DNA of 64,000 bases from Novosphingobium sp. EMRT-2. Its GTDB lineage: Bacteria > Pseudomonadota > Alphaproteobacteria > Sphingomonadales > Sphingomonadaceae. This document shows, in pieces, positions 1-64,000 of this stretch. How positions within the stretch are numbered: the stretch's first letter is position 1; each line of letters begins with the position of its first letter. The translations under genes and the position numbers were made by a program. Below the pieces are notes generated by a model. It saw only the letters and a program-made list of their open reading frames with translations. It was not told the origin of the DNA and did not search any database. The stretch covers positions 1,855,501-1,919,500 of the forward strand of contig NZ_CP039695.1 in NCBI RefSeq assembly GCF_005145025.1, written 5' to 3'.

Positions 1-342
1 CTGACCGAAAACGTCATCATGCCGGCGGTCGGCTATTTCACCGGCGGCGCCGATTTCTCCAAGTATTTCATCCGCCTCGGACCGATTCCGGAAACCTACA
101 AGGGCAAGCCGGACGATTACGCCGCGCTCAAGGAAGCGGGCGTGGCGATGATCGGCTATGGCGATTTCGTCACCCAGATCGTCAACTTCGTGATCCTGGC
201 CTTCGTGATCTTCCTGATCGTGAAAGCCGCGAACAAGGCGTTTGCCAAGCCCGAGGAACCGGCCGCTCCGGCCGCGCCCGCGGGGCCGAGCGAAGTGGAA
301 CTGCTCGCCGAAATCCGCGATGCGCTGAAGAACCGGGTCTGA
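1..342 (+). CDS. mscL: Large-conductance mechanosensitive channel MscL, 5' truncated by window edge
   Basis: This is the C-terminal 113 residues of MscL, the homopentameric inner-membrane pore that opens under hypo-osmotic stress. The reading frame is open from base 1 and enters with LTENVIMP, the conserved end of the first transmembrane helix, so the true start lies left of the window. The second transmembrane helix is visible (IVNFVILAFVIFLIVKAANK), followed by the charged cytoplasmic helix ending ELLAEIRDALKNR, which is typical of the family. An Ala/Pro-rich linker joins the two. A strong intrinsic terminator follows 38 bases after the stop. Identification is secure; only the start is missing. 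Confidence 0.95.
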   Translation: MTENVIMPAVGYFTGGADFSKYFIRLGPIPETYKGKPDDYAALKEAGVAMIGYGDFVTQIVNFVILAFVIFLIVKAANKAFAKPEEPAAPAAPAGPSEVELLAEIRDALKNRV

Positions 343-380
343 CCGGTCTTTCTCCGCGCGCGGGCATCCGGGCACGGCAA

Positions 381-403
381 GGGGCGCTTCGGCGCCCCTT
401 TTC
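381..403 (+). terminator. Rho-independent terminator of mscL
   Basis: A perfect 7-bp GC stem (GGGGCGC / GCGCCCC) closed by a TTCG tetraloop is followed by TTTTC. It sits just after mscL and before the tmRNA gene, so it should end mscL transcription. Confidence 0.85.
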
Positions 404-435
404 ATTTGGCGGGCGATCCCTATATGGGGAGGTGC

Positions 436-735
436 CGGCTTGCCGGCTATGGTGATAAACTGCGGCGTGCAATAGGCGCAGCGGACCCGGGGGCGGTACC
501 CGGCGGCTCCACCACCTTTCCCGTCCGGCCTCCTTTGGCGGCAGGCGGGGCAGATGACGGGGCCGAACTAGGATCGACGTGTGTTGAAAAGCGCTGTTTT
601 CGCCCGGGCTGAGTAACCCGTTCAAGGCTCAAAACCAACAAGTGCCAACGACAACGAAGCACTTGCTCTCGCGGCGTAATTCTAGGGGCTAACGCCCTGA
701 AGTTACAAAGCCAGAACGCGGTTGGACCCACCGGT
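436..735 (+). ncRNA. ssrA: Transfer-messenger RNA (split, circularly permuted alphaproteobacterial type)
   Basis: tmRNA rescues stalled ribosomes and tags the unfinished protein. The gene is permuted as in other alphaproteobacteria: the acceptor piece comes first and ends in CGGCTCC-A-CCA (504-514); a spacer follows, then the coding piece starts GGGGCCG at 559. The two ends form a 7-bp acceptor stem containing the G3-U70 pair that alanyl-tRNA synthetase recognises. A T-arm-like hairpin precedes the CCA. The resume codon GCC is at 644 and the frame reads ANDNEALALAA before TAA at 677-679. Processing should remove about 515-558, leaving two RNA chains. The outer ends given here are approximate. 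Confidence 0.9.
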
Positions 736-831
736 CAACAGAAGCGGATTCCAGCGGCTTGGGGGGTGCCGGGCAACAGAAACCCCCTACCGTCTGCCCT
801 GCGACGGGCGCACGATGCCGGCCCTCCACTT

Positions 832-913
832 CGTCATTGCGAGCACAGCGAAGCAATCCAGTGCCCCGCGCGCCACTCTGGATGGCCACGGGGCTTTGCC
901 CCTCGCCATGACG
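832..913. repeat. Palindromic intergenic repeat, family A copy 1
   Basis: An imperfect inverted repeat begins CGTCATTGCGAGC and ends in a degraded CTCGCCATGACG, with inner arms around AAGCAATCCAG / CTGGATGGCC. Closely related copies occur at 10268-10351 and 37445-37527. No coding potential is apparent. Confidence 0.8.
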
Positions 914-933
914 AGAGGCCATGTCATCCGACT

Positions 934-2517
934 TTATGCGGAACCCGCACGCTCCAGCAGCGCCGCCTCGTCGCGCGCGGCGCGGCGGGCGATCAGCAGC
1001 ATCAGCACCACGATCGGCACGGCCACCGCGTTGATGCTGAGCATCGAGGCGCGCAGGTTGCCGGTCGCGTCGGACAGCAGCCCGACCAGATAGGGGCCGA
1101 TACCCATCCCCAGGATCGTCATCGCCAGCAGGTAGAGGCTCGCGGTCAGCCCGCGCATCCGCGGCAGCACCTGATCGTAGAGGATGGCGTAGAGCGGCGG
1201 CATCCAGCCGGTCAGCACCAGGCTGTAGAGCACGAACCGCCCATAGAACGTGCCGGCCGCCGGCGCGGTATAGACCCAGAACGACAGCAGCGGCGAAACC
1301 GCCATGGCGAACAGCGCCACGCCTGCGCGCCCGCCGCCCGGATAGCGGCGGTGGAGCCGGTCCGACAGCGGCCCCCACAGCAGCGGGCCAACGATGCCCA
1401 TTCCGGCCGAAACCATGCCGAACTGCAACGCCGTCTCGCGCATCGACAGGCCATAGCTCTGGATCAGGAACGTGGGGTTGAACGCCATCATGCCATAGTT
1501 GATCGCCGACTGGAGCGTGCCGACCGCGATCGCCATGATCAGCGTGGGCGATCGCGTGATGACGCGGTGCGCCTGCGGATCGGACAGCCGCATCCCCTGC
1601 ACCAGATTGACGATCACGAACACGCCGAAGCCGATCACGGTCCATTGCAGCGCGTGCGGGTTGATCGCCAGCCCGGCGATGACGAACGGCGGTCGTGGCG
1701 AAACCGCCATGCTCACCCGCGTCAGCACCACCATCAGCGCCACGATCGCCGCCAGCCCCGCCAGATTGCGCAGCACCGTGCCCCGATCGCCGCCGCGCCG
1801 GATCATGCCGATCCAGTGCAGGCCGGGCAGCACCGAACCCAGCAGTTCCAGGCTGGCCGCGAAAGGGCGCGGATCGGGCGCGGTCGGCAATCCGTCCATC
1901 ACGCCGCGTTCCGGTTCGCGCAGGCGCAGCAGGAACAGCGCCAGCACGAAGCCGGGGGCCGAGGCGACAAGGAAGGCGAACTGCCAACCCTTCAGCCCGA
2001 ACGGCGCCACCGTGCCGGCGTAGCGCTCGGTCCATGCCTGCGCCGCCACCCCGCCCAGCACCAGCGATCCGCCCAGCCCCAGCGCGATGGCCGAGGCCAG
2101 CACCGCCATCACGAAGCCCCGGCGCGGCTTGGGCCAGTAGTCATAGATCAGCGAGGTGCCGGCCGGCTGCGTCGCCGCCTCGCCGATGCCCACGCCCAGC
2201 CGCGACAGCGCCAGCGTGGCGAAACTGCCGGCCAGGCCACCAAGCGCGGTGGCGGCGGACCAGAAGGCGATGCTGATCCCCAGCAGGCGCGTGCGCACCC
2301 AGCCGTCCGCCAGCCGCCCCACCGGCAGCGAGAACAGCGCGTAGAACAGCGCGAAGACGGTGCCATAGAGCAGCCCCATCTCCGCATCGCCGATCGCCAG
2401 GTCCTTCTTGATGGCGGGCGCAAGGATCGCCAGGATCTGGCGGTCGAGCAGGCTCATCGCGTTGGTCAGCGCCACCAGCGCGAGCGCGTACCATCCGCCC
2501 TTGGCGACTGCGTTCAC
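934..2517 (-). CDS. MFS transporter (spinster-like), end of the ligW operon
   Basis: This is a major facilitator superfamily permease of about 527 residues with roughly twelve hydrophobic segments. The N-terminal part has LLDRQILAILAPAIKKDL and the loop motif GRLADGWVRTR after the second helix, as in spinster-type MFS proteins common in sphingomonad aromatic clusters. It is longer than the usual 420-450 residues because of a central insertion. I chose the GTG at 2517, preceded by GGGAGAG; an ATG at 2547 is the alternative. It is 38 bases downstream of ligW and probably co-transcribed, so an aromatic acid such as 5-carboxyvanillate or its biphenyl precursor is a reasonable but unproven substrate. 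Confidence 0.8.
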   Translation of the reverse strand: MNAVAKGGWYALALVALTNAMSLLDRQILAILAPAIKKDLAIGDAEMGLLYGTVFALFYALFSLPVGRLADGWVRTRLLGISIAFWSAATALGGLAGSFATLALSRLGVGIGEAATQPAGTSLIYDYWPKPRRGFVMAVLASAIALGLGGSLVLGGVAAQAWTERYAGTVAPFGLKGWQFAFLVASAPGFVLALFLLRLREPERGVMDGLPTAPDPRPFAASLELLGSVLPGLHWIGMIRRGGDRGTVLRNLAGLAAIVALMVVLTRVSMAVSPRPPFVIAGLAINPHALQWTVIGFGVFVIVNLVQGMRLSDPQAHRVITRSPTLIMAIAVGTLQSAINYGMMAFNPTFLIQSYGLSMRETALQFGMVSAGMGIVGPLLWGPLSDRLHRRYPGGGRAGVALFAMAVSPLLSFWVYTAPAAGTFYGRFVLYSLVLTGWMPPLYAILYDQVLPRMRGLTASLYLLAMTILGMGIGPYLVGLLSDATGNLRASMLSINAVAVPIVVLMLLIARRAARDEAALLERAGSA

Positions 2518-2555
2518 CGGCTCTCCCTTTCCGCCTGCGGCGCCCATGCGCCGGT

Positions 2556-3617
2556 TCAGATACCGAACCAGCGTTCGGCGTTCGTCTGGAAGAACTTCTT
2601 CTTGAGTTCGGGCGAGATGTCCATGGTGTCCATGGCGCGCACCTCGCGCGCCTCCACCTGATAGGGATAATCCATCGCGTACATCACGCGGTCCTCGCCC
2701 ACCACCTGCTGCGCGAAGCGGATCGCCGGCTCCCACGCCATGCCGGAATTGGTGATGAGCACGTTCGAGCGCATGTATTCGGCGATGGTCTTGTTCAGCG
2801 GCTTCATCCGCTCGTAGCGCTTCGAGCGCACGCCGGCCTGGTGCATGAAGTCCAGCCGATAGAGCCAGTAGGGCAGCGCCTCGCCCATGTGGCCGACCAT
2901 GATCTGCAGATCGGGGTAGCGGTCGAAGATGCCGATGGTGATCAGCCGCAGCAGATGCATCCCCGTTTCCACCCCGAAGCCGAAGATCGCCCCGTCCAGC
3001 CCGGATTCGAGCAGCGGATCGATCATCGAGTCCGGCGGCGTGGCGGGATGGATGTACAGCGGCTGGCCGGTATCGGCGAGCGCGCGGAAGATCGGGTCGA
3101 ACTTGGGATCGTCGAGGTACTCGCCCTGGGTGTGGCTGTTGATCTGCACGCCCTTGAAGCCCAGTTCGCCCGCGCCGCGGCGGATTTCGGCGGCGGACCA
3201 TTCCGGGTCCTGCGGCGCCACGGCGGTCAGGCCGATGAAGCGGTCGGGGTGCGCGGCGCAGCGTTCGGCCAGATAGTCGTTGGCGCGCGTGGCGATGCCC
3301 TTGGCCTCGGCCAGATCGAGCATCGGCTGCACGCCGGGCGAGGTCAGCGCGAGCACCGCCTTGTCGATACCATGGGAATCCATGTCGGCCAGCCGCCGCT
3401 CGCCCAGATCAAGCAGACGGTCCATGATCTGCGTGGCGCGTTCGGAGGGCGACTGGGCATAGAAGCCCCACAGCGAGACCATGCCTTTGTCGGCCGTGCC
3501 ATCGCGCACCATGCGCAAATAGACGTCGACCTGTTCGCGCGTGGCGAAGGCTTCCTCGGTGGCGATGCGCAGATAGCCGCGGTCGCCGCCGGTCCGGAGG
3601 GGGTGGTCACTGGTCAT
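2556..3617 (-). CDS. ligW: 5-Carboxyvanillate decarboxylase LigW
   Basis: LigW removes the 5-carboxyl group of 5-carboxyvanillate, an intermediate of 5,5'-dehydrodivanillate (biphenyl lignin unit) breakdown, giving vanillate. The 353-residue protein is an Amidohydro_2 decarboxylase. From memory it matches Sphingobium SYK-6 LigW almost throughout, including GYLRIATEEAFATRE, SLWGFYAQSPSERATQI and the C-terminal KKKFFQTNAE. Expected Mn ligands are present: the early Glu (about residue 21), His in YIHPATPPDS (about 190) and Asp in AMDYPYQ (about 316). The N-terminal HxH of other amidohydrolases is replaced by ExA, as in this decarboxylase group. It sits 34 bases after the DUF2490 gene in a five-gene minus-strand run. 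Confidence 0.9.
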   Translation of the reverse strand: MTSDHPLRTGGDRGYLRIATEEAFATREQVDVYLRMVRDGTADKGMVSLWGFYAQSPSERATQIMDRLLDLGERRLADMDSHGIDKAVLALTSPGVQPMLDLAEAKGIATRANDYLAERCAAHPDRFIGLTAVAPQDPEWSAAEIRRGAGELGFKGVQINSHTQGEYLDDPKFDPIFRALADTGQPLYIHPATPPDSMIDPLLESGLDGAIFGFGVETGMHLLRLITIGIFDRYPDLQIMVGHMGEALPYWLYRLDFMHQAGVRSKRYERMKPLNKTIAEYMRSNVLITNSGMAWEPAIRFAQQVVGEDRVMYAMDYPYQVEAREVRAMDTMDISPELKKKFFQTNAERWFGI

Positions 3618-3651
3618 GGGCTGTTCCTTTTCCGAAGCAGCCCGGCGACGG

Positions 3652-4350
3652 TCACCTGCGCAGCGACAGCGAAAGGCTGATAACGTGGTTCATGCGGTCC
3701 GGCTGGCGATAGCGGGCGATGTACTGCCCCATATAGCCGGGTTCGAGAGCGATTCCCCTGGCCACAGGCAGGGAGACGCCGGCAAAGGCGCGCACCTGGT
3801 CGAAGCCCGCGCGCTGGCCCCAGCCGGTGGTGTTGAAGCTGACGAAGGGTTCGAGCGTGGAGATGAGCGCCACGCCCCGGTCGCCCAGCGGCAGCGTGCC
3901 GCGCACCTGCTGGCGCAGCCGCCAGCCGGTGTGGCCGGTCCAGCCCTCGACGAAGCGCTGCTCCAGCCGCGTGCGCCCGGTCAGCGTCGGTCCCTTGCCG
4001 TCTCCGGCGATGCGGAACGTCAGTTGCTCGAACACGCGATGTTCGTCGGTCGGCGTGCCGCCAAGCGGATCGGTGGTGACGAAGGCATAGCCGATATAGG
4101 CCGCCGTGGTCTTGTCCAGATAGACGCCGATCGCCGGCCGGATCAGCACCTGCCCCTGGCGCGAGGCGCCGTCGGTCACGCGGTACTGGACGTCGAACGC
4201 CGAGGTCGCCCGGCCGCCCAGATCGACGGTGCCCTGCACCACGCCCCAGACCTGGTGATCGTTCTGCGCGGCACGGGCCGGCAGGGCGGTCAGCGCCAGA
4301 ATCAGCACGGGCAAGGGCAGAAGCAGGGCACGGCAGGGCAATCGCGGCAT
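3652..4350 (-). CDS. DUF2490 outer-membrane protein
   Basis: A 232-residue protein with a signal peptide (LLLPLPVLILALTALPARA, cleavage expected near residue 28) and then alternating beta-strand sequence ending in SLSLSLRR. It resembles the DUF2490 family, a small predicted outer-membrane beta-barrel of unknown function. It lies between the aldehyde dehydrogenase and ligW in the same direction with short gaps (93 and 34 bases), so it may help aromatic substrates cross the outer membrane; that role is inference from position. No strong Shine-Dalgarno is seen before the ATG at 4350, so the start is slightly uncertain. Confidence 0.75.
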   Translation of the reverse strand: MPRLPCRALLLPLPVLILALTALPARAAQNDHQVWGVVQGTVDLGGRATSAFDVQYRVTDGASRQGQVLIRPAIGVYLDKTTAAYIGYAFVTTDPLGGTPTDEHRVFEQLTFRIAGDGKGPTLTGRTRLEQRFVEGWTGHTGWRLRQQVRGTLPLGDRGVALISTLEPFVSFNTTGWGQRAGFDQVRAFAGVSLPVARGIALEPGYMGQYIARYRQPDRMNHVISLSLSLRR

Positions 4351-4443
4351 GGCATTCTCGCTGAGCGAACCGGAAAACGGTCCGCTCAGCTAGGTCGCCC
4401 ATGTTTCCCAAGGATTGCCCGGCCATGACGTTGCGCTGCCCGG

Positions 4444-5874
4444 TCAGCCTTCGTGGACCGCCTTGGTGACCATGCAGGCCATCACGCCTTCGGGGCCGTC
4501 CTCCGCGCCGTGGCCCGACCACTTGACCCCGCCGAACGGCGCATCCGCGCCGCCGATCATCGTGGTGTTGATACCCACCATGCCGCTTTCGATCTCGCGC
4601 GCCACGCGTTGCTGGCGCTTGCCGTCCTGCGTCCAGGCATAGGCGGCCAGGCCATAGGGCAGGCGGTTCGCCTCCTCGATCATGGCCTCCTCGCCCCGGA
4701 ACGGGTTGAGCAGCGCCACCGGGCCGAAGGGCTCCTCGTTGAGGACCGCGGCGTCCAGCGGGATTTCGGACAGCACCGACGGCGCATAGAAGAACCCGGC
4801 ATTGCCCACGCGCTCGCCCCCGGCGAGCAGCTTCGCGCCGCGCGCCGTGGCATCACCGATCAGGCGCTCCATCGCCTCGGGCCGGCGCGCGTTGGCCATC
4901 GGCCCCATCTGCACGCCGTCTTCCAGCCCGTTGCCGACGCGGATCGCCTTGACCCGCTCGACAAAGCCGTCGCGGAAGCGGTCGAACACGTTTTCCTCGA
5001 CGATGAAGCGCGTGGGGCTGACGCAGACCTGCCCGGCGTTGCGGTATTTCGACGTCACCATGGTATCGAGCGCGCGGTCGATGTCGGCATCGCCGAACAC
5101 CAGCACCGGACCGTGGCCGCCCAGCTCCATCGTCGTGCGGATGCAGTTGTCGGCGGCCAGCTTGCTCAGGTGCTTGCCGATCACGGTCGATCCGGTGAAG
5201 CTCAGCTTGCGGATCACCGGGCTGGCCAGCAGGTGCCGGCTGACCTCGTCGGGCACGCCGAACACCGCCTGCGCCACTTCCTTGGGCAAGCCGGCGTCGA
5301 GCAGGCATTGCAGCACGCCCAGCGCCGAGGCCGGCGTCTCTTCCGCCGCCTTGAGGATCACCGAGCAGCCCGCGGCGATCGGCGCGCCCAGCTTGCGGCC
5401 CGGATTGCCCAGCGGGAAGTTCCACGGCGCGAAGGCGGCGACCGGGCCGACCGGCTCGTGCGTGACGGTGGAGCGCATGCCCGCCGGGCGCACCAGCGTG
5501 CGGCCATAAATCCGGAACACCTCGCCCGCGTAGAAGTTGAACAGGCCCACGTTCATCATCACTTCGATGCGGGCCTCGGGAAGCGTCTTGCCCTCTTCCA
5601 GCGTGGCGATGCGGGCCAGGTCGTCCTGCCGCTCCAGCATCAGCCGCGCCGCGCCCTGCAGCACCGCCGCGCGCTGCTGCGGCGTGGAATCGCGCCAGAT
5701 GCGGAACCCCTTGCGCGCGGTTTCCAGCGCGCGGTCGAGATCGGCCGGCTCGGCCAGCGGCAGTTCGCCGATGGTCTCGCCGGTCGCGGGATTGACGACC
5801 GCGTGCGTGCGGCGCCCGCCGCCGGCCACGCGCTCGCCATCGATCACCATGTGGAGGGCAGGATAGGCGGTCAT
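4444..5874 (-). CDS. NAD(P)-dependent aldehyde dehydrogenase (succinate-semialdehyde dehydrogenase-like)
   Basis: A 476-residue aldehyde dehydrogenase oxidising an aldehyde to the acid with NAD(P). The catalytic Glu lies in TTMELGGHGPVLV and the catalytic Cys in NAGQVCVSPTRF; the coenzyme region has AFAPWNFPLGNPGRK and FTGSTVIGKHL. Overall it looks most like the GabD / succinate-semialdehyde branch, but the local context suggests an aromatic or lignin side-chain aldehyde. I chose the ATG at 5874, 4 bases after the stop of the NTF2-like gene, over an upstream in-frame start that would overlap that gene. Tight spacing implies translational coupling and a shared promoter at about 6640. Confidence 0.88.
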   Translation of the reverse strand: MTAYPALHMVIDGERVAGGGRRTHAVVNPATGETIGELPLAEPADLDRALETARKGFRIWRDSTPQQRAAVLQGAARLMLERQDDLARIATLEEGKTLPEARIEVMMNVGLFNFYAGEVFRIYGRTLVRPAGMRSTVTHEPVGPVAAFAPWNFPLGNPGRKLGAPIAAGCSVILKAAEETPASALGVLQCLLDAGLPKEVAQAVFGVPDEVSRHLLASPVIRKLSFTGSTVIGKHLSKLAADNCIRTTMELGGHGPVLVFGDADIDRALDTMVTSKYRNAGQVCVSPTRFIVEENVFDRFRDGFVERVKAIRVGNGLEDGVQMGPMANARRPEAMERLIGDATARGAKLLAGGERVGNAGFFYAPSVLSEIPLDAAVLNEEPFGPVALLNPFRGEEAMIEEANRLPYGLAAYAWTQDGKRQQRVAREIESGMVGINTTMIGGADAPFGGVKWSGHGAEDGPEGVMACMVTKAVHEG

Positions 5875-5878
5875 GGGA

Positions 5879-6619
5879 TCAGCCTTTCGCCTTTTCGCGG
5901 GCTTCATCGCCTTCCCAGCGCTGCGCCACGATTTCCTCGCCCGTCACCGGGTGGGGGAAGTGGAACGGCGTCAGCTTGTGGGTCGGCCACAGCCAGTGGC
6001 CCTCGATCAGTTCGTCCGGCCCGGTCGGGTCGGTGGGATAGGTTTCCTTGGGGAACGGCACGTATTCGGGCCGGGTGTTGGCCCAGCCGGTTTCGAAATC
6101 GGCGTGCCAGATCGGCATGTAGTTCAGGATGTGGATGCGCCAGGTGCCGTCCACCTTCTTGTAGGTGTTCTCGTAGATGCCGCCTTCCCACCATTGGCGG
6201 CTCTTGAGCCAGGGCTGGTCGCCTTCGAAGTCCTTGTGCCGCCCCGCCTGCATCATCGAGCGCGCGCGGGCCAGCGCGGTCACGCCGTCGGGCTGTACGT
6301 TGATGATGTCCTGCAACTGCGGGTGTTCGAGCAGGAATCCGTCGATCGGGCCGTTGTTGCCATAAGTGAAGCGCTTCTGGAACCGTTCGACATAGAGCCG
6401 GCGCACGCCTTCCTTGCCTTTCCAGATGCCGCCGAAGAAGCGCACTTCGCCATCGTCGGTGAACAGGTCGGCCGTCTCGTTGTACAGGCACTTGTCGATG
6501 AGATAGCCGTAAAGGTGCTGGAGCTTGCGGATATCAAGCTCGTCCTCACGCACGGTCAGGCGGCGACCAAGCTCGGCAACCTGCGCTTCAAGCGTGGCGA
6601 TACGATCGGAATCGGACAT
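5879..6619 (-). CDS. NTF2/SnoaL-like protein, first gene of the ligW operon
   Basis: A 246-residue protein with an N-terminal coiled-coil-like stretch (IATLEAQVAELGRRL) followed by an NTF2-like alpha+beta domain (DELDIRKLQHLYGYLIDKCLY, DLFTDDGEVRFFGGIWKG). It has a long C-terminal extension rich in Pro, Trp and His. NTF2-fold proteins of sphingomonads include the cofactor-free formaldehyde lyases of the LdpA type that act on lignin diarylpropanes, and a similar lyase role is possible here; I cannot prove it from sequence. The ATG at 6619 has GGGAGAG upstream. A palindromic operator lies 17 bases before the start. Two longer in-frame starts are less likely. Confidence 0.75.
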   Translation of the reverse strand: MSDSDRIATLEAQVAELGRRLTVREDELDIRKLQHLYGYLIDKCLYNETADLFTDDGEVRFFGGIWKGKEGVRRLYVERFQKRFTYGNNGPIDGFLLEHPQLQDIINVQPDGVTALARARSMMQAGRHKDFEGDQPWLKSRQWWEGGIYENTYKKVDGTWRIHILNYMPIWHADFETGWANTRPEYVPFPKETYPTDPTGPDELIEGHWLWPTHKLTPFHFPHPVTGEEIVAQRWEGDEAREKAKG

Positions 6620-6636
6620 CTGGAAACTCTCCCGGA

Positions 6637-6655
6637 TTGTACGTGTTGCAAACAA
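6637..6655 (-). promoter_or_regulatory. Operator site A of the aromatic regulon
   Basis: On the minus strand this reads TTGTTTGCAACACGTACAA, which matches the best site (12822-12840) at 17 of 19 positions. It lies just upstream of the Shine-Dalgarno of the NTF2-like gene, a position suited to repression of the whole five-gene unit. Confidence 0.6.
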
Positions 6656-6678
6656 ACTGCGGCAACTTCATTGAACTG

Positions 6679-8103
6679 TCAACGACCTTCCGCTTCCAGC
6701 CGCGCCACTTCGGCGCGATAGGGGCGGATGGCCAGCACCATGCACAGCGTGGCGATCGGCAGCAGCGTGCCGGCGGTGATGACCAGCGCCTTCCACAGGT
6801 CCGCCTCCACCCCCACGATCCGCTGCGCGACCACGCCGACCACGAAGCTGCCGAGCGCGCCGAAGAAGGTGAACATGAACAGGTAGATCGCGGTCACCTG
6901 CCCGCGCATCTCGTTGGGGGCGATGCGCTGGATCGCCGCGTTCTGCGGCACCGCGCCGGCCAGGCCGAACACCCCGCTCAGCGCAAACACCGCCAGCGCC
7001 ATCTCGCCCGTGGGCATCAGCGGCGCGGTGATCGAGCAGATCGTGACGAGCGCGAACAGGATCGCCGCGCAGCGCACGTTGGCATCGACGTGGCGCTTGG
7101 CCATCCATTCCACGAACACCCCGCCCAGAAACACGCCGGCCAGCTGCGAGACGAGCAGCATCGGCGCCATGACCAAGCCGATGCGCCCCTCGTCCCAGCC
7201 ATAGGTGCGGATCATGAATGGCACGCGCCAGAACATCAGGCCGAACGTTTCGATCGCGCTCAGCGCCAGGCCGCCGAACAGCGGGTAATAGACCCGCCCG
7301 CGCGCATGGATCGCCTTGGCCGCGTCCAGCCCGGTAAAAGCGAGCACGCGCCGGCCCAGCCCCTGCCGCTCCGGCACCGGCACGCGCCCTTCCGCCGGCG
7401 CACGGACGAGGCGCGGCGGTTCCTTGACCAGCAGCAGCAGGCCGGCCGCCAGCAGCCCCAGCACCGCCTGGCCCACGAGGATCAGCTGCCAGCTATGGAC
7501 CCGCAGCCCCAGCACGTGCGCCTCGCTCCAGCCCGCCAGCGCGACGATCAGCTTGCCGCCGGCCAGCACGCCCGCGGTCGTCCCGCCGATGAAGCCCAGT
7601 TGCAGCAGCGCGAAGGCGCGGGTGATCTTCTTCGGCGGGAAATAGTCCGCGATCATCGAATAGGCCGCCGGCGCGTGCGCCGAACCGCCCGCGCCCAGGA
7701 ACATGCGGCTGCCGATGAACTGGCCGAACCCCTGCGCGATGCCGCCCAGCCCCATGATCACGCCGGTCGCCGCCATGCCGCCGGCCAGCACCAGCTTGCG
7801 CGGATAGATGTCCGCCAGCCGGGCCAGCGGGATGCCCACGAACACGAAGAAGATCACACTGGCGGGGCCGCCCAGAAAGCCCAGCTGTTCGTCGGTCAGC
7901 CCGAAATCGATCTTGATCCGCTGCGCCAGCATGCCGAACACGGTCTGGTCGAAAAAGTTCAGGAACGTCGCCGCGATGATCGCGAACAGCGCGAAATAGG
8001 CCGATGCGGTTGACGGCCAGCGCCGCTCGGCGCCCCCTCCTTCCGCCTTGCTTTCAGATACTTCCGGCGCACCGGTCATCGCCGGGGATGCTGCTCCCGC
8101 CAT
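6679..8103 (-). CDS. MFS transporter (spinster-like)
   Basis: A 474-residue major facilitator permease with an extended polar N-terminus (about 45 residues) and about twelve hydrophobic helices. The first helix region is AYFALFAIIAATFLNFFDQTVF, and the motif ARLADIYPRK follows the second helix. It is the same broad type as the permease after ligW but clearly not a recent copy. I chose the ATG at 8103 because GGGAGAGGAGAG precedes it; an upstream in-frame ATG at 8157 lacks one. Transcription probably starts at the operator-bearing divergent promoter at 8158-8176. Its substrate is unknown but is likely an aromatic acid. Confidence 0.82.
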   Translation of the reverse strand: MAGAASPAMTGAPEVSESKAEGGGAERRWPSTASAYFALFAIIAATFLNFFDQTVFGMLAQRIKIDFGLTDEQLGFLGGPASVIFFVFVGIPLARLADIYPRKLVLAGGMAATGVIMGLGGIAQGFGQFIGSRMFLGAGGSAHAPAAYSMIADYFPPKKITRAFALLQLGFIGGTTAGVLAGGKLIVALAGWSEAHVLGLRVHSWQLILVGQAVLGLLAAGLLLLVKEPPRLVRAPAEGRVPVPERQGLGRRVLAFTGLDAAKAIHARGRVYYPLFGGLALSAIETFGLMFWRVPFMIRTYGWDEGRIGLVMAPMLLVSQLAGVFLGGVFVEWMAKRHVDANVRCAAILFALVTICSITAPLMPTGEMALAVFALSGVFGLAGAVPQNAAIQRIAPNEMRGQVTAIYLFMFTFFGALGSFVVGVVAQRIVGVEADLWKALVITAGTLLPIATLCMVLAIRPYRAEVARLEAEGR

Positions 8104-8157
8104 CTGCTCTCCTCTCCCGGCCAGTCGATTCTCCGACCTGTTTTTCGCACCGGACAA

Positions 8158-8176
8158 TTGTTAGTCTTGCATACAA
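8158..8176. promoter_or_regulatory. Operator site B of the aromatic regulon, divergent promoter
   Basis: Reads TTGTTAGTCTTGCATACAA on the plus strand; its reverse complement agrees with the site at 12822-12840 in 16 of 19 positions. It lies between the MFS gene (start 8103) and the SDR gene (start 8296), so it could control both. Confidence 0.6.
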
Positions 8177-8295
8177 TCTCGCGCTGGTGAATAGAAAAGA
8201 CGATAACGAATGGTCGCATGGCCCCGGCACCCGGCTCCGCCTCTGAAACGGACCGTGGCAACCGGGCGGGCGGCGCAGCATGGAGAGAGGCAAGG

Positions 8296-9210
8296 ATGCA
8301 GAATCTTCCCGGCAAGACGGCTTTCATCACGGGCGGGGCCAGCGGCATCGGCCTCGGCATCGCCAAGGCGCTGCTCGGCGCGGGGATGAACGTGACCATC
8401 GCCGACATCCGCCAGGATCACCTCGATTCGGCCGTCGCCGAACTGGACGGGGGCGACCGCGTGCTGGCGGTGAAGCTCGACGTGACCGATCGCGCGGCCT
8501 TCGCCGCCGCGGCCGACGCCGCCGAAGCGAAGTTCGGCAAGGTCCACATCCTGTGCAACAACGCCGGCGTCGCGGTGGTCGGCCCCACCGACCTCGCCAC
8601 CTTCGCCGACTGGGACTGGGTGATGAACGTCAACCTGGGCGGCACGATCAACGGCGTGGTCACGATCCTCCCGCGCATCCTGGCGCATGGCGAAGGCGGG
8701 CACATCGTCAACACCGCCTCGATGTCGGCGCTGGTGCCGGTGGGCGGAACCACGATCTATTCGACGGGCAAGGCCGCCGTCACCGCGATGATGGAATGCA
8801 TGCGCCCCGAACTGGAGCCGCGCGGCGTGATCTGTTCGGCCTTCTGCCCCGGCGCGGTCCAGTCCAACATCGCCGACGCCGGCAAGACGCGCCCCGCCGA
8901 CCTGTCCGACACCGGCTATGCCGAGGCGGACAAGCGCCGCGCGGCCGGCGGCAACTTCATGCACCTCTACCAGACCAAGGAAGAGGTGGGCGAACGCGTG
9001 CTGCGCGGCATTCTCAACGACGAGCTCTACATCCTCACCCACAGCGAGTTCCTGGCCGGCGTGCGCGAACGCGGCGAAGCGACCACGGCGGCGGTGCAGA
9101 CCCACTTGCCGGAAAATCCGGAATACAAGGAAACCTTCGCCATGCTGTTCCGCAACCCGGCAATCACCGCCGAGATCGAACGGCAGAACCGGCTGCGCGC
9201 CGGCGCCTGA
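8296..9210 (+). CDS. Short-chain dehydrogenase/reductase, LigD-like
   Basis: A 304-residue classical SDR with the coenzyme motif TGGASGIG near the N-terminus, CNNAG in the middle, catalytic Ser in NTASMSA and the YSTGK catalytic pair. Length, the C-terminal extension and the motif SNIADAGKTRPA recall the LigD/LigL/LigN/LigO dehydrogenases that oxidise the alpha-hydroxyl of lignin beta-aryl ethers, so an aryl-alcohol substrate is plausible. The ATG at 8296 follows GAGAGGCAAGG; a longer in-frame start at 8218 has no good site. It is the first of two tandem SDR genes and is divergent from an MFS transporter across operator site B. Confidence 0.85.
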   Translation: MQNLPGKTAFITGGASGIGLGIAKALLGAGMNVTIADIRQDHLDSAVAELDGGDRVLAVKLDVTDRAAFAAAADAAEAKFGKVHILCNNAGVAVVGPTDLATFADWDWVMNVNLGGTINGVVTILPRILAHGEGGHIVNTASMSALVPVGGTTIYSTGKAAVTAMMECMRPELEPRGVICSAFCPGAVQSNIADAGKTRPADLSDTGYAEADKRRAAGGNFMHLYQTKEEVGERVLRGILNDELYILTHSEFLAGVRERGEATTAAVQTHLPENPEYKETFAMLFRNPAITAEIERQNRLRAGA

Positions 9211-9215
9211 CCATA

Positions 9216-9317
9216 AACCCCTCCCGCGGGCGGGAGGGGTTTGGGGTGGGCAATCCCACGCACATCACATTTCAGGGAGAGGCCCACCCCCGGCCCCTCC
9301 CGCAAACCGGAGGGGAG
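9216..9317. repeat. Palindromic repeat, family C copy 1, overlapping an RBS
   Basis: It holds nested inverted repeats: CCCCTCCCG / CGGGAGGGG (9218-9239), GGGGTGGGC / GCCCACCCC (9243-9290), and CCCCTCC / GGAGGGG (9294-9315). The last right arm is also the Shine-Dalgarno of the SDR gene starting at 9322. A related element lies at 51164-51298. Confidence 0.7.
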
Positions 9318-9321
9318 ACAT

Positions 9322-10242
9322 ATGAAGGATTTCGCAGGCCGCACCGCCTTCGTCACCGGCGGCGCCAACGGCGTCGGCATCGGCCTCGTGCGCCAGCTGC
9401 TCAACGAAGGCTGCAAGGTCGCCATTGCCGACATCCGCCAGGATTCGATCGACAAGGCCCTCGCCGCGCTGGACAACCGCGAGGTCATGGGCGTGCAGCT
9501 CGACGTCGCCAGCCGCGAAGGCTTCCGCGAGGCGGCCGACCGCGTCGAGGCGGAAATGGGGCCGGTCTCGATCCTGTGCAACAACGCCGGCGTGAACCTG
9601 TTCCAGCCGATCGAGGAAAGCTCGTTCGACGATTGGGACTGGCTGCTGGGCGTGAACCTGCACGGCGTGATCAACGGCGTGATGACCTTCGTGCCGCGCA
9701 TGGTCGAAAGAGTGAAGGCGGGCGAGCAGAAGGGCGGCCACGTCGTCAACACCGCCTCGATGGCCGCGTTCCTCGCGGCGGGCACGCCGGGCATCTACAA
9801 CACCACCAAGTTCGCGGTGCGCGGCCTGTCGGAATCGCTGCACTATTCGCTGCTGCAATACGGGATCGGCGTGTCGGTGCTCTGCCCCGGCCTGGTGAAG
9901 AGCTACATCTACGCCAGCGACGATATCCGCCCCGATGCGCTGAAAGGCCAGATGAAGGCGGTGGACAAGGCGGCGGTCGATCGCCTTGCCGGGGTCCACG
10001 AATTCGGCATGGAGCCCGACGTGATCGGCGCGCGGGTGATCGACGCGATGCGCCACAACCGCCTGCACATCTTCTCGCACCCCGATCACAAGGACGAGAT
10101 GCGCACCATCTTCGACGAGATCATCGCCGAATATCAGGACTATCCGAAGGACCCCGGCTTCGACCAGCGCGTGGCCTTCGAGAAGTTCCGCCACGATGCC
10201 TTCGCCGAAGCCCGGCGCAAATCGCGCACGGCGGATTTCTGA
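9322..10242 (+). CDS. Short-chain dehydrogenase/reductase, LigD-like, second of tandem pair
   Basis: A 306-residue SDR with TGGANGVGIG, CNNAG, the catalytic NTASMAA Ser and the YNTTK pair. The N-terminus MKDFAGRTAFVTGGA and the segment DWDWLLGVNLHGVINGVMTFVPRM closely recall sphingomonad LigD, the NAD-dependent alpha-dehydrogenase of beta-aryl ether cleavage, and it shares many positions with the SDR immediately upstream, so the pair looks like an old tandem duplication. Substrate assignment within the LigD group is not possible by eye. The ATG at 9322 follows AGGGGAG, which lies in the arm of a hairpin formed by a repeat element. A family A repeat follows the stop. Confidence 0.87.
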   Translation: MKDFAGRTAFVTGGANGVGIGLVRQLLNEGCKVAIADIRQDSIDKALAALDNREVMGVQLDVASREGFREAADRVEAEMGPVSILCNNAGVNLFQPIEESSFDDWDWLLGVNLHGVINGVMTFVPRMVERVKAGEQKGGHVVNTASMAAFLAAGTPGIYNTTKFAVRGLSESLHYSLLQYGIGVSVLCPGLVKSYIYASDDIRPDALKGQMKAVDKAAVDRLAGVHEFGMEPDVIGARVIDAMRHNRLHIFSHPDHKDEMRTIFDEIIAEYQDYPKDPGFDQRVAFEKFRHDAFAEARRKSRTADF

Positions 10243-10267
10243 GGGGAGGAAACAACTCTCGCGCCAA

Positions 10268-10351
10268 CGTCATTGCGAGCGCCAAGCGAAGCAATCCAGA
10301 GTCCCGCGCGCGGCTCCGGATTGCCAGGGGGCTCCGCCCCTCGCAATGACC
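10268..10351. repeat. Palindromic intergenic repeat, family A copy 2
   Basis: Starts CGTCATTGCGAGCGCCAAGCG and ends CCCCTCGCAATGACCG, with inner arms AAGCAATCCAGAG and CTCCGGATTGCC. It is very similar to the copy at 37445-37527. It lies between convergent SDR and metF genes. Confidence 0.85.
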
Positions 10352-10430
10352 GCGGTACAGCGTTATCGCGTGGTCACACGCGCCGGGCCCCGTCCCCGCC
10401 CGGTGGACGAGGACGTAGTCCGTCATCGCC

Positions 10431-11306
10431 TCAGATGCCGTGCTTGCGGTTGTACTCGTGAATCCACTCGAGCGTCTTCACCAGACCGCCGAACGGATAG
10501 AAGTGCAGGCGCACCCGGCCGTGTTCCGGCCCCAGCCCCTGGGCGAAGGCGTTCACCAGCTTGTCCGGCCCGGCCGAGCCGAGCAGGTTGGTGACCGAGA
10601 TGCCGTACTTCTTGAGGACAGACGTGGACGCGCCCACGCCGCAGCGCGCGGCAAACGCGAGCAGGCGCTTGATCCCCGCAGGCCCCGGCACGCCGATGCG
10701 CACCGGCGCGTCGATGCCGCGCGCGCGCAGCTCCTTCAGCCAGGCGAGGAACGCATCGGGATCGAAGCCGAACTGGGTGACGATCAGCGGGGCCATGCCG
10801 CGCCGCTCGATTTCCGCCACCTTCTTTTCCAGCACGGCCCAGCATTCGGCCACGGTCATGTTGGGGTGGCCTTCGGGATGCCCGCCAACGCCGATCGCCT
10901 TGATCCCGGCGCGCTCGAACGCGCCCGTCGCGATCAGCGCGGAGGTATCGAAATAGGGGCCTTGCGGCTCGGGCGGGTCGCCGGCGACGATGAAGCAGCG
11001 CTCCACCCCGGCCTGTTCGACCACGGCCTTGAGATAGCCTTCGAAATCGTCTTCCGACAGGATGCGGCGGGCCGAGAAGTGCGGCATCGGCTCGAAGCCC
11101 AGCTCGCGCACCGCCACGGTCGCGGCGACGCGGGCGGCCACGTCCTCGCCCGGCAGGAAGGTAACGGCGATCGGCGTATCGGCGGGGATGAGCGGGGCGG
11201 CGTCGCGCAGCGAGGCCTCGTCCTTTGCGGTCATCTCCAGGCTGAAGCCGTCGGTGATCCCGTCGGGCGCCTTGTCCCAGTTGGGATGAATCAGGGGTGT
11301 TGCCAT
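10431..11306 (-). CDS. metF: Methylenetetrahydrofolate reductase of the O-demethylation module
   Basis: A 291-residue MetF-family TIM barrel using FAD. In O-demethylating sphingomonads the enzyme runs in reverse to oxidise 5-methyl-THF, made by LigM, to 5,10-methylene-THF. Family features include the N-terminal FSLEMTAK (the EFxP-like segment), MPHFSARR and the folate-binding GVPGPAGIKRLL. It is 78 bases downstream of ligM on the same strand, the same arrangement as in Sphingobium SYK-6. The ATG at 11306 has AAAAGAGGATC in front. Because it sits in this module it may not be the cell's methionine-pathway MetF. Confidence 0.9.
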   Translation of the reverse strand: MATPLIHPNWDKAPDGITDGFSLEMTAKDEASLRDAAPLIPADTPIAVTFLPGEDVAARVAATVAVRELGFEPMPHFSARRILSEDDFEGYLKAVVEQAGVERCFIVAGDPPEPQGPYFDTSALIATGAFERAGIKAIGVGGHPEGHPNMTVAECWAVLEKKVAEIERRGMAPLIVTQFGFDPDAFLAWLKELRARGIDAPVRIGVPGPAGIKRLLAFAARCGVGASTSVLKKYGISVTNLLGSAGPDKLVNAFAQGLGPEHGRVRLHFYPFGGLVKTLEWIHEYNRKHGI

Positions 11307-11384
11307 AGCGGGATCCTCTTTTGGTGGAAGGCCATCCGCCCGGCCGCCTTTGCGGCGATCCGGGCGGGGCCAGTCTTCATTGCA

Positions 11385-12842
<1,458 letters not shown>

Positions 12843-12908
12843 TCAAACGAGATTCGCAATCGGAAATCGTGCGCCCTATGAGGCCCACGCAGACGGGAGA
12901 GACTTTTG

Positions 12909-13763
12909 ATGAGTGCACCGCTGATTTTGACGCTTTCGTGCGAGGACAAGCCGGGCATAGTCGCCCGCGTCACCGGCAACCTGTTCGAATCGGGCGCCAA
13001 CATTCTCGAAGCGCAGCAGTTCGACGATACCGAATCGGGCCGCTTCTTCATGCGCGTGGTGTTCGATCCCGGCGAAGCGGGCGCCGACGCGCTCCGTTCC
13101 GCCTTCGCGCCCGTGGCGCAGCAGTTCGCCATGGACTGGACCATGCGCGATACCGCGGCCAAGCGCCGCACCATCCTGATGGTGTCGAAGTTCGATCACT
13201 GCCTGGGCGATCTGCTCTACCGCACGCGGCTGGGCGAGCTGCCGATGGACGTGGTGGCGATCATCGGCAACCACCCCAAGGAAGCGCTGAACATCTCGCT
13301 GATCGGCGACGTGCCCTATCACCACCTGCCGATCACGCGCGATACCAAGCCGCAGCAGGAAGCCGAAGTGAAGCGCATCGTCAACGAAACGGGTGCCGAA
13401 TTCGTGGTGCTGGCGCGCTACATGCAGATCCTCTCGGACGATCTGGCGCGGTTCCTATCGGGCCGCTGCATCAACATCCACCATTCGTTCCTGCCCAGCT
13501 TCAAGGGCGCCAAGCCCTATCACCAGGCGCACGCGCGCGGCGTGAAGATGATCGGCGCCACCGGGCATTACGTAACGGCGGATCTCGACGAAGGCCCGAT
13601 CATCCACCAGGACGTGGAAACGGTCAGCCATGCCGACACGCCCGAGGATCTCGTGCGCAAGGGCCGCGACATCGAACGCCGCGTGCTGGCCGAAGCGGTG
13701 CGCCTGCACCTGGAGGACCGCGCACTGCTGAACGGCAACAAGACCGTGGTGTTCAAGGGCTGA
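12909..13763 (+). CDS. purU: Formyltetrahydrofolate deformylase
   Basis: PurU hydrolyses 10-formyl-THF to formate and THF. The 284-residue protein has an N-terminal ACT domain ([21 protein letters not shown]) and a formyltransferase-fold catalytic domain with the conserved [16 protein letters not shown] (catalytic His) and [13 protein letters not shown] (catalytic Asp). It is divergent from ligM and shares its promoter region, so it probably recycles the folate loaded with one-carbon units by demethylation. SYK-6 uses a formyl-THF ligase (LigH) with ligM-metF instead. ATG at 12909 follows GACGGGAGAGAC; a TTG one codon upstream is less likely. Confidence 0.93.
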
Positions 13764-13771
13764 TACGGTTG

Positions 13772-13800
13772 CCGGGCGGCGGCACCAGCCCGCCGCCCGG
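13772..13800 (+). other. Hairpin between purU and the VOC gene
   Basis: An 11-bp perfect stem (CCGGGCGGCGG / CCGCCGCCCGG) with a 7-base loop lies just after purU. There is no following T-run, so it is more likely an mRNA-stabilising or partial stop structure than a full terminator. Confidence 0.45.
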
Positions 13801-13836
13801 GGCCGCCTCCGGTCCTGTTTGCGAGAGGAGAAGGCC

Positions 13837-14238
13837 ATGCGCGTCAACGCGCTCGATCACGTCAACATCATCACCGACCGGCTCGACGAAACCGCCGAAT
13901 TCTACCGTTCCCTGCTGGGCCTGGAACGGCGCGACGCGCCCGCCCCGCTGACGCCGCGGAACGCGCAGTGGATGTACGATCACGCCGGCCGGGCGATCAT
14001 CCACATCAATTCGGAAGACTGCCCCCGCACGTTCGACCGCACCGTGCGCCCCGGCGAACTGACCGGCGCGATCCACCACGTCGCGCTCAACTGCACCGGC
14101 TATGACGAGATGCTCGGCCGGATCGAGGCGCGCGGCATGGCCTATCAGGTCAATACCGTCGCCGCGATCGGCCTGCGCCAGATCTTCACCGCCGATCCCA
14201 ACAACGTGTTGCTGGAACTCAATTTCTTCGGCGATTGA
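13837..14238 (+). CDS. VOC (glyoxalase/bleomycin-resistance fold) family protein
   Basis: A 133-residue single-domain vicinal-oxygen-chelate protein: the N-terminal ALDHVNIITDRLDETAEFYRSLLGL carries the first metal His, GAIHHVALNC the second module, and NNVLLELNFF the late Glu. Such small VOC proteins act as glyoxalases, extradiol-type dioxygenases or isomerases; at this size an aromatic ring-cleavage dioxygenase is unlikely. It is 73 bases downstream of purU on the same strand and probably co-transcribed, so it may act on an aromatic-catabolism intermediate. The ATG at 13837 follows GAGGAGAAGG; two residues of upstream frame are ignored. Confidence 0.8.
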   Translation: MRVNALDHVNIITDRLDETAEFYRSLLGLERRDAPAPLTPRNAQWMYDHAGRAIIHINSEDCPRTFDRTVRPGELTGAIHHVALNCTGYDEMLGRIEARGMAYQVNTVAAIGLRQIFTADPNNVLLELNFFGD

Positions 14239-14267
14239 ACCCCGCCTGCCGCGCGGAGCCGCTCGTC

Positions 14268-15005
14268 TCAAGCCGGAAGGCTGGCTTCCAGCGCATCGGC
14301 CAGCTCGACCGGGCGCGACAGATAGGGGCTATGGTCCGCATCCAGCGTCACCACCCGCGCGCCCGGCGAAAACTGCTGCATCTTGCGCTGGCTGTCGATC
14401 GGGATCGTGCGGTCCTGCGTGCATTCCACATAGGTGCGCGGCAGGCTGCCCCACCGTTCCGGCGTTAACGCCAGCTTTTCCGAACGCGGCCCGTGCGGCT
14501 CGGCGATCAGGCGCGGCAGCACCGCCGCCACCAGATCGGGCGGGGAAACCTGCGCGAAGACCGCGCCCGCCGCCGCCGGATCGACCACCGTGCCCACGCC
14601 GCCGTGGACCGGGCTGATGATCGCGTCGAACGCGGGGTTGGGGCCTTCCAGCTTCTTGAACTCGGCGCGCGAGAGGCCGTCAGGCAGCATCATCGCGCAG
14701 ATATAGACCAGCGCGTCCATCGCCTGCGGATCGCGCTCCGCCGCCGTGCTGACCACCAGCCCGCCCCGGCTGTGCCCGGCCAGCACCACCGGCCCGCCGG
14801 TTTCGGCGCGCAGCCGGCGGCAGTGCTCCAGCGCGAAATCCGCCCAGCCTGCGAGCGTCACCGCCGCCAGTTCCTCCGCCGTGCCGCCCATGCCGGGCAG
14901 CGTCGGCGCCAGCACCGCATGGCCCCGCGCGCGCAGGATCTCGGCGACCGGATCGAAGCACCAGCCGCCGTGCCAGGACCCATGAATCAGGACAAAACCG
15001 GCCAT
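14268..15005 (-). CDS. Alpha/beta hydrolase
   Basis: A 245-residue alpha/beta hydrolase. The oxyanion-hole segment is LIHGSWHGGWCFD, the nucleophile elbow is GHSRGG (Ser about residue 98), the acid is likely the Asp in CTQDRTIP, and the His lies in LDADHSPYLS. The layout matches the small plant-esterase-like (hydroxynitrile lyase / methyl esterase, EstC) group. It is the last gene of a minus-strand operon with a LigF-like glutathione transferase, an SDR, a phosphatase-like protein and an amidohydrolase, so an ester or carbon-carbon bond in a lignin-derived compound is a reasonable substrate guess. Confidence 0.85.
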   Translation of the reverse strand: MAGFVLIHGSWHGGWCFDPVAEILRARGHAVLAPTLPGMGGTAEELAAVTLAGWADFALEHCRRLRAETGGPVVLAGHSRGGLVVSTAAERDPQAMDALVYICAMMLPDGLSRAEFKKLEGPNPAFDAIISPVHGGVGTVVDPAAAGAVFAQVSPPDLVAAVLPRLIAEPHGPRSEKLALTPERWGSLPRTYVECTQDRTIPIDSQRKMQQFSPGARVVTLDADHSPYLSRPVELADALEASLPA

Positions 15006-15035
15006 GTCGTTCCCATTTCTCCCTTTCGCCGCGCC

Positions 15036-15812
15036 TTAGCGGACATGCCCGGTCCAGGTGCGCAGCCCCGGCGCGGTGCGGTCCTCGCCGCGCAGCGCTT
15101 CGGCCACGCCGGGGCGCGCGGTCATCCGCTCGCGCCAGTCGACCAGGCGCGGCGCGCGCTTGGCGATCTCCAGTTCGGGGAACATGCGCTCCACCATCAT
15201 GCCGCAATGGGCGAAGAAATTGATGTCGGCCAGGGTGTAGGCATCGCCCGCCAGCCACGGCGTTTCGCCCAGCTGCTTTTCGACCTTGTCGACCGCGTAT
15301 TCGATCTTGGCCGTGGCGTTGGCCAGATCGGCCTCGGAAAAGCCCGATCGCGCCGTGGCCCATTTCTTGCGCTGGTCGGGCAGCGGAATGTTCTCCAGCA
15401 GCTTCTCGAACTCCCCGTTCTCGATATTGCGCGCAATCACGCCGATCATGCGGTGCCAGCCGTGCATCGAGACGAAGTTCATCACGTGCTCGTCGATGAA
15501 CTTGTTCCAGTAGCGCATCCGCGCCGCGCCCAGCGGATCGCGCGGGCGCAACGGGCCGGAATCGGGCTGCGCATCGGGGAAGGCGTCCTCCAGGTATTCG
15601 TTGATGACGGTGGTGTGGGTGATCACCGTGCCATCGTGATCGAGTACCGGCACCTGCCCTTCGGGATTGATCGCCACGAACCACGGCTGATGCTGTTCGA
15701 ACTTGTGCAGATCGACATAGACGCTTTCGTAGGCGAGGCCCTTTTCCTTCAGCGGAATCATCGACTTGAGCGAGTTCGCCACCGGCTCGGCGTGGTAGTA
15801 TTTCAGGGCCAT
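15036..15812 (-). CDS. Glutathione S-transferase, LigF-like
   Basis: A 258-residue GST with an N-terminal thioredoxin-like domain (ANSLKSMIPLKEKGLAYE, NPEGQVPVLDHDG, THTTVINEYLEDAFP) and an all-helical C-terminal domain. The spacing and wording of ANSLK, KFEQHQPWF and GQVPVL closely follow LigF, the beta-etherase of sphingomonad beta-aryl ether catabolism, in which Ser replaces the usual Tyr/Cys glutathione contact. This supports a glutathione-dependent lignin ether or conjugation reaction without proving it. The ATG at 15812 follows GGGAGAAAGTCG. It lies 23 bases after the SDR gene in a likely five-gene operon. Confidence 0.85.
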   Translation of the reverse strand: MALKYYHAEPVANSLKSMIPLKEKGLAYESVYVDLHKFEQHQPWFVAINPEGQVPVLDHDGTVITHTTVINEYLEDAFPDAQPDSGPLRPRDPLGAARMRYWNKFIDEHVMNFVSMHGWHRMIGVIARNIENGEFEKLLENIPLPDQRKKWATARSGFSEADLANATAKIEYAVDKVEKQLGETPWLAGDAYTLADINFFAHCGMMVERMFPELEIAKRAPRLVDWRERMTARPGVAEALRGEDRTAPGLRTWTGHVR

Positions 15813-15834
15813 CGACTTTCTCCCGTGGGCGCGT

Positions 15835-16596
15835 TCAGACGCGCATCGTTCCCAGCATCCCGCCATCCACCGCCCAGGCCTGCCCGGTGACGTGGCTCGC
15901 CGCGTCCGACAGCAGGAACGCGGCGACCTCGGCCAGTTCCGCCGCCGTGCCGGTGCGTCCCTGCGGCACCGCGCGCGCCATCTGCGCGGCGGCTTCGGGC
16001 GGAAGCCCTTCCAGCATCGGCGTATCGATCAGGCCGGGGATGATGCAGTTGCAGCGCACGCCGAACGCGGCCGCCTCGATGGCGACGGCACGCGACAGGC
16101 CCAGCACCGCGTGCTTGCTGGCGACATAGCCCACGTTCATCGGAAAGCCGCGCTCGCTGGCCAGGCTGCCCGTCACCAGGATCGCGCCCGCGCCGCGCTG
16201 CTTCATCGCCGGCAGCACATGCTGGATCGCCCAGAGCACGCCCTTGAGGTTCACCGCCATCACCGCGTCGAAGGCATCGTCGGGATAGTCCTCCACCGGC
16301 GCGAAGGTGCCGCCGATCCCGGCGTTGAGGAACAGCCCGTCGATCGACCCGTTCGCCGCGACGGCGGCGTCGAGCGCGCCCTTGAGCGCAGCCTTGTCGG
16401 CCACGTCGGCGGCGGCGAAGGCCGCGCGGGCGCCCGTTTCGGCGCGCAGGGCGGCCACCGCCTGCTCCAGCAGGTCGGCGCGGCGCGCGATCAGCGTCAC
16501 CGCCGCGCCGGCCTGCGCGCAGCGCGTGGCGCTGGCGCGGCCGATCCCGGTCGATGCCCCGGTGATCACGACATGCCGACCCGCAAGATCGGTCAT
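15835..16596 (-). CDS. Short-chain dehydrogenase/reductase
   Basis: A 253-residue classical SDR: TGASTGIGRA coenzyme motif, LNAGIG in place of NNAG, catalytic Ser in VTGSLASERG, and YVASK. Its shorter length and ending VTGQAWAVDGGM are typical of the FabG-like group, unlike the LigD-like SDRs at 8296 and 9322. The start ATG overlaps the stop of the upstream phosphatase-like gene (ATGA), indicating translational coupling. The substrate is unknown; its operon partners suggest a lignin-derived alcohol. Confidence 0.85.
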   Translation of the reverse strand: MTDLAGRHVVITGASTGIGRASATRCAQAGAAVTLIARRADLLEQAVAALRAETGARAAFAAADVADKAALKGALDAAVAANGSIDGLFLNAGIGGTFAPVEDYPDDAFDAVMAVNLKGVLWAIQHVLPAMKQRGAGAILVTGSLASERGFPMNVGYVASKHAVLGLSRAVAIEAAAFGVRCNCIIPGLIDTPMLEGLPPEAAAQMARAVPQGRTGTAAELAEVAAFLLSDAASHVTGQAWAVDGGMLGTMRV

Positions 16597-17057
16597 CGCG
16601 CGGATTCCGCGATAAACGCGGCCCAGACTTCCGCCTCGGGCCGGTCGCTGCCGTCGGGCGACCACTGGCGTTCCATGATCGCGCGCGCTTCCGGCTCGGG
16701 CATGCCGCGATGGTCGCGATTCAGCCGGTAGAGGAACGCCGAAACGCGCCAGTTCATGATGCAGTGGACGTGGACCGGGCGCGGGCCTTCCTCCACCGCC
16801 TTGCGAAAGGCGGCGAAGTGATCCTCGCCCGGCGCGTCGAACGGCACCGGGATGTGGGTATAGGCGATGCCCTGCCCGGTCAGCTTGGCGCCTTCGTCCG
16901 CCAGCGCCTCGGGATGGGTTTCCAGCGCGAGGTTGACGACGTGGCGCACGCCCAGCGCCGCCAGCCGCGCCACGTCCTTGTCCTCGATCCGGCCGGAGGT
17001 GGTGATCTCCGCGTCGAGCCGCTGCCAGGCGCGGATGTCTTCGGGATCGCCAGCCAT
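16593..17057 (-). CDS. Protein-tyrosine-phosphatase-like / DUF442-type small protein
   Basis: A 154-residue protein of the dual-specificity-phosphatase fold related to DUF442 (beta-lactamase hydrolase-like) proteins. ARLAALGVRHVVNLALETHP and YTHIPVPFDAPGEDHFAAF are family hallmarks. The P-loop reads HCIMNWR, keeping Cys and Arg four residues apart, but the usual Gly is replaced by Asn, so phosphatase activity is uncertain. It sits between an amidohydrolase and an SDR in a catabolic operon, an odd place for a phosphatase. The ATG at 17057 has GGAGGGGCC ahead; its end overlaps the SDR start. Confidence 0.75.
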   Translation of the reverse strand: MAGDPEDIRAWQRLDAEITTSGRIEDKDVARLAALGVRHVVNLALETHPEALADEGAKLTGQGIAYTHIPVPFDAPGEDHFAAFRKAVEEGPRPVHVHCIMNWRVSAFLYRLNRDHRGMPEPEARAIMERQWSPDGSDRPEAEVWAAFIAESAR

Positions 17058-17068
17058 GGCCCCCTCCG

Positions 17069-17941
17069 TCAGGCCAGCCCGAGCACGCGGGTGGCGTTGT
17101 CCTTCATGATGCCGGGCAGCACGTCTTCCTTGAAGCCGACCTTGAGGGCCGCCTCGATCCACTTCTGCGGATGAATCAGCGGAAAATCGCTGCCGAACAG
17201 CATCTTCTTGCGCAGCTGCGTGTTGGCGTACTGGATGATCTGCGGCGCGAAATACTTGGGCGACCAGCCCGACAGGTCGATGAACACGTTGTCCTTGTGC
17301 AGTGCCATCGACAGGCTTTCGTCCACCCACGGCCAGCTCGGATGGGCCAGGATGATCTTCATGTCGGGGAAATCGACCGCCACGTCGTCGACCAGCATCG
17401 GCTGGCCGTACTTCAGCCGCACCCCGCCGCCGCCGCGCATCCCCGTGCCCATGCCGGAATGGCCGGTGTGGAAGATCGCGGGCAGCTTGTATTCGTTGAT
17501 GACCTCGTAGATCGCATAGCCGACCTGCTCGGCCGGGTGGATGTTCTGCATGATGTGGTGGAACTTGAAGCCCCGCACGCCGTGGTTCTCGATCAGGTCC
17601 CGCGCCTCGCGCGCGCCCAGCTTGCCCTTGTGCGGATCGATCGAGGCGAAGGGGATGCAGATGTCGTCATGCTTCGCGGCGAATTCGGCGATCTCGTAGT
17701 TCGACAGGCGCTTCGCACCGATGCCGCTCTCGCAATCGACCGTGAACAGGCAGAAGGCGATCTGCTGTTCGCGGTAGATCTCGACGATCTCGGGCATCTT
17801 GGGCCGTTCGCGCGGCGCCTTGAAATAGGCCGAGGCGGCATCGAAGAACTTGCCCATGATCGGGTCTTCGGGATCGTGGCACGAAACCTCGGCATGGACG
17901 TGGACGTCGATCGCCTTGATCTTGGTTAGGTCGATGGGCAT
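17069..17941 (-). CDS. Amidohydrolase family protein (Amidohydro_2)
   Basis: A 290-residue TIM-barrel metal-dependent hydrolase or decarboxylase. The metal-site motif DVHVH is at the N-terminus, IFHTGHSG and ILAHPSWPW supply later His ligands, and GSDFP supplies the Asp. Unlike LigW it keeps the HxH motif, so it probably binds zinc or another divalent metal in the ordinary way. The reaction could be decarboxylation, hydration or ring hydrolysis of an aromatic-derived acid. It heads a minus-strand operon that continues with the phosphatase-like, SDR, GST and alpha/beta hydrolase genes. The upstream gap carries a palindromic repeat rather than a recognisable operator. Confidence 0.82.
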   Translation of the reverse strand: MPIDLTKIKAIDVHVHAEVSCHDPEDPIMGKFFDAASAYFKAPRERPKMPEIVEIYREQQIAFCLFTVDCESGIGAKRLSNYEIAEFAAKHDDICIPFASIDPHKGKLGAREARDLIENHGVRGFKFHHIMQNIHPAEQVGYAIYEVINEYKLPAIFHTGHSGMGTGMRGGGGVRLKYGQPMLVDDVAVDFPDMKIILAHPSWPWVDESLSMALHKDNVFIDLSGWSPKYFAPQIIQYANTQLRKKMLFGSDFPLIHPQKWIEAALKVGFKEDVLPGIMKDNATRVLGLA

Positions 17942-17966
17942 TTTCCAGACTTTCCAAAAAGATGCC

Positions 17967-18064
17967 CGTCATCCCGGCGAAAGCCGGGATCTCAGGCCGT
18001 TGCAGGGCAAGCGCCGGGTGGATCGGCCCAGCCTCACGAGATCCCGGCTTTCGCCGGGATGACG
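17967..18064. repeat. Palindromic element, family B, with 26-bp terminal inverted repeats
   Basis: The ends, CGTCATCCCGGCGAAAGCCG... at 17967-17992 and its exact reverse complement at 18039-18064, form perfect 26-bp inverted repeats around a 46-bp unique core. Each arm itself folds (CCCGGC-GAAA-GCCGGG). It lies between the amidohydrolase gene and a decayed aldehyde dehydrogenase end. Confidence 0.9.
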
Positions 18065-18071
18065 GTGACAC

Positions 18072-18128
18072 CTACAACCGGTGAGTCACCGTCTTGGTCT
18101 CGCGATAGGCACCGATGTTCTGGCGATC
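18072..18128 (-). pseudogene. Decayed C-terminal end of an aldehyde dehydrogenase gene
   Basis: On the minus strand this short stretch reads RQNIGAYRETKTVTHRL then stop. That is very like the C-terminal tail of many aldehyde dehydrogenases (…YRETKTV). An in-frame TGA lies a few codons before it and no ALDH body is found upstream, so it appears to be the fossil 3' end of a lost gene. The remaining bases to 18288 hold no gene that I can support. The match is short, hence moderate confidence. Confidence 0.45.
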
Positions 18129-18288
18129 ACGTCATTCCTCGCGAATTTCTTCTCCATGAAAAATTCTGATCCGTGAAAATCCAGCTGGTAAGCGAGGCAT
18201 ACGAATTTTGCCAGCGCAAACCACCATTATGCAGGGAAGCGAACGATCGGCCGCATGCCTCGTCCGCCCCGCACCGGATAGTCCAGCG

Positions 18289-20418
18289 TCAGCCGCCTTG
18301 CGCGGCCAGCGCCTTGTCCTCGTTCGCGCGCTTGATCACGTAGAGCCGGATCGTCTCGATCTGCGCCGGCGTCAGCACCGGCGACCAGGCGATCATGCCG
18401 TTGTCCTTCAGCGCGCCGTCGTGCACGATCATCTGCCACGATTTCGGATCGGCCAGAAAGCCGCTGCGGCGCAAGTCGGGCACCACGCCCCCGCCGATCG
18501 CGGCATCGCCGTGGCAGACGTTGCAATAGCGGCCGAAGTGCTGCGCGCCTTCCGCCACTTGCGCGGGCGTGCCGGTCAGGGCGGGCGGATCAAGCGGCAG
18601 TTCGTTCAGCGCCGGAGCCGGCGGCAGGCTGGCCTTGCCGCCGATCTTGAACACCAGCAGGCGGCTGACGTTGCGCACCGGGCCGGATTTTTCGGCGAGG
18701 ATGCCGGTCGCCAGCGGCCACACGCCGCCCCAGCCGGCCAGCACCGCGACGTACTGCTCGCCGCCCGCCATGAACGTGACGGGGGCCGCGACCGCGCCGG
18801 TCTGCGCGGGGAACGACCACAGTTCCTTGCCGTCCCGGATCGAATAGGCCGCGAACGTGCCCTTGGCGTTGCCCTGGAACAGCAGGCCGCCCCCGGTGGC
18901 CAGCAGGCCCCCGTTCCACGGGCCGGGGAAGCTGACGCGCCAGCGTTCCTTCTGCGCTACCGGGTCCCAGGCGATGATCGCCCCAGTGGTGGCGGCGCGC
19001 GCCTCGGCGCGGACCTTGGCGTCGGCCGGCATCGCGCTGGCCGCCTGGTCGATGCCCACGTTGAAGCCAACCGGCGAAGGCTTCCAGTTCTTGTCGGGGA
19101 AATAGGGGAACGCGGCGAACTGCGCGGGGATGAACACCAGCTTCTGCGCCGGGTCATAGGCCATCGGGTGCCACGAATGCGCGCCCGCCGCGCCCGGCGT
19201 GCTGATGAAGGGCTTGCCCGTCTTGTCATAGCGCGAATCCGGGTTCTCGATCGGCCGGCCGCTCACCGGGTCCAGCCCGGTCGCCCAGTTCACCGGCGCA
19301 TAGTTGTTGCCCGAGATGAACTGGCCCGTTTCGCGGTCGATCATATAGAAGAAGCCGTTCTTCGGCGCGTGCATCAGTACCTTGCGGACCTTCCCGTTGA
19401 TTTCGAGGTCGGCCAGCATGATGTGCTGCGAAGCGGTGAAGTCCCAGGTTTCGCCCGGCGTTTCCTGGAAGTGCCAGACGTACTGGCCGGTCTTCGCGCG
19501 GATCGCGACGACCGAGGACAGGTAGAGGTTGTCGCCGCCGCCCGGCGACCGGTACGACTGGTTCCACGGGCTGCCGTTGCCCACGCCGATGTAGAGCAGG
19601 TCGGTGGCCGGGTCATAGGCCATCGAATCCCAGACGGTGCCGCCCCCGCCCAGCTTCCACCATTCGCCGTGCCAGGTGGATTCGGCCTTCTTCAGGTATT
19701 CCTCGGTGTTCTTCCCCGGCTGGTCTGGCACGGTGTAGAACCGCCAGACCTGCTTGCCGGTCTGCGCGTCGTAGGCGGTGATATAGCCGCGCACGCCCAT
19801 TTCGGCGCCGCCGTTGCCGATCAGCACCAGCCCGTTGATCACGCGCGGCGCGCCGGTGATGGTATAGGCCTTGGTCTGGTCGACCGTCACGGTGGACCAC
19901 ACCTGCTTGCCCGTCGCGCGGTCCAGCGCGATCAGCCGGCCGTCCAGCGTGCCGAGATAGAGCTTGTCGCCCCACGCCGCCATGCCGCGGTTGACCACGT
20001 CGCAGCACGCCTTCACCGCGGTTTCACCGGGCACCTTGGGATCGAACTCCCACAGCAGCTTGCCCGATACCGCGTCATAGGCCTTGGCCTTCGACCACGC
20101 GGTGGTGATGTAGATCTTGCCGTCGATCACCAGCGGCGTCGCTTCCTGCCCGCGCGCGGTGTCCATGTCGGCGGACCAGGCCAGCCCCAGCGAGCCGATG
20201 TTGCCCTGGTTGATGCGGTCGAGCGGGCTGAAGCGCTGCTCGTCATAGGTGCGGCCATAGGAGAGCCAGTCCACCGCGCTGGCGGCCTGGATGCGCGCGG
20301 CGTCCACCACGCTGCGGGCGCCACCGTTCGCCGCCGTCACCATGTCGCTGGCGGTCAGCGTTGCCAGCAGCACCGCGCCCGATGCCAGCGCCCATCGGAT
20401 TCCACGCATCATTCGCAT
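18289..20418 (-). CDS. PQQ-dependent quinohemoprotein alcohol dehydrogenase
   Basis: A 709-residue periplasmic type II alcohol dehydrogenase: signal peptide (to about residue 29), an eight-bladed PQQ propeller with the adjacent-Cys disulfide CCDVVNRG, and a C-terminal cytochrome c domain with the heme site CNVCH and a late Met ligand (DNGMIAW). The catalytic Asp is in GETWDFTASQ. The residue two places later is Thr, not the extra Asp of lanthanide enzymes, so Ca2+ is expected. It would oxidise an alcohol or aldehyde and pass electrons to the respiratory chain. It ends an operon of GSTs and an acyl-CoA ligase, suggesting a lignin alcohol substrate. PQQ synthesis genes are not in the window. 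Confidence 0.92.
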   Translation of the reverse strand: MRMMRGIRWALASGAVLLATLTASDMVTAANGGARSVVDAARIQAASAVDWLSYGRTYDEQRFSPLDRINQGNIGSLGLAWSADMDTARGQEATPLVIDGKIYITTAWSKAKAYDAVSGKLLWEFDPKVPGETAVKACCDVVNRGMAAWGDKLYLGTLDGRLIALDRATGKQVWSTVTVDQTKAYTITGAPRVINGLVLIGNGGAEMGVRGYITAYDAQTGKQVWRFYTVPDQPGKNTEEYLKKAESTWHGEWWKLGGGGTVWDSMAYDPATDLLYIGVGNGSPWNQSYRSPGGGDNLYLSSVVAIRAKTGQYVWHFQETPGETWDFTASQHIMLADLEINGKVRKVLMHAPKNGFFYMIDRETGQFISGNNYAPVNWATGLDPVSGRPIENPDSRYDKTGKPFISTPGAAGAHSWHPMAYDPAQKLVFIPAQFAAFPYFPDKNWKPSPVGFNVGIDQAASAMPADAKVRAEARAATTGAIIAWDPVAQKERWRVSFPGPWNGGLLATGGGLLFQGNAKGTFAAYSIRDGKELWSFPAQTGAVAAPVTFMAGGEQYVAVLAGWGGVWPLATGILAEKSGPVRNVSRLLVFKIGGKASLPPAPALNELPLDPPALTGTPAQVAEGAQHFGRYCNVCHGDAAIGGGVVPDLRRSGFLADPKSWQMIVHDGALKDNGMIAWSPVLTPAQIETIRLYVIKRANEDKALAAQGG

Positions 20419-20475
20419 CTCTCATCCTCTCCCGTCGGCCGGCTTCCGGCTCGGATTCGCGCCCCGTTTAATGGG

Positions 20476-22041
20476 TTAGTTAACCATCCGCTGGGCGTCA
20501 CCCCAATACTTCACGCGCAGCGCCTTCTTGTCCATCTTGCCGGCGGCGGTGCGCGGGATTTCGGGCACGAACTCGACCGACTTGGGCGCCTTCACCCCGC
20601 CCAGGCGATCCTTGGCATAGGCGATGATCTCCTCCCCGGTGATCCCCTCGGCCACCACCACGGCATGGACCTGCTCGCCCCACTTCTCGTGCGGGATGCC
20701 GAACACGCAGGCCTCGCGCACTTGCGCGAGTTCGGTGACCGCCGCCTCGACCTCGGCGGTGAACACGTTGAACCCGCCGGAGACGACCATGTCCTTCTTG
20801 CGGTCGACGATGTAGAGGTAGCCGTCCTCGTCGAACTTGCCGACGTCGCCGGTGTGATGCCAGCCGAACTTGCGGACTTCGGCGGTTTCCTCGGGCTTTT
20901 CGAAATAGGAATGGCTGACCAGCGCGCCGCGCGCGCAGATCTCGCCCGCCTCGCCGCGCGGCACCTCGCGGCCGTCGTCGTCGAGCAGCGCGACCCGGAT
21001 GGAGCGCGTGGGCCGGCCGCAGGCGGCCAGCTTTTCGGGCGCTTCCTTCGCGAACCGCGCCACGTCCTCGGGCGGGAACCACGCCACGATCATCGGGCAT
21101 TCGACCTGGCCATAGGACTGGCACATGCACGGCCCGAAGATGTCGACCGCCTGCCGCAGCTTTTCCGGGCTGCACGGCGAACCGACCAGGATGAAGATGC
21201 GCAGGCTGGAATAGTCGTGATCGCCGATCTCGGGCGATGCCATCAGCTGGTACAGCGCCGTCGGCGGCAGGTACATGTGGGTAACCTTGTAGTCCGCGAT
21301 CGTCCGCAGCACGCGCTCGGCGTCGAAGCCGGGCAGGATCACCTGCGTCGCGCCCAGGCTCAGCGTGGACAGCGCGATTGGCCCCGCCGCGTGCGTGATC
21401 GGCGCGGAAACCAGCGCCACCGGGCTGTCGGTGCGCCCGCCCATGCCGTCGGCGGCCGTCTCGATCATCGTGCCCCAGCCCAGGTTGGTGACATTGGCGC
21501 CCTTCGACGGGCCGGTGGTGCCGCCCGTGGGAAAGATGCCGACCAGATCGGACAGGTTGCCGAAGGCATCGACTTCCGGCTCGACGAAATCGGCGGCGGT
21601 CACGCCCGCCATGAACTCCTCGAGGCTGGGATCGTCGCCCATCCGCTTGTCGAGGCAGACGAAGTGCTGCATCACCGGGCAGCGGTCCTTGAGCTGCTGG
21701 ACCTCGTCCGCCTTCGACGAATGATAGACCAGCCACTTGCAGCGCACGTAGTTGATGTAGCCGGCGTTGGCATCGATGGCGTTGCGCGTGTTGACCGGGA
21801 TCCACTTGCCGTTGGCGCGCCACATCGCCAGCAGCACCACCAGCAGCATCCCGTCGTTCGGACCGTACAGGCCCAGCAGATCCTGGTTCTCGAACCCGCC
21901 GCGCTGCAGCGCCGCCGCGATCCGTTCGGACAGTTCCTTGGTCTCGGCGAAGGTCAGCTTCAGGCCGGTTTCGGTGTCCACCACCGCCAGCCGCTGCGGA
22001 TCGCGATCATGGCCCCGGTCGAAATAGTCGATTGCACGCAT
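20476..22041 (-). CDS. AMP-dependent acyl-CoA synthetase
   Basis: A 521-residue adenylate-forming ligase that activates a carboxylic acid with ATP and CoA. Motifs in order: phosphate loop PTGGTTGPSKGA (about 180), SYGQVECP (about 305), WHHTGDVGKFDEDGYLYIVDRKKD (about 395-420) and the final catalytic Lys in TAAGKMDKKAL. It belongs to the broad fatty-acyl/aryl-CoA ligase class and is not an obvious FerA. It follows the GST pair by only 7 bases and precedes the PQQ dehydrogenase by 57, which fits an alcohol-to-acid-to-CoA series on a lignin side chain. The ATG at 22041 follows GGGGGTAATCCGACG; a longer frame to 22182 would overlap the GST gene. Confidence 0.9.
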   Translation of the reverse strand: MRAIDYFDRGHDRDPQRLAVVDTETGLKLTFAETKELSERIAAALQRGGFENQDLLGLYGPNDGMLLVVLLAMWRANGKWIPVNTRNAIDANAGYINYVRCKWLVYHSSKADEVQQLKDRCPVMQHFVCLDKRMGDDPSLEEFMAGVTAADFVEPEVDAFGNLSDLVGIFPTGGTTGPSKGANVTNLGWGTMIETAADGMGGRTDSPVALVSAPITHAAGPIALSTLSLGATQVILPGFDAERVLRTIADYKVTHMYLPPTALYQLMASPEIGDHDYSSLRIFILVGSPCSPEKLRQAVDIFGPCMCQSYGQVECPMIVAWFPPEDVARFAKEAPEKLAACGRPTRSIRVALLDDDGREVPRGEAGEICARGALVSHSYFEKPEETAEVRKFGWHHTGDVGKFDEDGYLYIVDRKKDMVVSGGFNVFTAEVEAAVTELAQVREACVFGIPHEKWGEQVHAVVVAEGITGEEIIAYAKDRLGGVKAPKSVEFVPEIPRTAAGKMDKKALRVKYWGDAQRMVN

Positions 22042-22048
22042 CGTCGGA

Positions 22049-22846
22049 TTACCCCCAGCGATTGATTTCAGGCCCCGGCGCCCAGGCGCGGAGCGGTTCG
22101 GATACGGTGGCGCGCGCCAGCGCGGTGGCCACGGCGGGCCGCTCCTGCACGCGCGCCAGCCATGCGGCGGTTTTCGGCGCATCGGCGAAGGCTTCCGGGC
22201 GCAGCAGGGCCATGCCCGCGAGCCAGGAGAACGTGACGATGTCGGCGATCGAATAGACGCCCATCAGCCAGTCGCGCCCGTCGGCCAGCTGGCCTTCGCA
22301 GCGCGCGACCGCCTGCGCCACCTTGGTCTCGCTGTCGGCCACCTGCGCCGCGTCCACCGCGCCGTCGTGCAGCGCCTGCCAGCGCTGGCGCAAGTCGTCG
22401 GACACGATGCTGGCGGTGATCCCCGCGAAATCCTCCGCGCCGATGGCGGCGATTTCCACCTGCGAGGAGGCCAGGTTGCCGAGCAAGGCCGCCGCCGGCG
22501 AAAGCCGTTCGGTGATCTGCCGACACCACATCATCATTTCCCAATGGGCATGGGAATCTTCTGGCTGAAGTCCGGCACCGCCCGCGCGTTCGTCGAGGTA
22601 CTGCGCCAGGAACACCGACTCGGTCATCGCCTCGCCGTCGATCACCAGCACCGGGCCTTCGCCCTCGATGCCCATGTCGAGCGCGACGCGTTCGGTCAGG
22701 CCGGGGATGCCGTGCCGTTCACCGGCCAGCAGGTCGATCGGCCGGCAGGCGATGCCCAGCGCCGCTTCGCCGCCCGCTTCCGCAAGCGCCGCCAGCACCG
22801 TCAGCGAAGCGCCGTTCGGCTCGCCGTGATAGAGAACCGCGCCCAT
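22049..22846 (-). CDS. Glutathione S-transferase, second of overlapping pair
   Basis: A 265-residue GST-fold protein. The N-terminal domain has LYHGEPNGASLTVLAALAEAGG, GEGPVLVIDG and MTESVFLAQYLDER, and the C-terminal domain ends with MGVYSIADIVTFSWLAGM, a typical GST helix 6 motif. It is divergent from the GST encoded just upstream. The start codon overlaps that gene's stop (TGATG), implying translational coupling and probably a stoichiometric complex. Adjacent, unlike GSTs have been described as a heterodimeric beta-etherase (BaeA/BaeB) in Novosphingobium; whether this pair is that enzyme cannot be decided without alignment. Confidence 0.82.
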   Translation of the reverse strand: MGAVLYHGEPNGASLTVLAALAEAGGEAALGIACRPIDLLAGERHGIPGLTERVALDMGIEGEGPVLVIDGEAMTESVFLAQYLDERAGGAGLQPEDSHAHWEMMMWCRQITERLSPAAALLGNLASSQVEIAAIGAEDFAGITASIVSDDLRQRWQALHDGAVDAAQVADSETKVAQAVARCEGQLADGRDWLMGVYSIADIVTFSWLAGMALLRPEAFADAPKTAAWLARVQERPAVATALARATVSEPLRAWAPGPEINRWG

Positions 22847-23625
22847 CAGTCGATGCCTTCCATGATCAGGCTGTAGCGGTGGGCCAGGTCGGTGCGCCCC
22901 ATCGCCCAGGTCTTCTGCACCGCCTCGCGCTGGTACACGCGCTTGAGCCAGCGCATGATGTTGGGCGTGCGGTCCTTGCCGGCGAGGTCCGGCTGCGACA
23001 GCGGCAGCGAATAGGTGCTGTTGAAGATGTTGATGTCGGCCAGGCTGTATTGGTCCGAGCCGACATAGGCGCGCTTGCCCAGCTCCTGTTCGAGCAGATC
23101 GATGCCCAGCGCCACGCGGCGGCGGCTTTCCGCCATTTCCGCTTCCCCGAAAGCGCCGCTGATCGCCTTGCGCCAGGCCACGCGGCGTTCGGGCAGCGGG
23201 ATGCGCTCGATCGCCGCGTCCAGCTCGGCCGGATCGCGCTGGCGCACCATCGGGCCGACGAACACACTCCAGCCGATCATCGAGAAGCTGGGGCCAAGCC
23301 ACTGGTCCATGAACTTCATCCACCAGCGGATGCGCCAGCGGTCGCGCGGATCGGCGGGCATCAGGGCAGGCCCGGCGAATTCCTCGTTCACGTATTCCAT
23401 GATCGCGGTGCTTTCGGTCAGCACGCGCGTGCCCCACGCCCCGCTGTGCGTCATCGCCGGGATCGTGCCCTGCGGATTGATCGCGAGGTATTCGGGCTTG
23501 TGCTGGTCGAACTGGAGCATGTCGATGTAATGGCTGTCGAACGACACGCCCTTTTCCATCAGCGCCAGCATCGGCTTGCCCGAATTGGCGTTGGGTTCCC
23601 AGTGGTAGAGCGCGATCCCGCTCAT
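22846..23625 (-). CDS. Glutathione S-transferase, LigF-like, first of overlapping pair
   Basis: A 259-residue GST with ANSGKPMLALMEKGVSFD, FDQHKPEYLAINPQGTIPAM and LTESTAIMEYVNEEF in the thioredoxin-like domain and KRAYVGSDQYSLADINIFN in the helical domain. The pattern is that of LigF-type sphingomonad GSTs acting on lignin ethers. Its own ATG lacks a clear Shine-Dalgarno; instead an eight-codon upstream reading frame with a strong site ends in an ATGA overlap with this start. An operator lies further upstream at 23679-23698. Good confidence for GST, low for substrate. Confidence 0.85.
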   Translation of the reverse strand: MSGIALYHWEPNANSGKPMLALMEKGVSFDSHYIDMLQFDQHKPEYLAINPQGTIPAMTHSGAWGTRVLTESTAIMEYVNEEFAGPALMPADPRDRWRIRWWMKFMDQWLGPSFSMIGWSVFVGPMVRQRDPAELDAAIERIPLPERRVAWRKAISGAFGEAEMAESRRRVALGIDLLEQELGKRAYVGSDQYSLADINIFNSTYSLPLSQPDLAGKDRTPNIMRWLKRVYQREAVQKTWAMGRTDLAHRYSLIMEGID

Positions 23626-23648
23626 GCCGCGCCGCCGTGCTGCACCAT
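23622..23648 (-). CDS. Eight-codon leader reading frame coupled to the GST gene
   Basis: After GGGAGAGAGTCG, an ATG at 23648 opens MVQHGGAA and stops at TGA 23622-23624, overlapping the GST ATG at 23625 as ATGA. The GST start has no Shine-Dalgarno of its own, so ribosomes would have to reach it by reinitiation. It may be a leader peptide, or a frameshift that removed a former N-terminal extension. Confidence 0.4.
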   Translation of the reverse strand: MVQHGGAA

Positions 23649-23678
23649 CGACTCTCTCCCGATCGGGCCATCCCGATT

Positions 23679-23698
23679 TTGTTAGTGTTACATACTAA
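23679..23698 (-). promoter_or_regulatory. Operator site D of the aromatic regulon
   Basis: Reads TTGTTAGTGTTACATACTAA, agreeing with site B at 16 of 19 positions with one extra base near the end, and containing its own TTAGT/ACTAA inverted repeat. It lies 31 bases upstream of the leader ATG of the GST operon, the same placement as the other three sites. Confidence 0.55.
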
Positions 23699-23788
23699 TT
23701 TGGACCGAGAGTCGGTCAAGAGCCATCGCGTGAAAATTTGCGGCACTTTGGGGCAGCCGCGCGCGCCGCGCCGCTCCCCTTGCGGCGG

Positions 23789-23807
23789 GGTTTCATACAG
23801 TGAAACC
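23789..23807. promoter_or_regulatory. Perfect 19-bp palindrome upstream of the GST operon
   Basis: GGTTTCA-TACAG-TGAAACC has 7-bp perfect arms and a 5-bp spacer. It is about 140 bases upstream of the GST leader and 77 bases from the end of the pirin gene. Its shape is that of a repressor operator, with a sequence unlike the TTGTATG family. Target gene unknown. Confidence 0.4.
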
Positions 23808-23833
23808 AAAAGGCGCTATTGTGGCGAACACGG

Positions 23834-23862
23834 AAAACCCCGCGCCGGGGCGGCGCGGGGTT
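23834..23862 (-). terminator. Rho-independent terminator of the pirin gene
   Basis: A 12-bp stem (AACCCCGCGCCG / CGGCGCGGGGTT) with a three-base loop is followed on the minus strand by a run of T (TTTTCCG). It starts 22 bases after the pirin stop codon. Confidence 0.8.
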
Positions 23863-23883
23863 CCGGGGATCAGCAGGGAATGG

Positions 23884-24582
23884 TCAGGCGGCGTCGACCA
23901 TCACGATCTCGCTGTCCTCGATCGCGGTGATGCGCACCACGTCGAGGTCGCTGATCGCCGCGCCGTCGCGGGCATTGACGCGCACGTCACCCACCTGCAC
24001 CGCGCCGCTGGCGGGCACGAGGTAGGCCTTGCGATCGCGGGCCAGCGGGTATTCCGCGGTTTCGCCGGCCTTCAGCGTCGCGCCCACCACCCGCGCGTCG
24101 GTGCGGATCGGCAGCGCGTCGTTGTCGTTGTCATAGCCCGAGGCGAGCGTGACGAAGTGGCCCGAACGGTCGTCCTTGGGGAACGGGCGCGAACCCCAGC
24201 TCGGCGCGCCGCCATCGCGGGTCGGGATGATCCAGATCTGGAAGATCCGGGTGGTCACGTCCTCCAGATTGTATTCGGCATGGCGGATGCCGGTGCCGGC
24301 GCTCATCACCTGCACGTCGCCCGCTTCGGTCCGGCCCTTGTTGCCAAGGTCGTCCTGGTGCGTGATCGCCCCTTCGCGAACGTAGGTGATGATCTCCATG
24401 TCGCGGTGGGGGTGCGGGGGAAAGCCGCTTTTCGGCGCGATCGTATCGTCGTTCCACACGCGCAGGTTGCCCCAGTGGACGCGCGCGGGATCGTGATAGC
24501 TCGCGAACGAGAAGTGGTGCTTGGCATCGAGCCAGCCGTGGTTGGCGCCGCCAAGGCTGTCGAATGGGCGCAGTTCGATCAT
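23884..24582 (-). CDS. Pirin family protein (YhhW/quercetin dioxygenase-like)
   Basis: A 232-residue bicupin of the pirin family. The N-terminal cupin carries the metal-binding motif PHPHRDMEIITYV, a further His in GTGIRHAEYN, and WNDDTIAPKSGFPPHPH typical of pirins. Members can act as quercetinases or as redox-sensing cofactors; the true role is often unknown. It is divergent from a LysR regulator, the usual sign that the regulator controls it. The ATG at 24582 follows GGAGAC. A clear terminator follows the stop. Confidence 0.9.
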   Translation of the reverse strand: MIELRPFDSLGGANHGWLDAKHHFSFASYHDPARVHWGNLRVWNDDTIAPKSGFPPHPHRDMEIITYVREGAITHQDDLGNKGRTEAGDVQVMSAGTGIRHAEYNLEDVTTRIFQIWIIPTRDGGAPSWGSRPFPKDDRSGHFVTLASGYDNDNDALPIRTDARVVGATLKAGETAEYPLARDRKAYLVPASGAVQVGDVRVNARDGAAISDLDVVRITAIEDSEIVMVDAA

Positions 24583-24664
24583 GGTATGTCTCCGTGGCGC
24601 GCCTCACAGCAGCGCGCCGTTGGACCCTATTTAGGCGTTGCCATCCTTTCCGTTCAGCCAGATA

Positions 24665-24677
24665 AATTGCGGCAATT
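24665..24677. promoter_or_regulatory. Candidate LysR binding palindrome, pirin-LysR intergenic region
   Basis: AATTGC-G-GCAATT is a perfect 6-bp inverted repeat 20 bases before the LysR GTG and about 85 bases upstream of pirin. It sits inside a T-N11-A frame (T at 24663, A at 24675), as expected of a LysR autoregulatory site. Confidence 0.45.
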
Positions 24678-24696
24678 CATTCGAGGAATCGGAAAA

Positions 24697-25626
24697 GTGA
24701 GCAACCCCGGCACGCCTACCTTCGATCAGCTGCGCATCTTCCTCGCCATCGTCGATACCGGCAGCTTTGCCGCCGCCGGGCGCAAGCTCAACCGCGCGGT
24801 TTCGGTCATCAGCTATGGCATCGCCAACCTCGAGGCCCAGCTCGGCCTCGAACTGTTCGACCGCGAAGGCACGCGCAAGCCGACGCTCACCGTGGCCGGG
24901 CGCGCGCTACTGGCCGAAGTGCGTTCGATCTCGCAGGGGATCGACGGGTTGCGCGCCAAGGTGAAGGGCCTGCTCGACGGGCTGGAGGCCGAAGTGGACC
25001 TTGCCATCGACGTGATGCTGCCGCCCGATCGGCTTGGTCGCGTGCTGCGCGCGTTCAAGCAGGAATTTCCGACCGTCCAGCTCAAGTTGCACATGGAAGC
25101 GCTGGGCGCGATCGCCGCCATGGTGCTGGACCGCAAGGCCATCGTCGGCATTTCCGGCCCGCTTTCGGCCGGCGTGGAAGGGCTGGAATCGCGCATGGCC
25201 GGGTCGGTGGCGATGGTCCCCGTCGCCGCGCCCGATCACCCGCTGGGCCGCGCCAGGGAAATCCTGCCCGGCATGGGCCGCGAATATACCCAGCTCGTGC
25301 TGACCGACCGCTCGCGCTTCACCGAAGGCCGCGACTATTCGGTCACCAGCCCGCAGACCTGGCGCCTGGCCGACCTTTCGGCCAAGCACGCGCTGCTGCG
25401 CGAAGGGATCGGCTGGGGCAACATGCCGCTGCCGATGATCGACGGAGACCTTGTGGCCGGCACGCTGGTGCGGCTGCACATGCCCGATCACGTCGGCGGC
25501 ACCTATCGTTTCAACGGCGTGTGGCGGCGCGATACCCCGCCCGGCCCGGCCGCCTCGTGGCTGCTCGACCAGTTCGTGGAACTGGGCACGCACGACCGCG
25601 AGCTCGAAGGGCTGGGCGACATTTGA
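24697..25626 (+). CDS. LysR-family transcriptional regulator
   Basis: A 309-residue LTTR with an N-terminal winged helix (FDQLRIFLAIVDTGSFAAAGRKLNRAVSVISYGIANLE, then LGLELFDREGTRKPTLT) and a C-terminal periplasmic-binding-protein-like effector domain. It is divergent from pirin and probably activates it and represses itself. It is the only complete transcription factor near the catabolic island, so it is also a candidate for reading the shared 19-bp operator, although nothing directly links them. I chose the GTG at 24697 preceded by AGGAA; the frame stays open far upstream but without similarity. Confidence 0.88.
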   Translation: MSNPGTPTFDQLRIFLAIVDTGSFAAAGRKLNRAVSVISYGIANLEAQLGLELFDREGTRKPTLTVAGRALLAEVRSISQGIDGLRAKVKGLLDGLEAEVDLAIDVMLPPDRLGRVLRAFKQEFPTVQLKLHMEALGAIAAMVLDRKAIVGISGPLSAGVEGLESRMAGSVAMVPVAAPDHPLGRAREILPGMGREYTQLVLTDRSRFTEGRDYSVTSPQTWRLADLSAKHALLREGIGWGNMPLPMIDGDLVAGTLVRLHMPDHVGGTYRFNGVWRRDTPPGPAASWLLDQFVELGTHDRELEGLGDI

Positions 25627-25682
25627 CGCGAAAACGCCCGCCGGACCTTGCGGGCCGGCGGTCGCTTCGGAGGGCGGGGCGT

Positions 25683-25877
25683 TCAGCGCGCTGCCGGTTG
25701 CGCGATAGCGGGCGGGTCCAGCACCGCCCTGGCCGCCGGCAGCGCCTGTTCGCCCAGCAGGATTCCCGCCAGCCCGATCAGCGCGATCACCGGCGGGGCG
25801 GGCGATTTGACCCCCAGCAGGCCATAGACCATGCCGGCCAGCGTTCCGGCGCCCAGCGAAAGGAGCATGGCCTGCAT
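25683..25877 (-). CDS. XapX (DUF1427) small membrane protein
   Basis: A 64-residue protein with two hydrophobic segments (MLLSLGAGTLAGMVYGLLGV and APPVIALIGLAGILLGEQAL). It matches the XapX / DUF1427 family of short inner-membrane proteins, often found beside hydrolases and isochorismatase-like genes of unknown function. The ATG at 25877 follows GAGGAGGACC. It is the last of three minus-strand genes. Confidence 0.85.
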   Translation of the reverse strand: MQAMLLSLGAGTLAGMVYGLLGVKSPAPPVIALIGLAGILLGEQALPAARAVLDPPAIAQPAAR

Positions 25878-25891
25878 GGCGGTCCTCCTCC

Positions 25892-26719
25892 TCAGGCCTG
25901 GATGAAGGCCAGCAGGTCGGCGTTGAACCGGTCCTGGTGCGTCGCGGTCAACCCGTGCGGCGCGCCTTCATAGATTTTCAGTTCCGCGCCCGGCACCATC
26001 TTCACCGCCAGTTCGGCCGCGTTGCCGATCGGCACGATCTGGTCGTCGTTGCCGTGGATGAACAGCGTGGGCACGTCGATCGCCTTCAGGTCCGGGGCGT
26101 AGTCGACTTCCGAGAATTCGTGGACGCAGAGGTACTGGCCCACGATCGAACCCTGCATGCCCTGCCGCCAGAACGACTGGCGCAGTCCTTCGCTGACCTG
26201 GGCGCCATCGCGGTTGAAGCCGAAGAAGGGCGTCGAAAGATCGAGGTAGAACTGCGACCGGTTGTCGGCCACGCCCTTGCGGATGCCGTCGAACACCGAA
26301 AGCGGCAGGCCGCCGGGATAGATGTCGCTCACGGCCATGCGCGGCGGCACCGCGCCCACCAGCACCATCTTCGCCACCCGCGCCGTGCCATGCCGGCCGA
26401 CGTAGTGGGCGATCTCGCCACCGCCGGTCGAATGGCCGACCAGCACCACGTTGCGCAGGTCCAGCGCTTCGATCACCGCCGCCAGATCGTCGGCATAGGT
26501 GTCCATGTCGTTGCCGGTGTCGGGCTGGTCCGAACGGCCGTGGCCGCGCCGGTCATGGGCGATCACGCGGTAGCCCTGCTGCAGGAGGAACAGCATCTGG
26601 CCGTCCCAGGCGTCGGCCGAAAGCGGCCAGCCGTGCGAAAAGACCACGGGCTGGGCGTCCTTGCTGCCCCAGTCCTTGAAGAAAATGCGGGTGCCGTCTG
26701 CGGTGGTAACAAAGCTCAT
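25892..26719 (-). CDS. Alpha/beta hydrolase (non-heme chloroperoxidase-like)
   Basis: A 275-residue alpha/beta hydrolase of the cofactor-free haloperoxidase/esterase group. The oxyanion segment is [16 protein letters not shown], the nucleophile is Ser in GHSTGG (about residue 98), with Asp in HGNDDQIVP and His in GAPHGLTAT. Such enzymes hydrolyse esters and can form peracids. The ATG at 26719 follows AAGGAGAATTCCC; an in-frame ATG seven codons upstream would lack this. It sits 14 bases before the XapX gene and 93 after the isochorismatase-like gene, in the same operon. Confidence 0.9.
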
Positions 26720-26812
26720 GGGAATTCTCCTTGGGATCACAGGAGGTTGGCAGAAACGGCCGGGCGGGAGGGATAAGGGGGAGACCGCCCGGCCGCAGGG
26801 GAAACAAGGGGT

Positions 26813-27472
26813 TCAGTGCGCGCCTTCGGAGGCGTTGAACATCGCGCGGGCATAAGTGATGCCCAGACCGTAGCCGCCACCCCACTTGCGGGCGATGCCG
26901 GTGGTCAGGTCATAGGTTTCCGCCCGCGCCCAGTCGCGCTGGAGTTCGAGCAGGTATTGCAGCGAGGTGATCGGCTTCGCGCCGGCCTGCACCATCCGCT
27001 CCACCGCCCGTTCGTGCGCTTCGTCGGAGATGTCGCCGCTGGCGTCGGTGATGACATAGGCTTCGAAGCCCTGTTCCAGCGCCGACAGCACCGGGCCGAC
27101 GATGCAGACCGAGGTCCACAGGCCGGCGAAGACCAGCCGATCCTTGCCGATGCGGTTGACCTCGTCGATCACGGCGGCGTCTTCCCAGGTGTTCATCGAC
27201 GTGCGGTCGAGCAGGGGCTGGCCAGGGAAGGCATCGGTGATTTCGCTGAACATCGGGCCGGAAAAGCTCTTTTCGGCCACCGTGGTCAGGATCGTGGGCA
27301 CCTTGAAACCAGCGGCGGCATTGGCCACCAGCGCGGCGTTGTTGCGCAGCAGTTCGGGCGCGATCGACTTGGTGGCGAAGGCCATCTGCGACTGGAAGTC
27401 GATCAGCACCAGCGCGTGGTTGGCAGGATCGAGCAGGGCCGTGGCGGGGGTGGGCGTTGCGGTGACGGTCAT
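26813..27472 (-). CDS. Isochorismatase-family hydrolase (YcaC-like)
   Basis: A 219-residue cysteine hydrolase of the isochorismatase superfamily. The catalytic Asp is in HALVLIDFQSQM, the Lys in TVAEKSFSGP, and the nucleophile Cys in GLWTSVCIVGPVL. It looks closest to the YcaC-like group of unknown substrate. The ATG at 27472 follows AGAAGGATACC. It is the first gene of the isochorismatase / hydrolase / XapX run, a combination often induced by stress in proteobacteria. Confidence 0.88.
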   Translation of the reverse strand: MTVTATPTPATALLDPANHALVLIDFQSQMAFATKSIAPELLRNNAALVANAAAGFKVPTILTTVAEKSFSGPMFSEITDAFPGQPLLDRTSMNTWEDAAVIDEVNRIGKDRLVFAGLWTSVCIVGPVLSALEQGFEAYVITDASGDISDEAHERAVERMVQAGAKPITSLQYLLELQRDWARAETYDLTTGIARKWGGGYGLGITYARAMFNASEGAH

Positions 27473-27616
27473 GGCGGTATCCTTCTGGGAAAGCTCTGGA
27501 AAGTGCGTTCGTTCGCCCCGGGTCGCTGGGGTGAGTGAAGGAATACGGCGACTCAGTCTTTCAATGCAGAGGCATAATCTGGATTTGAACGTTCTATATT
27601 TTGGAAAAGTTGGCGC

Positions 27617-28270
27617 TTATTGCGCGGCGACCTTTTCCGCCTCGGCGCGGGTCATCACTTGCGCCAGCACATAGCGGATCGCTTCCGGGCGCACGCCCGG
27701 CGCCAGGCTTTTCGGCGGGGGCACGGTCAGCTTGCGCGCCATGAACGCGCAAGCGTCGCTGTCCACCACAGTGCTGCCGCTCGATTGCAGGATGTCGCAG
27801 GCGTGGATGTGGCCCGTCTCGTCGAACGCCACCTGCGCGCGCACGGACTGGCGATAGTCCTCGGGCAGCTTCGCCGCCTGCAGGGTCAGGCGGATGTTCG
27901 AGGAAGCCATGTGCTCGCCCATGCCCCACGATGTCGAAAGCGCGAACCGCCCGGCCACCGGCTGCCCGGCGGCGTCCTTCGCCGGCTCGAACCGCGCGCG
28001 GTTCTGCAACAGCGCGCAGGTCGCCGTGTCGAGCGCCGGGAAACCGCTGCTTTCGGTCACCGCGCATGCCGTCGCACGGCCCTGCGGCGAAACCTCCAGC
28101 GCCACCGAGACCACGCCGAATTCCTCGCGTTTCAGCGATTCTCGCGGGTAATCGTCACGCCCGATCATCCCCATGGGATTGCGCAGGCGGGGCGGTTGCT
28201 CGGCCTTCGCGGGCGCGGGGCCACCCAAGGCCAGCGCCGCGAGAAACAGCAGATAAGCCATCCTCTCCAT
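27617..28270 (-). CDS. TonB C-terminal-domain secreted protein
   Basis: A 217-residue exported protein with a signal peptide (AYLLFLAALALGGPAPAKA). The body holds a TonB-like domain (VSVALEVSPQGRATACAVTESSGFPALDTATCALLQNRARFEPA) and a second, weaker repeat of it (AQVAFDETGHIHACDILQSSGSTVVDSDACAFM), so the protein looks like two TonB-C-like modules. It has no visible transmembrane anchor or proline-rich rod, so it is not a classical TonB. Function unknown; the related large protein at 28787 also ends in this domain. Confidence 0.72.
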   Translation of the reverse strand: MERMAYLLFLAALALGGPAPAKAEQPPRLRNPMGMIGRDDYPRESLKREEFGVVSVALEVSPQGRATACAVTESSGFPALDTATCALLQNRARFEPAKDAAGQPVAGRFALSTSWGMGEHMASSNIRLTLQAAKLPEDYRQSVRAQVAFDETGHIHACDILQSSGSTVVDSDACAFMARKLTVPPPKSLAPGVRPEAIRYVLAQVMTRAEAEKVAAQ

Positions 28271-28300
28271 CCGCCCATGCTACGCCTGCGCGCGGCATAA

Positions 28301-28741
28301 TCAATCCGTCGCGGAAGGGGATTGGCGGTTATCGCAGCGCTGTCGGAACGATGGGACATCCGCCGGTCGCAACGGCCCGCGCCAGATGGCGCAAACGCGG
28401 CCCGAGCGCGCTATCAGGATGGCGAAAGGCAACCCTCTGCCCTCACCGCCATGCGCTTCGGCCAGCGCCCGCGCCGCCGACAAGGGCAATATCCGCGCGC
28501 GCCTGTCGGGAACGTCGGGCAGGCTGGGCGGACGATCGACCCAGGCGAGTTCGAGTTGGTCCGGCGCGCTTGCCGCCTCCAGCGCCGGCAGGGTCCGCAA
28601 TTCGAGCTGGCAAGGCGCGCACCAACGCGCACCGACCAGCACGATCCGTCGCCCGGTATCGTCGGCGGCCGGTTGCGCCAGCGCGGCCGGCACGAAAAGT
28701 GCCGCAAGAATAAACGCAACTGCAATGGACAGCCGTCTCAT
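28301..28741 (-). CDS. Secreted thioredoxin-like protein
   Basis: A 146-residue protein with a signal peptide (IAVAFILAALFVPAALA) and a short thioredoxin-like domain whose active site reads VLVGARWCAPCQLELRTLP. The rest is compact and lacks the full thioredoxin C-terminus, so it is probably a small periplasmic disulfide-handling protein. No good Shine-Dalgarno precedes the ATG at 28741; a start at 28762 would put seven residues in front of the signal peptide. Its start lies 46 bases from the divergent TPR/TonB-domain gene, so the two share a promoter region. Confidence 0.7.
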   Translation of the reverse strand: MRRLSIAVAFILAALFVPAALAQPAADDTGRRIVLVGARWCAPCQLELRTLPALEAASAPDQLELAWVDRPPSLPDVPDRRARILPLSAARALAEAHGGEGRGLPFAILIARSGRVCAIWRGPLRPADVPSFRQRCDNRQSPSATD

Positions 28742-28786
28742 GGCGGCTAGATTATCTGACATTGCCAACGCCGCAAAGGTTCTTGG

Positions 28787-30802
28787 ATGCGCTTGAAATC
28801 CGCCTGTCTTTCCATTGCCTTGGCGATCTTGCCAGCCGCAACCGCTTGGGCGGCGGACGCCGCGCCAGCCGCGAAACCGAGCTTGCAGGAGGAATTCAAC
28901 AAGGCATCCGAAGCGGCTGAAAACGGCCAATGCGGAACCGCGCTTGAAATCTTCAATCGTCTAGCCGTCGACCCCCGCGTAAAGCCTGGCACCCTTTCCT
29001 ACGCCGCGATCGCGGTGCGCCGGGGCAATTGCCTGGTATCGGATGGAGAATTCGAGGAAGGCAGCGAACAGATCCACAAAGGCCTGCCCATCCTGGTCGC
29101 GGCCGGACCCGATTTCACATTCGACGTCATGCGGGCGGAGGATTCACTCGGCCGTGCCGCCGCGCAGGCCTTCGATCACGATGCGGCGATCATCCATTAC
29201 CGCAAGGCGCTCGCGCTCGTCCAGGGCGCGCCGCGCGCGCAGATCCTCGTCCACCTTGCCCAGGTCACGGCGTTCGACGGGGGCACCGTACCGCTCGACT
29301 ATGCAAACGAGGCCCTCGGCGTCGTGCAGTCGATCCCCAAGGCGAGCAAGGAATCGCTGGCGATCGCCTACACCACGCGCGGACGCATCTATCTCAATCA
29401 AGGCCAGATCAAGGAAGCGACCGCCGATTTCCGCAAGGCGGTCGACCTTGCCGGGGGGCTGACCCTGAGCAAGGTTTCGATCAACGACGTGGCGATACGC
29501 TCCGATCTGGCGCAAGCGCAGTTGCTTGCCGGCAAGCGGGACGAGGCACGCTTGACGCTGGCCTACACCGGTGCCGGGCGTATCGAGAAATCCCGGTTTA
29601 CGCCGGGCAGAGCGATGCCGGTGCCCGAATGCGGGCAGGAATTCGGCTTGCGGCCCGAGGATTCGGCCATTGTCGAGTTCTCGATCGACGATGACGGCCA
29701 CGTTCTTTCCGCCCAGACGATCTATTCGCGCGGCAATTACCGGACAGCGGCGACGTTTGCCCGTGCGGCCTTGGACTGGTCCTGGCAACCCGAACAGATC
29801 GCCAAGGTTCCCGCCTTCTTCCGCGCGCTGACCCGGGTGGAAATGCGTTGCTCCAACAGCGGCGCGGGCATGCCCGGCATCGTGGCGCCGCTGTTCCACC
29901 GCATGGATGAATGGGCGTCTCCGATCATCCAGTCGAGCGGCTTCCCTAATTTGGAAAACAGCCGGCTCTATCGCAGCAGGGAACAGCTTCACCAGTTCGG
30001 CGCCAGCCGTGAAACTGCCGGCGACGCGCGCGGCGCGGCCGCCGCCTTCGCGCTGGCCGCCCTTGCCGATGGCCGAGCCATCCAGTCGCGCGTCGACGAA
30101 ATCGACCATGCCATGGCGCTTCTCGAGGGCGCGAAAGGCAATCCGCAGGCATTGAACAGCCTGCGCGTGATGCGCGAGGTGATTGCCTTGGCAATGTCGG
30201 CGAGCAAGACGAAGGATCCTCGCTCGTCCGCGGCCAACCGGTTCCTTTCGCTTGCCGACATGCCGGACATCGCCGGGGATGCCCTTGCGCAGGCCACGGT
30301 TCGCTTGTTGGCGGCCGAACGCCTGAGCAGCAAGGCCGGCGCGGAGCAAAAGGTGGAACTTTACCAGCGCGTCGCAGACGATGCGCGGCTGGGGGAAGGG
30401 CATCCGTTGCGGCAGGTCGCGCTGCTCTATCTGGCCAACATCGCGGCCGCCCAAGGCCACCTGCAGGACGCGCAAGGCTTCTTCCAGCGCACCGGCCTGA
30501 CCGAACAACAGTGTTCGGTGATCGGTGCAGCGCCGGCGCTGCGCAGTTCGCGTGCGGACAGCAGCGATTATCCCTTGGAAGCCCTGCACATGGGCTTTGA
30601 AGGCTGGGTGAAACTGGAATTCGACATCAGCGCGGACGGCAAAACCGCCAATACCCGCGCGCTCCTCGCCTATCCGCCGTTCGTCTTCGTCGACGCGGCT
30701 TCAGGCATGGCGCGCGATTTTCGTTATGCCACCAGCTATCGTCCCTCGGGCGGTTCCGCCTGTGCAGCCCAGAGCGAAGTGGTGAACTTCGTCAACCCCT
30801 AG
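28787..30802 (+). CDS. Large secreted TPR protein with TonB C-terminal domain
   Basis: A 671-residue exported protein: signal peptide (to about residue 23), TPR-like helical repeats over roughly 35-220 (for example AAIIHYRKALALV, GRIYLNQGQIKEATADFRKAVDLA), a TonB-like segment around 300 (SAIVEFSIDDDGHVLSAQTIYS), more helical repeats, and a final TonB C-terminal domain (GWVKLEFDISADGKTANTRALLAYPPFVFVDAASGMARDF...). No membrane anchor is seen after the signal. Sphingomonads often encode such proteins; their role may be envelope scaffolding rather than energy transfer. The ATG at 28787 is preceded only by AAAGG at some distance. Confidence 0.75.
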   Translation: MRLKSACLSIALAILPAATAWAADAAPAAKPSLQEEFNKASEAAENGQCGTALEIFNRLAVDPRVKPGTLSYAAIAVRRGNCLVSDGEFEEGSEQIHKGLPILVAAGPDFTFDVMRAEDSLGRAAAQAFDHDAAIIHYRKALALVQGAPRAQILVHLAQVTAFDGGTVPLDYANEALGVVQSIPKASKESLAIAYTTRGRIYLNQGQIKEATADFRKAVDLAGGLTLSKVSINDVAIRSDLAQAQLLAGKRDEARLTLAYTGAGRIEKSRFTPGRAMPVPECGQEFGLRPEDSAIVEFSIDDDGHVLSAQTIYSRGNYRTAATFARAALDWSWQPEQIAKVPAFFRALTRVEMRCSNSGAGMPGIVAPLFHRMDEWASPIIQSSGFPNLENSRLYRSREQLHQFGASRETAGDARGAAAAFALAALADGRAIQSRVDEIDHAMALLEGAKGNPQALNSLRVMREVIALAMSASKTKDPRSSAANRFLSLADMPDIAGDALAQATVRLLAAERLSSKAGAEQKVELYQRVADDARLGEGHPLRQVALLYLANIAAAQGHLQDAQGFFQRTGLTEQQCSVIGAAPALRSSRADSSDYPLEALHMGFEGWVKLEFDISADGKTANTRALLAYPPFVFVDAASGMARDFRYATSYRPSGGSACAAQSEVVNFVNP

Positions 30803-30819
30803 GGTCGGGACGAGTCCCG

Positions 30820-31632
30820 TCACGTCTGGCACCTGCGGCAGAAGAACGTGGAGCGGCCGCCCTGCACCACGCGCTCCACGATGCCGCCGCAGGGGCATGC
30901 CTCGCCCTCGCGGCCATAGACGCGCCAGTCCTTGGCGAAATAGCCCAGTTCGCCATCGGGCCGGGCATAGTCGCGCAGGGTCGATCCCCCCGCCGCGATC
31001 GATTCCTCCAGCACCGCGCGGATCATCGGCACCAGCCGCTCCAGCGCCTTGCGGGTGACCTTGCCGCCCGCGCGCTCCGGGTGGATGCCGGCGCGGTTCA
31101 GCGCCTCGCAGACGTAGATGTTGCCAAGGCCCGCCACGATGCGCTGGTCCAGCAGCAGCAGCTTCACCGCCGCGATGCGATCGCGAAAGGCAGCGGCGAG
31201 GTGCGCGGCGGTGAGGTCCGCGCCCAGCGGCTCCGGCCCCAGCGCGGCGAAGGCCGGCCAGGCTTCCAGCAACGGGGTATCGACGAGATCGACCGAGCCG
31301 AACCGCCGCGCGTCGTTCAGTGCCAGCACGTGTCCGTTGCCGGTTTCCAGCACCAGGTGATCATGCTTGCCGATGTCTGCGGGATCGATGCGCCAGCGGC
31401 CGGACATGCCCAAGTGGAACACCATCGTCCGGTCGCGGTCGGTGTGGACCAGCCCGTACTTGGCGCGCCGCCCCATCCCGGTCACGCGCGCGCCGGTCAG
31501 CGCCTGCGCCAGATCGGCGGGGAACGGGCGGCGCAGATCGGGGCGGTTGACGCGCACGCGCGCGATCGTCCGCCCTTCCAGCACGGTGGCCAGCCCGCGA
31601 ACGGTGGTTTCGACTTCAGGAAGTTCGGGCAT
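30820..31632 (-). CDS. mutM: Formamidopyrimidine-DNA glycosylase (MutM/Fpg)
   Basis: MutM removes 8-oxoguanine and formamidopyrimidines from DNA and cuts the strand. The 270-residue protein begins MPELPEVETTVRGL, with the catalytic Pro2 and Glu3. It has the DNA-binding helix-two-turn-helix (GLGNIYVCEALNRAGI) and a C-terminal zinc finger (CPCG...CRRC). All expected family features are present. It is convergent with the TPR/TonB-domain gene (gap 17 bases) and divergent from ubiE. Confidence 0.97.
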   Translation of the reverse strand: MPELPEVETTVRGLATVLEGRTIARVRVNRPDLRRPFPADLAQALTGARVTGMGRRAKYGLVHTDRDRTMVFHLGMSGRWRIDPADIGKHDHLVLETGNGHVLALNDARRFGSVDLVDTPLLEAWPAFAALGPEPLGADLTAAHLAAAFRDRIAAVKLLLLDQRIVAGLGNIYVCEALNRAGIHPERAGGKVTRKALERLVPMIRAVLEESIAAGGSTLRDYARPDGELGYFAKDWRVYGREGEACPCGGIVERVVQGGRSTFFCRRCQT

Positions 31633-31724
31633 GATGGTTCTTTTTTGCGTGGATGCGCGCGGTGCCGACCCACTCCCCTAACAGGCTTTGCCGTCCGGAC
31701 AATTCCCCACTAAAGGCGCTTGGC

Positions 31725-32510
31725 ATGAACACTGGCACATCGGGCACCGAAACGGACACCGCCGGAACGGGCAACACGCAGGGGGAAACCGCGTCCTTCG
31801 GCTACGAGGACGTTCCCGCCGAGGAGAAGGTTGCCCGCGTCGGCGCGGTCTTTTCCAGCGTCGCGCGCAAGTACGACGTGATGAACGATGCCATGTCGGT
31901 GGGGATGCACCGGCTGTGGAAGGACCGGTTCGTCAAGCGGGTGAAGCCACGCGAGGGCGAATCGATTCTCGACATGGCCGGCGGCACCGGCGACATCGCC
32001 TTCCGCATGGCCCCGTCCGGCGCCGCGATCACCGTGTCCGACATCAATCAGGACATGCTCGACGTGGGCATCGAACGGGCCATGAAGCGCGGCATCGACG
32101 GGCTCGTCTGGTCGCGCCAGAACGCCGAGGAACTGAGCTTCGGCGATCGCTTCTTCGATGCCTACACGATCGCCTTTGGTATCCGTAACGTTACGCATAT
32201 TGACAAGGCGTTGGCCGAGGCTTTCCGCGTGCTCAAGTTCGGCGGGCGGTTCTTCTGCCTGGAATTCTCGACCACCGAATGGCCGGGCTTCTCCGAGGTC
32301 TATGACGCCTATTCGCACAAGCTGGTGCCGAAGATCGGGCAGGCCATCGCCGGCGATGCCGACAGCTATCGCTACCTGATCGAATCGATCCGCCGCTTTC
32401 CGCCGATGCCGCAGTTCGAGGGGATGATCCGCGCGGCGGGCTTCCGCCACACCAGGGTCGAACCGATCCTGGGCGGCCTTGTCGCCATCCATTCGGGCTG
32501 GAAGGTCTGA
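31725..32510 (+). CDS. ubiE: Ubiquinone/menaquinone methyltransferase UbiE
   Basis: UbiE is the C-methyltransferase of ubiquinone synthesis. The 261-residue protein shows VFSSVARKYDVMNDAMSVGMHRLWKDRFV, the SAM loop DMAGGTGDIAF, DINQDMLDVG and FGIRNVTHIDKAL, all diagnostic. I chose the ATG at 31725; a longer frame to 31653 adds an unlikely N-terminus overlapping the mutM promoter. Its N-terminal 25 residues are Thr/Gly-rich and specific to this lineage. ubiB follows 13 bases later, and the pair is the usual ubiquinone operon. Confidence 0.95.
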   Translation: MNTGTSGTETDTAGTGNTQGETASFGYEDVPAEEKVARVGAVFSSVARKYDVMNDAMSVGMHRLWKDRFVKRVKPREGESILDMAGGTGDIAFRMAPSGAAITVSDINQDMLDVGIERAMKRGIDGLVWSRQNAEELSFGDRFFDAYTIAFGIRNVTHIDKALAEAFRVLKFGGRFFCLEFSTTEWPGFSEVYDAYSHKLVPKIGQAIAGDADSYRYLIESIRRFPPMPQFEGMIRAAGFRHTRVEPILGGLVAIHSGWKV

Positions 32511-32523
32511 GGGGGCGCCGGCC

Positions 32524-34083
32524 TTGACCCTGCCCGCCACCCATATCCGCCGCCTGCTCGGCTGGGGCCGCGTGCTGGCGCGCCACGGCGCGCTGCGCCT
32601 GCTCGAACAGAGCCCCAACACGCCCGCGCCGGTGCGCCGCCTGTGCCGCATCGCCCGGTTCGGCACGCGCCAGCCGGCGGAGCCGGACTATGCCGGCGCC
32701 TTCCGCGCGATCGGCCCGGCGGCGATCAAGCTGGGGCAGACGCTGGCCACACGGCCCGATCTGGTGGGCGAGGAAGCCGCGCGCAACCTGTTGAGCCTGC
32801 AGGACCGCCTGCCCCCGGTGGCGTTCAAGCACATCCGGCACGAGATCGAGACCACGTTCGAGCGCCCGCTCGAAGCGATGTTCGCGCAATTCGATCCCGA
32901 ACCGGTCGGCGCCGCCTCGGTCGCGCAGGTGCACCGCGCCACCACCACCGAAGGGCGCGAGGTCGCGGTCAAGGTGCTGCGCCCCGGCGTGCGCGAGAAG
33001 TTCACGCGCGATATCGAGACCTACGAATGGGCCGCCGCGCACCTGGAAGCGCTGGGTGGTGAGGCCAGCCGCCTGCGCCCGCGCCTTGTCATCGCCAACT
33101 TCAAGCGCTGGACCGTGCGCGAGCTGGACCTGCGGCGCGAGGCCGCCTCCGCCTCCGAACTTGCCGAACAGATGCACGCCTTCGCCGGCTACCGCATCCC
33201 CGCGATCGACTGGGACCGCACCAACGGCCGAGTGATGACGCTCGACTGGATCGACGGCATCAAGATCAGCGATAACGCCGCGCTCGACGCCGCCGGGCAC
33301 GACCGCAAGGAACTGGCCAGCCGGCTGGTGCTCGCCTTCCTCAACCAGGCGATCAGCGGCGGCTTCTTCCATGCCGACATGCACCAGGGCAACCTGTTCG
33401 TCGAAGCCGACGGGACCATCGCCGCGATCGATTTCGGCATCATGGGCCGCATCGACCGGCGCGCCCGCGCGTGGCTCGCCGAAATCCTCTATGGCCTCAC
33501 CACCGGCAACTACCGCCGCGTGGCCGAGATTCATTTCGAGGCGCAATACGTGCCGAGCTACCATTCGGTCGACGAATTCGCGACCGCGCTGCGCGCCGTG
33601 GGCGAACCGATGCGCGGCAAGCCGGTCAGCGAACTTTCGGTGGGCCAGATGCTCGACGGGCTGTTCGCGATCACCCGCGATTTCGACATGCAGACCCAGC
33701 CGCACCTGCTGCTGCTGCAGAAATCGATGGTCATGGTCGAAGGCATCGCCACCCAGCTCGATCCCGAAATCAACATGTGGGATACCGCCGCGCCGTTCGT
33801 GCGCAGCTGGATTCGCGACGAACTCGGCCCCGAATCCGCGATCGCCGACCGTATCCGCGAGGACGCCGAAACGCTGCTGCGCCTGCCCGCGCTGGTGCGC
33901 CGGATCGAGGACCGCTTCCCCGCCAAGGGCGGCGCGCCCGAACCGCCGCCGCTGCCCGCCGTGGAACTGATGTGGGAGCGCAAGCGGAGCACCTCGTCCG
34001 GCGGCTGGGCGGGCTATGCGCTGGCCTTCGCGGCGGGCGCCGGCGTCACGCTCGCCGGCAGCCTGCTGGGCTGGTGGGGATGA
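32524..34083 (+). CDS. ubiB: Ubiquinone biosynthesis kinase-like protein UbiB
   Basis: UbiB is an atypical ABC1/ADCK family ATPase at the inner membrane needed for ubiquinone synthesis. The 519-residue protein has the KxGQ signature (AIKLGQTLATRPDLV), the Ala-rich loop ASVAQVHRA, VAVKVLRPG, FFHADMHQGNLFV and IDFGIMG. One or two transmembrane helices end the protein (GWAGYALAFAAGAGVTLAGSLLGW). I chose the TTG at 32524, which puts the protein at the usual 510-520 residues, preceded by GAGGGGGC; an ATG at 32479 would overlap ubiE. The next gene starts within its stop codon. Confidence 0.93.
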   Translation: MTLPATHIRRLLGWGRVLARHGALRLLEQSPNTPAPVRRLCRIARFGTRQPAEPDYAGAFRAIGPAAIKLGQTLATRPDLVGEEAARNLLSLQDRLPPVAFKHIRHEIETTFERPLEAMFAQFDPEPVGAASVAQVHRATTTEGREVAVKVLRPGVREKFTRDIETYEWAAAHLEALGGEASRLRPRLVIANFKRWTVRELDLRREAASASELAEQMHAFAGYRIPAIDWDRTNGRVMTLDWIDGIKISDNAALDAAGHDRKELASRLVLAFLNQAISGGFFHADMHQGNLFVEADGTIAAIDFGIMGRIDRRARAWLAEILYGLTTGNYRRVAEIHFEAQYVPSYHSVDEFATALRAVGEPMRGKPVSELSVGQMLDGLFAITRDFDMQTQPHLLLLQKSMVMVEGIATQLDPEINMWDTAAPFVRSWIRDELGPESAIADRIREDAETLLRLPALVRRIEDRFPAKGGAPEPPPLPAVELMWERKRSTSSGGWAGYALAFAAGAGVTLAGSLLGWWG

Positions 34084-35204
34084 ACGCCGCGCCTCCTTCG
34101 GCGAAAGGCCGCCTTCGGCTTTCCAAGAGGCACTTCAACGCCCTCGATTTCTCGCGCCTGCTCGCGGCGGTGGCCGTGCTGTTCTGGCATTACCAGCACT
34201 TCTTCGTGCCGCCGGTCGAATACGGCTTCCACGTCCGGCGCTCGGCCGTGGTGCCGCTCTACCACGCGCTCGCCTGGCTCTACGACTACGGCCACACCGC
34301 CGTGCAGTATTTCTGGGCGGTTTCGGGCTTCGTCTTCGCGCACGTCTATCTGGCCGACACGCAGGGGCGCGGGCGCTTCTGGCTGGCGCGCGTGGCCCGG
34401 CTATGGCCGCTGCACCTGCTGACGCTGATGCTCGTGGCGGTGCTGCAGGCGGCCTATGCGGGCCTCAACGGCACCGATTTCATCTACCACCAGAACAACC
34501 TCAAGCACTTCCTGCTCAGCCTGCCGCTGATGCAGTACTGGGGATGGCAGGATAACCAGTCGTTCAACGGCCCGTCGTGGTCGCTCTCCACCGAAATGCT
34601 CGCCTACGCGGTGTTCTGGCTGACGCTGCCCGCTTTGCGCCGCGCGCCGCTGGCGCTGGGCCTGCCGATCGCGGCGGGCTTCGTCTGGGCGGTGTTCGCC
34701 AAGCTGCCCGACCGGGACGTGATGGCCTGCATCGGCTATTTCTTCGGCGGGGTGGCCGTCTATGGCATGGCGCTGCGCGGCTGGCTGCGCCCGGCCACGC
34801 TGCTGCCGCTGGGCGCGCTGCTGGTGGCGGGGGCGTTCTGGGCCTGGAACGGCTGGCAATCGCGCGACATGGTGATCCTGGCCGGCACCTTCGCCGCGCT
34901 CTGCCTCACGCTCGCGCTCGATCTGGCCGACCGCCACGATCGTTTCGCCATCGGCAAGCAACTGGGCGATGCCTCCTATGGCATCTACCTGTGGCATTTC
35001 CCGCTGCAGCTCATGCTGGTGCTGCTGATCGACGAGACGGTCGGCACGCGCCGCATCGCCAGCCAGCCCGCCTTCCTGGTCTTTTTCCTCGGCCTCGCCA
35101 TCCTGGCCGGCTTCGCCTCGCACCGCTGGTTCGAACGGCCGGCGCAGCGCTGGGTGTTCCGCATGGCCAAGCGGCTGCGCGACCACCACCCGGCGCACGC
35201 CTGA
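34080..35204 (+). CDS. Acyltransferase 3 family membrane protein
   Basis: A 374-residue integral membrane O-acyltransferase of the OafA/YrhL type with about ten transmembrane helices. It opens with the family motif ALDFSRLLAAVAVLFWHYQHFF, includes WLARVARLWPLHLLTL (the RxxR-like P motif), and has DASYGIYLWHFPLQLML near the end. Such proteins add acetyl or other acyl groups to surface glycans or lipids. Its ATG overlaps the ubiB stop (ATGA), so it is translated with the ubiquinone operon although its function looks unrelated. Confidence 0.88.
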   Translation: MNAAPPSAKGRLRLSKRHFNALDFSRLLAAVAVLFWHYQHFFVPPVEYGFHVRRSAVVPLYHALAWLYDYGHTAVQYFWAVSGFVFAHVYLADTQGRGRFWLARVARLWPLHLLTLMLVAVLQAAYAGLNGTDFIYHQNNLKHFLLSLPLMQYWGWQDNQSFNGPSWSLSTEMLAYAVFWLTLPALRRAPLALGLPIAAGFVWAVFAKLPDRDVMACIGYFFGGVAVYGMALRGWLRPATLLPLGALLVAGAFWAWNGWQSRDMVILAGTFAALCLTLALDLADRHDRFAIGKQLGDASYGIYLWHFPLQLMLVLLIDETVGTRRIASQPAFLVFFLGLAILAGFASHRWFERPAQRWVFRMAKRLRDHHPAHA

Positions 35205-35246
35205 ACCGCTGCCCTCGAATAGCCCTGAAATGCGCCTGGAAGGCTT

Positions 35247-35669
35247 CTAAGCGGCGATGTCGCTGATCCGGTGGTGCGGCAGCAGCCGCCACGCCGCAAG
35301 CGCCAGCGCGACGTGGAACGCCTCCACGCCCATCGGCAGCGGCCATTGCGGATAGGGGCCGACCACCGCCACGTTCACCGCGCGGCCGACAAGCGACACG
35401 CCGAACAGCAGCGCCGGCACCAGCAGCAGGTCCGCGTTGCGGCGCCAGGCGCCCCACATCATGCAGAACGCACCGACGCCGAAGAACGAGGTGAAGTCCG
35501 CGCGGATCGTCGAAAGCCCCGCCGCCGCGCCCTGCGGCCCACCGGCCATGCCGATCGCCGCCACGCCCAGCCCCGCGCCAGCGCTGCCCGGATCGAGCAG
35601 GAACGAAACCGCCATGAACAGGTCGAACAGACCGGTCAGGAAAATCAGCGCGGTCACTACAAGACGCAT
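35247..35669 (-). CDS. Small four-helix membrane protein of unknown function
   Basis: A 140-residue hydrophobic protein with about four predicted transmembrane helices (LVVTALIFLTGLFDLFMAVSFLL, FTSFFGVGAFCMMWGAW, LLLVPALLFGVSLVGRAV, MGVEAFHVALALAAWRLL). I do not recognise a characterised family; similar proteins in sphingomonads are annotated only as membrane or DUF4345-like proteins. The ATG at 35669 follows CGGAGGGACC. It is convergent with the acyltransferase gene and divergent from coaBC. Confidence 0.7.
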   Translation of the reverse strand: MRLVVTALIFLTGLFDLFMAVSFLLDPGSAGAGLGVAAIGMAGGPQGAAAGLSTIRADFTSFFGVGAFCMMWGAWRRNADLLLVPALLFGVSLVGRAVNVAVVGPYPQWPLPMGVEAFHVALALAAWRLLPHHRISDIAA

Positions 35670-35762
35670 ATCGGTCCCTCCGTTTCGGGCCGGTGTGCCG
35701 CAAGTTCGCCTTTCGCGCAAAAGGATTGCGCGCGGGCGAACCTCATTGCACAAGCGCGGGCG

Positions 35763-36953
35763 ATGAACGGACCGCGCATTCTCCTGATCGTCGGTGGCGG
35801 AATCGCCGCCTACAAGGCCGCCGAACTGGTGCGGCTGATCCGCAAGGAAGGCGGCTCGGTCACCTGCGTCCTGACCGACGGCGGATCGCACTTCGTCACC
35901 CCGCTCACGCTCGCCGCGCTCAGCGAGAATCCCGTCCATACGACGCTGTGGGACCTCAAGAACGAGGTCGAGATGGGGCACATCCAGCTGTCACGGCAGG
36001 CCGATCTGGTCGTCGTCTGCCCGGCGACGGCCGATCTGCTCGCCCGCATGGCGGCGGGCGTGGCCGACGATCTGGCCACCACGCTGCTGCTCGCCACCGA
36101 CAAGCCGGTGCTGGCGGTGCCGGCGATGAACGTGCGCATGTGGGGCCATCCCGCCACGCGGCGCAACGTGGCCACGCTGCGCGCCGATGGCGTGACCGTG
36201 CTGGAGCCGGACGAAGGCCCGATGGCCTGTGGCGAATACGGCCCCGGCCGCCTGCCCGAACCGCCCGCGATCTGGCAGGCGATCGCCGGCATGTGCGGCC
36301 TCAGCGCGCGTCCGCTCGCCGGCAAGCACATCGTCGTCACCGCCGGCCCCACCCACGAACCGATCGATCCGGTGCGCTACATCGCCAACCGCTCCAGCGG
36401 GAAGCAGGGCTTCGCCATCGCCGCCGCCGCCGCGCGGGCCGGGGCGCGGGTGACGCTGGTGGCGGGGCCGGTCCAGTTGCCGACGCCGCCGGGCGTGGAC
36501 CGGGTGGACGTGGAAACCGCGCGCGCGATGGCCGCCGCGGTCGAGGCCGCGCTGCCCGCCGACGCCGCCGTGATGGTCGCCGCCGTGGCCGACTGGCGCG
36601 CGGCGGACGAAGCGCCGCAGAAGCTCAAGAAGGACGGCTCGGGCGAAATTCCGCCGCTGCGCCTTGCCGAAAATCCCGATATCCTCGCCACGCTCTGCCG
36701 TTCCCCCGCCCGCCCCCCGCTGGTGGTCGGCTTCGCGGCGGAGACCGAGACCGTGATCGCCCACGCGCAGGCCAAGCTGGCCCGCAAGGGCGCCGACTGG
36801 ATCGTCGCCAACGACGTGTCGGGCGATGTGATGGGCGGCGCGCGCAACGCCGTCCATATCGTCACCGCCGCAGGGGTCGAAAGCCTGCCCGAAATGCCCA
36901 AGGACCAGGTCGCCGCCGCGCTGGTCGAAAGGATAGCCCATGCACTCGCCTGA
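35763..36953 (+). CDS. coaBC: Bifunctional phosphopantothenoylcysteine decarboxylase / synthase CoaBC
   Basis: CoaBC performs two steps of coenzyme A synthesis: CTP-dependent joining of cysteine to 4'-phosphopantothenate and FMN-dependent decarboxylation. The 396-residue protein has the flavoprotein half first ([30 protein letters not shown] with the conserved PxMNxx[16 protein letters not shown] with the active-site Cys), then the synthase half ([38 protein letters not shown]). The dut gene overlaps its end by 14 bases, so they form one operon. Confidence 0.96.
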
Positions 36954-37416
36954 AACCGCCGCCGTTCCCGTCCGCGTCAAGCGCCTGCCCGGCGCCGGCG
37001 ACCTGCCGCTGCCCGCCTATGCCACCGCCGGCGCGGCGGGCATGGACGTGGTTTCAGCCGAGGACGTGACCCTGGCCCCCGGCGCGCGCCATGCCGTCGC
37101 CACCGGCCTTGCCGTGGCGATTCCGCAAGGGTTCGAGATCCAGGTCCGTCCGCGTTCGGGCCTCGCGCTCAAGCACGGCGTCACCGTGCCCAACACGCCG
37201 GGCACGATCGATTCGGATTATCGCGGCGAACTGAAGGTCATCCTGATCAACCTGGGCGCAGAACCCTTCGCCATCCGGCGCGGCGATCGCGTGGCGCAAC
37301 TGGTGCTCGCCCCGGTGACCCAGGCAAGCTGGCTGGAAGTGGACGAACTGGACGAAACCGCGCGCGGCGAAGGCGGCTTCGGATCGACCGGCGGGGTGGT
37401 CGCCTTCAGCGAATAA
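36940..37416 (+). CDS. dut: Deoxyuridine 5'-triphosphate nucleotidohydrolase
   Basis: dUTPase cleaves dUTP to dUMP and pyrophosphate, keeping uracil out of DNA and feeding thymidylate synthesis. The 158-residue protein has all five trimer motifs: [41 protein letters not shown] and GFGSTGG. It begins inside the end of coaBC, a common alphaproteobacterial arrangement. A family A palindromic repeat follows the stop. Confidence 0.97.
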
Positions 37417-37444
37417 GGCTGGACGCCCCGGGGCAGAGACGCTT

Positions 37445-37527
37445 CGTCATTGCGAGCGCAAGCGAAGCAATCCAGAGTCCCGCGTGTTACTCTGGATTGC
37501 CGCGGGGCTTCGCCCCTCGCAATGACG
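37445..37527. repeat. Palindromic intergenic repeat, family A copy 3
   Basis: Starts CGTCATTGCGAGCGCAAGCG and ends CCCCTCGCAATGACG, with inner arms AAGCAATCCAGAG / CTCTGGATTGC, giving a long imperfect cruciform. It is the best preserved of the three copies and lies between convergent dut and nitronate monooxygenase genes. Confidence 0.88.
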
Positions 37528-37549
37528 GTGAAGGGCGATCTTTCCGGCT

Positions 37550-38563
37550 TCAGCCGCGCGCGTTCAGCGCGGCTTCGCTTTCCGCCAGCAATTGCGCGAT
37601 GATCGCGGTGACGGGTTCTTCCTTCGTCACCATGCCCACCGATTGCCCGGCCATGATCGACCCGCGCTCCACATCGCCGTCGATCACCGCGCGGCGCAGC
37701 GCGCCGGCCCAGAAATGCTCGATTTCGAGCTGCGCCGCCGCCATGTCTACCGTGCCCTGGTCCAGCAGCCGCGCCACTTCCACCTGCTTGGCGGTGAATT
37801 CCTCGGTGCCCTTGTTCTTCAGCGCGCGCACCGGGATCACCGGCAGGCGCGGATCGACCTGGACCGAGGCGATCGCGTCGCGCGCGTTGGCGCGGAAGAA
37901 CGCCTGCTTGAACGCGGGATGGGCGATGGATTCGCTGGCGCAGGCAAAGCGCGTGCCCAGCTGCACGCCGCTGGCGCCCATTTCGAGGTAGGAGGCGATC
38001 ATCTCGCCCCGGCCGATGCCGCCGGCCACGAACACCACGTGGTCCTCCGCCAGCGCCGGCAGGAATTCCTGCGCCAGCACGCTGGTGGACACCGGGCCGA
38101 TATGGCCGCCGGCCTCGCTGCCTTCGATCACCAGCGCGTCCGCGCCCGAGCGCAGCAGCTTCTTCGCCAGCGCCAGCGTGGGCGCGAAAACCAGCACTTT
38201 CGCGCCGAAATCCTTGATCGCCTCCACGCTGCCCTTGGGCGGAATGCCGCCCGCGAGCACCACATGGCCCACGCCATGCCGCGCGCAGACCGCGATCAGG
38301 TCGAACAGTTGCGGGTGCATGGTGATGAGGTTCACGCCGAACGGCCGGGCGGTCAGCGCCTTCGTCCCCGCGATTTCGGCATCGAGCAGGTCGGGCGTCA
38401 TCGCGCCGCACGCGATCACGCCGAAGCCGCCGGCATTGCTGATCGCGGCCACCAGATTGCGCTCCGAAACCCAGCTCATCGCGCCGCACAGGATGGCGTG
38501 TTCGGTGCCGAGGAACGCCGCGCCGCGCGCCATCAGCGCCGAAGTCTTCACAGGTGCAGTCAT
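37550..38563 (-). CDS. Nitronate monooxygenase / NPD-type flavoprotein
   Basis: A 337-residue FMN TIM-barrel protein of the nitronate monooxygenase (2-nitropropane dioxygenase) family. It shows ILCGAMSWVSERNLVAAISNAGGFGVIA at the N-terminus, the FMN/phosphate region GSEAGGHIG with the catalytic His, VAGGIGRGEMIASYLEMGASGVQLGT and RALKN. These oxidise alkyl nitronates, but some relatives act as enoyl reductases. The ATG at 38563 follows GGGAAG; an in-frame ATG at 38575 is the alternative. It stands alone upstream of lysC's 3' end. Confidence 0.85.
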   Translation of the reverse strand: MTAPVKTSALMARGAAFLGTEHAILCGAMSWVSERNLVAAISNAGGFGVIACGAMTPDLLDAEIAGTKALTARPFGVNLITMHPQLFDLIAVCARHGVGHVVLAGGIPPKGSVEAIKDFGAKVLVFAPTLALAKKLLRSGADALVIEGSEAGGHIGPVSTSVLAQEFLPALAEDHVVFVAGGIGRGEMIASYLEMGASGVQLGTRFACASESIAHPAFKQAFFRANARDAIASVQVDPRLPVIPVRALKNKGTEEFTAKQVEVARLLDQGTVDMAAAQLEIEHFWAGALRRAVIDGDVERGSIMAGQSVGMVTKEEPVTAIIAQLLAESEAALNARG

Positions 38564-38805
38564 CAGGCTTCCCATCGTCCGTGCCAGAGCGGCAGCCCCT
38601 TAGGCCGCGCGGCGGGCGCCGACAAGAGCGGGCGGCAAGAGCAGGGTGCGATAGCGGACAATGATCGGTCCAAGCGATGACTGTGACCGCTTTATCCCGT
38701 TTTACCAATCAGAGCGCGCGGCCTATACCGCTTTCAACACGAAGCGAACCCGCTTCCCCGTTCCGGACTGGCATCAACCCCTCCCCCAGAGCCAGTCGGG
38801 TCGCG

Positions 38806-38843
38806 CCCCGCCTCCGGTTTCTCCCCCCTGTCCGGAGGCGGGG
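38806..38843. other. Strong hairpin between nitronate monooxygenase and lysC
   Basis: A perfect 12-bp stem (CCCCGCCTCCGG / CCGGAGGCGGGG) with a 14-base loop. A broken T-run (TTTCGCTTTC) follows on the plus strand only, whereas lysC ends on the minus strand, so its role as a lysC terminator is doubtful; it may be a remnant of the family C repeats. Confidence 0.45.
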
Positions 38844-38865
38844 TTTCGCTTTCAGAAACAGTCCT

Positions 38866-40134
38866 TTACGCGGCGTCCAGCCCATAGGCGGTGTGGAGCA
38901 CGCGCACGGCGAGTTCGGTCTCGTCCTCGTCGATCAGCACCGAAACCTTGATTTCGCTGGTGGAAATCGCCTGGATGTTGATCCCGCGATCGGCCAGCGC
39001 CTTGAACATCGTGCCGGCCACGCCCGCATGGCTGCGCATGCCCACGCCAACGACGCTGATCTTGGCGACCTTGCTGTCGGCGATCATGCGATACCAGCCG
39101 ATCGTGTCCTTCTGCTCTTCCAGCAGCGCCTGCGTGCGGGCGAGGTCCGCCTGCGGCACGGTGAAGGTCACGTCCGTCTCGCCCTTGTCCTTGGCGACGT
39201 TCTGGATGATCATGTCGACGTTGATATTGGCCTCGGCCAGCGGGCCGAAGATCGTCGCCACCGCGCCGGGACGGTCGGCGATGCGCGTCAGGGTGACCTT
39301 GGCGTCGTTCTTGTCGGCGGCGATGCCGGTGATCAGCTGACGTTCCATTTCCAATCCTTCCAGTTCCCCGATCAGTTCATCCTCGCTCACGATCATCGTG
39401 CCGGGGATGCTGTCCGCCGGCGGCGCGTCGTCGTCGATGAAGGATGACAACACCTGCACCCGCACGCATTCCTTCATGGCGAGGCTGACCGAGCGGGTCT
39501 GCAGGACCTTCGATCCGACCGAGGCCAGCTCGAGCATTTCCTCGAACGTCACGTTCTTGAGCTTGCGCGCCTTGGCGACAATGCGGGGATCGGTGGTATA
39601 GACGCCGTCGACGTCGGTATAGATGTCGCAGCGGTCGGCCTTCACCGCCGCTGCCACGGCCACCGCCGAAGTGTCGGAACCGCCACGGCCCAGCGTGGTC
39701 ACGCGGTTGTCCGCGGTAAGTCCCTGAAAACCGGGAATAACGGCGATCTCGCCCGCGGCCATCGAGGCCAGCAGGGCTTCGGAATCGATCGTTTCGATGC
39801 GGGCCTTGGCATGGGCGTCGTCGGTGCGGACGGGCAACTGCCAGCCCAGCCACGAACGCGCCTTGCAGCCCAGCGCCTGGAGATGCATCGCGAGCAGCCC
39901 CGAGGTCACCTGTTCGCCGCTGGCGACGACCACGTCGTATTCAGCAGGATCATAAAGGGGATTGGCTTCGCGGCAGAAATTGACAAGGCGGTCGGTCTCT
40001 CCGGCCATCGCCGAAACCACCACCGCCACTTCGTGCCCGGCCGCCTGCTGGCGCTGCACGATCCGCGCGACACGGCGGATGCGCTCGGTGCCGGCCATCG
40101 ACGTGCCGCCGAATTTCATCACGATCCGGGCCAA
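38866..40134 (-). CDS. lysC: Aspartate kinase
   Basis: Aspartokinase phosphorylates aspartate to start lysine, threonine and methionine synthesis. The 422-residue protein has the kinase start MKFGGTSMAGTERIRR, DTSAVAVAAAVKADRCDIYTDVDGVYTTDPRI, and two C-terminal ACT domains (VTLTRIADRPGAVATIFGPLAEANINVDMI, KISVVGVGMRSHAGVAGTMFKALADRGINIQAIS) for feedback by lysine and/or threonine. The start is a TTG at 40134 following GGAGTACCCCC. It is divergent from ubiG. Confidence 0.96.
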   Translation of the reverse strand: MARIVMKFGGTSMAGTERIRRVARIVQRQQAAGHEVAVVVSAMAGETDRLVNFCREANPLYDPAEYDVVVASGEQVTSGLLAMHLQALGCKARSWLGWQLPVRTDDAHAKARIETIDSEALLASMAAGEIAVIPGFQGLTADNRVTTLGRGGSDTSAVAVAAAVKADRCDIYTDVDGVYTTDPRIVAKARKLKNVTFEEMLELASVGSKVLQTRSVSLAMKECVRVQVLSSFIDDDAPPADSIPGTMIVSEDELIGELEGLEMERQLITGIAADKNDAKVTLTRIADRPGAVATIFGPLAEANINVDMIIQNVAKDKGETDVTFTVPQADLARTQALLEEQKDTIGWYRMIADSKVAKISVVGVGMRSHAGVAGTMFKALADRGINIQAISTSEIKVSVLIDEDETELAVRVLHTAYGLDAA

Positions 40135-40228
40135 GGGGGTACTCCTGCCTGTGGGCGCAACGCATTGCGCAACAATCTTGCCCGCGCAGCCCCTCGCCGT
40201 GCGGCGGGCGTCCTGTTAGGGATGCCTC

Positions 40229-40972
40229 ATGAGCAATGCAACACCCTCGGCACTCGCGCCCACCATTCGCCCGGAAGAGGCGGCGCATTTCGGCAAGCTC
40301 GCGCAGGACTGGTGGGACCCGAAGGGCTCCTCCGCCATGCTGCACCGTCTCAACCCGGTGCGGCTGGGCTTCATCCGAAACGCTATCGATTCGCATTTCG
40401 GTACCAGTCCCCGCTCGCTTAAACCACTGACAGACCGGCGCGCGCTGGATGTAGGCTGCGGCGCCGGTCTGCTATGCGAACCGCTTGCCCGCATGGGCGC
40501 GGCGGTTACTGGCGTCGACGCGGCGGCAGAGAACGTCGCGGCGGCGCAGGCCCATGCGGCGGGCGGTGGCCTGGCCATCACCTATCGCCTGGGCGAGATT
40601 GGCGCCTTGGACCTTGCCGGTTTCGACCTCGTCACCGCCATGGAGGTGATCGAGCACGTGGCCGACAAACCGGCCTTCGTCGCGGCGCTGGCGGCAGCGC
40701 TGGGCGAAGGCGGGCTGATGGTCCTGTCCACCCCCAACCGCACGGCAGCTGCACGCCTGCTGCTGGTGGAAGGGGCGGAAACGCTGGGCATGGTGCCCCG
40801 CGGTACGCACCACTGGGACGATTTCGTCACCCCGGTGGAATTGCACGACCTGCTCTCCGAAGCAGGCCTGGTCATGGGTAATCCAATCGGTATCGCTTAC
40901 AGTCCGACCAAGGGTTTGCACCTGTCGGATAATCTCGCACTTAACTACATTGTCACGGCAAGAAAGGGCTGA
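40229..40972 (+). CDS. ubiG: 3-Demethylubiquinone 3-O-methyltransferase UbiG
   Basis: UbiG performs both O-methylations of ubiquinone synthesis. The 247-residue protein has EEAAHFGKLAQDWWDPKGSSAMLHRLNPVRLGFI, which is diagnostic, the SAM loop DVGCGAGLLCEPL, VTAMEVIEHVADKPAF and STPNRTAAARLLLV. It is the usual length for the family. The ATG at 40229 has no strong ribosome site. A small 59-codon gene follows 4 bases after the stop and is probably co-transcribed. Confidence 0.96.
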   Translation: MSNATPSALAPTIRPEEAAHFGKLAQDWWDPKGSSAMLHRLNPVRLGFIRNAIDSHFGTSPRSLKPLTDRRALDVGCGAGLLCEPLARMGAAVTGVDAAAENVAAAQAHAAGGGLAITYRLGEIGALDLAGFDLVTAMEVIEHVADKPAFVAALAAALGEGGLMVLSTPNRTAAARLLLVEGAETLGMVPRGTHHWDDFVTPVELHDLLSEAGLVMGNPIGIAYSPTKGLHLSDNLALNYIVTARKG

Positions 40973-40976
40973 TCCC

Positions 40977-41156
40977 ATGGCCGAACGCTTTGAACGGCAC
41001 AAACAACCCTGGACAGCCGATGAAATACATAAGCTACACACTCTCGCAAAGAAGGGCATGGCGCTGAAGGCTATCGCCAAGGCGCTGACCCGCAGTGAGG
41101 AATCGGTGAAAATTCGGGCCAAGAACGATGGCCTGGGTATTGTGAAACTGCGCTAG
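40977..41156 (+). CDS. Small basic helical protein (helix-turn-helix/SANT-like)
   Basis: A 59-residue, Lys/Arg-rich protein, 4 bases after ubiG. The sequence WTADEIHKLHTLAKKGMALKAIAKALTRSEESVKIRAKNDGL has the pattern of a Myb/SANT or GcrA-like helix-turn-helix, where an aromatic-led first helix is followed by a recognition helix. It could bind DNA or RNA. Proteins like this are common in Sphingomonadales and are annotated only as hypothetical. The ATG at 40977 sits right after ubiG with a weak site (AAGGGCTGATCCC). Confidence 0.6.
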   Translation: MAERFERHKQPWTADEIHKLHTLAKKGMALKAIAKALTRSEESVKIRAKNDGLGIVKLR

Positions 41157-41160
41157 CCGC

Positions 41161-41490
41161 TCAGGGCGGCAGCGGTTTGGAGAGAGCCCAGACCTTCCAG
41201 CCCGAAAGAGCCGGGACCGGCAGGAATGGGTTGACGTGCAAGACGCGCGGGAGCAGTTCCGTGTGGGTCTTGTGGCGAAACAGGCTGCTCCAGAGCGACG
41301 CCCCCAGCGTTCCACGAAGGAACGCCAGATGCAGCAAGGTGCCCTCGCTGATGCGCGAACGCTTTGCGCGGGCTTTCCATTTCAGGATGCCGAACAAGGC
41401 CACGACCAGCATGGACAACGCTACGAGCGCCTTCGCAAGGAAGGCTGGCGTCAGCAGCAGCGCGATGATTGCAGTAGTCATAAGCGGCAT
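41161..41490 (-). CDS. DUF1294-like membrane protein
   Basis: A 109-residue protein with an N-terminal membrane segment (TAIIALLLTPAFLAKALVALSMLVVALFGIL), then KARAKRSRISEGTLLHLAFLRGTLGASLWSSLFRHKTHTELLPRVLHV. The R-ISE-LLHL...G..GA...FRHKT pattern is that of DUF1294, a small membrane family sometimes fused to cold-shock domains. Function unknown. Neither the ATG at 41490 nor the one three codons in has a clear ribosome site. It ends against the small helical gene on the opposite strand. Confidence 0.7.
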   Translation of the reverse strand: MPLMTTAIIALLLTPAFLAKALVALSMLVVALFGILKWKARAKRSRISEGTLLHLAFLRGTLGASLWSSLFRHKTHTELLPRVLHVNPFLPVPALSGWKVWALSKPLPP

Positions 41491-41541
41491 GGTAACCGCA
41501 TATGGTTAACAATCGGTTTTACGGGATTTCCTGGCGCCGCG

Positions 41542-41946
41542 TCATTCGCCCGAGGGCAGGAACTTTTCCACCAGATCGCGCGCCAGCCGGGCCGGGCGGT
41601 GCGTCACCGCGTCCACGCAGCACCAGCTGGAACGGACTTCGGCCAGCACGTCCTCGCCGCGCTTGATCACGGTTTCGTAGAAGGCCTTGGCGCCCTGCAC
41701 CTTTTCCAGCACGACATGCGCGATCACCGTATCGTCCAGAAAAGTGGGCCGGCGATAGGTGATTTCGTGCTTGAGCGCGACCCACAGGTGCCGCGCCACC
41801 GCTTCCGCCGGGGCCAGCGCCTGCCAGTGGTCGATCACCGCCTCCTGCACCCATTTCAGGTAGCTGGCGTTGTTGACATGGCCCATGAAGTCGATGTCCG
41901 CCGGATCGACATTGATGGGGTAGAGATGGGGATTCGCGTTATTCAC
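41542..41946 (-). CDS. Acyl-CoA thioesterase (4-hydroxybenzoyl-CoA thioesterase-like)
   Basis: A 134-residue hotdog-fold thioesterase. NVDPADIDFMGHVNNASYLKWVQEAVIDHW is the family signature, with the Asp/Glu-like catalytic position in DFMGHVNN. Such enzymes free CoA from aromatic or short-chain acyl-CoA. I chose the GTG at 41946, which gives the usual length of about 135 residues; there is no clear ribosome site, and an internal ATG would remove the signature. It follows the NadR-like kinase gene by 53 bases. Confidence 0.82.
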   Translation of the reverse strand: MNNANPHLYPINVDPADIDFMGHVNNASYLKWVQEAVIDHWQALAPAEAVARHLWVALKHEITYRRPTFLDDTVIAHVVLEKVQGAKAFYETVIKRGEDVLAEVRSSWCCVDAVTHRPARLARDLVEKFLPSGE

Positions 41947-41999
41947 AAGAATGTAGATAACACGAATCGCGCCGGGCCAACAGGGCCGCGCGCCACTCT

Positions 42000-42536
42000 T
42001 TATCGCACCGGCGGCTTCGACCCGGCGCGGCGCAAGGCTTCCTCGATCGCCGCCACCGCCTGCGCCTCGCGGAACGGCCAGTCGCCCGCGATCCGGCGAT
42101 AGGGCACGCCCGCGCGCACCAGCATGTCCTCGGCGATCGCGGCGAAGCGCGCGCGCTTCTCGTCGGTGCCGAAAAAGCGCGTGCCGTCGGCCACCCACGG
42201 CACGTCCGGCTCGAACAGCAGGTAGAGATCCGCCTTGGGATAGGCCAGCAGCGCCTCGGGCACGTCGTCGAACAGCATCTGCGCCCAGGCCGCCGTCATC
42301 AGCGGATCGGTATCCAGCACCAGCACCTGCGGCTGGAGCAGCGCCGCCCCGCGCACCGCGCGATCATGCCCCTCGGCGATCTCCAGCAGGTCGTCGATGG
42401 TCAGCTCCAGTCCCATGGTCTCGCAGAACGAACGCCCGTATTCGGGCACCCACGGCCAGCCGAACCGCTTGCGCAACCGGTCGGCCAGCACCGACTTGCC
42501 GGTGCTTTCGGCGCCATGAAAACAGACCTGGATCAC
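42000..42536 (-). CDS. Nicotinamide riboside kinase-like ATPase (NadR C-terminal domain type)
   Basis: A 178-residue P-loop kinase resembling the ribosylnicotinamide kinase part of NadR. The Walker A motif is GAESTGKSVLA, with EYGRSFCETMG and VLDTDPLMTAAWAQMLF typical of NadR-like ATPases. It lacks the adenylyltransferase and repressor domains of enterobacterial NadR. It should phosphorylate nicotinamide riboside to NMN, and the overlap of its ATG with the end of the pnuC gene (4 bases) supports this strongly. Start at 42536. Confidence 0.85.
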   Translation of the reverse strand: MIQVCFHGAESTGKSVLADRLRKRFGWPWVPEYGRSFCETMGLELTIDDLLEIAEGHDRAVRGAALLQPQVLVLDTDPLMTAAWAQMLFDDVPEALLAYPKADLYLLFEPDVPWVADGTRFFGTDEKRARFAAIAEDMLVRAGVPYRRIAGDWPFREAQAVAAIEEALRRAGSKPPVR

Positions 42537-43117
42537 GCAAACACCTCATTCCCCGCCGGCCGCCGGGCCGCGCCGATCCACGCGCGCAGGCCCACCGCCG
42601 ACATCACCAGAAACGCGCCGTACAGCGCTGCCAGCAGCGGCAGCCCCCGCGCCAGATAGAGCGCGATCGAAACCACGTCGATCGCGATCCACAGCACCCA
42701 GTTCTCTATCCGGCGATACGACAGCAGGAACTGCGCCGCGATGCTCGCCCCCGTCACCGCCGAATCCGCGAAGGGCAGCGCGGCGTTGGTGAAGCGGTGC
42801 ATCGCCCAGCCCAGCGACAGGCTGAGCGCCGCCGTCACCCCGGCCCAGGCGATCCGCTGGCGCGCGCTCATCCAGCCGACCGGCACGCTGTCGTCTTCGG
42901 CCCCTTTCGCCCGGCTCCACAGCCACCAGCCCCAGCCGTTGACCACGAAAAAGAACGCCTGCAGCCCGGTTTCGCCATAGAGCCGCGCGCGGAACAGCAC
43001 GAAGGCGGTGGCCGTCACCATCGCCATGGCGAAAGGGAAGTTCCACACCGACCGCCGCACCAGCAGCGCGATGTTGATCAGGCCCAGAACGGCGGCCAGG
43101 GCCTCGACGGGATTCAC
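42533..43117 (-). CDS. pnuC: Nicotinamide riboside transporter PnuC
   Basis: A 194-residue membrane protein with about seven helices, of the PnuC family that lets nicotinamide riboside enter by facilitated diffusion. Family marks are the NFPFAMAMVTATAFVLFRARLYGETGLQAFFFVVNGWGWWLW segment and SYRRIENWVLWIAIDVVSIALYLARGLPLLAALYGAFLV, which include the conserved Trp/Asn/Tyr substrate residues. The start is a GTG at 43117. It overlaps the NR kinase gene, forming an import-and-trap NAD salvage unit. An ArsC-like gene lies 13 bases upstream. Confidence 0.88.
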   Translation of the reverse strand: MNPVEALAAVLGLINIALLVRRSVWNFPFAMAMVTATAFVLFRARLYGETGLQAFFFVVNGWGWWLWSRAKGAEDDSVPVGWMSARQRIAWAGVTAALSLSLGWAMHRFTNAALPFADSAVTGASIAAQFLLSYRRIENWVLWIAIDVVSIALYLARGLPLLAALYGAFLVMSAVGLRAWIGAARRPAGNEVFA

Positions 43118-43130
43118 CGGCGCGCGCCGC

Positions 43131-43478
43131 TCAGCCCAGCGCCGCCGCCCATTCGGCGTCCTTGAACCCCACCAGCAGCCCACCGGGATATTCCACGATC
43201 GGCCGCTTGATGGTGGAGGTATGCTCTGCCATCAGCGCCACCGCCTTGTCCGCGTCGAGATCGGACTTCGCCGCATCGTCCAGCTTGCGGAAGGTCGTGC
43301 CTGCCTTGTTGAGCACCTTGTCCAGCCCCGCCTGCGCCACCCATCCCGCGATCCGCGCCGGGTCCGCGCCCTGCTTCTTGTAGTCGTGGAACGTATAGGC
43401 GATGCCGCGCGCCTCCAGCCAGACACGCGCCTTCTTCACGGTGTCGCAGTTGGGGATTCCATAAACCGTCACAGCCAC
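43131..43478 (-). CDS. ArsC/Spx family protein (YffB-like)
   Basis: A 115-residue thioredoxin-fold protein with the ArsC family start VTVYGIPNCDTVKKARVWLEARGIAYTFHDYKKQG and the IKRPIVEYPGGLLVGF segment of the YffB/Spx-like group. The single active-site Cys is in PNCDTVKKA. Arsenate reduction is unlikely to be its main job; YffB proteins are of uncertain thiol-redox function. It is the first gene of a run with pnuC and the NR kinase, perhaps by chance. Confidence 0.9.
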   Translation of the reverse strand: MAVTVYGIPNCDTVKKARVWLEARGIAYTFHDYKKQGADPARIAGWVAQAGLDKVLNKAGTTFRKLDDAAKSDLDADKAVALMAEHTSTIKRPIVEYPGGLLVGFKDAEWAAALG

Positions 43479-43570
43479 GCGCCGATCCTTTGCGTCAGAC
43501 TTTCCAGTCCCTTAGCGTCGATCGGCAAGGGCGGCAAACGCCGTGACTGCGAATGCGGCGCCGCGTGCCC

Positions 43571-43882
43571 CTATCCCCCATCGCGGCAGAAGCGCCGCGT
43601 CCGCGTGGGGTTGCCGGCATAGAGCGTGTAATCCTGGTAATAGGCGTCGCGCGATCGCCCCTGCACCTCGATGTGCGCCACCTGCCGGCGCCAGCCCAGC
43701 GCGGCCTCCTCGCTTTCCCATTCGGACAGCGCCAGCACCTCGCCATCGTCGGCGTGGTAGCTCTTGAACGAGACGAAGCCGGGCTGCGTGCGCGCCAGGC
43801 GCTCCATGCGCGCGGCATCGACGGCATAGGCATCGGCATCGATGTCGGCGCGCTTGCGGTTGCGGAAAACGACGATGAACAT
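43571..43882 (-). CDS. Antibiotic biosynthesis monooxygenase (ABM) domain protein
   Basis: A 103-residue ferredoxin-like ABM-fold protein: MFIVVFRNRKRADIDADAYAVDAARMERLARTQPGFVSFKSYHADDGEVLALSEWESEEA is the standard pattern. These small proteins may act as monooxygenases or heme-degrading enzymes, but most have no known function. It is complete and has an ordinary length, divergent from aroC. Confidence 0.82.
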   Translation of the reverse strand: MFIVVFRNRKRADIDADAYAVDAARMERLARTQPGFVSFKSYHADDGEVLALSEWESEEAALGWRRQVAHIEVQGRSRDAYYQDYTLYAGNPTRTRRFCRDGG

Positions 43883-44012
43883 GCGCGCTTTCTAACAGAA
43901 TGTTACCAAAATGGGCGCAAATTCTGCGATAGCCGCAAAGTGCGGGCGTGAATATCGCATACGAACAGGCCGGCATGGACATTTCCGGCGAATCCCGACA
44001 AAGCCGCAGCCC

Positions 44013-45113
44013 ATGAGCCTGAACAGCTTCGGACACGTCTTCCGCTTCACCACCTGGGGGGAAAGCCATGGCCCCGCGCTTGGCGCGGTCGTCGACGGGT
44101 GCCCGCCCGGCATCCCGCTGACCGAGGCGGACATCCAGCCTTTCCTCGACGCGCGCCGGCCGGGCCAGTCGCGCTTCACCACGCAGCGGCAGGAACCGGA
44201 CCAGGTCCGCATCCTCTCCGGCGTGTTCGAGACGGCCGACGGCGTGCGCCGCACCACCGGCACCCCGATCAGCCTGATGATCGAGAACGTGGACCAGCGC
44301 TCCAAGGACTATGGCGGCGTCGCCAAGGCCTATCGCCCCGGCCATGCCGACTATGCCTATGATGCCAAGTACGGCTTTCGCGATTATCGCGGCGGCGGGC
44401 GGTCTTCCGCGCGCGAAACCGCCGCGCGCGTGGCGGCCGGCGCGGTGGCGCGCAAGCTGCTGGACGGCGTGACGATCACCGGCTGGGTCAGCGAAATCGG
44501 CGGCGACGCGATCGATCCCGCCCGGTTCGATGCGGCGGAAATCGGCCGCAATCCGTTCTTCTGTCCCGATGCCGAAGCCGCCGCGCGCTGGGAAAAGCGG
44601 GTGGACGAGGCGCGCAAGGCCGGCTCCTCGCTGGGCGCGGTGGTCGAATGCGTGGCCACCGGCGTGCCCGCCGGCTGGGGCGCGCCGCTCTATGCCAAGC
44701 TCGATGCCGAACTGGCCCACGCGATGATGGGAATCAACGCGGTAAAGGGCGTGGAAATCGGCGATGGCTTCGCCGCCGCGCGCAACACAGGCGAAGGCAA
44801 CGCCGATCCGATGCGCCCGAAGCAGCCCGGAGAGGGCAACGACGGCCCGGCGTTCCTCGCCAACCATGCCGGTGGCGTGGCCGGCGGCATTTCCACCGGC
44901 CAGCCGGTGGTGGTGCGCGTGGCGTTCAAGCCCACATCGTCGATCCTCACCCCCATGCCCACGATCACGCGCGAGGGCGAGGCGACCGAGCTGTTCACCA
45001 AGGGCCGCCACGACCCGTGCGTGGGCATTCGCGGCGTGCCCGTGGTGGAAGCGATGATGGCGCTGGTGCTGGCCGACCAGAAACTGCTGCACCGCGCGCA
45101 GACCGGGCGCTGA
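44013..45113 (+). CDS. aroC: Chorismate synthase
   Basis: AroC makes chorismate from EPSP using reduced FMN, the last step of the shikimate pathway. The 366-residue protein shows [58 protein letters not shown] and the C-terminal [16 protein letters not shown], all invariant in the family. I chose the ATG at 44013 for normal length; the frame stays open to 43911 without similarity. It is isolated from other aro genes; a class II DAHP synthase is at 52121. Confidence 0.97.
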
Positions 45114-45250
45114 AGCGGCAGAGACCCGCTTCCCCCCTCCCCGTTATCCCGCGTCCGACCAAGTATCCTATTGTAATTGCAGGGAAATTTTAACCCGGAT
45201 CACGACCCGAGTGACGGCCGCGAAACCGTTACGTTACGGAAACATGCTCC

Positions 45251-46024
45251 CTACCGCCCCTGCCACGCCGGCGCGCGCTTTTCGGCGAAGGCGCGCGGCC
45301 CTTCGGCGGCGTCGGCGCTGTTGAACCAGGTTCCGAACGCGGGATAGCGCGCCTGGTTGGCGAGCGCGGCAGCAAGGCTTGGCTCGTCCAGCCCGCGCAT
45401 CACCGCCTGCTTGGACGCGCGGATCGACAGCGGCGCGCCTTTCAGGATCGCCGCCGCCCAGCGCTCCACCGCCGCGTCCAGTTCGCCATCGGGCACCACC
45501 TCGGTCACGAAGCCCAGCCGCTCGCCCTCGCGCGCGTCGACCCGGCGCGAGGCCAGGATCATGCCCATCGCCTGCTTCAGCCCGATCTGGCGGGCGAGGC
45601 GGTGCACCCCGCCGCCCAGCGCCACCGCGCCCACCAGCGGTTCGGGCAGGCCGAAGCCGGCGCTTTCCACCGCGATGATGATGTCGCAAGCCAGCGCCAG
45701 CTCGAACCCGCCGCCCAGCGCCAGGCCGTTGACCGCCGCGATGATCGGCTTGTCGCAATCGAACCGCTGGATCAGGCCGGCATAGCCGTGTGCCGGATAG
45801 GGCTTGCGCCCTTCCGCGACCACGGATTTCAGATCGGTGCCGGCGCAGAAGGCCCGGCCCGCGCCCGTCACCACGCAGATCCACTGTTCCGGATCGGCGG
45901 CAAAGGCGTTGAACGCCTGTTCCAGTTCGTCGTGCATCGCCGCATTGATGGCGTTCAGCACTTCCGGTCGCGCCAATTCGATGCGCGTCATCCGCCCGCG
46001 CCGCTCCACCCTGATATGCTGCAT
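45251..46024 (-). CDS. Enoyl-CoA hydratase/isomerase family protein
   Basis: A 257-residue crotonase-fold enzyme. The oxyanion-hole segments are RAFCAGTDLKSV and ALGGGFELALACDIIIA, with catalytic-face residues in GLPEPLVGAVALGGGVHRL. The substitution pattern (no clear pair of catalytic Glu) makes hydratase versus isomerase hard to decide. It could serve fatty-acid or aromatic side-chain beta-oxidation. It is convergent with aroC and divergent from the symporter gene. Confidence 0.88.
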   Translation of the reverse strand: MQHIRVERRGRMTRIELARPEVLNAINAAMHDELEQAFNAFAADPEQWICVVTGAGRAFCAGTDLKSVVAEGRKPYPAHGYAGLIQRFDCDKPIIAAVNGLALGGGFELALACDIIIAVESAGFGLPEPLVGAVALGGGVHRLARQIGLKQAMGMILASRRVDAREGERLGFVTEVVPDGELDAAVERWAAAILKGAPLSIRASKQAVMRGLDEPSLAAALANQARYPAFGTWFNSADAAEGPRAFAEKRAPAWQGR

Positions 46025-46170
46025 CCCGTCCCTCTTTCCTGATTTTCGCGGCGCAGCCTATGCACCTTTGTCGTGGATGAACACCCGCCGATGGCGTTGC
46101 GGGGGGCGAACGCGGCCGTTAGTCTCAAGCGCAACAACTGCAGCGACATTTCAGCGGGAGCGATCGTCCC

Positions 46171-47481
46171 TTGGCCAAGCGCCTTACCCTCTACATCGTG
46201 ATCGGCATGATCGCCGGCATTCTCGTCGGCTATGCGCTCAACCGCGCCTACCCCGCCAGCGATCCGTCGCTCGCCTTCTATGCCGATCTGCTGAAGCTGC
46301 TGCCGGAGATTTTCCTCCATCTTATCAAGATGATCATCGCGCCGCTGGTCTTCGCAACGCTGGTCAGCGGCATCGCCGGCATGGGCGATAGCGCCGCGCT
46401 CGGGCGGATCGGCGGGCGCGCGCTCGGCTGGTTCATTACCGCCAGCCTCATCTCGATCGGGCTGGGCCTGGTGCTGGTCAACCTGTTCAAGCCCGGCGTC
46501 GGCCTCGCGTTCGAGGCGGCGGGGCCGGTCAAGGATCTCGCGACGGCGGACTTCACGCTGCGCCACTTCATCCTGGCCGTGTTCCCCACCAGCATCATCG
46601 ACGCGATGGCCCGCAACGATGTGCTGCAAGTGCTGGTTTTCTCGTTGTTTTTCGGCGTCGCGCTGTCGGCGCTGGGCAAGAAGGGCGCGATGATCGTCGA
46701 AGGGTGCGACGCGCTGGCGCAAGTCATGCTCACGATCACCGATTACGTGATGCGCCTTGCCCCGCTCGCGGTGTTCGGTGCGCTCGCCGCCGTGATCGCC
46801 ACCAAGGGCCTTGGCATTATCATTACCTACGGCGTGTTCGTCAGCGAATTCTATTTCGGCCTGCTGCTGCTGTGGACGCTGCTGTTCGCGATGGGCACCG
46901 CGTTCCTGGGCAAACGCGCGCTGTTGCTCGCGCGCTATATCCGCCAGCCGGTGCTGCTCGCCTTCTCCACCGCCAGTTCGGAAAGCGCGCTGCCCAAGCT
47001 GTTCGAACAGCTCGACCGCTTCGGCGTGCCACGCCGCATATCGGGCTTCGTGCTGCCGCTGGGCTACAGCTTCAACCTCGACGGGTCGATGATGTACACC
47101 AGCTTCGCCACGATGTTCATCGCGCAGGCCTACAACATCCCACTCTCCGCCGGGCAGCAGATCGCCATGCTGCTGACGCTGATGGTCACCTCGAAGGGCA
47201 TCGCCGGCGTGCCGCGCGCCAGCCTGGTGGTGATCGCGGCCACGCTGACGCAGTTCGGCCTCCCGGTGGAGGGCGTGGCGCTGCTGCTCGGCGTCGATAC
47301 CTTCCTCGACATGGGCCGCACCGCCACCAACGTCGTCGGCAACGCGGTGGCCACTTCGGTCATCACCAAGTGGGAAGGCATGTTGCAGCCCCCGCTCGAT
47401 CCCGACGCCGAAGCGCCGATGCCCCCGCACAGCACGCCCGAACACGGCCGGAAGGGGCTGAATCTCGATCCGGATCAGTAA
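46171..47481 (+). CDS. Dicarboxylate/amino acid:cation symporter (DAACS family)
   Basis: A 436-residue secondary transporter of the GltP/DctA family taking up C4-dicarboxylates or acidic amino acids with H+ or Na+. Family motifs are visible: FLHLIKMIIAPLVFATLVSGI, AFSTASSESALPKL (the serine-rich re-entrant loop), GYSFNLDGSMMY and the late VDTFLDMGRTATNVVGNAVAT. It has about eight helices with two re-entrant loops. The start is a TTG at 46171 after GGGAG, with no ATG at a sensible position. Confidence 0.93.
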   Translation: MAKRLTLYIVIGMIAGILVGYALNRAYPASDPSLAFYADLLKLLPEIFLHLIKMIIAPLVFATLVSGIAGMGDSAALGRIGGRALGWFITASLISIGLGLVLVNLFKPGVGLAFEAAGPVKDLATADFTLRHFILAVFPTSIIDAMARNDVLQVLVFSLFFGVALSALGKKGAMIVEGCDALAQVMLTITDYVMRLAPLAVFGALAAVIATKGLGIIITYGVFVSEFYFGLLLLWTLLFAMGTAFLGKRALLLARYIRQPVLLAFSTASSESALPKLFEQLDRFGVPRRISGFVLPLGYSFNLDGSMMYTSFATMFIAQAYNIPLSAGQQIAMLLTLMVTSKGIAGVPRASLVVIAATLTQFGLPVEGVALLLGVDTFLDMGRTATNVVGNAVATSVITKWEGMLQPPLDPDAEAPMPPHSTPEHGRKGLNLDPDQ

Positions 47482-47625
47482 GGACGCGGCGCAACGCCAA
47501 AGCACCCGGACTCCCCGAAATGAGAGCCAAAACCGCGCAAAACGTAACGTAACGAAGTGTCCGAGGTGACGTTACAGGACGGGTCTGGCGCCAGGCCTCG
47601 CCCCCGCCCCGTCGCCAGAAAAACC

Positions 47626-48057
47626 CTACTTTTTCAGCTTCTTCGTCAGTTCCACCGGCTGGAAGCTGCCCAGCCCGCACGATCCGCGCGGGCCGCCGCC
47701 ACCGCCCGTGGCGATCACGGTGATGATGTCGGTGTTGCACAGCTGCGAAAGCGAGGTCGCGTAGCTGAACGCCCGTTCGAAACCGAGCGAACTGCAGCGA
47801 TAAGGCAGGGTGTTGCGATACCACTTGTTGCCCGCCGTGCGGAAATCGATCGTCCAGTCGTCGCGCACCTGGCTTTCGCGAATCCCGACCAGCGGAATGC
47901 AGCTTACGGCTGGGCCGGTGGGCGTGGCGGCGGGTACGTCGCGGCGGTGTCCGTCGGTGGACATGGTGCCGGCAGCCATCCCCATCGAGCCGCCGATCGC
48001 GGTGGCGGCAACGGTGGCCAGAACCAGGCCGGCGGCGGCGAATCCCTTGCGCTTCAT
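47626..48057 (-). CDS. Conserved secreted protein, unknown (DUF6491-like)
   Basis: A 143-residue exported protein with a signal peptide (FAAAGLVLATVAATAIGGSMGMAAG). The mature part has four conserved Cys in the pattern CIPL...RDDWTIDFRTAGNKWYRNTLPYRCSSLGFERAF...SQLCNTDII...GSCGLGSF. This resembles a small periplasmic family of sphingomonads and relatives (possibly DUF6491) of unknown function. The ATG at 48057 overlaps the end of nth by four bases, so it is likely translated with dapB-nth. Confidence 0.7.
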   Translation of the reverse strand: MKRKGFAAAGLVLATVAATAIGGSMGMAAGTMSTDGHRRDVPAATPTGPAVSCIPLVGIRESQVRDDWTIDFRTAGNKWYRNTLPYRCSSLGFERAFSYATSLSQLCNTDIITVIATGGGGGPRGSCGLGSFQPVELTKKLKK

Positions 48058-48764
48058 GCCGTGCGCTCCTTGCTTGCCCGCGTTCCCTTGCGTGCGGCGG
48101 GCTTCTTCGCGGAGTCGGGCTTCACGCCCTTGGCCGGAGTTTTCTCCTTGTAGGCGCAAAGGTCAATCACCGGGCAGCGCCAGCATTCGGGCGTGCGCGC
48201 CTTGCAGATATAGCGCCCGTGCAGGATCAGCCAGTGGTGCGCGCCCACGCGGAACGGCTGCGGCACCTTCTTTTCGAGCTGCTTTTCCACCGCCAGCGGC
48301 GTCTTGCCCTTCGCCAGCCCGGTGCGGTTGCCCACGCGGAAGATATGCGTATCCACCGCGAACGTTTCCGCGCCGAACGCGCAGTTCATCACGACATTGG
48401 CGGTCTTGCGGCCCACGCCGGGCAGTTCGGTCAGCTTGTCGCGGTCGGCCGGCACCTCGCCGCCGTAATCGCGCACCAGGATTTCGGACAGCGCGATCAC
48501 GTTCCTGGCCTTGGCGTTGAACAGGCCGATCGTCTTGACGTGCTGCTTCAGCCCTTCTTCGCCCAGATCGATCATCGCCTGCGGCGTCTTCACGTCACGG
48601 AACAGAGCGCGCGTGGCCTTGTTGACGCCCACGTCCGTCGCCTGCGCGGAGAGCACCACCGCCACCAGCAGCTGATAGGTATTGCCGAATTCCAGTTCGG
48701 TCTGCGGATCGGGGTTGGCCTCCGCCAGCCGCCGGAAGAACTCGAAGATCGCGTCCTTCTTCAA
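48054..48764 (-). CDS. nth: Endonuclease III
   Basis: Nth is the base-excision glycosylase/AP lyase for oxidised pyrimidines. The 236-residue protein has the helix-hairpin-helix LPGVGRKTANVVMNCAF with the catalytic Lys, VDTHIFRVGNRTGLA with the catalytic Asp, and the 4Fe-4S cluster motif C-x6-C-x2-C-x5-C at the end (ICKARTPECWRCPVIDLC). The C-terminal tail after the cluster is Lys/Ala-rich. The start is a TTG at 48764, preceded at nine bases by GGAGGT and overlapping the dapB stop (TTGA). Confidence 0.94.
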   Translation of the reverse strand: MKKDAIFEFFRRLAEANPDPQTELEFGNTYQLLVAVVLSAQATDVGVNKATRALFRDVKTPQAMIDLGEEGLKQHVKTIGLFNAKARNVIALSEILVRDYGGEVPADRDKLTELPGVGRKTANVVMNCAFGAETFAVDTHIFRVGNRTGLAKGKTPLAVEKQLEKKVPQPFRVGAHHWLILHGRYICKARTPECWRCPVIDLCAYKEKTPAKGVKPDSAKKPAARKGTRASKERTA

Positions 48765-49489
48765 AGCCCCAGCACCTCCGGCATGGTATAGCGCCCCGCC
48801 GCGCGCCCGATCAGCCATTCCGCTGCGCGCACCGCGCCCCGGGCGAAAATCGCCCGGTTTTCCGCGAGATGCGACAGCGAGAGGCGTTCGTTGTCGGCCA
48901 GGAAATGCACGGTGTGGTCGCCCGCGACGGTGCCGCCGCGCAAGCTTGCGAAGCCGATCGTCCCCGCCTTCCGCGCCCCGGTGATGCCATCGCGCCCGCG
49001 CACCGCTTCCTCCGCCAGCGACACGGCGCGGCCCTTCGCCGCCGCCTCGCCCAGCAGCAGCGCGGTGCCCGAAGGCGCGTCCACTTTCATGCGGTGGTGC
49101 GTCTCGACGATCTCGATGTCCCAGTCCTCGCCCAGCCGGCTCGCCGCCTCGCGCACCAGATGGGCGAGCAGCGTCACGCCCAGCGAGGTATTGCCGGTCT
49201 GCAGCACGGCCACCGCATCCGCCGCCGCATCGCACAGGAAATGGTGGCGTTCCTCCAGCCCCGTGGTGCCGACCACGATCGGCACGCCCGCCGCCACCGC
49301 GGCATCGAGATTGCCTTCGAGCGCGGCCGGAGCCGAGAAATCGACCAGCACGTCGCTCGCCCGCGCCAGCGCCAGCGCATCGCCGCCCCGGTCGATTCCG
49401 CCCGCCAGGTCATGCCCCGCCGCCGCGACCGCCGCGCGCAGCGCCTGCCCCATGCGTCCTTCACTGCCGATAATTCCGATTCTGGCCAT
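48761..49489 (-). CDS. dapB: 4-Hydroxy-tetrahydrodipicolinate reductase
   Basis: DapB reduces HTPA to tetrahydrodipicolinate in lysine and cell-wall diaminopimelate synthesis. The 242-residue protein shows the coenzyme motif GIIGSEGRMGQ, DFSAPAALEGNLDAAV, the active-site ETHHRMKVDAPSGTALLLGE (the HH pair and Lys) and a C-terminal AAGRYTMPEVLGL. It is translationally coupled to nth. A decayed sirtuin start lies 26 bases upstream on the opposite strand. Confidence 0.95.
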   Translation of the reverse strand: MARIGIIGSEGRMGQALRAAVAAAGHDLAGGIDRGGDALALARASDVLVDFSAPAALEGNLDAAVAAGVPIVVGTTGLEERHHFLCDAAADAVAVLQTGNTSLGVTLLAHLVREAASRLGEDWDIEIVETHHRMKVDAPSGTALLLGEAAAKGRAVSLAEEAVRGRDGITGARKAGTIGFASLRGGTVAGDHTVHFLADNERLSLSHLAENRAIFARGAVRAAEWLIGRAAGRYTMPEVLGL

Positions 49490-49515
49490 GGCTCACCCCG
49501 TTTGCACCGCGCTTC

Positions 49516-49575
49516 ATGGCCGCGATCAACGCCATCCGCAATATCGTGATCCGCACGGGCGCGAGCATCCGCTAG
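49516..49575 (+). pseudogene. Truncated 5' end of a sirtuin (cobB-like) gene
   Basis: A 19-codon frame reads MAAINAIRNIVIRTGASIR then TAG. Its last 14 sense codons align with the start of the intact sirtuin gene at 50428 (AIRNIVILTGAGIS) with 34 of 42 bases identical by hand count and all in frame. The match stops at the TAG. This is a diverged duplicate of the gene start, separated from the intact copy by about 850 bases of lower-GC DNA. Confidence 0.7.
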
Positions 49576-49576
49576 C

Positions 49577-49969
49577 AGCTTATGAAAATGCTATCGGATC
49601 AAGGAGATGAACGCACCCGAAGCCATCACCCCGGAACCGGCGCCACACTCACGGCCACCTTGCAGACGGTTTGTTAACCAAGCCGATCTATACAGCGCTC
49701 ATCGCACTTATCGAATCACGGCAATTCATCGCAGTAACGGCCCAAGCGGGTCGATTTTTGCCTACATTTCTGGATTCCGGGGGGCATAATTGCTCTCATT
49801 CTTGGCGCCGACCAGATGTGGACGAACCACCTCGTCGATACGCCATGCAGAGTTCCAGACAAAAAAGTCGAGCCGTCGAGTTCGAGCTTTTCAGCCTGAA
49901 CACCCGAGCGGTTGGATAATACATCAAAGCTATCGTTGATCTAAGCGTGGCAAAGCGCAAAGATGCGGA
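49577..49969. other. Low-GC region without a supported gene
   Basis: This 390-base stretch has clearly lower GC and different oligonucleotide texture than the rest of the window. It holds one frame of 60 codons (49607-49789) starting MNAPEAITPEPAPHS, whose GC-rich first part looks like the 5' end of another gene before it runs into AT-rich sequence; I do not support it as a working gene. No integrase, tRNA or IS end is visible. Confidence 0.5.
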
Positions 49970-50419
49970 ATGAGCGTCCTATTAGATGCCTGTGGCATTC
50001 CCTTTGACCCGCGCCCATTGATCGCGCGCTGGAAGCAGGGGGATAGCGACGCAATCAGACTGTTGTGGGAGCACCTTCACCACCAAGGCGAATTGGGTTC
50101 GGCATCGTTCGCTGCCGTCCCCGACCTGGTAGATCTGTTGGGGGCGTTGGATCAGCCAGATTGGAACGTATATGCGCTCGTTGCCACCATCGAAGAGGTG
50201 AGATCTCTGAAAGGTGAGATGCCTCCCGTGGCTTTGGCTTCAGCGTATTCAACTGCTTGGACATCAGTCCTCCCGTTTGCCCTGCGTGATCTCGCGGGAG
50301 CATCGGAAGATAAGCTGGTGCTCAGTTTAATCGCTGTAATCGCTCATGCCAAAGGGCAGCACACGCTTGGAGCACTTGCCCTTTGCACGGAGGATGAAAG
50401 ACAGGAAATGCTGGGTTAA
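49970..50419 (+). CDS. Hypothetical HEAT-like protein (possible immunity protein)
   Basis: A 149-residue acidic helical protein. WEHLHHQGELGSASFAAVPDLVDLLGAL follows the pattern of a family of HEAT-like proteins (HQG...ASYAAVPHLV) sometimes found as orphan immunity or defence-related genes. I do not recognise a characterised member. Codon and base use differ from the flanking genes (lower GC), consistent with transfer. The start ATG has only a weak site (GATGCGGA). The intact sirtuin gene begins 8 bases after its stop. Confidence 0.6.
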   Translation: MSVLLDACGIPFDPRPLIARWKQGDSDAIRLLWEHLHHQGELGSASFAAVPDLVDLLGALDQPDWNVYALVATIEEVRSLKGEMPPVALASAYSTAWTSVLPFALRDLAGASEDKLVLSLIAVIAHAKGQHTLGALALCTEDERQEMLG

Positions 50420-50427
50420 CCCACGCT

Positions 50428-51126
50428 ATGGCAGCCATTCGCAACATCGTGATCCTCACCGGTGCGGGCATCAGTGCGGAAAGCGGTATCGATACGTTTC
50501 GCGGAGCGGGCGGGTTGTGGGAGAACCACCGGGTGGAGGACGTCGCCACGCCCGAAGCCTTCAAGCGCGATCCCGATCTGGTGCTGCGCTTCTACGACAT
50601 GCGCCGCGCGGCGATCCAGACGCGCGAGCCCAATGCCGCGCATCACGCGCTCGCCCGGCTGGACCGGGAATGGCGGGGCAACCTGCTGATCGTGACGCAA
50701 AATGTGGATGATCTCCACGAGCGAGGTGGCGCAGAACGAGTGCTGCACATGCACGGCGAGCACCTCAACGCCTGGTGCACCGCCTGCGACGCGCGACCAC
50801 GCTGGACCGGCCCGCTGATCGACCGCCCGCCCTGCCCGGTATGCGGCGCCCCGGCGCTGCGGCCGGACATCGTGTGGTTCGGCGAGATGCCCTATCGCAT
50901 GGAAGAGATTTACGACGCGCTGCGCGCGGCGGACCTGTTCGTCTCGATCGGCACCTCGGGCGCGGTCTATCCCGCCGCCGGCTTCGTGCGCAACGCCCGC
51001 GATCTGGACGCGGCGACGCTGGAACTGAACCTCGAACGCTCGCAGGGGTCCAGCTGGTTCGACGAAAGCCGGCTCGGCCCGGCGACCGAACTGGTCCCGG
51101 CCTGGGTGGACGAACTGCTGAGCTAA
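50428..51126 (+). CDS. cobB: NAD-dependent protein deacylase (sirtuin, class III / SIRT5-like)
   Basis: A 232-residue sirtuin that removes acyl groups from lysines using NAD. The NAD site reads LTGAGISAESGIDTFRGAGGLW, the catalytic His is in VTQNVDDLHERGG...LHMHGEH, and the zinc ligands are CTAC and CPVC. Tyr and Arg in FYDMRRAAI match the acidic-acyl pocket, suggesting desuccinylase/demalonylase ability. It begins MAAIRNIVILTG without a good ribosome site. The first 42 bases duplicate, at about 81% identity, the decayed copy at 49516. Confidence 0.92.
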   Translation: MAAIRNIVILTGAGISAESGIDTFRGAGGLWENHRVEDVATPEAFKRDPDLVLRFYDMRRAAIQTREPNAAHHALARLDREWRGNLLIVTQNVDDLHERGGAERVLHMHGEHLNAWCTACDARPRWTGPLIDRPPCPVCGAPALRPDIVWFGEMPYRMEEIYDALRAADLFVSIGTSGAVYPAAGFVRNARDLDAATLELNLERSQGSSWFDESRLGPATELVPAWVDELLS

Positions 51127-51163
51127 TTTTTACGATTTTATTCAATTGCTTATGCAGAAATCT

Positions 51164-51298
51164 GGGGTGGAGAGCGAAAAGCCCACCCCGCTGCGACTAA
51201 CGCCGCCTTTGGCGGCGCAAGTCTCACTCCCCTCCCGCGAGCGGGAGGGGCTGCCCCTTGTTCTCCCCTCCCGCTTGCGGGAGGGGCTGGGGGTGGGA
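51164..51298. repeat. Palindromic repeat, family C copy 2
   Basis: Contains GGGGTGG...CCACCCC, GCCGCC-TTT-GGCGGC, and two hairpins of CCCCTCCCGC(GA)GCGGGAGGGG and CCCCTCCCGCTTGCGGGAGGGG, ending in TGGGGGTGGG. It shares the CCCCTCCCG/GGGGTGGG modules with the element at 9216-9317. Located between convergent cobB and the ThiF/MoeB gene. Confidence 0.75.
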
Positions 51299-51330
51299 AG
51301 CCCCGTGCGCTTCCCTTGCGCGAACCCGCT

Positions 51331-52104
51331 CTACCGAACGCCGCCACACCCCCGGCATTCGGGGTCTTTCGCGATGCGCATTGCGCGCAGCGAGGGCTTG
51401 AGGCCGTCGAACACGTGCAGCTGGCCCCATTGCGGATCGCCGAGCGAGGCCACGCCTTCCAGCAGCGCACGCATAGCGTGCATCGCTCCGAACGCGCCCA
51501 CCATGCCCACCATCGCGCCCAGCACGCCCAGATCGGCGCAGGAATCGCAGTCCTCGGCATCGAAGGCGTCGCCCACGAAGCAGCGGTAGCAGGAATGCCC
51601 CTCGCGATGGCCGGCGAAGTTCGCCACCTGCCCCTGGAAGCGGCCGAGCGCGGCGCTGGTGAGCGGAATGCCCGCCGCCACGCACGCGTCCGACACCGCC
51701 AGCCGCGTGGCAAAGTTGTCGCAGCCATCGAGCACAAGGTCCGCGCCGGCGATCAGTTCCGCCGCGTTGCCCCGGTCGATCCGCGCCTCGCACACATCGA
51801 AATTGATTGCCGGATCAAAGGCTTGGAGCCATTCCCCCGCCACCTCGGCCTTCGGCCGCCCGATCGCGGCTGGGGTGAAGATCGTCTGGCGCTGGAGGTT
51901 CGACGCCTCGATCACGTCATCGTCGATCAGCGTGAAGCGCCCGATCCCCGCGCCCGCCAGATACTGCAGCGCGGGCGAGCCGATGCCGCCCAACCCCACC
52001 AGCACGACGTGCGCGCGAACCAGCTTCGCCTGCCCCGCGCCGCCCACGTCGGGCAGCACGATATGGCGGGCGAAGCGGTCCAGTCTGTCCGGCGCCAGCG
52101 TCAT
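51331..52104 (-). CDS. ThiF/MoeB-type sulfur-carrier adenylyltransferase
   Basis: A 257-residue E1-like enzyme that adenylates the C-terminus of a ubiquitin-like sulfur carrier (MoaD or ThiS). The nucleotide-binding motif is VVLVGLGGIGSPALQYLAGAGIG, followed by DDDVIEASNLQRQTIF with the catalytic Arg, and two CxxC zinc pairs (CYRC and CRGC). A possible active Cys lies in DCDSCADLG. MoeB and ThiF cannot be told apart by eye; MoeB is a little more likely from length and the absence of a rhodanese domain. Confidence 0.88.
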   Translation of the reverse strand: MTLAPDRLDRFARHIVLPDVGGAGQAKLVRAHVVLVGLGGIGSPALQYLAGAGIGRFTLIDDDVIEASNLQRQTIFTPAAIGRPKAEVAGEWLQAFDPAINFDVCEARIDRGNAAELIAGADLVLDGCDNFATRLAVSDACVAAGIPLTSAALGRFQGQVANFAGHREGHSCYRCFVGDAFDAEDCDSCADLGVLGAMVGMVGAFGAMHAMRALLEGVASLGDPQWGQLHVFDGLKPSLRAMRIAKDPECRGCGGVR

Positions 52105-52120
52105 GCCGCGACTCTGGCGA

Positions 52121-53494
52121 TCAGGCCGCCTCGGCCTTGCTGCCCGCCAGCTCCAGGTTGAGCATTTCCGCCAGCAGGAATGCCAGTTCCAGCGATTGCC
52201 CCGCGTTGAGCCGCGGATCGCAATGCGTGTGATAGCGGTCCGCCAGCCCTTCCTGCGTGATCGCGATCGCGCCGCCGGTGCATTCGGTCACGTCCTTGCC
52301 GGTCATCTCGATATGGATGCCGCCGGCATGGGTGCCTTCCGCGCGGTGGACGGCGAAAAAGCCCTTCACTTCCGAGAGGATACGGTCGAACGGACGGGTC
52401 TTGTAGCCGTTGTCCGCCTTGATCACGTTGCCGTGCATCGGATCGCAGCTCCACACCACGGGATGCCCTTCGCGCTTCACCGCACGCACCAGCGCCGGCA
52501 GGCCAGCTTCGACCTTGTCGTGCCCGAAGCGGCTGATCAGCGTGATCCGGCCCGCCTCGCGCGCGGGATTCAGCGTGTCGAGCAGGCGCAGCAGCGCGTC
52601 GGGCGCCAGGCTCGGGCCGCACTTCATGCCTATGGGGTTGCCCACCCCGCGCAGGAACTCGACATGCGCGGAGCCGTCGAACCGCGTGCGGTCGCCGATC
52701 CACAGCATGTGCGCGCTGGTGTCGTACCAGTCGCCGGTCAGCGAATCCTGCCGCGTCATCGCCTGTTCGTACTGCAGCAGCAGCGCTTCGTGGCTGGTGT
52801 AGAAGCTGGTGCCCTGCAGCTGCGGTACGCTCGACGGATCGACGCCGCAGGCCTGCATGAAGTCCAGCGCCTCGCCGATCTTGTCGGCCATTTCGGTGAA
52901 CTTCGCGGCCCACGGGCTGCGGCCGACGAAATCCAGCGTCCACTGGTGGACCTGGCGCAAATTAGCATAGCCGCCGCCGGCGAAGGCGCGCAGCAGGTTC
53001 AGCGTCGCCGCCGACTGGCTATAGGCGCGCAGCATCCGGTCGGGATCGGGAATCCGCGATTCGGGCGTGAAATCAATGCCGTTGATGTTGTCGCCCAGGT
53101 AGCTCGGCAGCTCCACGCCGCCCTGCGCTTCCACCGGCGAGGAGCGCGGCTTGGCGAACTGCCCGGCCATGCGGCCGACCTTCACCACCGGCTGCTTGCT
53201 GGCGAAGGTCAGCACCACCGCCATCTGCAGCAGCACGCGGAACGTGTCGCGAATCGTGTTCGGATGGAACTCGGCAAAGCTTTCGGCGCAGTCCCCGCCC
53301 TGGAGCAGGAAACCCTTGCCCGCGCCCACTTTCGCCAGCTCGGCCTTCAGCGCGCGTGCTTCGCCCGCAAAGACCAGCGGCGGAAAGCTCGTCAGGGTCG
53401 TCTCGACCTCGCCCAGCTTTTCGGCATCGGGATAAGCCGGCATGTGCCGCGCTTCTTGTCCCCGCCATGAATCCGCAGTCCAGTTGCTTGCCAC
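52121..53494 (-). CDS. 3-Deoxy-7-phosphoheptulonate synthase, class II
   Basis: A 457-residue class II (plant-type) DAHP synthase, joining PEP and erythrose-4-phosphate as the first shikimate step. Motifs: [57 protein letters not shown] and [13 protein letters not shown], which provide PEP and metal ligands. The start is a GTG at 53494 after AAGGAAGGAAAC. This is the form expected in sphingomonads. It is the only gene of this operon that I can link to aroC metabolism. Confidence 0.95.
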
Positions 53495-53598
53495 GTTTCC
53501 TTCCTTTCAAGGGGCGGGGCCATACGCCTCCCTGTGGACAATTGCAAAGGAACCGTTGCGATCACGGTGATCGGCTTCTGGTCCATTCCGGAGACCGG

Positions 53599-56502
53599 TT
53601 ACGGCGCCTTCTTTTCCGGCACCACTTCCAGCCGCCAGCTCTGGTCCTTGCGCAGATAGCGCGCGGCCATGGCCTGCATCCGTTCAGGCGTGGTCTGGCT
53701 GTAATCGGACAGGATCGAGCGCAAGTCGGCGAACTTCTGCGGCTCGGTCGCCCCGCCTTCCAGCTGGAACATGTAGAAGCCGTTGCCCGTGCTGGCGCGC
53801 GTGATCAGCTGCTTGAGCGGCTCGGTCACGCGCGCGATCTCGTCGGCGGTGGGCGGCGTCGCGGCAAGATCGGCGGCGATCTTGTCGGCGGCGGCGAAGA
53901 ACGCGGGCAGATCCTGCGGGCGCAGCTGCACCGTGGCGGCAAGATACCCGCCAGTGGGCAGGTCCAGCGGCCAGGTGGACGCCACCTGCGGCGCATAGCT
54001 CGCCCCGATCTTCTCGCGCATCTCGTCGAACAGGCGGTTGTTGATGATCTGCGCCAGCAGTTCGAGCTGGCGCGATTCGTGGACGCCGGCGCGCCCGCCC
54101 CCGGTCGGCCAGGCGACCAGCGCGGCAGCGGTGTTGGCGTCGCCGCGGTGCGTCAGCACCAGCGGTTCGTCGTTGTGCGCGGGGATGTGCGGGGCCAGCG
54201 TGGAGGCGGGCGCCGGATCGCGCTTCGGCAGCGCGCCGAACGACTTTTCCAGCGCGGCGATGGCGTCCTCGCGCTTGAAATCGCCGAACATGTCGATCTC
54301 GATCGGCCCCTGCTTCAGCAGCGGTTCCCACACCTGGCGGAAGCCCTCGGGCGTCGCCTTGTCAAGCTCGGCCGGCGTCGGCACGGCATAGCGCGGATCG
54401 CGGTTCTTGAGCAGCCAGTTGGCATCGCGCGTCAGCACCGACTGGGGCGAAGCGGCATAGCTTTCATACTGCAACCGTGCCGCCGCGCGGGCGCGCAGCA
54501 CCGGGTTCGCGTCCCAGCGCGGCGTGGCCAGCTTGCCCGCCATCAGGTAGAGCTGGTCGGCCATGTCCGCCGGGCGCGTATCGGCCGTCATCGTGAAATC
54601 GGTATCGTCGATATCGAAGTTCAGGCTCAGCTTGCGGCCCGTCGCCAGCCGGTCCAGGTCCTCGCGGCTCAGGTTGCCGAAGCCGCTGTCCATCAGCGCC
54701 GCTTCCGCCAGCGGGCCATAGACCGCGTCCTTCGGGTCGATCGCGGCATAGCCGCCACCGAAGCGCACTTTCATGATGATCCGGCCCGGTTCGGCATCGT
54801 TGGGCCACAGCAGCACCTTGACCCCGTTCGAGAGTTCGAGCTGCTCGATCTCGAGAATGCCGGTCTTCTGCGCCGACGCCACCGTGCCCGGCGTGCCGAT
54901 CGGCGGCAGGTCGGCGAACTTGATGGTCGAGGCGGCCAGGCGGCTGCCCTTGGCGGCATCGACCGGGGCCAGCAGCGCGGTGCGCAAGTCGGCGGCGGTC
55001 GCGTCGCTGGCCGATGGCGTGATCAGCACCGGCCGCACCACCGTGCCGGTGAACAGCGTGCGCGTGTGCTGGAGCACCGCCGCCGGGGTGAACAGCGGAA
55101 TGCTGCTCTTGAACACGTTATAGACGGTTTCGGGCGACGCCACCGTCTCGCGGATGTCCACCGCGTTGACGATGTCGTCCGCCAGCTTCGATCCGGCGAG
55201 CGTTTCCTGCGTTTCCACCGGCACCTTGAACGCCACGTCGAACTCGGCGACCTCGCGCGCGATCTCTTCCTTGCTCGGCGGCGTGGCCAGCGCGTCGGCG
55301 ATCACCGCGCGCACGTCGCGCACCGCCGCCTTCCAGTCGTCGCCCAGCGGCGTGACGTTCACGATCGTCGCGTCGGTGGAGCGCGAGATGTCCTGCTGTT
55401 CGACCGAGGCCGCCAGGAAGCTGCCGCCCGCGCGCGCCTTCGCCTCCAGCCGGCGGTTGATCAGCGCCATCGCCAGCCGGTCGACCATCAGGCCCTGGTT
55501 ATAGGGGATCGTGTCGTTGACCTTCACCCACGGGCGCAGGATGGCGTAGTTGAAGATGCGCGGCAGGTCCGGCTCCACCAGCACGCGCGCATCGCCCACC
55601 GGGTTCTTCGGATCGGCCCCGGCCGGTGCCACCGGCTTGCCGAAATCGGGCTGCGCCGGCTTGGGGCCGGTGCCTTTCCACGGCCCGAACCACTGCGTGA
55701 TCTCCTCGATCAGCACCTTGGGATCGGCATCGCCGGCGACCACGATCACCGCGTTGTCGGGCCGGTACCACTTGTCGTGGAACGCCTTGACGCTCTCGGA
55801 CGTCGCCGCCTGCAAGGTATCCACCGTGCCGATCGGCGAACGCGCGGCCAGCAATTGCCCCTTGAAGAACAGCTCGCGCGTGCCGTCCAGCGCGCGGGCC
55901 TGCGCGCCCGATCGTTCGCGCATTTCGGCGAGCACGATCGGCACTTCGGTCTTGACCCCCTGCGGGGTGAAGATCGGCGCGGTGATCATACCCGACAGCA
56001 GGCGGAACGTTTCGTCCAGCTTGGGCGGCGTGGCGTCGGGGATGTCGAGCTTGTACACCGTCTGCGTCGCGGTGGTTTCGGCGTTGGTGTCGCTGCCGAA
56101 GGTCGCGCCCAGCCGCTGCCAGGTCGGCACCGCCTCGCCCGACTTCAGGTACTTCGAATCGCGGAAGGTCAGGTGCTCGATCAGGTGCGCGAAACCGCGC
56201 TGGCTGTCGGTCTCGTAAAGCGAGCCGGCATCGACCAGCACGCGGATCGAAACCTGCCCCGGCGGCACCCCGTTGCGGCGCACGGCATAGCGCAGCCCGT
56301 TGGGCAGTTCGCCGAAGATCCATTCCTTGTCCTGCGGCACGTCGCTGCCGCGATAGAGCCACGGCACCGGCGCTTTCGGCGTAGGCTTCGCCGCCGTGGC
56401 CGCGCGGCGGACCGGGGTCCTTGCCTCGGCGACGGTGCCGGTCAGCAGCAGGACGGGAAGGATCAGGCAGAGATGGCGGGCGCGCCGGGAGAAGGACGTC
56501 AT
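53599..56502 (-). CDS. M16 family metallopeptidase (pitrilysin/insulinase type)
   Basis: A 967-residue exported zinc protease. The signal peptide is MTSFSRRARHLCLILPVLLLTG. The first M16 domain carries the inverted zinc motif HLIEH (in GFAHLIEHLTF, near residue 105) and a downstream Glu; a second, catalytically inactive M16 half follows, ending YLRKDQSWRLEVVPEK. The whole protein resembles the periplasmic two-domain PqqL/insulinase-like peptidases of alphaproteobacteria, which degrade peptides or TonB-dependent substrates. No partner gene is adjacent. Length and layout are normal. Confidence 0.9.
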   Translation of the reverse strand: MTSFSRRARHLCLILPVLLLTGTVAEARTPVRRAATAAKPTPKAPVPWLYRGSDVPQDKEWIFGELPNGLRYAVRRNGVPPGQVSIRVLVDAGSLYETDSQRGFAHLIEHLTFRDSKYLKSGEAVPTWQRLGATFGSDTNAETTATQTVYKLDIPDATPPKLDETFRLLSGMITAPIFTPQGVKTEVPIVLAEMRERSGAQARALDGTRELFFKGQLLAARSPIGTVDTLQAATSESVKAFHDKWYRPDNAVIVVAGDADPKVLIEEITQWFGPWKGTGPKPAQPDFGKPVAPAGADPKNPVGDARVLVEPDLPRIFNYAILRPWVKVNDTIPYNQGLMVDRLAMALINRRLEAKARAGGSFLAASVEQQDISRSTDATIVNVTPLGDDWKAAVRDVRAVIADALATPPSKEEIAREVAEFDVAFKVPVETQETLAGSKLADDIVNAVDIRETVASPETVYNVFKSSIPLFTPAAVLQHTRTLFTGTVVRPVLITPSASDATAADLRTALLAPVDAAKGSRLAASTIKFADLPPIGTPGTVASAQKTGILEIEQLELSNGVKVLLWPNDAEPGRIIMKVRFGGGYAAIDPKDAVYGPLAEAALMDSGFGNLSREDLDRLATGRKLSLNFDIDDTDFTMTADTRPADMADQLYLMAGKLATPRWDANPVLRARAAARLQYESYAASPQSVLTRDANWLLKNRDPRYAVPTPAELDKATPEGFRQVWEPLLKQGPIEIDMFGDFKREDAIAALEKSFGALPKRDPAPASTLAPHIPAHNDEPLVLTHRGDANTAAALVAWPTGGGRAGVHESRQLELLAQIINNRLFDEMREKIGASYAPQVASTWPLDLPTGGYLAATVQLRPQDLPAFFAAADKIAADLAATPPTADEIARVTEPLKQLITRASTGNGFYMFQLEGGATEPQKFADLRSILSDYSQTTPERMQAMAARYLRKDQSWRLEVVPEKKAP

Positions 56503-56559
56503 CCCGCCTCTATAGGAAGCGTGCGGATGAAGGGCCAGTGAATAGGCTCACACGGCCGA

Positions 56560-57153
56560 TCAGGGCTGCGGAGCGGGAGCCGCGCCGCCCGGCGCGCCCT
56601 GCTGGGCCTGCGCCGCCTTGCGCATGGCTTCCACTTCGGCGGCGGACTTGTGATCCACCAGCTCCACCTGGAACACCAGATCGGCGTTCGCGGGGATGTC
56701 GCCCGCGCCCTGCGCGCCATAGCCCTGCGCCGAAGGCACGCACAGGCGGTAGATCGCGCCCTGCGGCAGCAGTTGCAGCCCTTCGGAAAAGCCCGGAATC
56801 ACGCCACCCACGGGGAACGCCGCCTGCATCCCCTGATCGAACACCGCGCCCGTGGCGGCGATATAGCCGATGTAGTTGACCAGCACGAAATCGTCCTTGG
56901 TCGGCTTCGCGCCGTCGGCGGGCTTGAGCACGGTATAGCCGAGGCCCGAAGCCGTCTTCATGGCGCAGGCGCGCTGGCTGGCCGGGATCACGGGATTGAG
57001 CGGCAGCGGAATGATCTGACCCGCGGCGGCCGGCGCGGCGGGCGTGGCCGCCAGGGCGAATCCCGGCGCCAGCGCAAGGGCCAGCGCGGTGAACGCGCGG
57101 CCGGCGGAAACGGAAAAGGCGGAGGGGCGCGGCGCGCGGGAGAAGGTGCTCAT
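56560..57153 (-). CDS. FKBP-type peptidyl-prolyl isomerase, exported
   Basis: A 197-residue protein with a signal peptide (AFTALALALAPGFALAA) and an FKBP domain: DFVLVNYIGYIAATGAVFDQGMQAAFPVGGVIPGFSEGLQLLPQGAIYRLCVPSAQGYGAQGAGDIPANADLVFQVEL. The aromatic pocket is less conserved than in canonical FKBP, and a Cys replaces a usual position in the core, so activity may be modest. It acts in the periplasm as a folding helper. Confidence 0.87.
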   Translation of the reverse strand: MSTFSRAPRPSAFSVSAGRAFTALALALAPGFALAATPAAPAAAGQIIPLPLNPVIPASQRACAMKTASGLGYTVLKPADGAKPTKDDFVLVNYIGYIAATGAVFDQGMQAAFPVGGVIPGFSEGLQLLPQGAIYRLCVPSAQGYGAQGAGDIPANADLVFQVELVDHKSAAEVEAMRKAAQAQQGAPGGAAPAPQP

Positions 57154-57319
57154 GCCGTCGCTATAGGGGCACGGGCTGGCGTCGAACAGTCGCGATTTGT
57201 CGCATATCGACCATCCTGATCGGGATTAAGACCTGCTTAACCATGGCCCGCCAGAAAGGCTTAACCACGTCATGGGAAAACCATGAGGCCCACAGCGAAG
57301 GCAGGAGCGAGTCGACCGG

Positions 57320-57619
57320 ATGACGATCAGCAGCGATTATAGTTCTCCGGTCTGGGTAAATGGCTTTTCCTGCCGCAATTGTTCGGAAGTGGCGCTCGCC
57401 CAGAAGAACGTCGATCCCGCGAATCCGACGGCGGGGCCTTTCGGAGTCAACGATCCGAAGAAGGCCGATCGCAACGTCCTCTCGGCCGATCCGGCCCAGC
57501 ACGATCGCATGAAATCCATCCACCACGAGCTTCAGGCCTCGCAAGGATCGACGATCAGCGCGGCCTACAGCGGCGTGGCCACGGTCGCGCCGGGGCAGTT
57601 CGTCAACGTCACGGCCTGA
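57320..57619 (+). CDS. Small conserved hypothetical protein
   Basis: A 99-residue protein with an N-terminal CRNC motif (WVNGFSCRNCSEVALAQKNVDP) and a largely polar, Pro/Ala-rich remainder. It lacks a signal peptide and membrane segments. Similar short proteins occur in related sphingomonads but I know no function; the CxxC could bind a metal. The ATG at 57320 follows AGGAGCGAGTCGACCGG. An AT-richer promoter region of 160 bases separates it from the divergent FKBP gene. Confidence 0.55.
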   Translation: MTISSDYSSPVWVNGFSCRNCSEVALAQKNVDPANPTAGPFGVNDPKKADRNVLSADPAQHDRMKSIHHELQASQGSTISAAYSGVATVAPGQFVNVTA

Positions 57620-57706
57620 ACGCAAGGCCGGAACCTCGCCGCCGACCGGGCGCGGGCCTGACTTCCGGGGCTTGACCCCCTCCGCCGCGCGCCTACATGC
57701 ACAAGT

Positions 57707-58288
57707 ATGTTCATCGAAACCGAAACCACGCCCAACCCGGCCACGCTGAAGTTCCTGCCCGGCGAACAGGTCATGCCCTCGGGCACGCGCGAATTCCTCT
57801 CCGAAGAGGAAGCCGCCGCGTCGCCGCTGGCCGAAGCGCTGTTCACGCTGGGCGATGTGACCGGCGTGTTCTTCGGACGCGATTTCGTCTCGGTCACGAT
57901 CGCGCCGGGATCGCAGTGGTCGGATGCCAAGCCGCAGGTGCTTTCGGTGCTGCTCGATCACTTCGTCAGCCAGGCCCCGCTGTTCGCGCCCGGCACCGCC
58001 GCCGGCATCGTCGTCCCGGGCGAGGAGGCGGAGGCGGACGTGGGTGACGATCCGGCCGATGCCGATGTCGTCGCGCAGATCCGCGAACTGATCGAAACCC
58101 GCATCCGCCCGGCCGTGGCCAACGACGGTGGCGACATCGTCTATCGTGGCTTCCGCGAAGGCGTGGTCTATCTGCAGATGCAGGGCGCGTGTTCGGGCTG
58201 CCCGTCGTCCACGGCCACGCTCAAGCACGGCATCGAAAGCCTGCTCAAGCATTACGTTCCCGAAGTCAGCGAAGTCCGCGCCGCCTGA
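57707..58288 (+). CDS. NifU-family iron-sulfur carrier (NfuA-like)
   Basis: A 193-residue Fe-S scaffold or carrier. An Nfu N-terminal domain ([23 protein letters not shown]...[16 protein letters not shown]) precedes the NifU C-terminal domain with the cluster motif CSGCPSS (about residue 160). It matches the alphaproteobacterial Nfu type that delivers 4Fe-4S clusters. ATG at 57707 is 30 bases after GC-rich DNA and lacks a strong site. A RutE-like reductase follows. Confidence 0.92.
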
Positions 58289-58349
58289 TTCCGGGGGCTG
58301 CCGGCCCCAGGGCTGGCCCCCACTGCCCGAACAACGCCCAGGAGTCCTC

Positions 58350-58943
58350 ATGTCCCAGCCGCTTGCCGATGCCGCGCTCGATCAGCTTTTCCGTACCGCG
58401 CGCACCTATAACGGCTATCTCGACAAGCCGGTGACCGAAGCGCAGCTTCACGCGATCTGGGATCTGATGAAGATGGGGCCGACCTCGGCCAACCAGATGC
58501 CCGCGCGGCTGGTCTGGTGCGTCACGCCGGAAGCCAAGGAAAAGCTCGCGGCGCTGGCCGGCGGCGCCAATCCCGACAAGATCCGGCAGGCCCCGGTCAC
58601 CGTGATCATCGGCATGGACCTCGATTTCCACGAACAGCTGCCCTGGCTGTTCCCGCACACCGACGCCAAAAGCTGGTTCGAGGGCAACGAGCCGCTGCGC
58701 GAGATTTCGGCGATGCGCAATTCCACGCTGCAGGGCGGCTACTTCATCCTTGCCGCGCGCGCGCTGGGGCTGGATACCGGGCCGATGTCGGGCTTCGACA
58801 ACGCCGCCGTCGACGCCGCGTTCTTCGCCGATACGCCGCGCGTGAAGTCCAACTTCATCTCCACGCTGGGCTATGGCGATCCCGCCACGATCTTCGAGCG
58901 CAGCCCGCGCCCGGATTTCGGGACGTTCAACACGATCGCCTGA
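58350..58943 (+). CDS. Malonic semialdehyde reductase / nitroreductase family protein (RutE-like)
   Basis: A 197-residue FMN nitroreductase-fold protein. [39 protein letters not shown] and [40 protein letters not shown] match the RutE/HadB group that reduces malonic semialdehyde in pyrimidine breakdown, though many members occur outside rut clusters. No other rut genes are nearby. The ATG at 58350 follows AGGAGTCCTC. It is co-directional with nfuA and tsaB. Confidence 0.88.
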
Positions 58944-58970
58944 CCGGCGCCTGACCGGCGGACCAACCCT

Positions 58971-59600
58971 ATGAGACGTCTCGTCATCGACAGCGCGACG
59001 GAAGACTGCTCGGTCGCGCTGTTCGACGGGGATGACCTGATCGCGGGCGAATGCCTCGCCCTGGGGCGCGGCCATGCCGAACGGCTGGTGCCGATGATCG
59101 CCGCGCTGCCCGGCAAGGGCCGCGCCGACGCGATCGCGGTCGATTGCGGCCCCGGCAGCTTTACCGGCATCCGCGTCGGCCTTGCCGCCGCGCGCGCGCT
59201 GGCCCTGGCCTGGGGCGCGCGGATCGAAGGCTTCGAAAGCCTGGCGCTGGTCGCCGCCATGGCGCGACGCGATCATCCGCACGCCGCCGTCGACGTGGTC
59301 ATGACCGGCGGGCACGGCGAATGGTTCTTCCAGTCGTTCGATGCGGCCGGCCGTCCCGGCGGGCCGGTGCTCTCGCTCGCGCCCGAGGACGCCGTGGCCC
59401 GCTCCACCGCGCCGCTGGTCGCGGGCAGCCAGGCCGAAGCCGTGGCGGCGCGGCGGGGGGAAACCGGCGTTGCGCCGGCCGCGCTGGTGCGGCGGCCCGA
59501 CGCGCGCGCCTTCGCGCTCCTGCCGGAACAGGCGATCACCGCCGATCCCGTGCCCCGCTATGGCCGCGCGCCCGACGCGAAGCTGCCGCAGCCGCGATGA
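58971..59600 (+). CDS. tsaB: tRNA threonylcarbamoyladenosine biosynthesis protein TsaB
   Basis: TsaB is the scaffold partner of TsaD in the t6A modification of tRNAs reading ANN codons. The 209-residue protein begins MRRLVIDSATEDCSVALFDG, with DCGPGSFTGIRVGLAAARALALAWG as the family signature. The rimI gene begins within its stop codon (ATGA). This tsaB-rimI pair is common in proteobacteria. Confidence 0.93.
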   Translation: MRRLVIDSATEDCSVALFDGDDLIAGECLALGRGHAERLVPMIAALPGKGRADAIAVDCGPGSFTGIRVGLAAARALALAWGARIEGFESLALVAAMARRDHPHAAVDVVMTGGHGEWFFQSFDAAGRPGGPVLSLAPEDAVARSTAPLVAGSQAEAVAARRGETGVAPAALVRRPDARAFALLPEQAITADPVPRYGRAPDAKLPQPR

Positions 59601-60067
59601 TTGCGCCCGAAGACGATCTCGACCGGATCATCAGCGTCATGGAGCGGGCGTTTCCGCCCGAATACGGCGAAGCCTGGAACCGCCGGCAGGTGGCCGACGC
59701 GCTGCTGCTCGGCCGCTGCCGCTATGGCCTGATCGCGGCCGACGGCAGTACCGCTATCGAACCGGGTGACGAAACCGCCGGCTTCTTCCTGGGCCGAAGT
59801 ATTCTGGACGAAGAAGAACTTCTTCTTTTCGCAATCGCGCCCGAATACCGCCGACGGGGACTTGGCCACCGCCTGTTGTCGCGGTTCATCGCAGAAGCGC
59901 GCGCGAACGGGATCAAGCGCGTTTTCCTCGAGATGCGGCATGGCAATCCCGCGATGCATCTCTACACCGCGCATGGATTTACCCCGGTCGGCATCCGGCG
60001 CGCCTATTACCGGACGCCGGGCGGCGAACGGCTCGATGCGATCAGTCAGGAACTCGTATTGGACTGA
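59597..60067 (+). CDS. rimI: Ribosomal-protein-alanine N-acetyltransferase-like GNAT protein
   Basis: A 156-residue GNAT acetyltransferase with the acetyl-CoA motif IAPEYRRRGLGHRLLSRFIAEA and HLYTAHGFTPVGIRRAYY typical of RimI, which acetylates the N-terminus of ribosomal protein S18. Its position, overlapping tsaB, supports RimI. The MIAPEDDLDRIISVME start at 59597 gives normal length. Confidence 0.87.
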   Translation: MIAPEDDLDRIISVMERAFPPEYGEAWNRRQVADALLLGRCRYGLIAADGSTAIEPGDETAGFFLGRSILDEEELLLFAIAPEYRRRGLGHRLLSRFIAEARANGIKRVFLEMRHGNPAMHLYTAHGFTPVGIRRAYYRTPGGERLDAISQELVLD

Positions 60068-60146
60068 GGCAATACGGCCGGCATGAAAAATCATTCATAT
60101 TGCGGCCTTTCATGTAACAATGCGTTGTCTTGAAAACGAATGGTTC

Positions 60147-60165
60147 TATAGGAATTGATCCTATA
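60147..60165. promoter_or_regulatory. Perfect palindrome upstream of mucR
   Basis: TATAGGA-ATTGA-TCCTATA has 7-bp perfect arms and a 5-bp spacer, 64 bases before the mucR ATG in an AT-rich region. MucR proteins usually repress themselves through AT-rich sites, so this is a candidate autoregulatory operator or core-promoter element. Confidence 0.5.
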
Positions 60166-60228
60166 TGGTCCATGGGACAGCCATATCAAAATACGCAAAA
60201 CCAAAACACTAAGAAGGTCGACATAGAA

Positions 60229-60705
60229 ATGAGCGAAATCGAAAACGACATGCGTGAAACGCTGATCACGCTGACATCGGACATTGTTGCCGCGCACGTC
60301 AGCAACAACAGTGTCTCGGTCGGCGATCTGCCCACGCTGATCTCGAACGTCTATTCGGCGCTCGCGGGCCTGAACCCCAGCGAACCCGCCCCCGAACCCG
60401 CGCCCGAGCCGGCGGTTTCGATCCGCGCCTCGGTCAAGAACGATCACATCGTCTGCCTGGAAGACGGCAAGAAGCTGAAAATGCTCAAGCGCCACCTCGC
60501 CACGCGCTACAACATGACGCCGGAACAGTACCGCGCGCGCTGGAACCTGCCCGCCGACTATCCCATGGTCGCGCCGGCCTATGCCGAAAAGCGCCGCGAA
60601 CTGGCCAAGAAGATCGGCCTCGGCCGCAAGCCCGGCGCGCCCGCGCCCAAGACCGCGCCGGCCGCGGCCAAGCGCGGCCGCGCCAAGGCGGCCACGGCGT
60701 CCTGA
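60229..60705 (+). CDS. MucR/Ros family transcriptional regulator
   Basis: A 158-residue regulator: an N-terminal helical oligomerisation part (LITLTSDIVAAHVSNNSVSVGDLPTLISNVYSAL), a Pro/Glu linker, and a MucR DNA-binding domain (HIVCLEDGKKLKMLKRHLATRYNMTPEQYRARWNLPADYPMVAPAYAEKRRELAKKIGLGR). The usual second zinc Cys is Asp and the final His position is Arg, as in some zinc-poor MucR proteins. A long Lys/Ala tail follows. The ATG at 60229 has AGAAGG ahead; longer in-frame starts to 60130 are less likely. A strong terminator follows. Confidence 0.9.
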   Translation: MSEIENDMRETLITLTSDIVAAHVSNNSVSVGDLPTLISNVYSALAGLNPSEPAPEPAPEPAVSIRASVKNDHIVCLEDGKKLKMLKRHLATRYNMTPEQYRARWNLPADYPMVAPAYAEKRRELAKKIGLGRKPGAPAPKTAPAAAKRGRAKAATAS

Positions 60706-60734
60706 ACCCGCCGCGTCTTCGCAGGTTGAAGAAT

Positions 60735-60768
60735 TGGCCCGCCGGTCTATGATCGGCGGGCCATTTTC
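60735..60768 (+). terminator. Rho-independent terminator of mucR
   Basis: A perfect 10-bp stem (TGGCCCGCCG / CGGCGGGCCA) with a nine-base loop is followed by TTTTC, 30 bases after the mucR stop. Confidence 0.9.
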
Positions 60769-60787
60769 ATTGTTAACCGGGTAACAC

Positions 60788-61210
60788 GTGCACCAACCGA
60801 TCGACATCGAAGCTCTCTGTGCGGAACGGGGACTGCGCATCACCGACCAGCGGCGCGTGATCGCGCGCGTCCTGTCGGAAAGCGAGGATCACCCCGACGT
60901 CGAAAAACTGCACGAACGCGCCGCCGCCATCGATTCCCGCATCTCGATCGCCACGGTCTATCGCACCGTGCGGCTGTTCGAGGAGGCCGGCATTCTCGAC
61001 CGGCACGATTTCGGCGACGGACGCGCGCGCTACGAGGCCACGCCCGAAGCGCACCACGATCACCTGATCGACGTGGAGACCGGCAAGGTCATCGAATTCG
61101 TCGATCCCGAACTCGAAGCGCTCCAGCGGCAGATCGCCGAAAAACTGGGCTATCGCCTGGTCGATCACCGCATGGAGCTTTACGGCGTGCGGCTTGAACG
61201 CGACGCTTGA
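60788..61210 (+). CDS. fur: Ferric uptake regulator Fur
   Basis: Fur is the iron-sensing repressor of iron uptake. The 140-residue protein has a winged helix (GLRITDQRRVIARVLSESEDHPDVEKLHERA, ISIATVYRTVRLFEEAGILDRHDF) and a C-terminal dimer domain with EAHHDHLIDVETGKVIEFVDPELEAL. The zinc Cys pair of enterobacterial Fur is absent, as in other alphaproteobacterial Fur proteins. The start is a GTG at 60788 with a weak site. plsC begins inside its 3' end. Confidence 0.92.
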   Translation: MHQPIDIEALCAERGLRITDQRRVIARVLSESEDHPDVEKLHERAAAIDSRISIATVYRTVRLFEEAGILDRHDFGDGRARYEATPEAHHDHLIDVETGKVIEFVDPELEALQRQIAEKLGYRLVDHRMELYGVRLERDA

Positions 61211-61964
61211 GCTGCCGCGTCCGGCGGGCATTCCGCTGGGCGGCCGTCTGCGCATCCTCGCGCGCCTGCTCGCCATGGTGGCGCTGCTGCTCGCCTGCGT
61301 GCCGCTCTATTACCTCTGGCGCATCGCGCGGCGGCGCGACAATCCCTGGCCGCGCCGGTTCCTGGGCGGTGTGGCGCGAATCGCCGGCGTACGACGACGG
61401 ACGGCGGGAACGCCCGCCCGGCGCGGCGCGTTCCTCGTCGCCAACCACCTCAGCTGGCTTGACATTCCGGTCCTGTCGGGCGCCACCGGCACCGCCTTCG
61501 TCGCGCACAGCGGGCTGGCCGGGCACGGGCTGCTCAAGTGGCTGTGCGACATGAACGATACCGTCTTCGTCGCCCGGCATGACCGCACCAGCGTGCAGGC
61601 GCAGGTCGCGCACGTGCGCGCGGCGCTGAGCGATACCGGCGCGCTGGCGATCTTTCCCGAAGGCACCACCAGCGATGGCACGGGCATGCTGCCGTTCAAG
61701 TCCTCGCTGCTTTCGGCGATCGATCCGGTGCCGCTGGGCATCGTCGTCCAGCCGGTGTGGATCGATTACGGCGCTGAAGCCGCCGCCATCGCCTGGGTGG
61801 GCGACGAACACGGCGTCGACAATTTCCTGAAGATTCTCGCCCGGCGCCGGCCGATCCCGGTCACGCTGCATTTCCTGCCGGTGCTGACCGAAGCCGAAAC
61901 CGCCTCGCGCAAGACCATCGCGGCGCAGGCCCGCGCGCGCATCGCCGCAGCCATGGCCCGCTGA
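61194..61964 (+). CDS. plsC: 1-Acyl-sn-glycerol-3-phosphate acyltransferase
   Basis: PlsC makes phosphatidic acid by acylating lysophosphatidate at the inner membrane. The 256-residue protein has an N-terminal membrane helix (LARLLAMVALLLACVPLYYLW), the catalytic NHLSWLD (HxxxxD), and FPEGTTSDGTGMLPFKSSL (the substrate EGT motif). The start is a TTG at 61194 overlapping the last codons of fur. This fur-plsC-miaB order is common in sphingomonads. Confidence 0.9.
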   Translation: MNATLELPRPAGIPLGGRLRILARLLAMVALLLACVPLYYLWRIARRRDNPWPRRFLGGVARIAGVRRRTAGTPARRGAFLVANHLSWLDIPVLSGATGTAFVAHSGLAGHGLLKWLCDMNDTVFVARHDRTSVQAQVAHVRAALSDTGALAIFPEGTTSDGTGMLPFKSSLLSAIDPVPLGIVVQPVWIDYGAEAAAIAWVGDEHGVDNFLKILARRRPIPVTLHFLPVLTEAETASRKTIAAQARARIAAAMAR

Positions 61965-62016
61965 ATAGACGCGGCACGGTTTCCAAAAGCCCGAAATTCC
62001 CGTATCGGCCGGCGCC

Positions 62017-63339
62017 ATGGCTTCCCCCACTTCCCCCCGGACCTTCCACGTCAAGAGCTTCGGCTGCCAGATGAACGTCTATGACGGCGAACGCATGGCC
62101 GAACTGCTCGCCGCGCAGGGCATGACGCCCGCCGACGCGCGCGACGATGCCGATCTCGTCGTGCTCAACACCTGCCACATCCGCGAAAAGGCCACGGAAA
62201 AGGTCTATTCGGACATCGGCCGCCTGCGGCGCGAGGATGGTTCCTCGCCGCTGATCGCGGTGGCGGGCTGCGTCGCCCAGGCGGAGGGCGAGGAAATCAT
62301 GGCGCGCGCGCCTTCGGTCCGGGTCGTGGTCGGCCCGCAGGCCTACCACCGCCTGCCCGAGATGGTCGCCGAAGCCGCCGCCGGCAAGCGCGCCACCGAA
62401 ACCGACATGCCGGCCGAGGCCAAGTTCGCCGCGCTGCCCCGCCGCCGCCGCTCCGGCCCCAGCGCGTTCCTGACGGTGCAGGAAGGCTGCGACAAGTTCT
62501 GCACCTATTGCGTGGTGCCCTATACGCGCGGCGCGGAGATCAGCCGGCCCTTCGCCGATCTGGTGGAGGAAGCGAAGCTGCTGGTCGAAGGCGGCGCGCG
62601 CGAGATCACGCTGCTGGGCCAGAACGTCAACGCCTGGGCGGGCGAGGACGCGAAGGGCCGCGCCACAGGGCTGGCCGGGCTTGCCGCCGAACTCGCCGCG
62701 ATCCCCGATCTGGCGCGCATCCGCTATACCACCAGCCACCCGGCCGACATGGACGACGCGCTGATCGAGGCGCACGGCACCAACGCCAAGCTGATGCCGT
62801 TCCTGCACCTGCCCGTGCAATCGGGCAACGACCGCGTGCTGAAGGCGATGAATCGCAGCCATACGGCCGAAAGCTACCTGCGCCTGCTCGAACGCGTGCG
62901 CGCGGCGCGGCCGGACATCGCGCTTTCGGGCGATTTCATCGTCGGCTTCCCCGGCGAGACCGAGACCGAGTTCGAAGACACGCTGCGCATCGTCGATGCC
63001 GTCGGCTATGCTCAGGCGTTCAGCTTCAAGTATTCCCCCCGCCCCGGCACGCCCGCCGCGACGATGGAGGATCATGTCCCGGCCGAGGTCATGGACGAGA
63101 GGCTCCAGCGCCTCCAGGCCGCTCTCAACCGCGATCAGCTCGCGTTCAACCGGGCCAGCGTGGGCCGGCGCTGCACCGTGCTGGTCGAACGCCGGGGCAA
63201 GCATCCGGGGCAATGGCTGGGCAAATCGCCCTGGCTGCAGTCGGTCCACTTCACCGGCGATGCCGCGATCGGCGATCTGGTGGAGGTTGATCTGGTCGAG
63301 GCCGGGCCAAACTCGCTGGCGGGGCAGCCGGTAGAGTAG
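62017..63339 (+). CDS. miaB: tRNA-2-methylthio-N6-dimethylallyladenosine synthase MiaB
   Basis: MiaB adds a methylthio group to i6A37 of tRNAs using two 4Fe-4S clusters and SAM. The 440-residue protein has the N-terminal cluster Cys in [20 protein letters not shown] and [10 protein letters not shown], the radical-SAM motif CDKFCTYC, and a C-terminal TRAM domain. The ATG at 62017 gives the normal length. Downstream is a palindromic repeat. Confidence 0.96.
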
Positions 63340-63360
63340 CGGGGAGCGCCAAACCCATAC

Positions 63361-63469
63361 CCGCTCGTCCTGAGCCTGTCGAAGGACGCGTGAAACGGTT
63401 CGATCGTGGGAAGGTTTACCGCGCAAGGCCAGGACATCGCGCGTCCTTCGACAAGCTCAGGACGAGCGG
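63361..63469. repeat. Palindromic element, family D, with 30-bp terminal inverted repeats
   Basis: The left end, from CCGCTCGTCCTGAGCCTGTC (63361-63390), is repeated inverted at 63440-63469 with one mismatch in 30, around a 49-base core. The motif TCGTCCTGAGC / GCTCAGGACGA is a widespread sphingomonad intergenic palindrome. It separates miaB from the last small gene. Confidence 0.88.
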
Positions 63470-63524
63470 GGTTTCGCAGGTCGGAAGCCGCGTGCTAAGC
63501 TACTCTTCAGAGGCGGAGGAAGCT

Positions 63525-63794
63525 GTGCATTTGCAATTTCTGATTGTCGGCGGCGTTTGCCTGTTCTCCGGGCTAGGGATGTTCCTCTTCCCTCGAAAGA
63601 AGCGCTTGGCTGCCGCAGCTAAAATCAGATTAAGAAAGCAGGAACTCGCGGCAGGGGCTCCCGAGCGATATTTCGAAGAGGGAAGATCAATAGATGCCTA
63701 TCCCTTGCCTCCCACTGACAGCAGATGGCGTATCAAGGGCGCCTTTTTGACGGTCTGCGGCGTAGCGTTGTGGCTACTGGAATACTTCCGCTAA
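63525..63794 (+). CDS. Small membrane protein of unknown function
   Basis: An 89-residue protein with two hydrophobic segments (LQFLIVGGVCLFSGLGMFLF and GAFLTVCGVALWLLEYF) flanking a basic, charged loop (PRKKRLAAAAKIRLRKQEL). I recognise no family. I chose the GTG at 63525 because GGAGGA lies five bases ahead; the longer frame starts inside the family D repeat and is not credible. Its GC content is lower than that of the neighbouring genes, suggesting recent arrival. Confidence 0.6.
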   Translation: MHLQFLIVGGVCLFSGLGMFLFPRKKRLAAAAKIRLRKQELAAGAPERYFEEGRSIDAYPLPPTDSRWRIKGAFLTVCGVALWLLEYFR

Positions 63795-64000
63795 CGGGGC
63801 GTTTCCGGAGAGCCTCCTCTAGACCTGAAATTGCGGACAACCGCCTCGTTCCCGGGCTCGAGCCCGGGAAAGTACAGGAAATCCGGGGGCCGCCCTCCAC
63901 AGGACAAACCCCCGGAAACCACTGTTTTCCTTACAGGAAGAAGCTGGAGGGTTCGAAAAACTCTGGCGCTTGTCGGCCTGACCTGATTCACTGCCCTTGC

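Follow-up and report, generated by a model that had tools for sequence, protein, structure and literature searches.

A predicted DesR-type operator at four aromatic-catabolism promoters of Novosphingobium sp. EMRT-2, and its apparent extension to one-carbon disposal genes

The window, a 64-kb stretch of DNA analysed here as a whole, carries a series of aromatic-catabolism units in which the following genes and predicted operators were located (bits are position-matrix scores).

934..2500 (approximate start), minus strand: MFS transporter downstream of ligW (PF07690, residues 244-695 of frame 934-3201)
2556..3617, minus strand: ligW homologue, amidohydrolase-type decarboxylase (PF04909; 80% identical to DSM 12444)
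3652..4350, minus strand: DUF2490 protein
4444..5874, minus strand: ferD homologue, aldehyde dehydrogenase (PF00171; 87% identical to DSM 12444)
5879..6619, minus strand: pcfL homologue, SnoaL/NTF2-like (PF13577; 83% identical to the same-position DSM 12444 gene)
6637..6655: predicted DesR-type operator of the pcfL-ferD-DUF2490-ligW-MFS unit, 19 bp, TTGTACGTGTTGCAAACAA, 18 nt to the pcfL ATG, 23.4 bits
6679..8103, minus strand: MFS transporter (PF07690)
8158..8176: predicted DesR-type operator in the divergent MFS (minus)/SDR (plus) gap, 19 bp, TTGTTAGTCTTGCATACAA, 29.6 bits
8218..9210, plus strand: SDR (PF00106), assigned here at family level and earlier labelled LigD-like
9241..10242, plus strand: second SDR
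10431..11306, minus strand: metF-like methylenetetrahydrofolate reductase (Pfam 35.6 bits, cut-off 24; below the NCBIfam cut-off)
11385..12785, minus strand: ligM, vanillate/3-O-methylgallate O-demethylase (NF047885, 896 bits, cut-off 580)
12822..12840: predicted DesR-type operator in the ligM-metF (minus)/purU-VOC (plus) gap, 19 bp, TTGTATGCAACACATACAA, 31.4 bits
12906..13763, plus strand: purU, formyltetrahydrofolate deformylase (TIGR00655, 328 bits, cut-off 286)
18186..18204: weak, doubtful fifth candidate box, some 245 bp upstream of an amidohydrolase gene at 17069-17941 (minus strand), 16.9 bits
18289..20418, minus strand: PQQ-dependent dehydrogenase with cytochrome domain
20476..22182, minus strand: AMP-binding acyl-CoA ligase, start uncertain, its ORF overlapping the second GST gene
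22049..22846, minus strand: second glutathione S-transferase (GST)
22846..23625, minus strand: GST, first gene after the 23679 box
23679..23697: predicted DesR-type operator of the GST-GST-acyl-CoA ligase-PQQ dehydrogenase unit, 19 bp, TTGTTAGTGTTACATACTA, 27.6 bits

The first-pass annotation had proposed a single palindromic operator common to four of these promoters, and the four boxes are indeed the best matrix scores of the window (in the order 12822, 8158, 23679 and 6637). All of them stand where they had been placed, save that the fourth had been drawn one base too long, to 23698. Their proximity to start codons also holds: measured to the starts chosen in this analysis, the 8158 box lies 55 nt from the MFS gene and 42 nt from the SDR gene, the 12822 box 37 nt from ligM and 69 nt from purU, and the 23679 box 54 nt from the first GST gene. 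The resemblance among the boxes had been overestimated, pairwise identity being 14-17 of 19 positions instead of 16-17, and their symmetry is partial: of the 7 positions in each arm, 5, 5, 7 and 4 pair (boxes 6637, 8158, 12822 and 23679), so that only the 12822 box is a perfect palindrome.

Training of the matrix used 33 distinct sites that precede regulator orthologues in genomes other than this one; they were chosen as the best matches (at most 4 mismatches) to the consensus of the window itself, and the matrix is hence not wholly independent of the window. The best score in 300 Markov-simulated 64-kb windows was 18.1 bits, which all four boxes surpass and the 18186 site does not. With up to 3 mismatches, TTGTATGN5CATACAA matches the window five times against 0.32 expected, the fifth match being the much weaker 18186 site, and the 23679 box, which departs from the strict consensus at 3 positions, was retained on its matrix score. 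The four boxes are confirmed as a genuine shared set at these places.

It might be argued that the boxes resemble each other by chance, as AT-rich promoter words, and loose patterns do come near their reversed-pattern controls in whole-genome scans (26 forward matches versus 20 at 3 mismatches, 19 versus 10 for a relaxed pattern plus 1 mismatch, and 12 versus 8 at 3 mismatches in genome G144). The strict pattern, however, gives 9 forward matches here and none in the control, which is likewise empty in all 149 congeneric genomes, and at 2 mismatches genome G538, taken as Novosphingobium aromaticivorans DSM 12444, yields 11 versus 0. Good matches are therefore not placed at random, relatives keep the box at the same genes (39 of 52 strict sites), and chance, already refuted for the four boxes as a set by these scans and by the simulations, retains a negligible probability. 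Elsewhere in the genome, 3-mismatch sites were left out of the target count because control matches were about as frequent; G144 holds 9 further such matches besides the three published operators, two of which were scored, at 12.5 and 14.6 bits. A 2-mismatch site at C1:1497319 (L023) was dropped as a target, there being no reference target within reach; it is absent from the three best matrix sites of its locus, the top one reaching 7.5 bits.

Conservation extends to the individual units. The DSM 12444 pcfL homologue is preceded by a box of 25.7 bits, also 18 nt from the gene; the MFS/box/SDR arrangement recurs in six loci of relatives (L238, L241, L253, L254, L268 and L273); and in G538 ligM is preceded by a site identical to the 12822 box. 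Gene order and homology make the product of 5879..6619 a putative gamma-formaldehyde lyase, a name and function taken from PMC11323797.

The regulator had been described as not obvious. The window indeed contains no DesR-like gene over its 64 kb, but a MarR-family candidate is encoded 5.2 kb beyond its left edge:

C1:1849818-1850297 (= L017:4819-5298): MarR gene (desR orthologue), divergent from the lignostilbene dioxygenase gene lsdD

The lsdD/desR gap carries a box, TTGTATGCTACACAAACAA, at 20 bp from the start of lsdD and 21 bp from that of desR. The encoded protein is identical to DesR of Sphingobium sp. SYK-6 at 94 of 159 positions and to Saro_0803 of DSM 12444 at 134 of 156. It scores 238.3 bits against the Saro_0803 family model NF053777 (cut-off 200), which SYK-6 DesR also passes with 237.1, and it keeps all 13 published DNA- and resveratrol-binding residues of Saro_0803, 11 of which are kept in DesR. 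Among solved structures its best sequence match is CouR (PDB 6c28, E 2.5e-13); CouR, PcaV and HpaR are MarR proteins as well, but match far more weakly than the DesR/Saro_0803 family, and their operators and effectors are taken to differ. By sequence, the protein is an orthologue of both DesR and Saro_0803.

In SYK-6, DesR (SLG_12870) is a dimeric MarR regulator with demonstrated binding and repression, responding to vanillate and syringate; its reported regulon comprises ligM-metF-ligH, desB and desR itself, and desA lies outside its control (PMC6888825). The three DesR operators, IR-R GTATGCTACGCTTAC, IR-M GTTTGTGTAACATAC and IR-B GTTTGTGTCACATAC, have a 15-bp core in common with the window boxes; in G144 an exact IR-R occupies -76 to -62 relative to a MarR frame of 172 aa that begins with TTG, matching desR as published. 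The system described here resembles that of SYK-6 in its orthologous MarR, its operator core, which is also present upstream of the regulator's own gene in the gap shared with an lsdD homologue, and its ligM target, preceded by the 12822-12840 box. It departs from the SYK-6 regulon in having boxes also at pcfL-ferD-ligW, MFS/SDR, GST, folD, formate dehydrogenase and others.

A second point of reference is Saro_0803 itself, a resveratrol-responsive repressor that binds the nov1 promoter, where an inverted repeat GCAATA-TATTGC has been reported, and which the passages of that paper used here do not link to ligM or one-carbon genes (PMC10046596). As in that system, the orthologue is divergent from nov1/lsdD and a box occupies the corresponding intergenic stretch, although the conserved box is shifted relative to the repeat as given in those passages. 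The lsdD/Saro_0803 gap of G538 contains TTGTATGTATTGCTAACAA, overlapping the nov1 repeat as given there, and we accordingly reject GCAATA-TATTGC as a separate operator type. Given the orthology, the common operator core and their co-occurrence, regulator and operator type are already known, and the operator is not, as first thought, undescribed.

This co-occurrence is pronounced. With regulator presence defined at E 1e-40, the strict box occurs in 53 of 57 congeneric genomes with the regulator, leaving four without it, and in 7 of 92 lacking it (p 1e-27; Fisher table 53/4, 7/85, tallied by eye and taking two draws of 149 as identical genomes). On recheck with the family profile, two complete genomes among these seven encode a DesR-like protein of greater divergence (E 2e-42 and 5e-44), and in the other five (52, 67, 78, 80 and 94% complete) nothing closer than a MarR match of E 3e-26 to 3e-21 turned up. 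The 94% complete congener has six strict boxes. Across 119 family genomes, all 18 strong orthologues, including that of the window genome, have a box with at most 3 mismatches no more than 150 bp upstream of the match, versus none of the 12 weaker MarR matches fetched, even at 4 mismatches. Some loci depart from this pattern: among the best 80 of 192 regulator loci in named genomes, 17 have no upstream box at up to 4 mismatches, and at L043, where the MarR match is 55% identical (E 6.6e-40), the 200 bp upstream contain none.

The boxes might instead serve, wholly or in part, another MarR protein of this genome, MarR_C (L019:5271-5789) or MarR_A (L024:6813-7298), with paralogues dividing sites by spacer or effector. 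Both adjoin similar half-sites and could read some boxes: MarR_C is preceded by TTGTATGGAAGGCATACAA and TTGTATGGTGGCCAGACAA, has a seemingly related recognition helix (judged by eye) and is a weak match to the Saro_0803 family (52 bits against the cut-off of 200), and in L024, L242, L248 and L260 MarR_A occurs together with a TonB receptor and a box. Nevertheless, in three of the four window boxes the spacer is of the TGTTG/TGTTA type, as it is in the SYK-6 ligM and desB operators but, by eye, not in the L019 boxes; MarR_A has a different helix, again by eye, and no Saro_0803-family match at E 0.001; and across the genus the box accompanies the DesR orthologue. We thus consider a role for these paralogues improbable. 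The LysR gene that had been offered as a candidate (position 24697, within 23800-25626) does adjoin the 23679 box, but the other three lie more than 10 kb away from it, sites of this type have been proven in SYK-6 to be operators of a MarR protein, DesR, and the box precedes DesR orthologue genes; government of the four units by LysR is very unlikely, and the DesR-type MarR is the best candidate instead.

Hence, the four boxes are most probably (we would say about 0.88) operators of the DesR/Saro_0803 orthologue, whose release by aromatics would derepress lignin catabolism and one-carbon removal together. For the window boxes themselves we infer that the protein binds, represses and responds to effectors; a repressor-like dimer relieved by an aromatic effector, as originally suggested, is the best explanation. 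Without effector, the MarR dimer would occupy the 19-bp box in promoter or leader and block transcription. Aromatic intermediates would release it, presumably vanillate and syringate as for SYK-6 DesR and stilbenes as resveratrol does for Saro_0803. Release would derepress the genes that turn beta-5 dimers into stilbenes and monomers by cleavage (pcfL, lsdD, ferD, ligW), jointly with transport (MFS) and O-demethylation (ligM), and one-carbon removal via tetrahydrofolate and formate (metF, folD, purU, formate dehydrogenase).

What appears to be new is the extent of the gene set, which would link the breakdown of lignin dimers with one-carbon waste disposal. The candidate regulon of four promoters stands as regards the shared operator, but the set of boxes is larger, much of it at genes handling one-carbon units. 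Here, boxes occur at pcfL-ferD-ligW, lsdD, MFS/SDR, ligM-metF/purU, folD, formate dehydrogenase, GST/GFA and SnoaL/SDR, and in relatives additionally at desA, ligE and fdhA. We lean, with some reserve, towards DesR/Saro_0803 as a broad lignin regulator of Novosphingobium that answers to dimer-derived stilbene and monomer acids and couples C1-releasing cleavages (PcfL, SnoaL relatives, LigM, DesA) to C1 sinks (MetF, FolD, PurU, GcvT, GFA, FdhA, formate dehydrogenase) and to glutathione enzymes, including the beta-etherase LigE. In DSM 12444, the candidate beta-5 genes reach levels on the dimer more than 2-fold above those on vanillin, so vanillate alone does not account for their induction; Saro_0803 is absent from the table of 44 regulators assayed by DAP-seq in that strain.

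If the broad regulator is real, the ligE promoter mutations of evolved DSM 12444 strains would be operator mutations of this regulon. The G538 ligE box, at -58 to -40 and differing from the strict consensus at 4 positions, includes position -55, which carries a mutation in three of the four evolved strains described in print. In the two evolved strains that were examined, LigE on glucose had risen about 1000-fold; the authors could not rebuild the mutation alone in the wild type, so its effect has not been isolated. A weak G538 box at 2571839 (12.9 bits) was rejected as the ligE box, the gene behind it being desA. Besides this concrete reading of the ligE mutations, the analysis assigns many lignin-catabolism units at one stroke to a likely regulator and its operator, in a genus under study for lignin-to-chemicals conversion. 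For the Saro_0803 biosensor it offers a candidate operator in a better position, and it predicts a change in step of demethylation with formaldehyde and formate disposal. A further candidate box of the scan, at locus L020 (23.0 bits), adjoins a TonB receptor.

The four 19-bp inverted repeats (consensus TTGTATGN5CATACAA) reported by the first-pass annotation are present in the window as described, save for one end coordinate. They are indeed alike, but their pairwise identity spans 14 to 17 of 19 positions and not the 16 to 17 claimed for them.

Boxes of the window, by start position, with the unit behind each
6637: pcfL-ferD-DUF2490-ligW-MFS
8158: MFS/SDR
12822: ligM-metF/purU
23679: GST-GST-acyl-CoA ligase-PQQ dehydrogenase

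As a set, the four boxes are far beyond chance. The window contains five matches at up to three mismatches where 0.32 are expected, and a matrix scan places exactly these four on top (31.4, 29.6, 27.6 and 23.4 bits), the best score among 300 simulated windows being 18.1 bits with the same matrix. The latter was built on 33 distinct sites that precede regulator genes in genomes other than that of the window, but it is not wholly independent, since these training sites were picked as the best matches (up to four mismatches) to the window consensus.

The four boxes are very probably (about 0.88) operators of the window genome's orthologue of DesR, a MarR regulator of Sphingobium sp. SYK-6, and of Saro_0803, its counterpart in N. 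aromaticivorans DSM 12444. The gene in question lies outside the window, next to the lignostilbene dioxygenase gene lsdD.

Regulator locus of the window genome (L017)
L017:4819-5298: MarR gene; a box lies 21 bp from its start and 20 bp from that of lsdD, which is on the opposite side

Its product scores 238.3 bits against the NCBIfam Saro_0803 family (cut-off 200), and that of lsdD passes NF053778 (880 bits, cut-off 800). Regulator and box travel together. In a family sample of 119 genomes, 33 with any regulator match at E 1e-10, all 18 of the strongest matches (E < 1e-50, the window genome's own counted) carry a box with up to three mismatches within 150 bp upstream, and none of 12 further fetched matches (E 6.6e-40 to 4e-12) has one with fewer than five mismatches in the same stretch; L043, among these 12, could be a diverged orthologue, its identity being 55%. 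In named genomes, where 192 regulator loci matched, a box at up to four mismatches accompanies 63 of the 80 best and is absent from the other 17. The motif also follows the regulator across related Novosphingobium: the strict pattern TTGTWWGN5CWWACAA occurs in 53 of the 57 genomes that encode the regulator and in 7 of the 92 that do not (p 1.3e-27). Two of these seven encode a more distant DesR-like protein, and the remaining five genomes are 52-94% complete.

SYK-6 DesR is a dimer. Its repression of ligM, desB and desR, which vanillate and syringate relieve, depends on the inverted repeats IR-M, IR-B and IR-R (PMC6888825); these have the same core as the window-genome box. A family-wide search with the IR-B/IR-M pattern matched 13 of 397 genomes, and all three repeats are present in the genome taken as SYK-6 (G144) and its congener G391. 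In G144, IR-R occupies precisely positions -76 to -62 relative to a MarR frame of 172 aa that begins with TTG, in agreement with published desR (a second in-frame TTG would make 177 aa); the protein passes the Saro_0803 family at 237.1 bits and is identical to the window-genome MarR at 94 of 159 residues. The consensus alone fails to single out operators in G144: at up to three mismatches it yields 12 matches, the three published operators among them, versus 8 for the control.

Saro_0803 is a MarR repressor of nov1 (lsdD); its binding site is A/T-rich and 22 bp long, and resveratrol inhibits the repressor (PMC10046596). The genome taken as DSM 12444 (G538) encodes a 157-aa protein with 13 of 13 checked Saro_0803 residues at their published positions, and its lsdD/regulator gap contains TTGTATGTATTGCTAACAA, which overlaps the published repeat GCAATA...TATTGC. 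Going by the comparison with that repeat, the conserved box would be the real operator at lsdD.

All window boxes lie in promoters or leaders, 18-55 bp before a start codon, and this position fits a repressor, as first suggested; once bound, it would block transcription at initiation or early in elongation, the mechanism put forward for SYK-6 ligM and desB (PMC6888825). We infer binding, repression and effectors at the window boxes in this strain.

Indirect in vivo support comes from DSM 12444. Three of four strains evolved on a beta-ether dimer share an identical point mutation 55 bp before ligE, within an inverted repeat, and LigE on glucose was up about 1000-fold in those two evolved strains that were examined; the authors did not succeed in reconstructing this mutation alone in a wild-type background, and they appear to have named no regulator (PMC11837543). 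The G538 ligE box, TCGTTTGTGTTACTAACAA (28.3 bits, L288:7546-7564), spans -58 to -40 of the chosen ATG and therefore covers the mutated position. In another genome (L270), a strict box precedes a ligE homologue (59%) by 97 bp. The unrebuilt mutation, together with the exceptions L043 and G465, lowers confidence in the DesR-operator reading slightly. As to effectors, five candidate genes, of which four fall in two neighbouring units, were more than 2-fold higher on a beta-5 dimer than on vanillin (PMC11323797); we read these four as pcfL, ferD, ligW and lsdD. Such a pattern agrees no less well with a stilbene effector than with vanillate, and it argues against vanillate being the only inducer.

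The window is C1:1855501-1919500 of a 4.77 Mb genome, in which good matches to the box do not lie at random places. Exact copies precede folD (L016), ligM (window), a formate dehydrogenase operon (L018) and a MarR/TonB-receptor locus (L019); copies that differ at one or two positions occur in the lsdD-MarR gap (L017), at GST/GFA (L022), SnoaL/SDR and TonB receptor/MarR (both L024), gcvT (L021) and window units 6637 and 8158, and L020 and L023 hold two-mismatch matches without a clear place. The strict pattern occurs 9 times and its reversed control not once; looser thresholds blunt the contrast (26 versus 20; relaxed pattern, 19 versus 10).

In relatives, 39 of 52 strict sites (49 loci, a non-random choice from lists of sites) have the start of a homologue (at least 50% identity) of a listed target no more than 450 bp away.

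Targets behind strict sites in relatives
folD: 7
ligM: 6 (purU 5)
GST: 6 (GFA 3)
MFS/SDR: 6
SnoaL: 6 (SDR 5)
formate dehydrogenase: 3
MarR_A, another MarR gene (L024 in the window genome): 2
pcfL; lsdD/desR; ligE; desA: once each (the automated desA count of 7 takes in ligM genes)

Two of the 13 other sites lie at S-(hydroxymethyl)glutathione dehydrogenase genes (613.5 and 615 bits, cut-off 544), one at a glutathione-dependent disulfide oxidoreductase, and several at TonB-receptor, SDR or aldehyde-dehydrogenase-like frames, only partly annotated. FolD, PurU and formate dehydrogenase carry one-carbon units to formate and CO2. One-carbon units are a common thread of the box-bearing genes: PcfL frees formaldehyde from a beta-5 dimer (PMC11323797), and LigM and DesA load methyl groups onto tetrahydrofolate (PMC6888825). 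The annotation had called this regulon undescribed. Its kind of regulator and operator is already known from DesR and Saro_0803, but its extent appears new, because our search of the open literature on DesR, Saro_0803 and Novosphingobium lignin regulation (mostly titles and abstract starts, with few subscription papers) found no paper on the wider regulon.

Several individual sites deserve mention. In G538, a perfect box (L283:4735-4753) precedes by 35 bp the folD gene carried by the 487,268-base replicon; for a second, chromosomal folD (L289) the box is weaker and its distance is 432 bp. At L021 (C1:490763 region), a box-like site (L021:4764-4782, 23.6 bits) lies between gcvT and a tandem glycine riboswitch (L021:4813-5032; RF00504 at 58.5 and 48.2 bits), a layout suggesting that glycine cleavage could answer to both glycine and DesR. 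L019:5827-5889 contains two boxes, their starts separated by 44 bp and their spacers unlike those of the SYK-6 operators, ahead of a TonB receptor and of a 172-aa MarR gene whose product may be a paralogous regulator sharing these half-sites. A relaxed box, TCGTTAGTCTGGCAAACAA, stands directly before a glutathione reductase gene (L292:1501-1519, C1:3469650). Finally, an extra box at L024:12852-12870 (C1:1532851, 24.1 bits) precedes a 262-aa protein that matches no Pfam family; a second lignostilbene-dioxygenase-like gene, of the RPE65 family, is nearby (L024:10072-11553).
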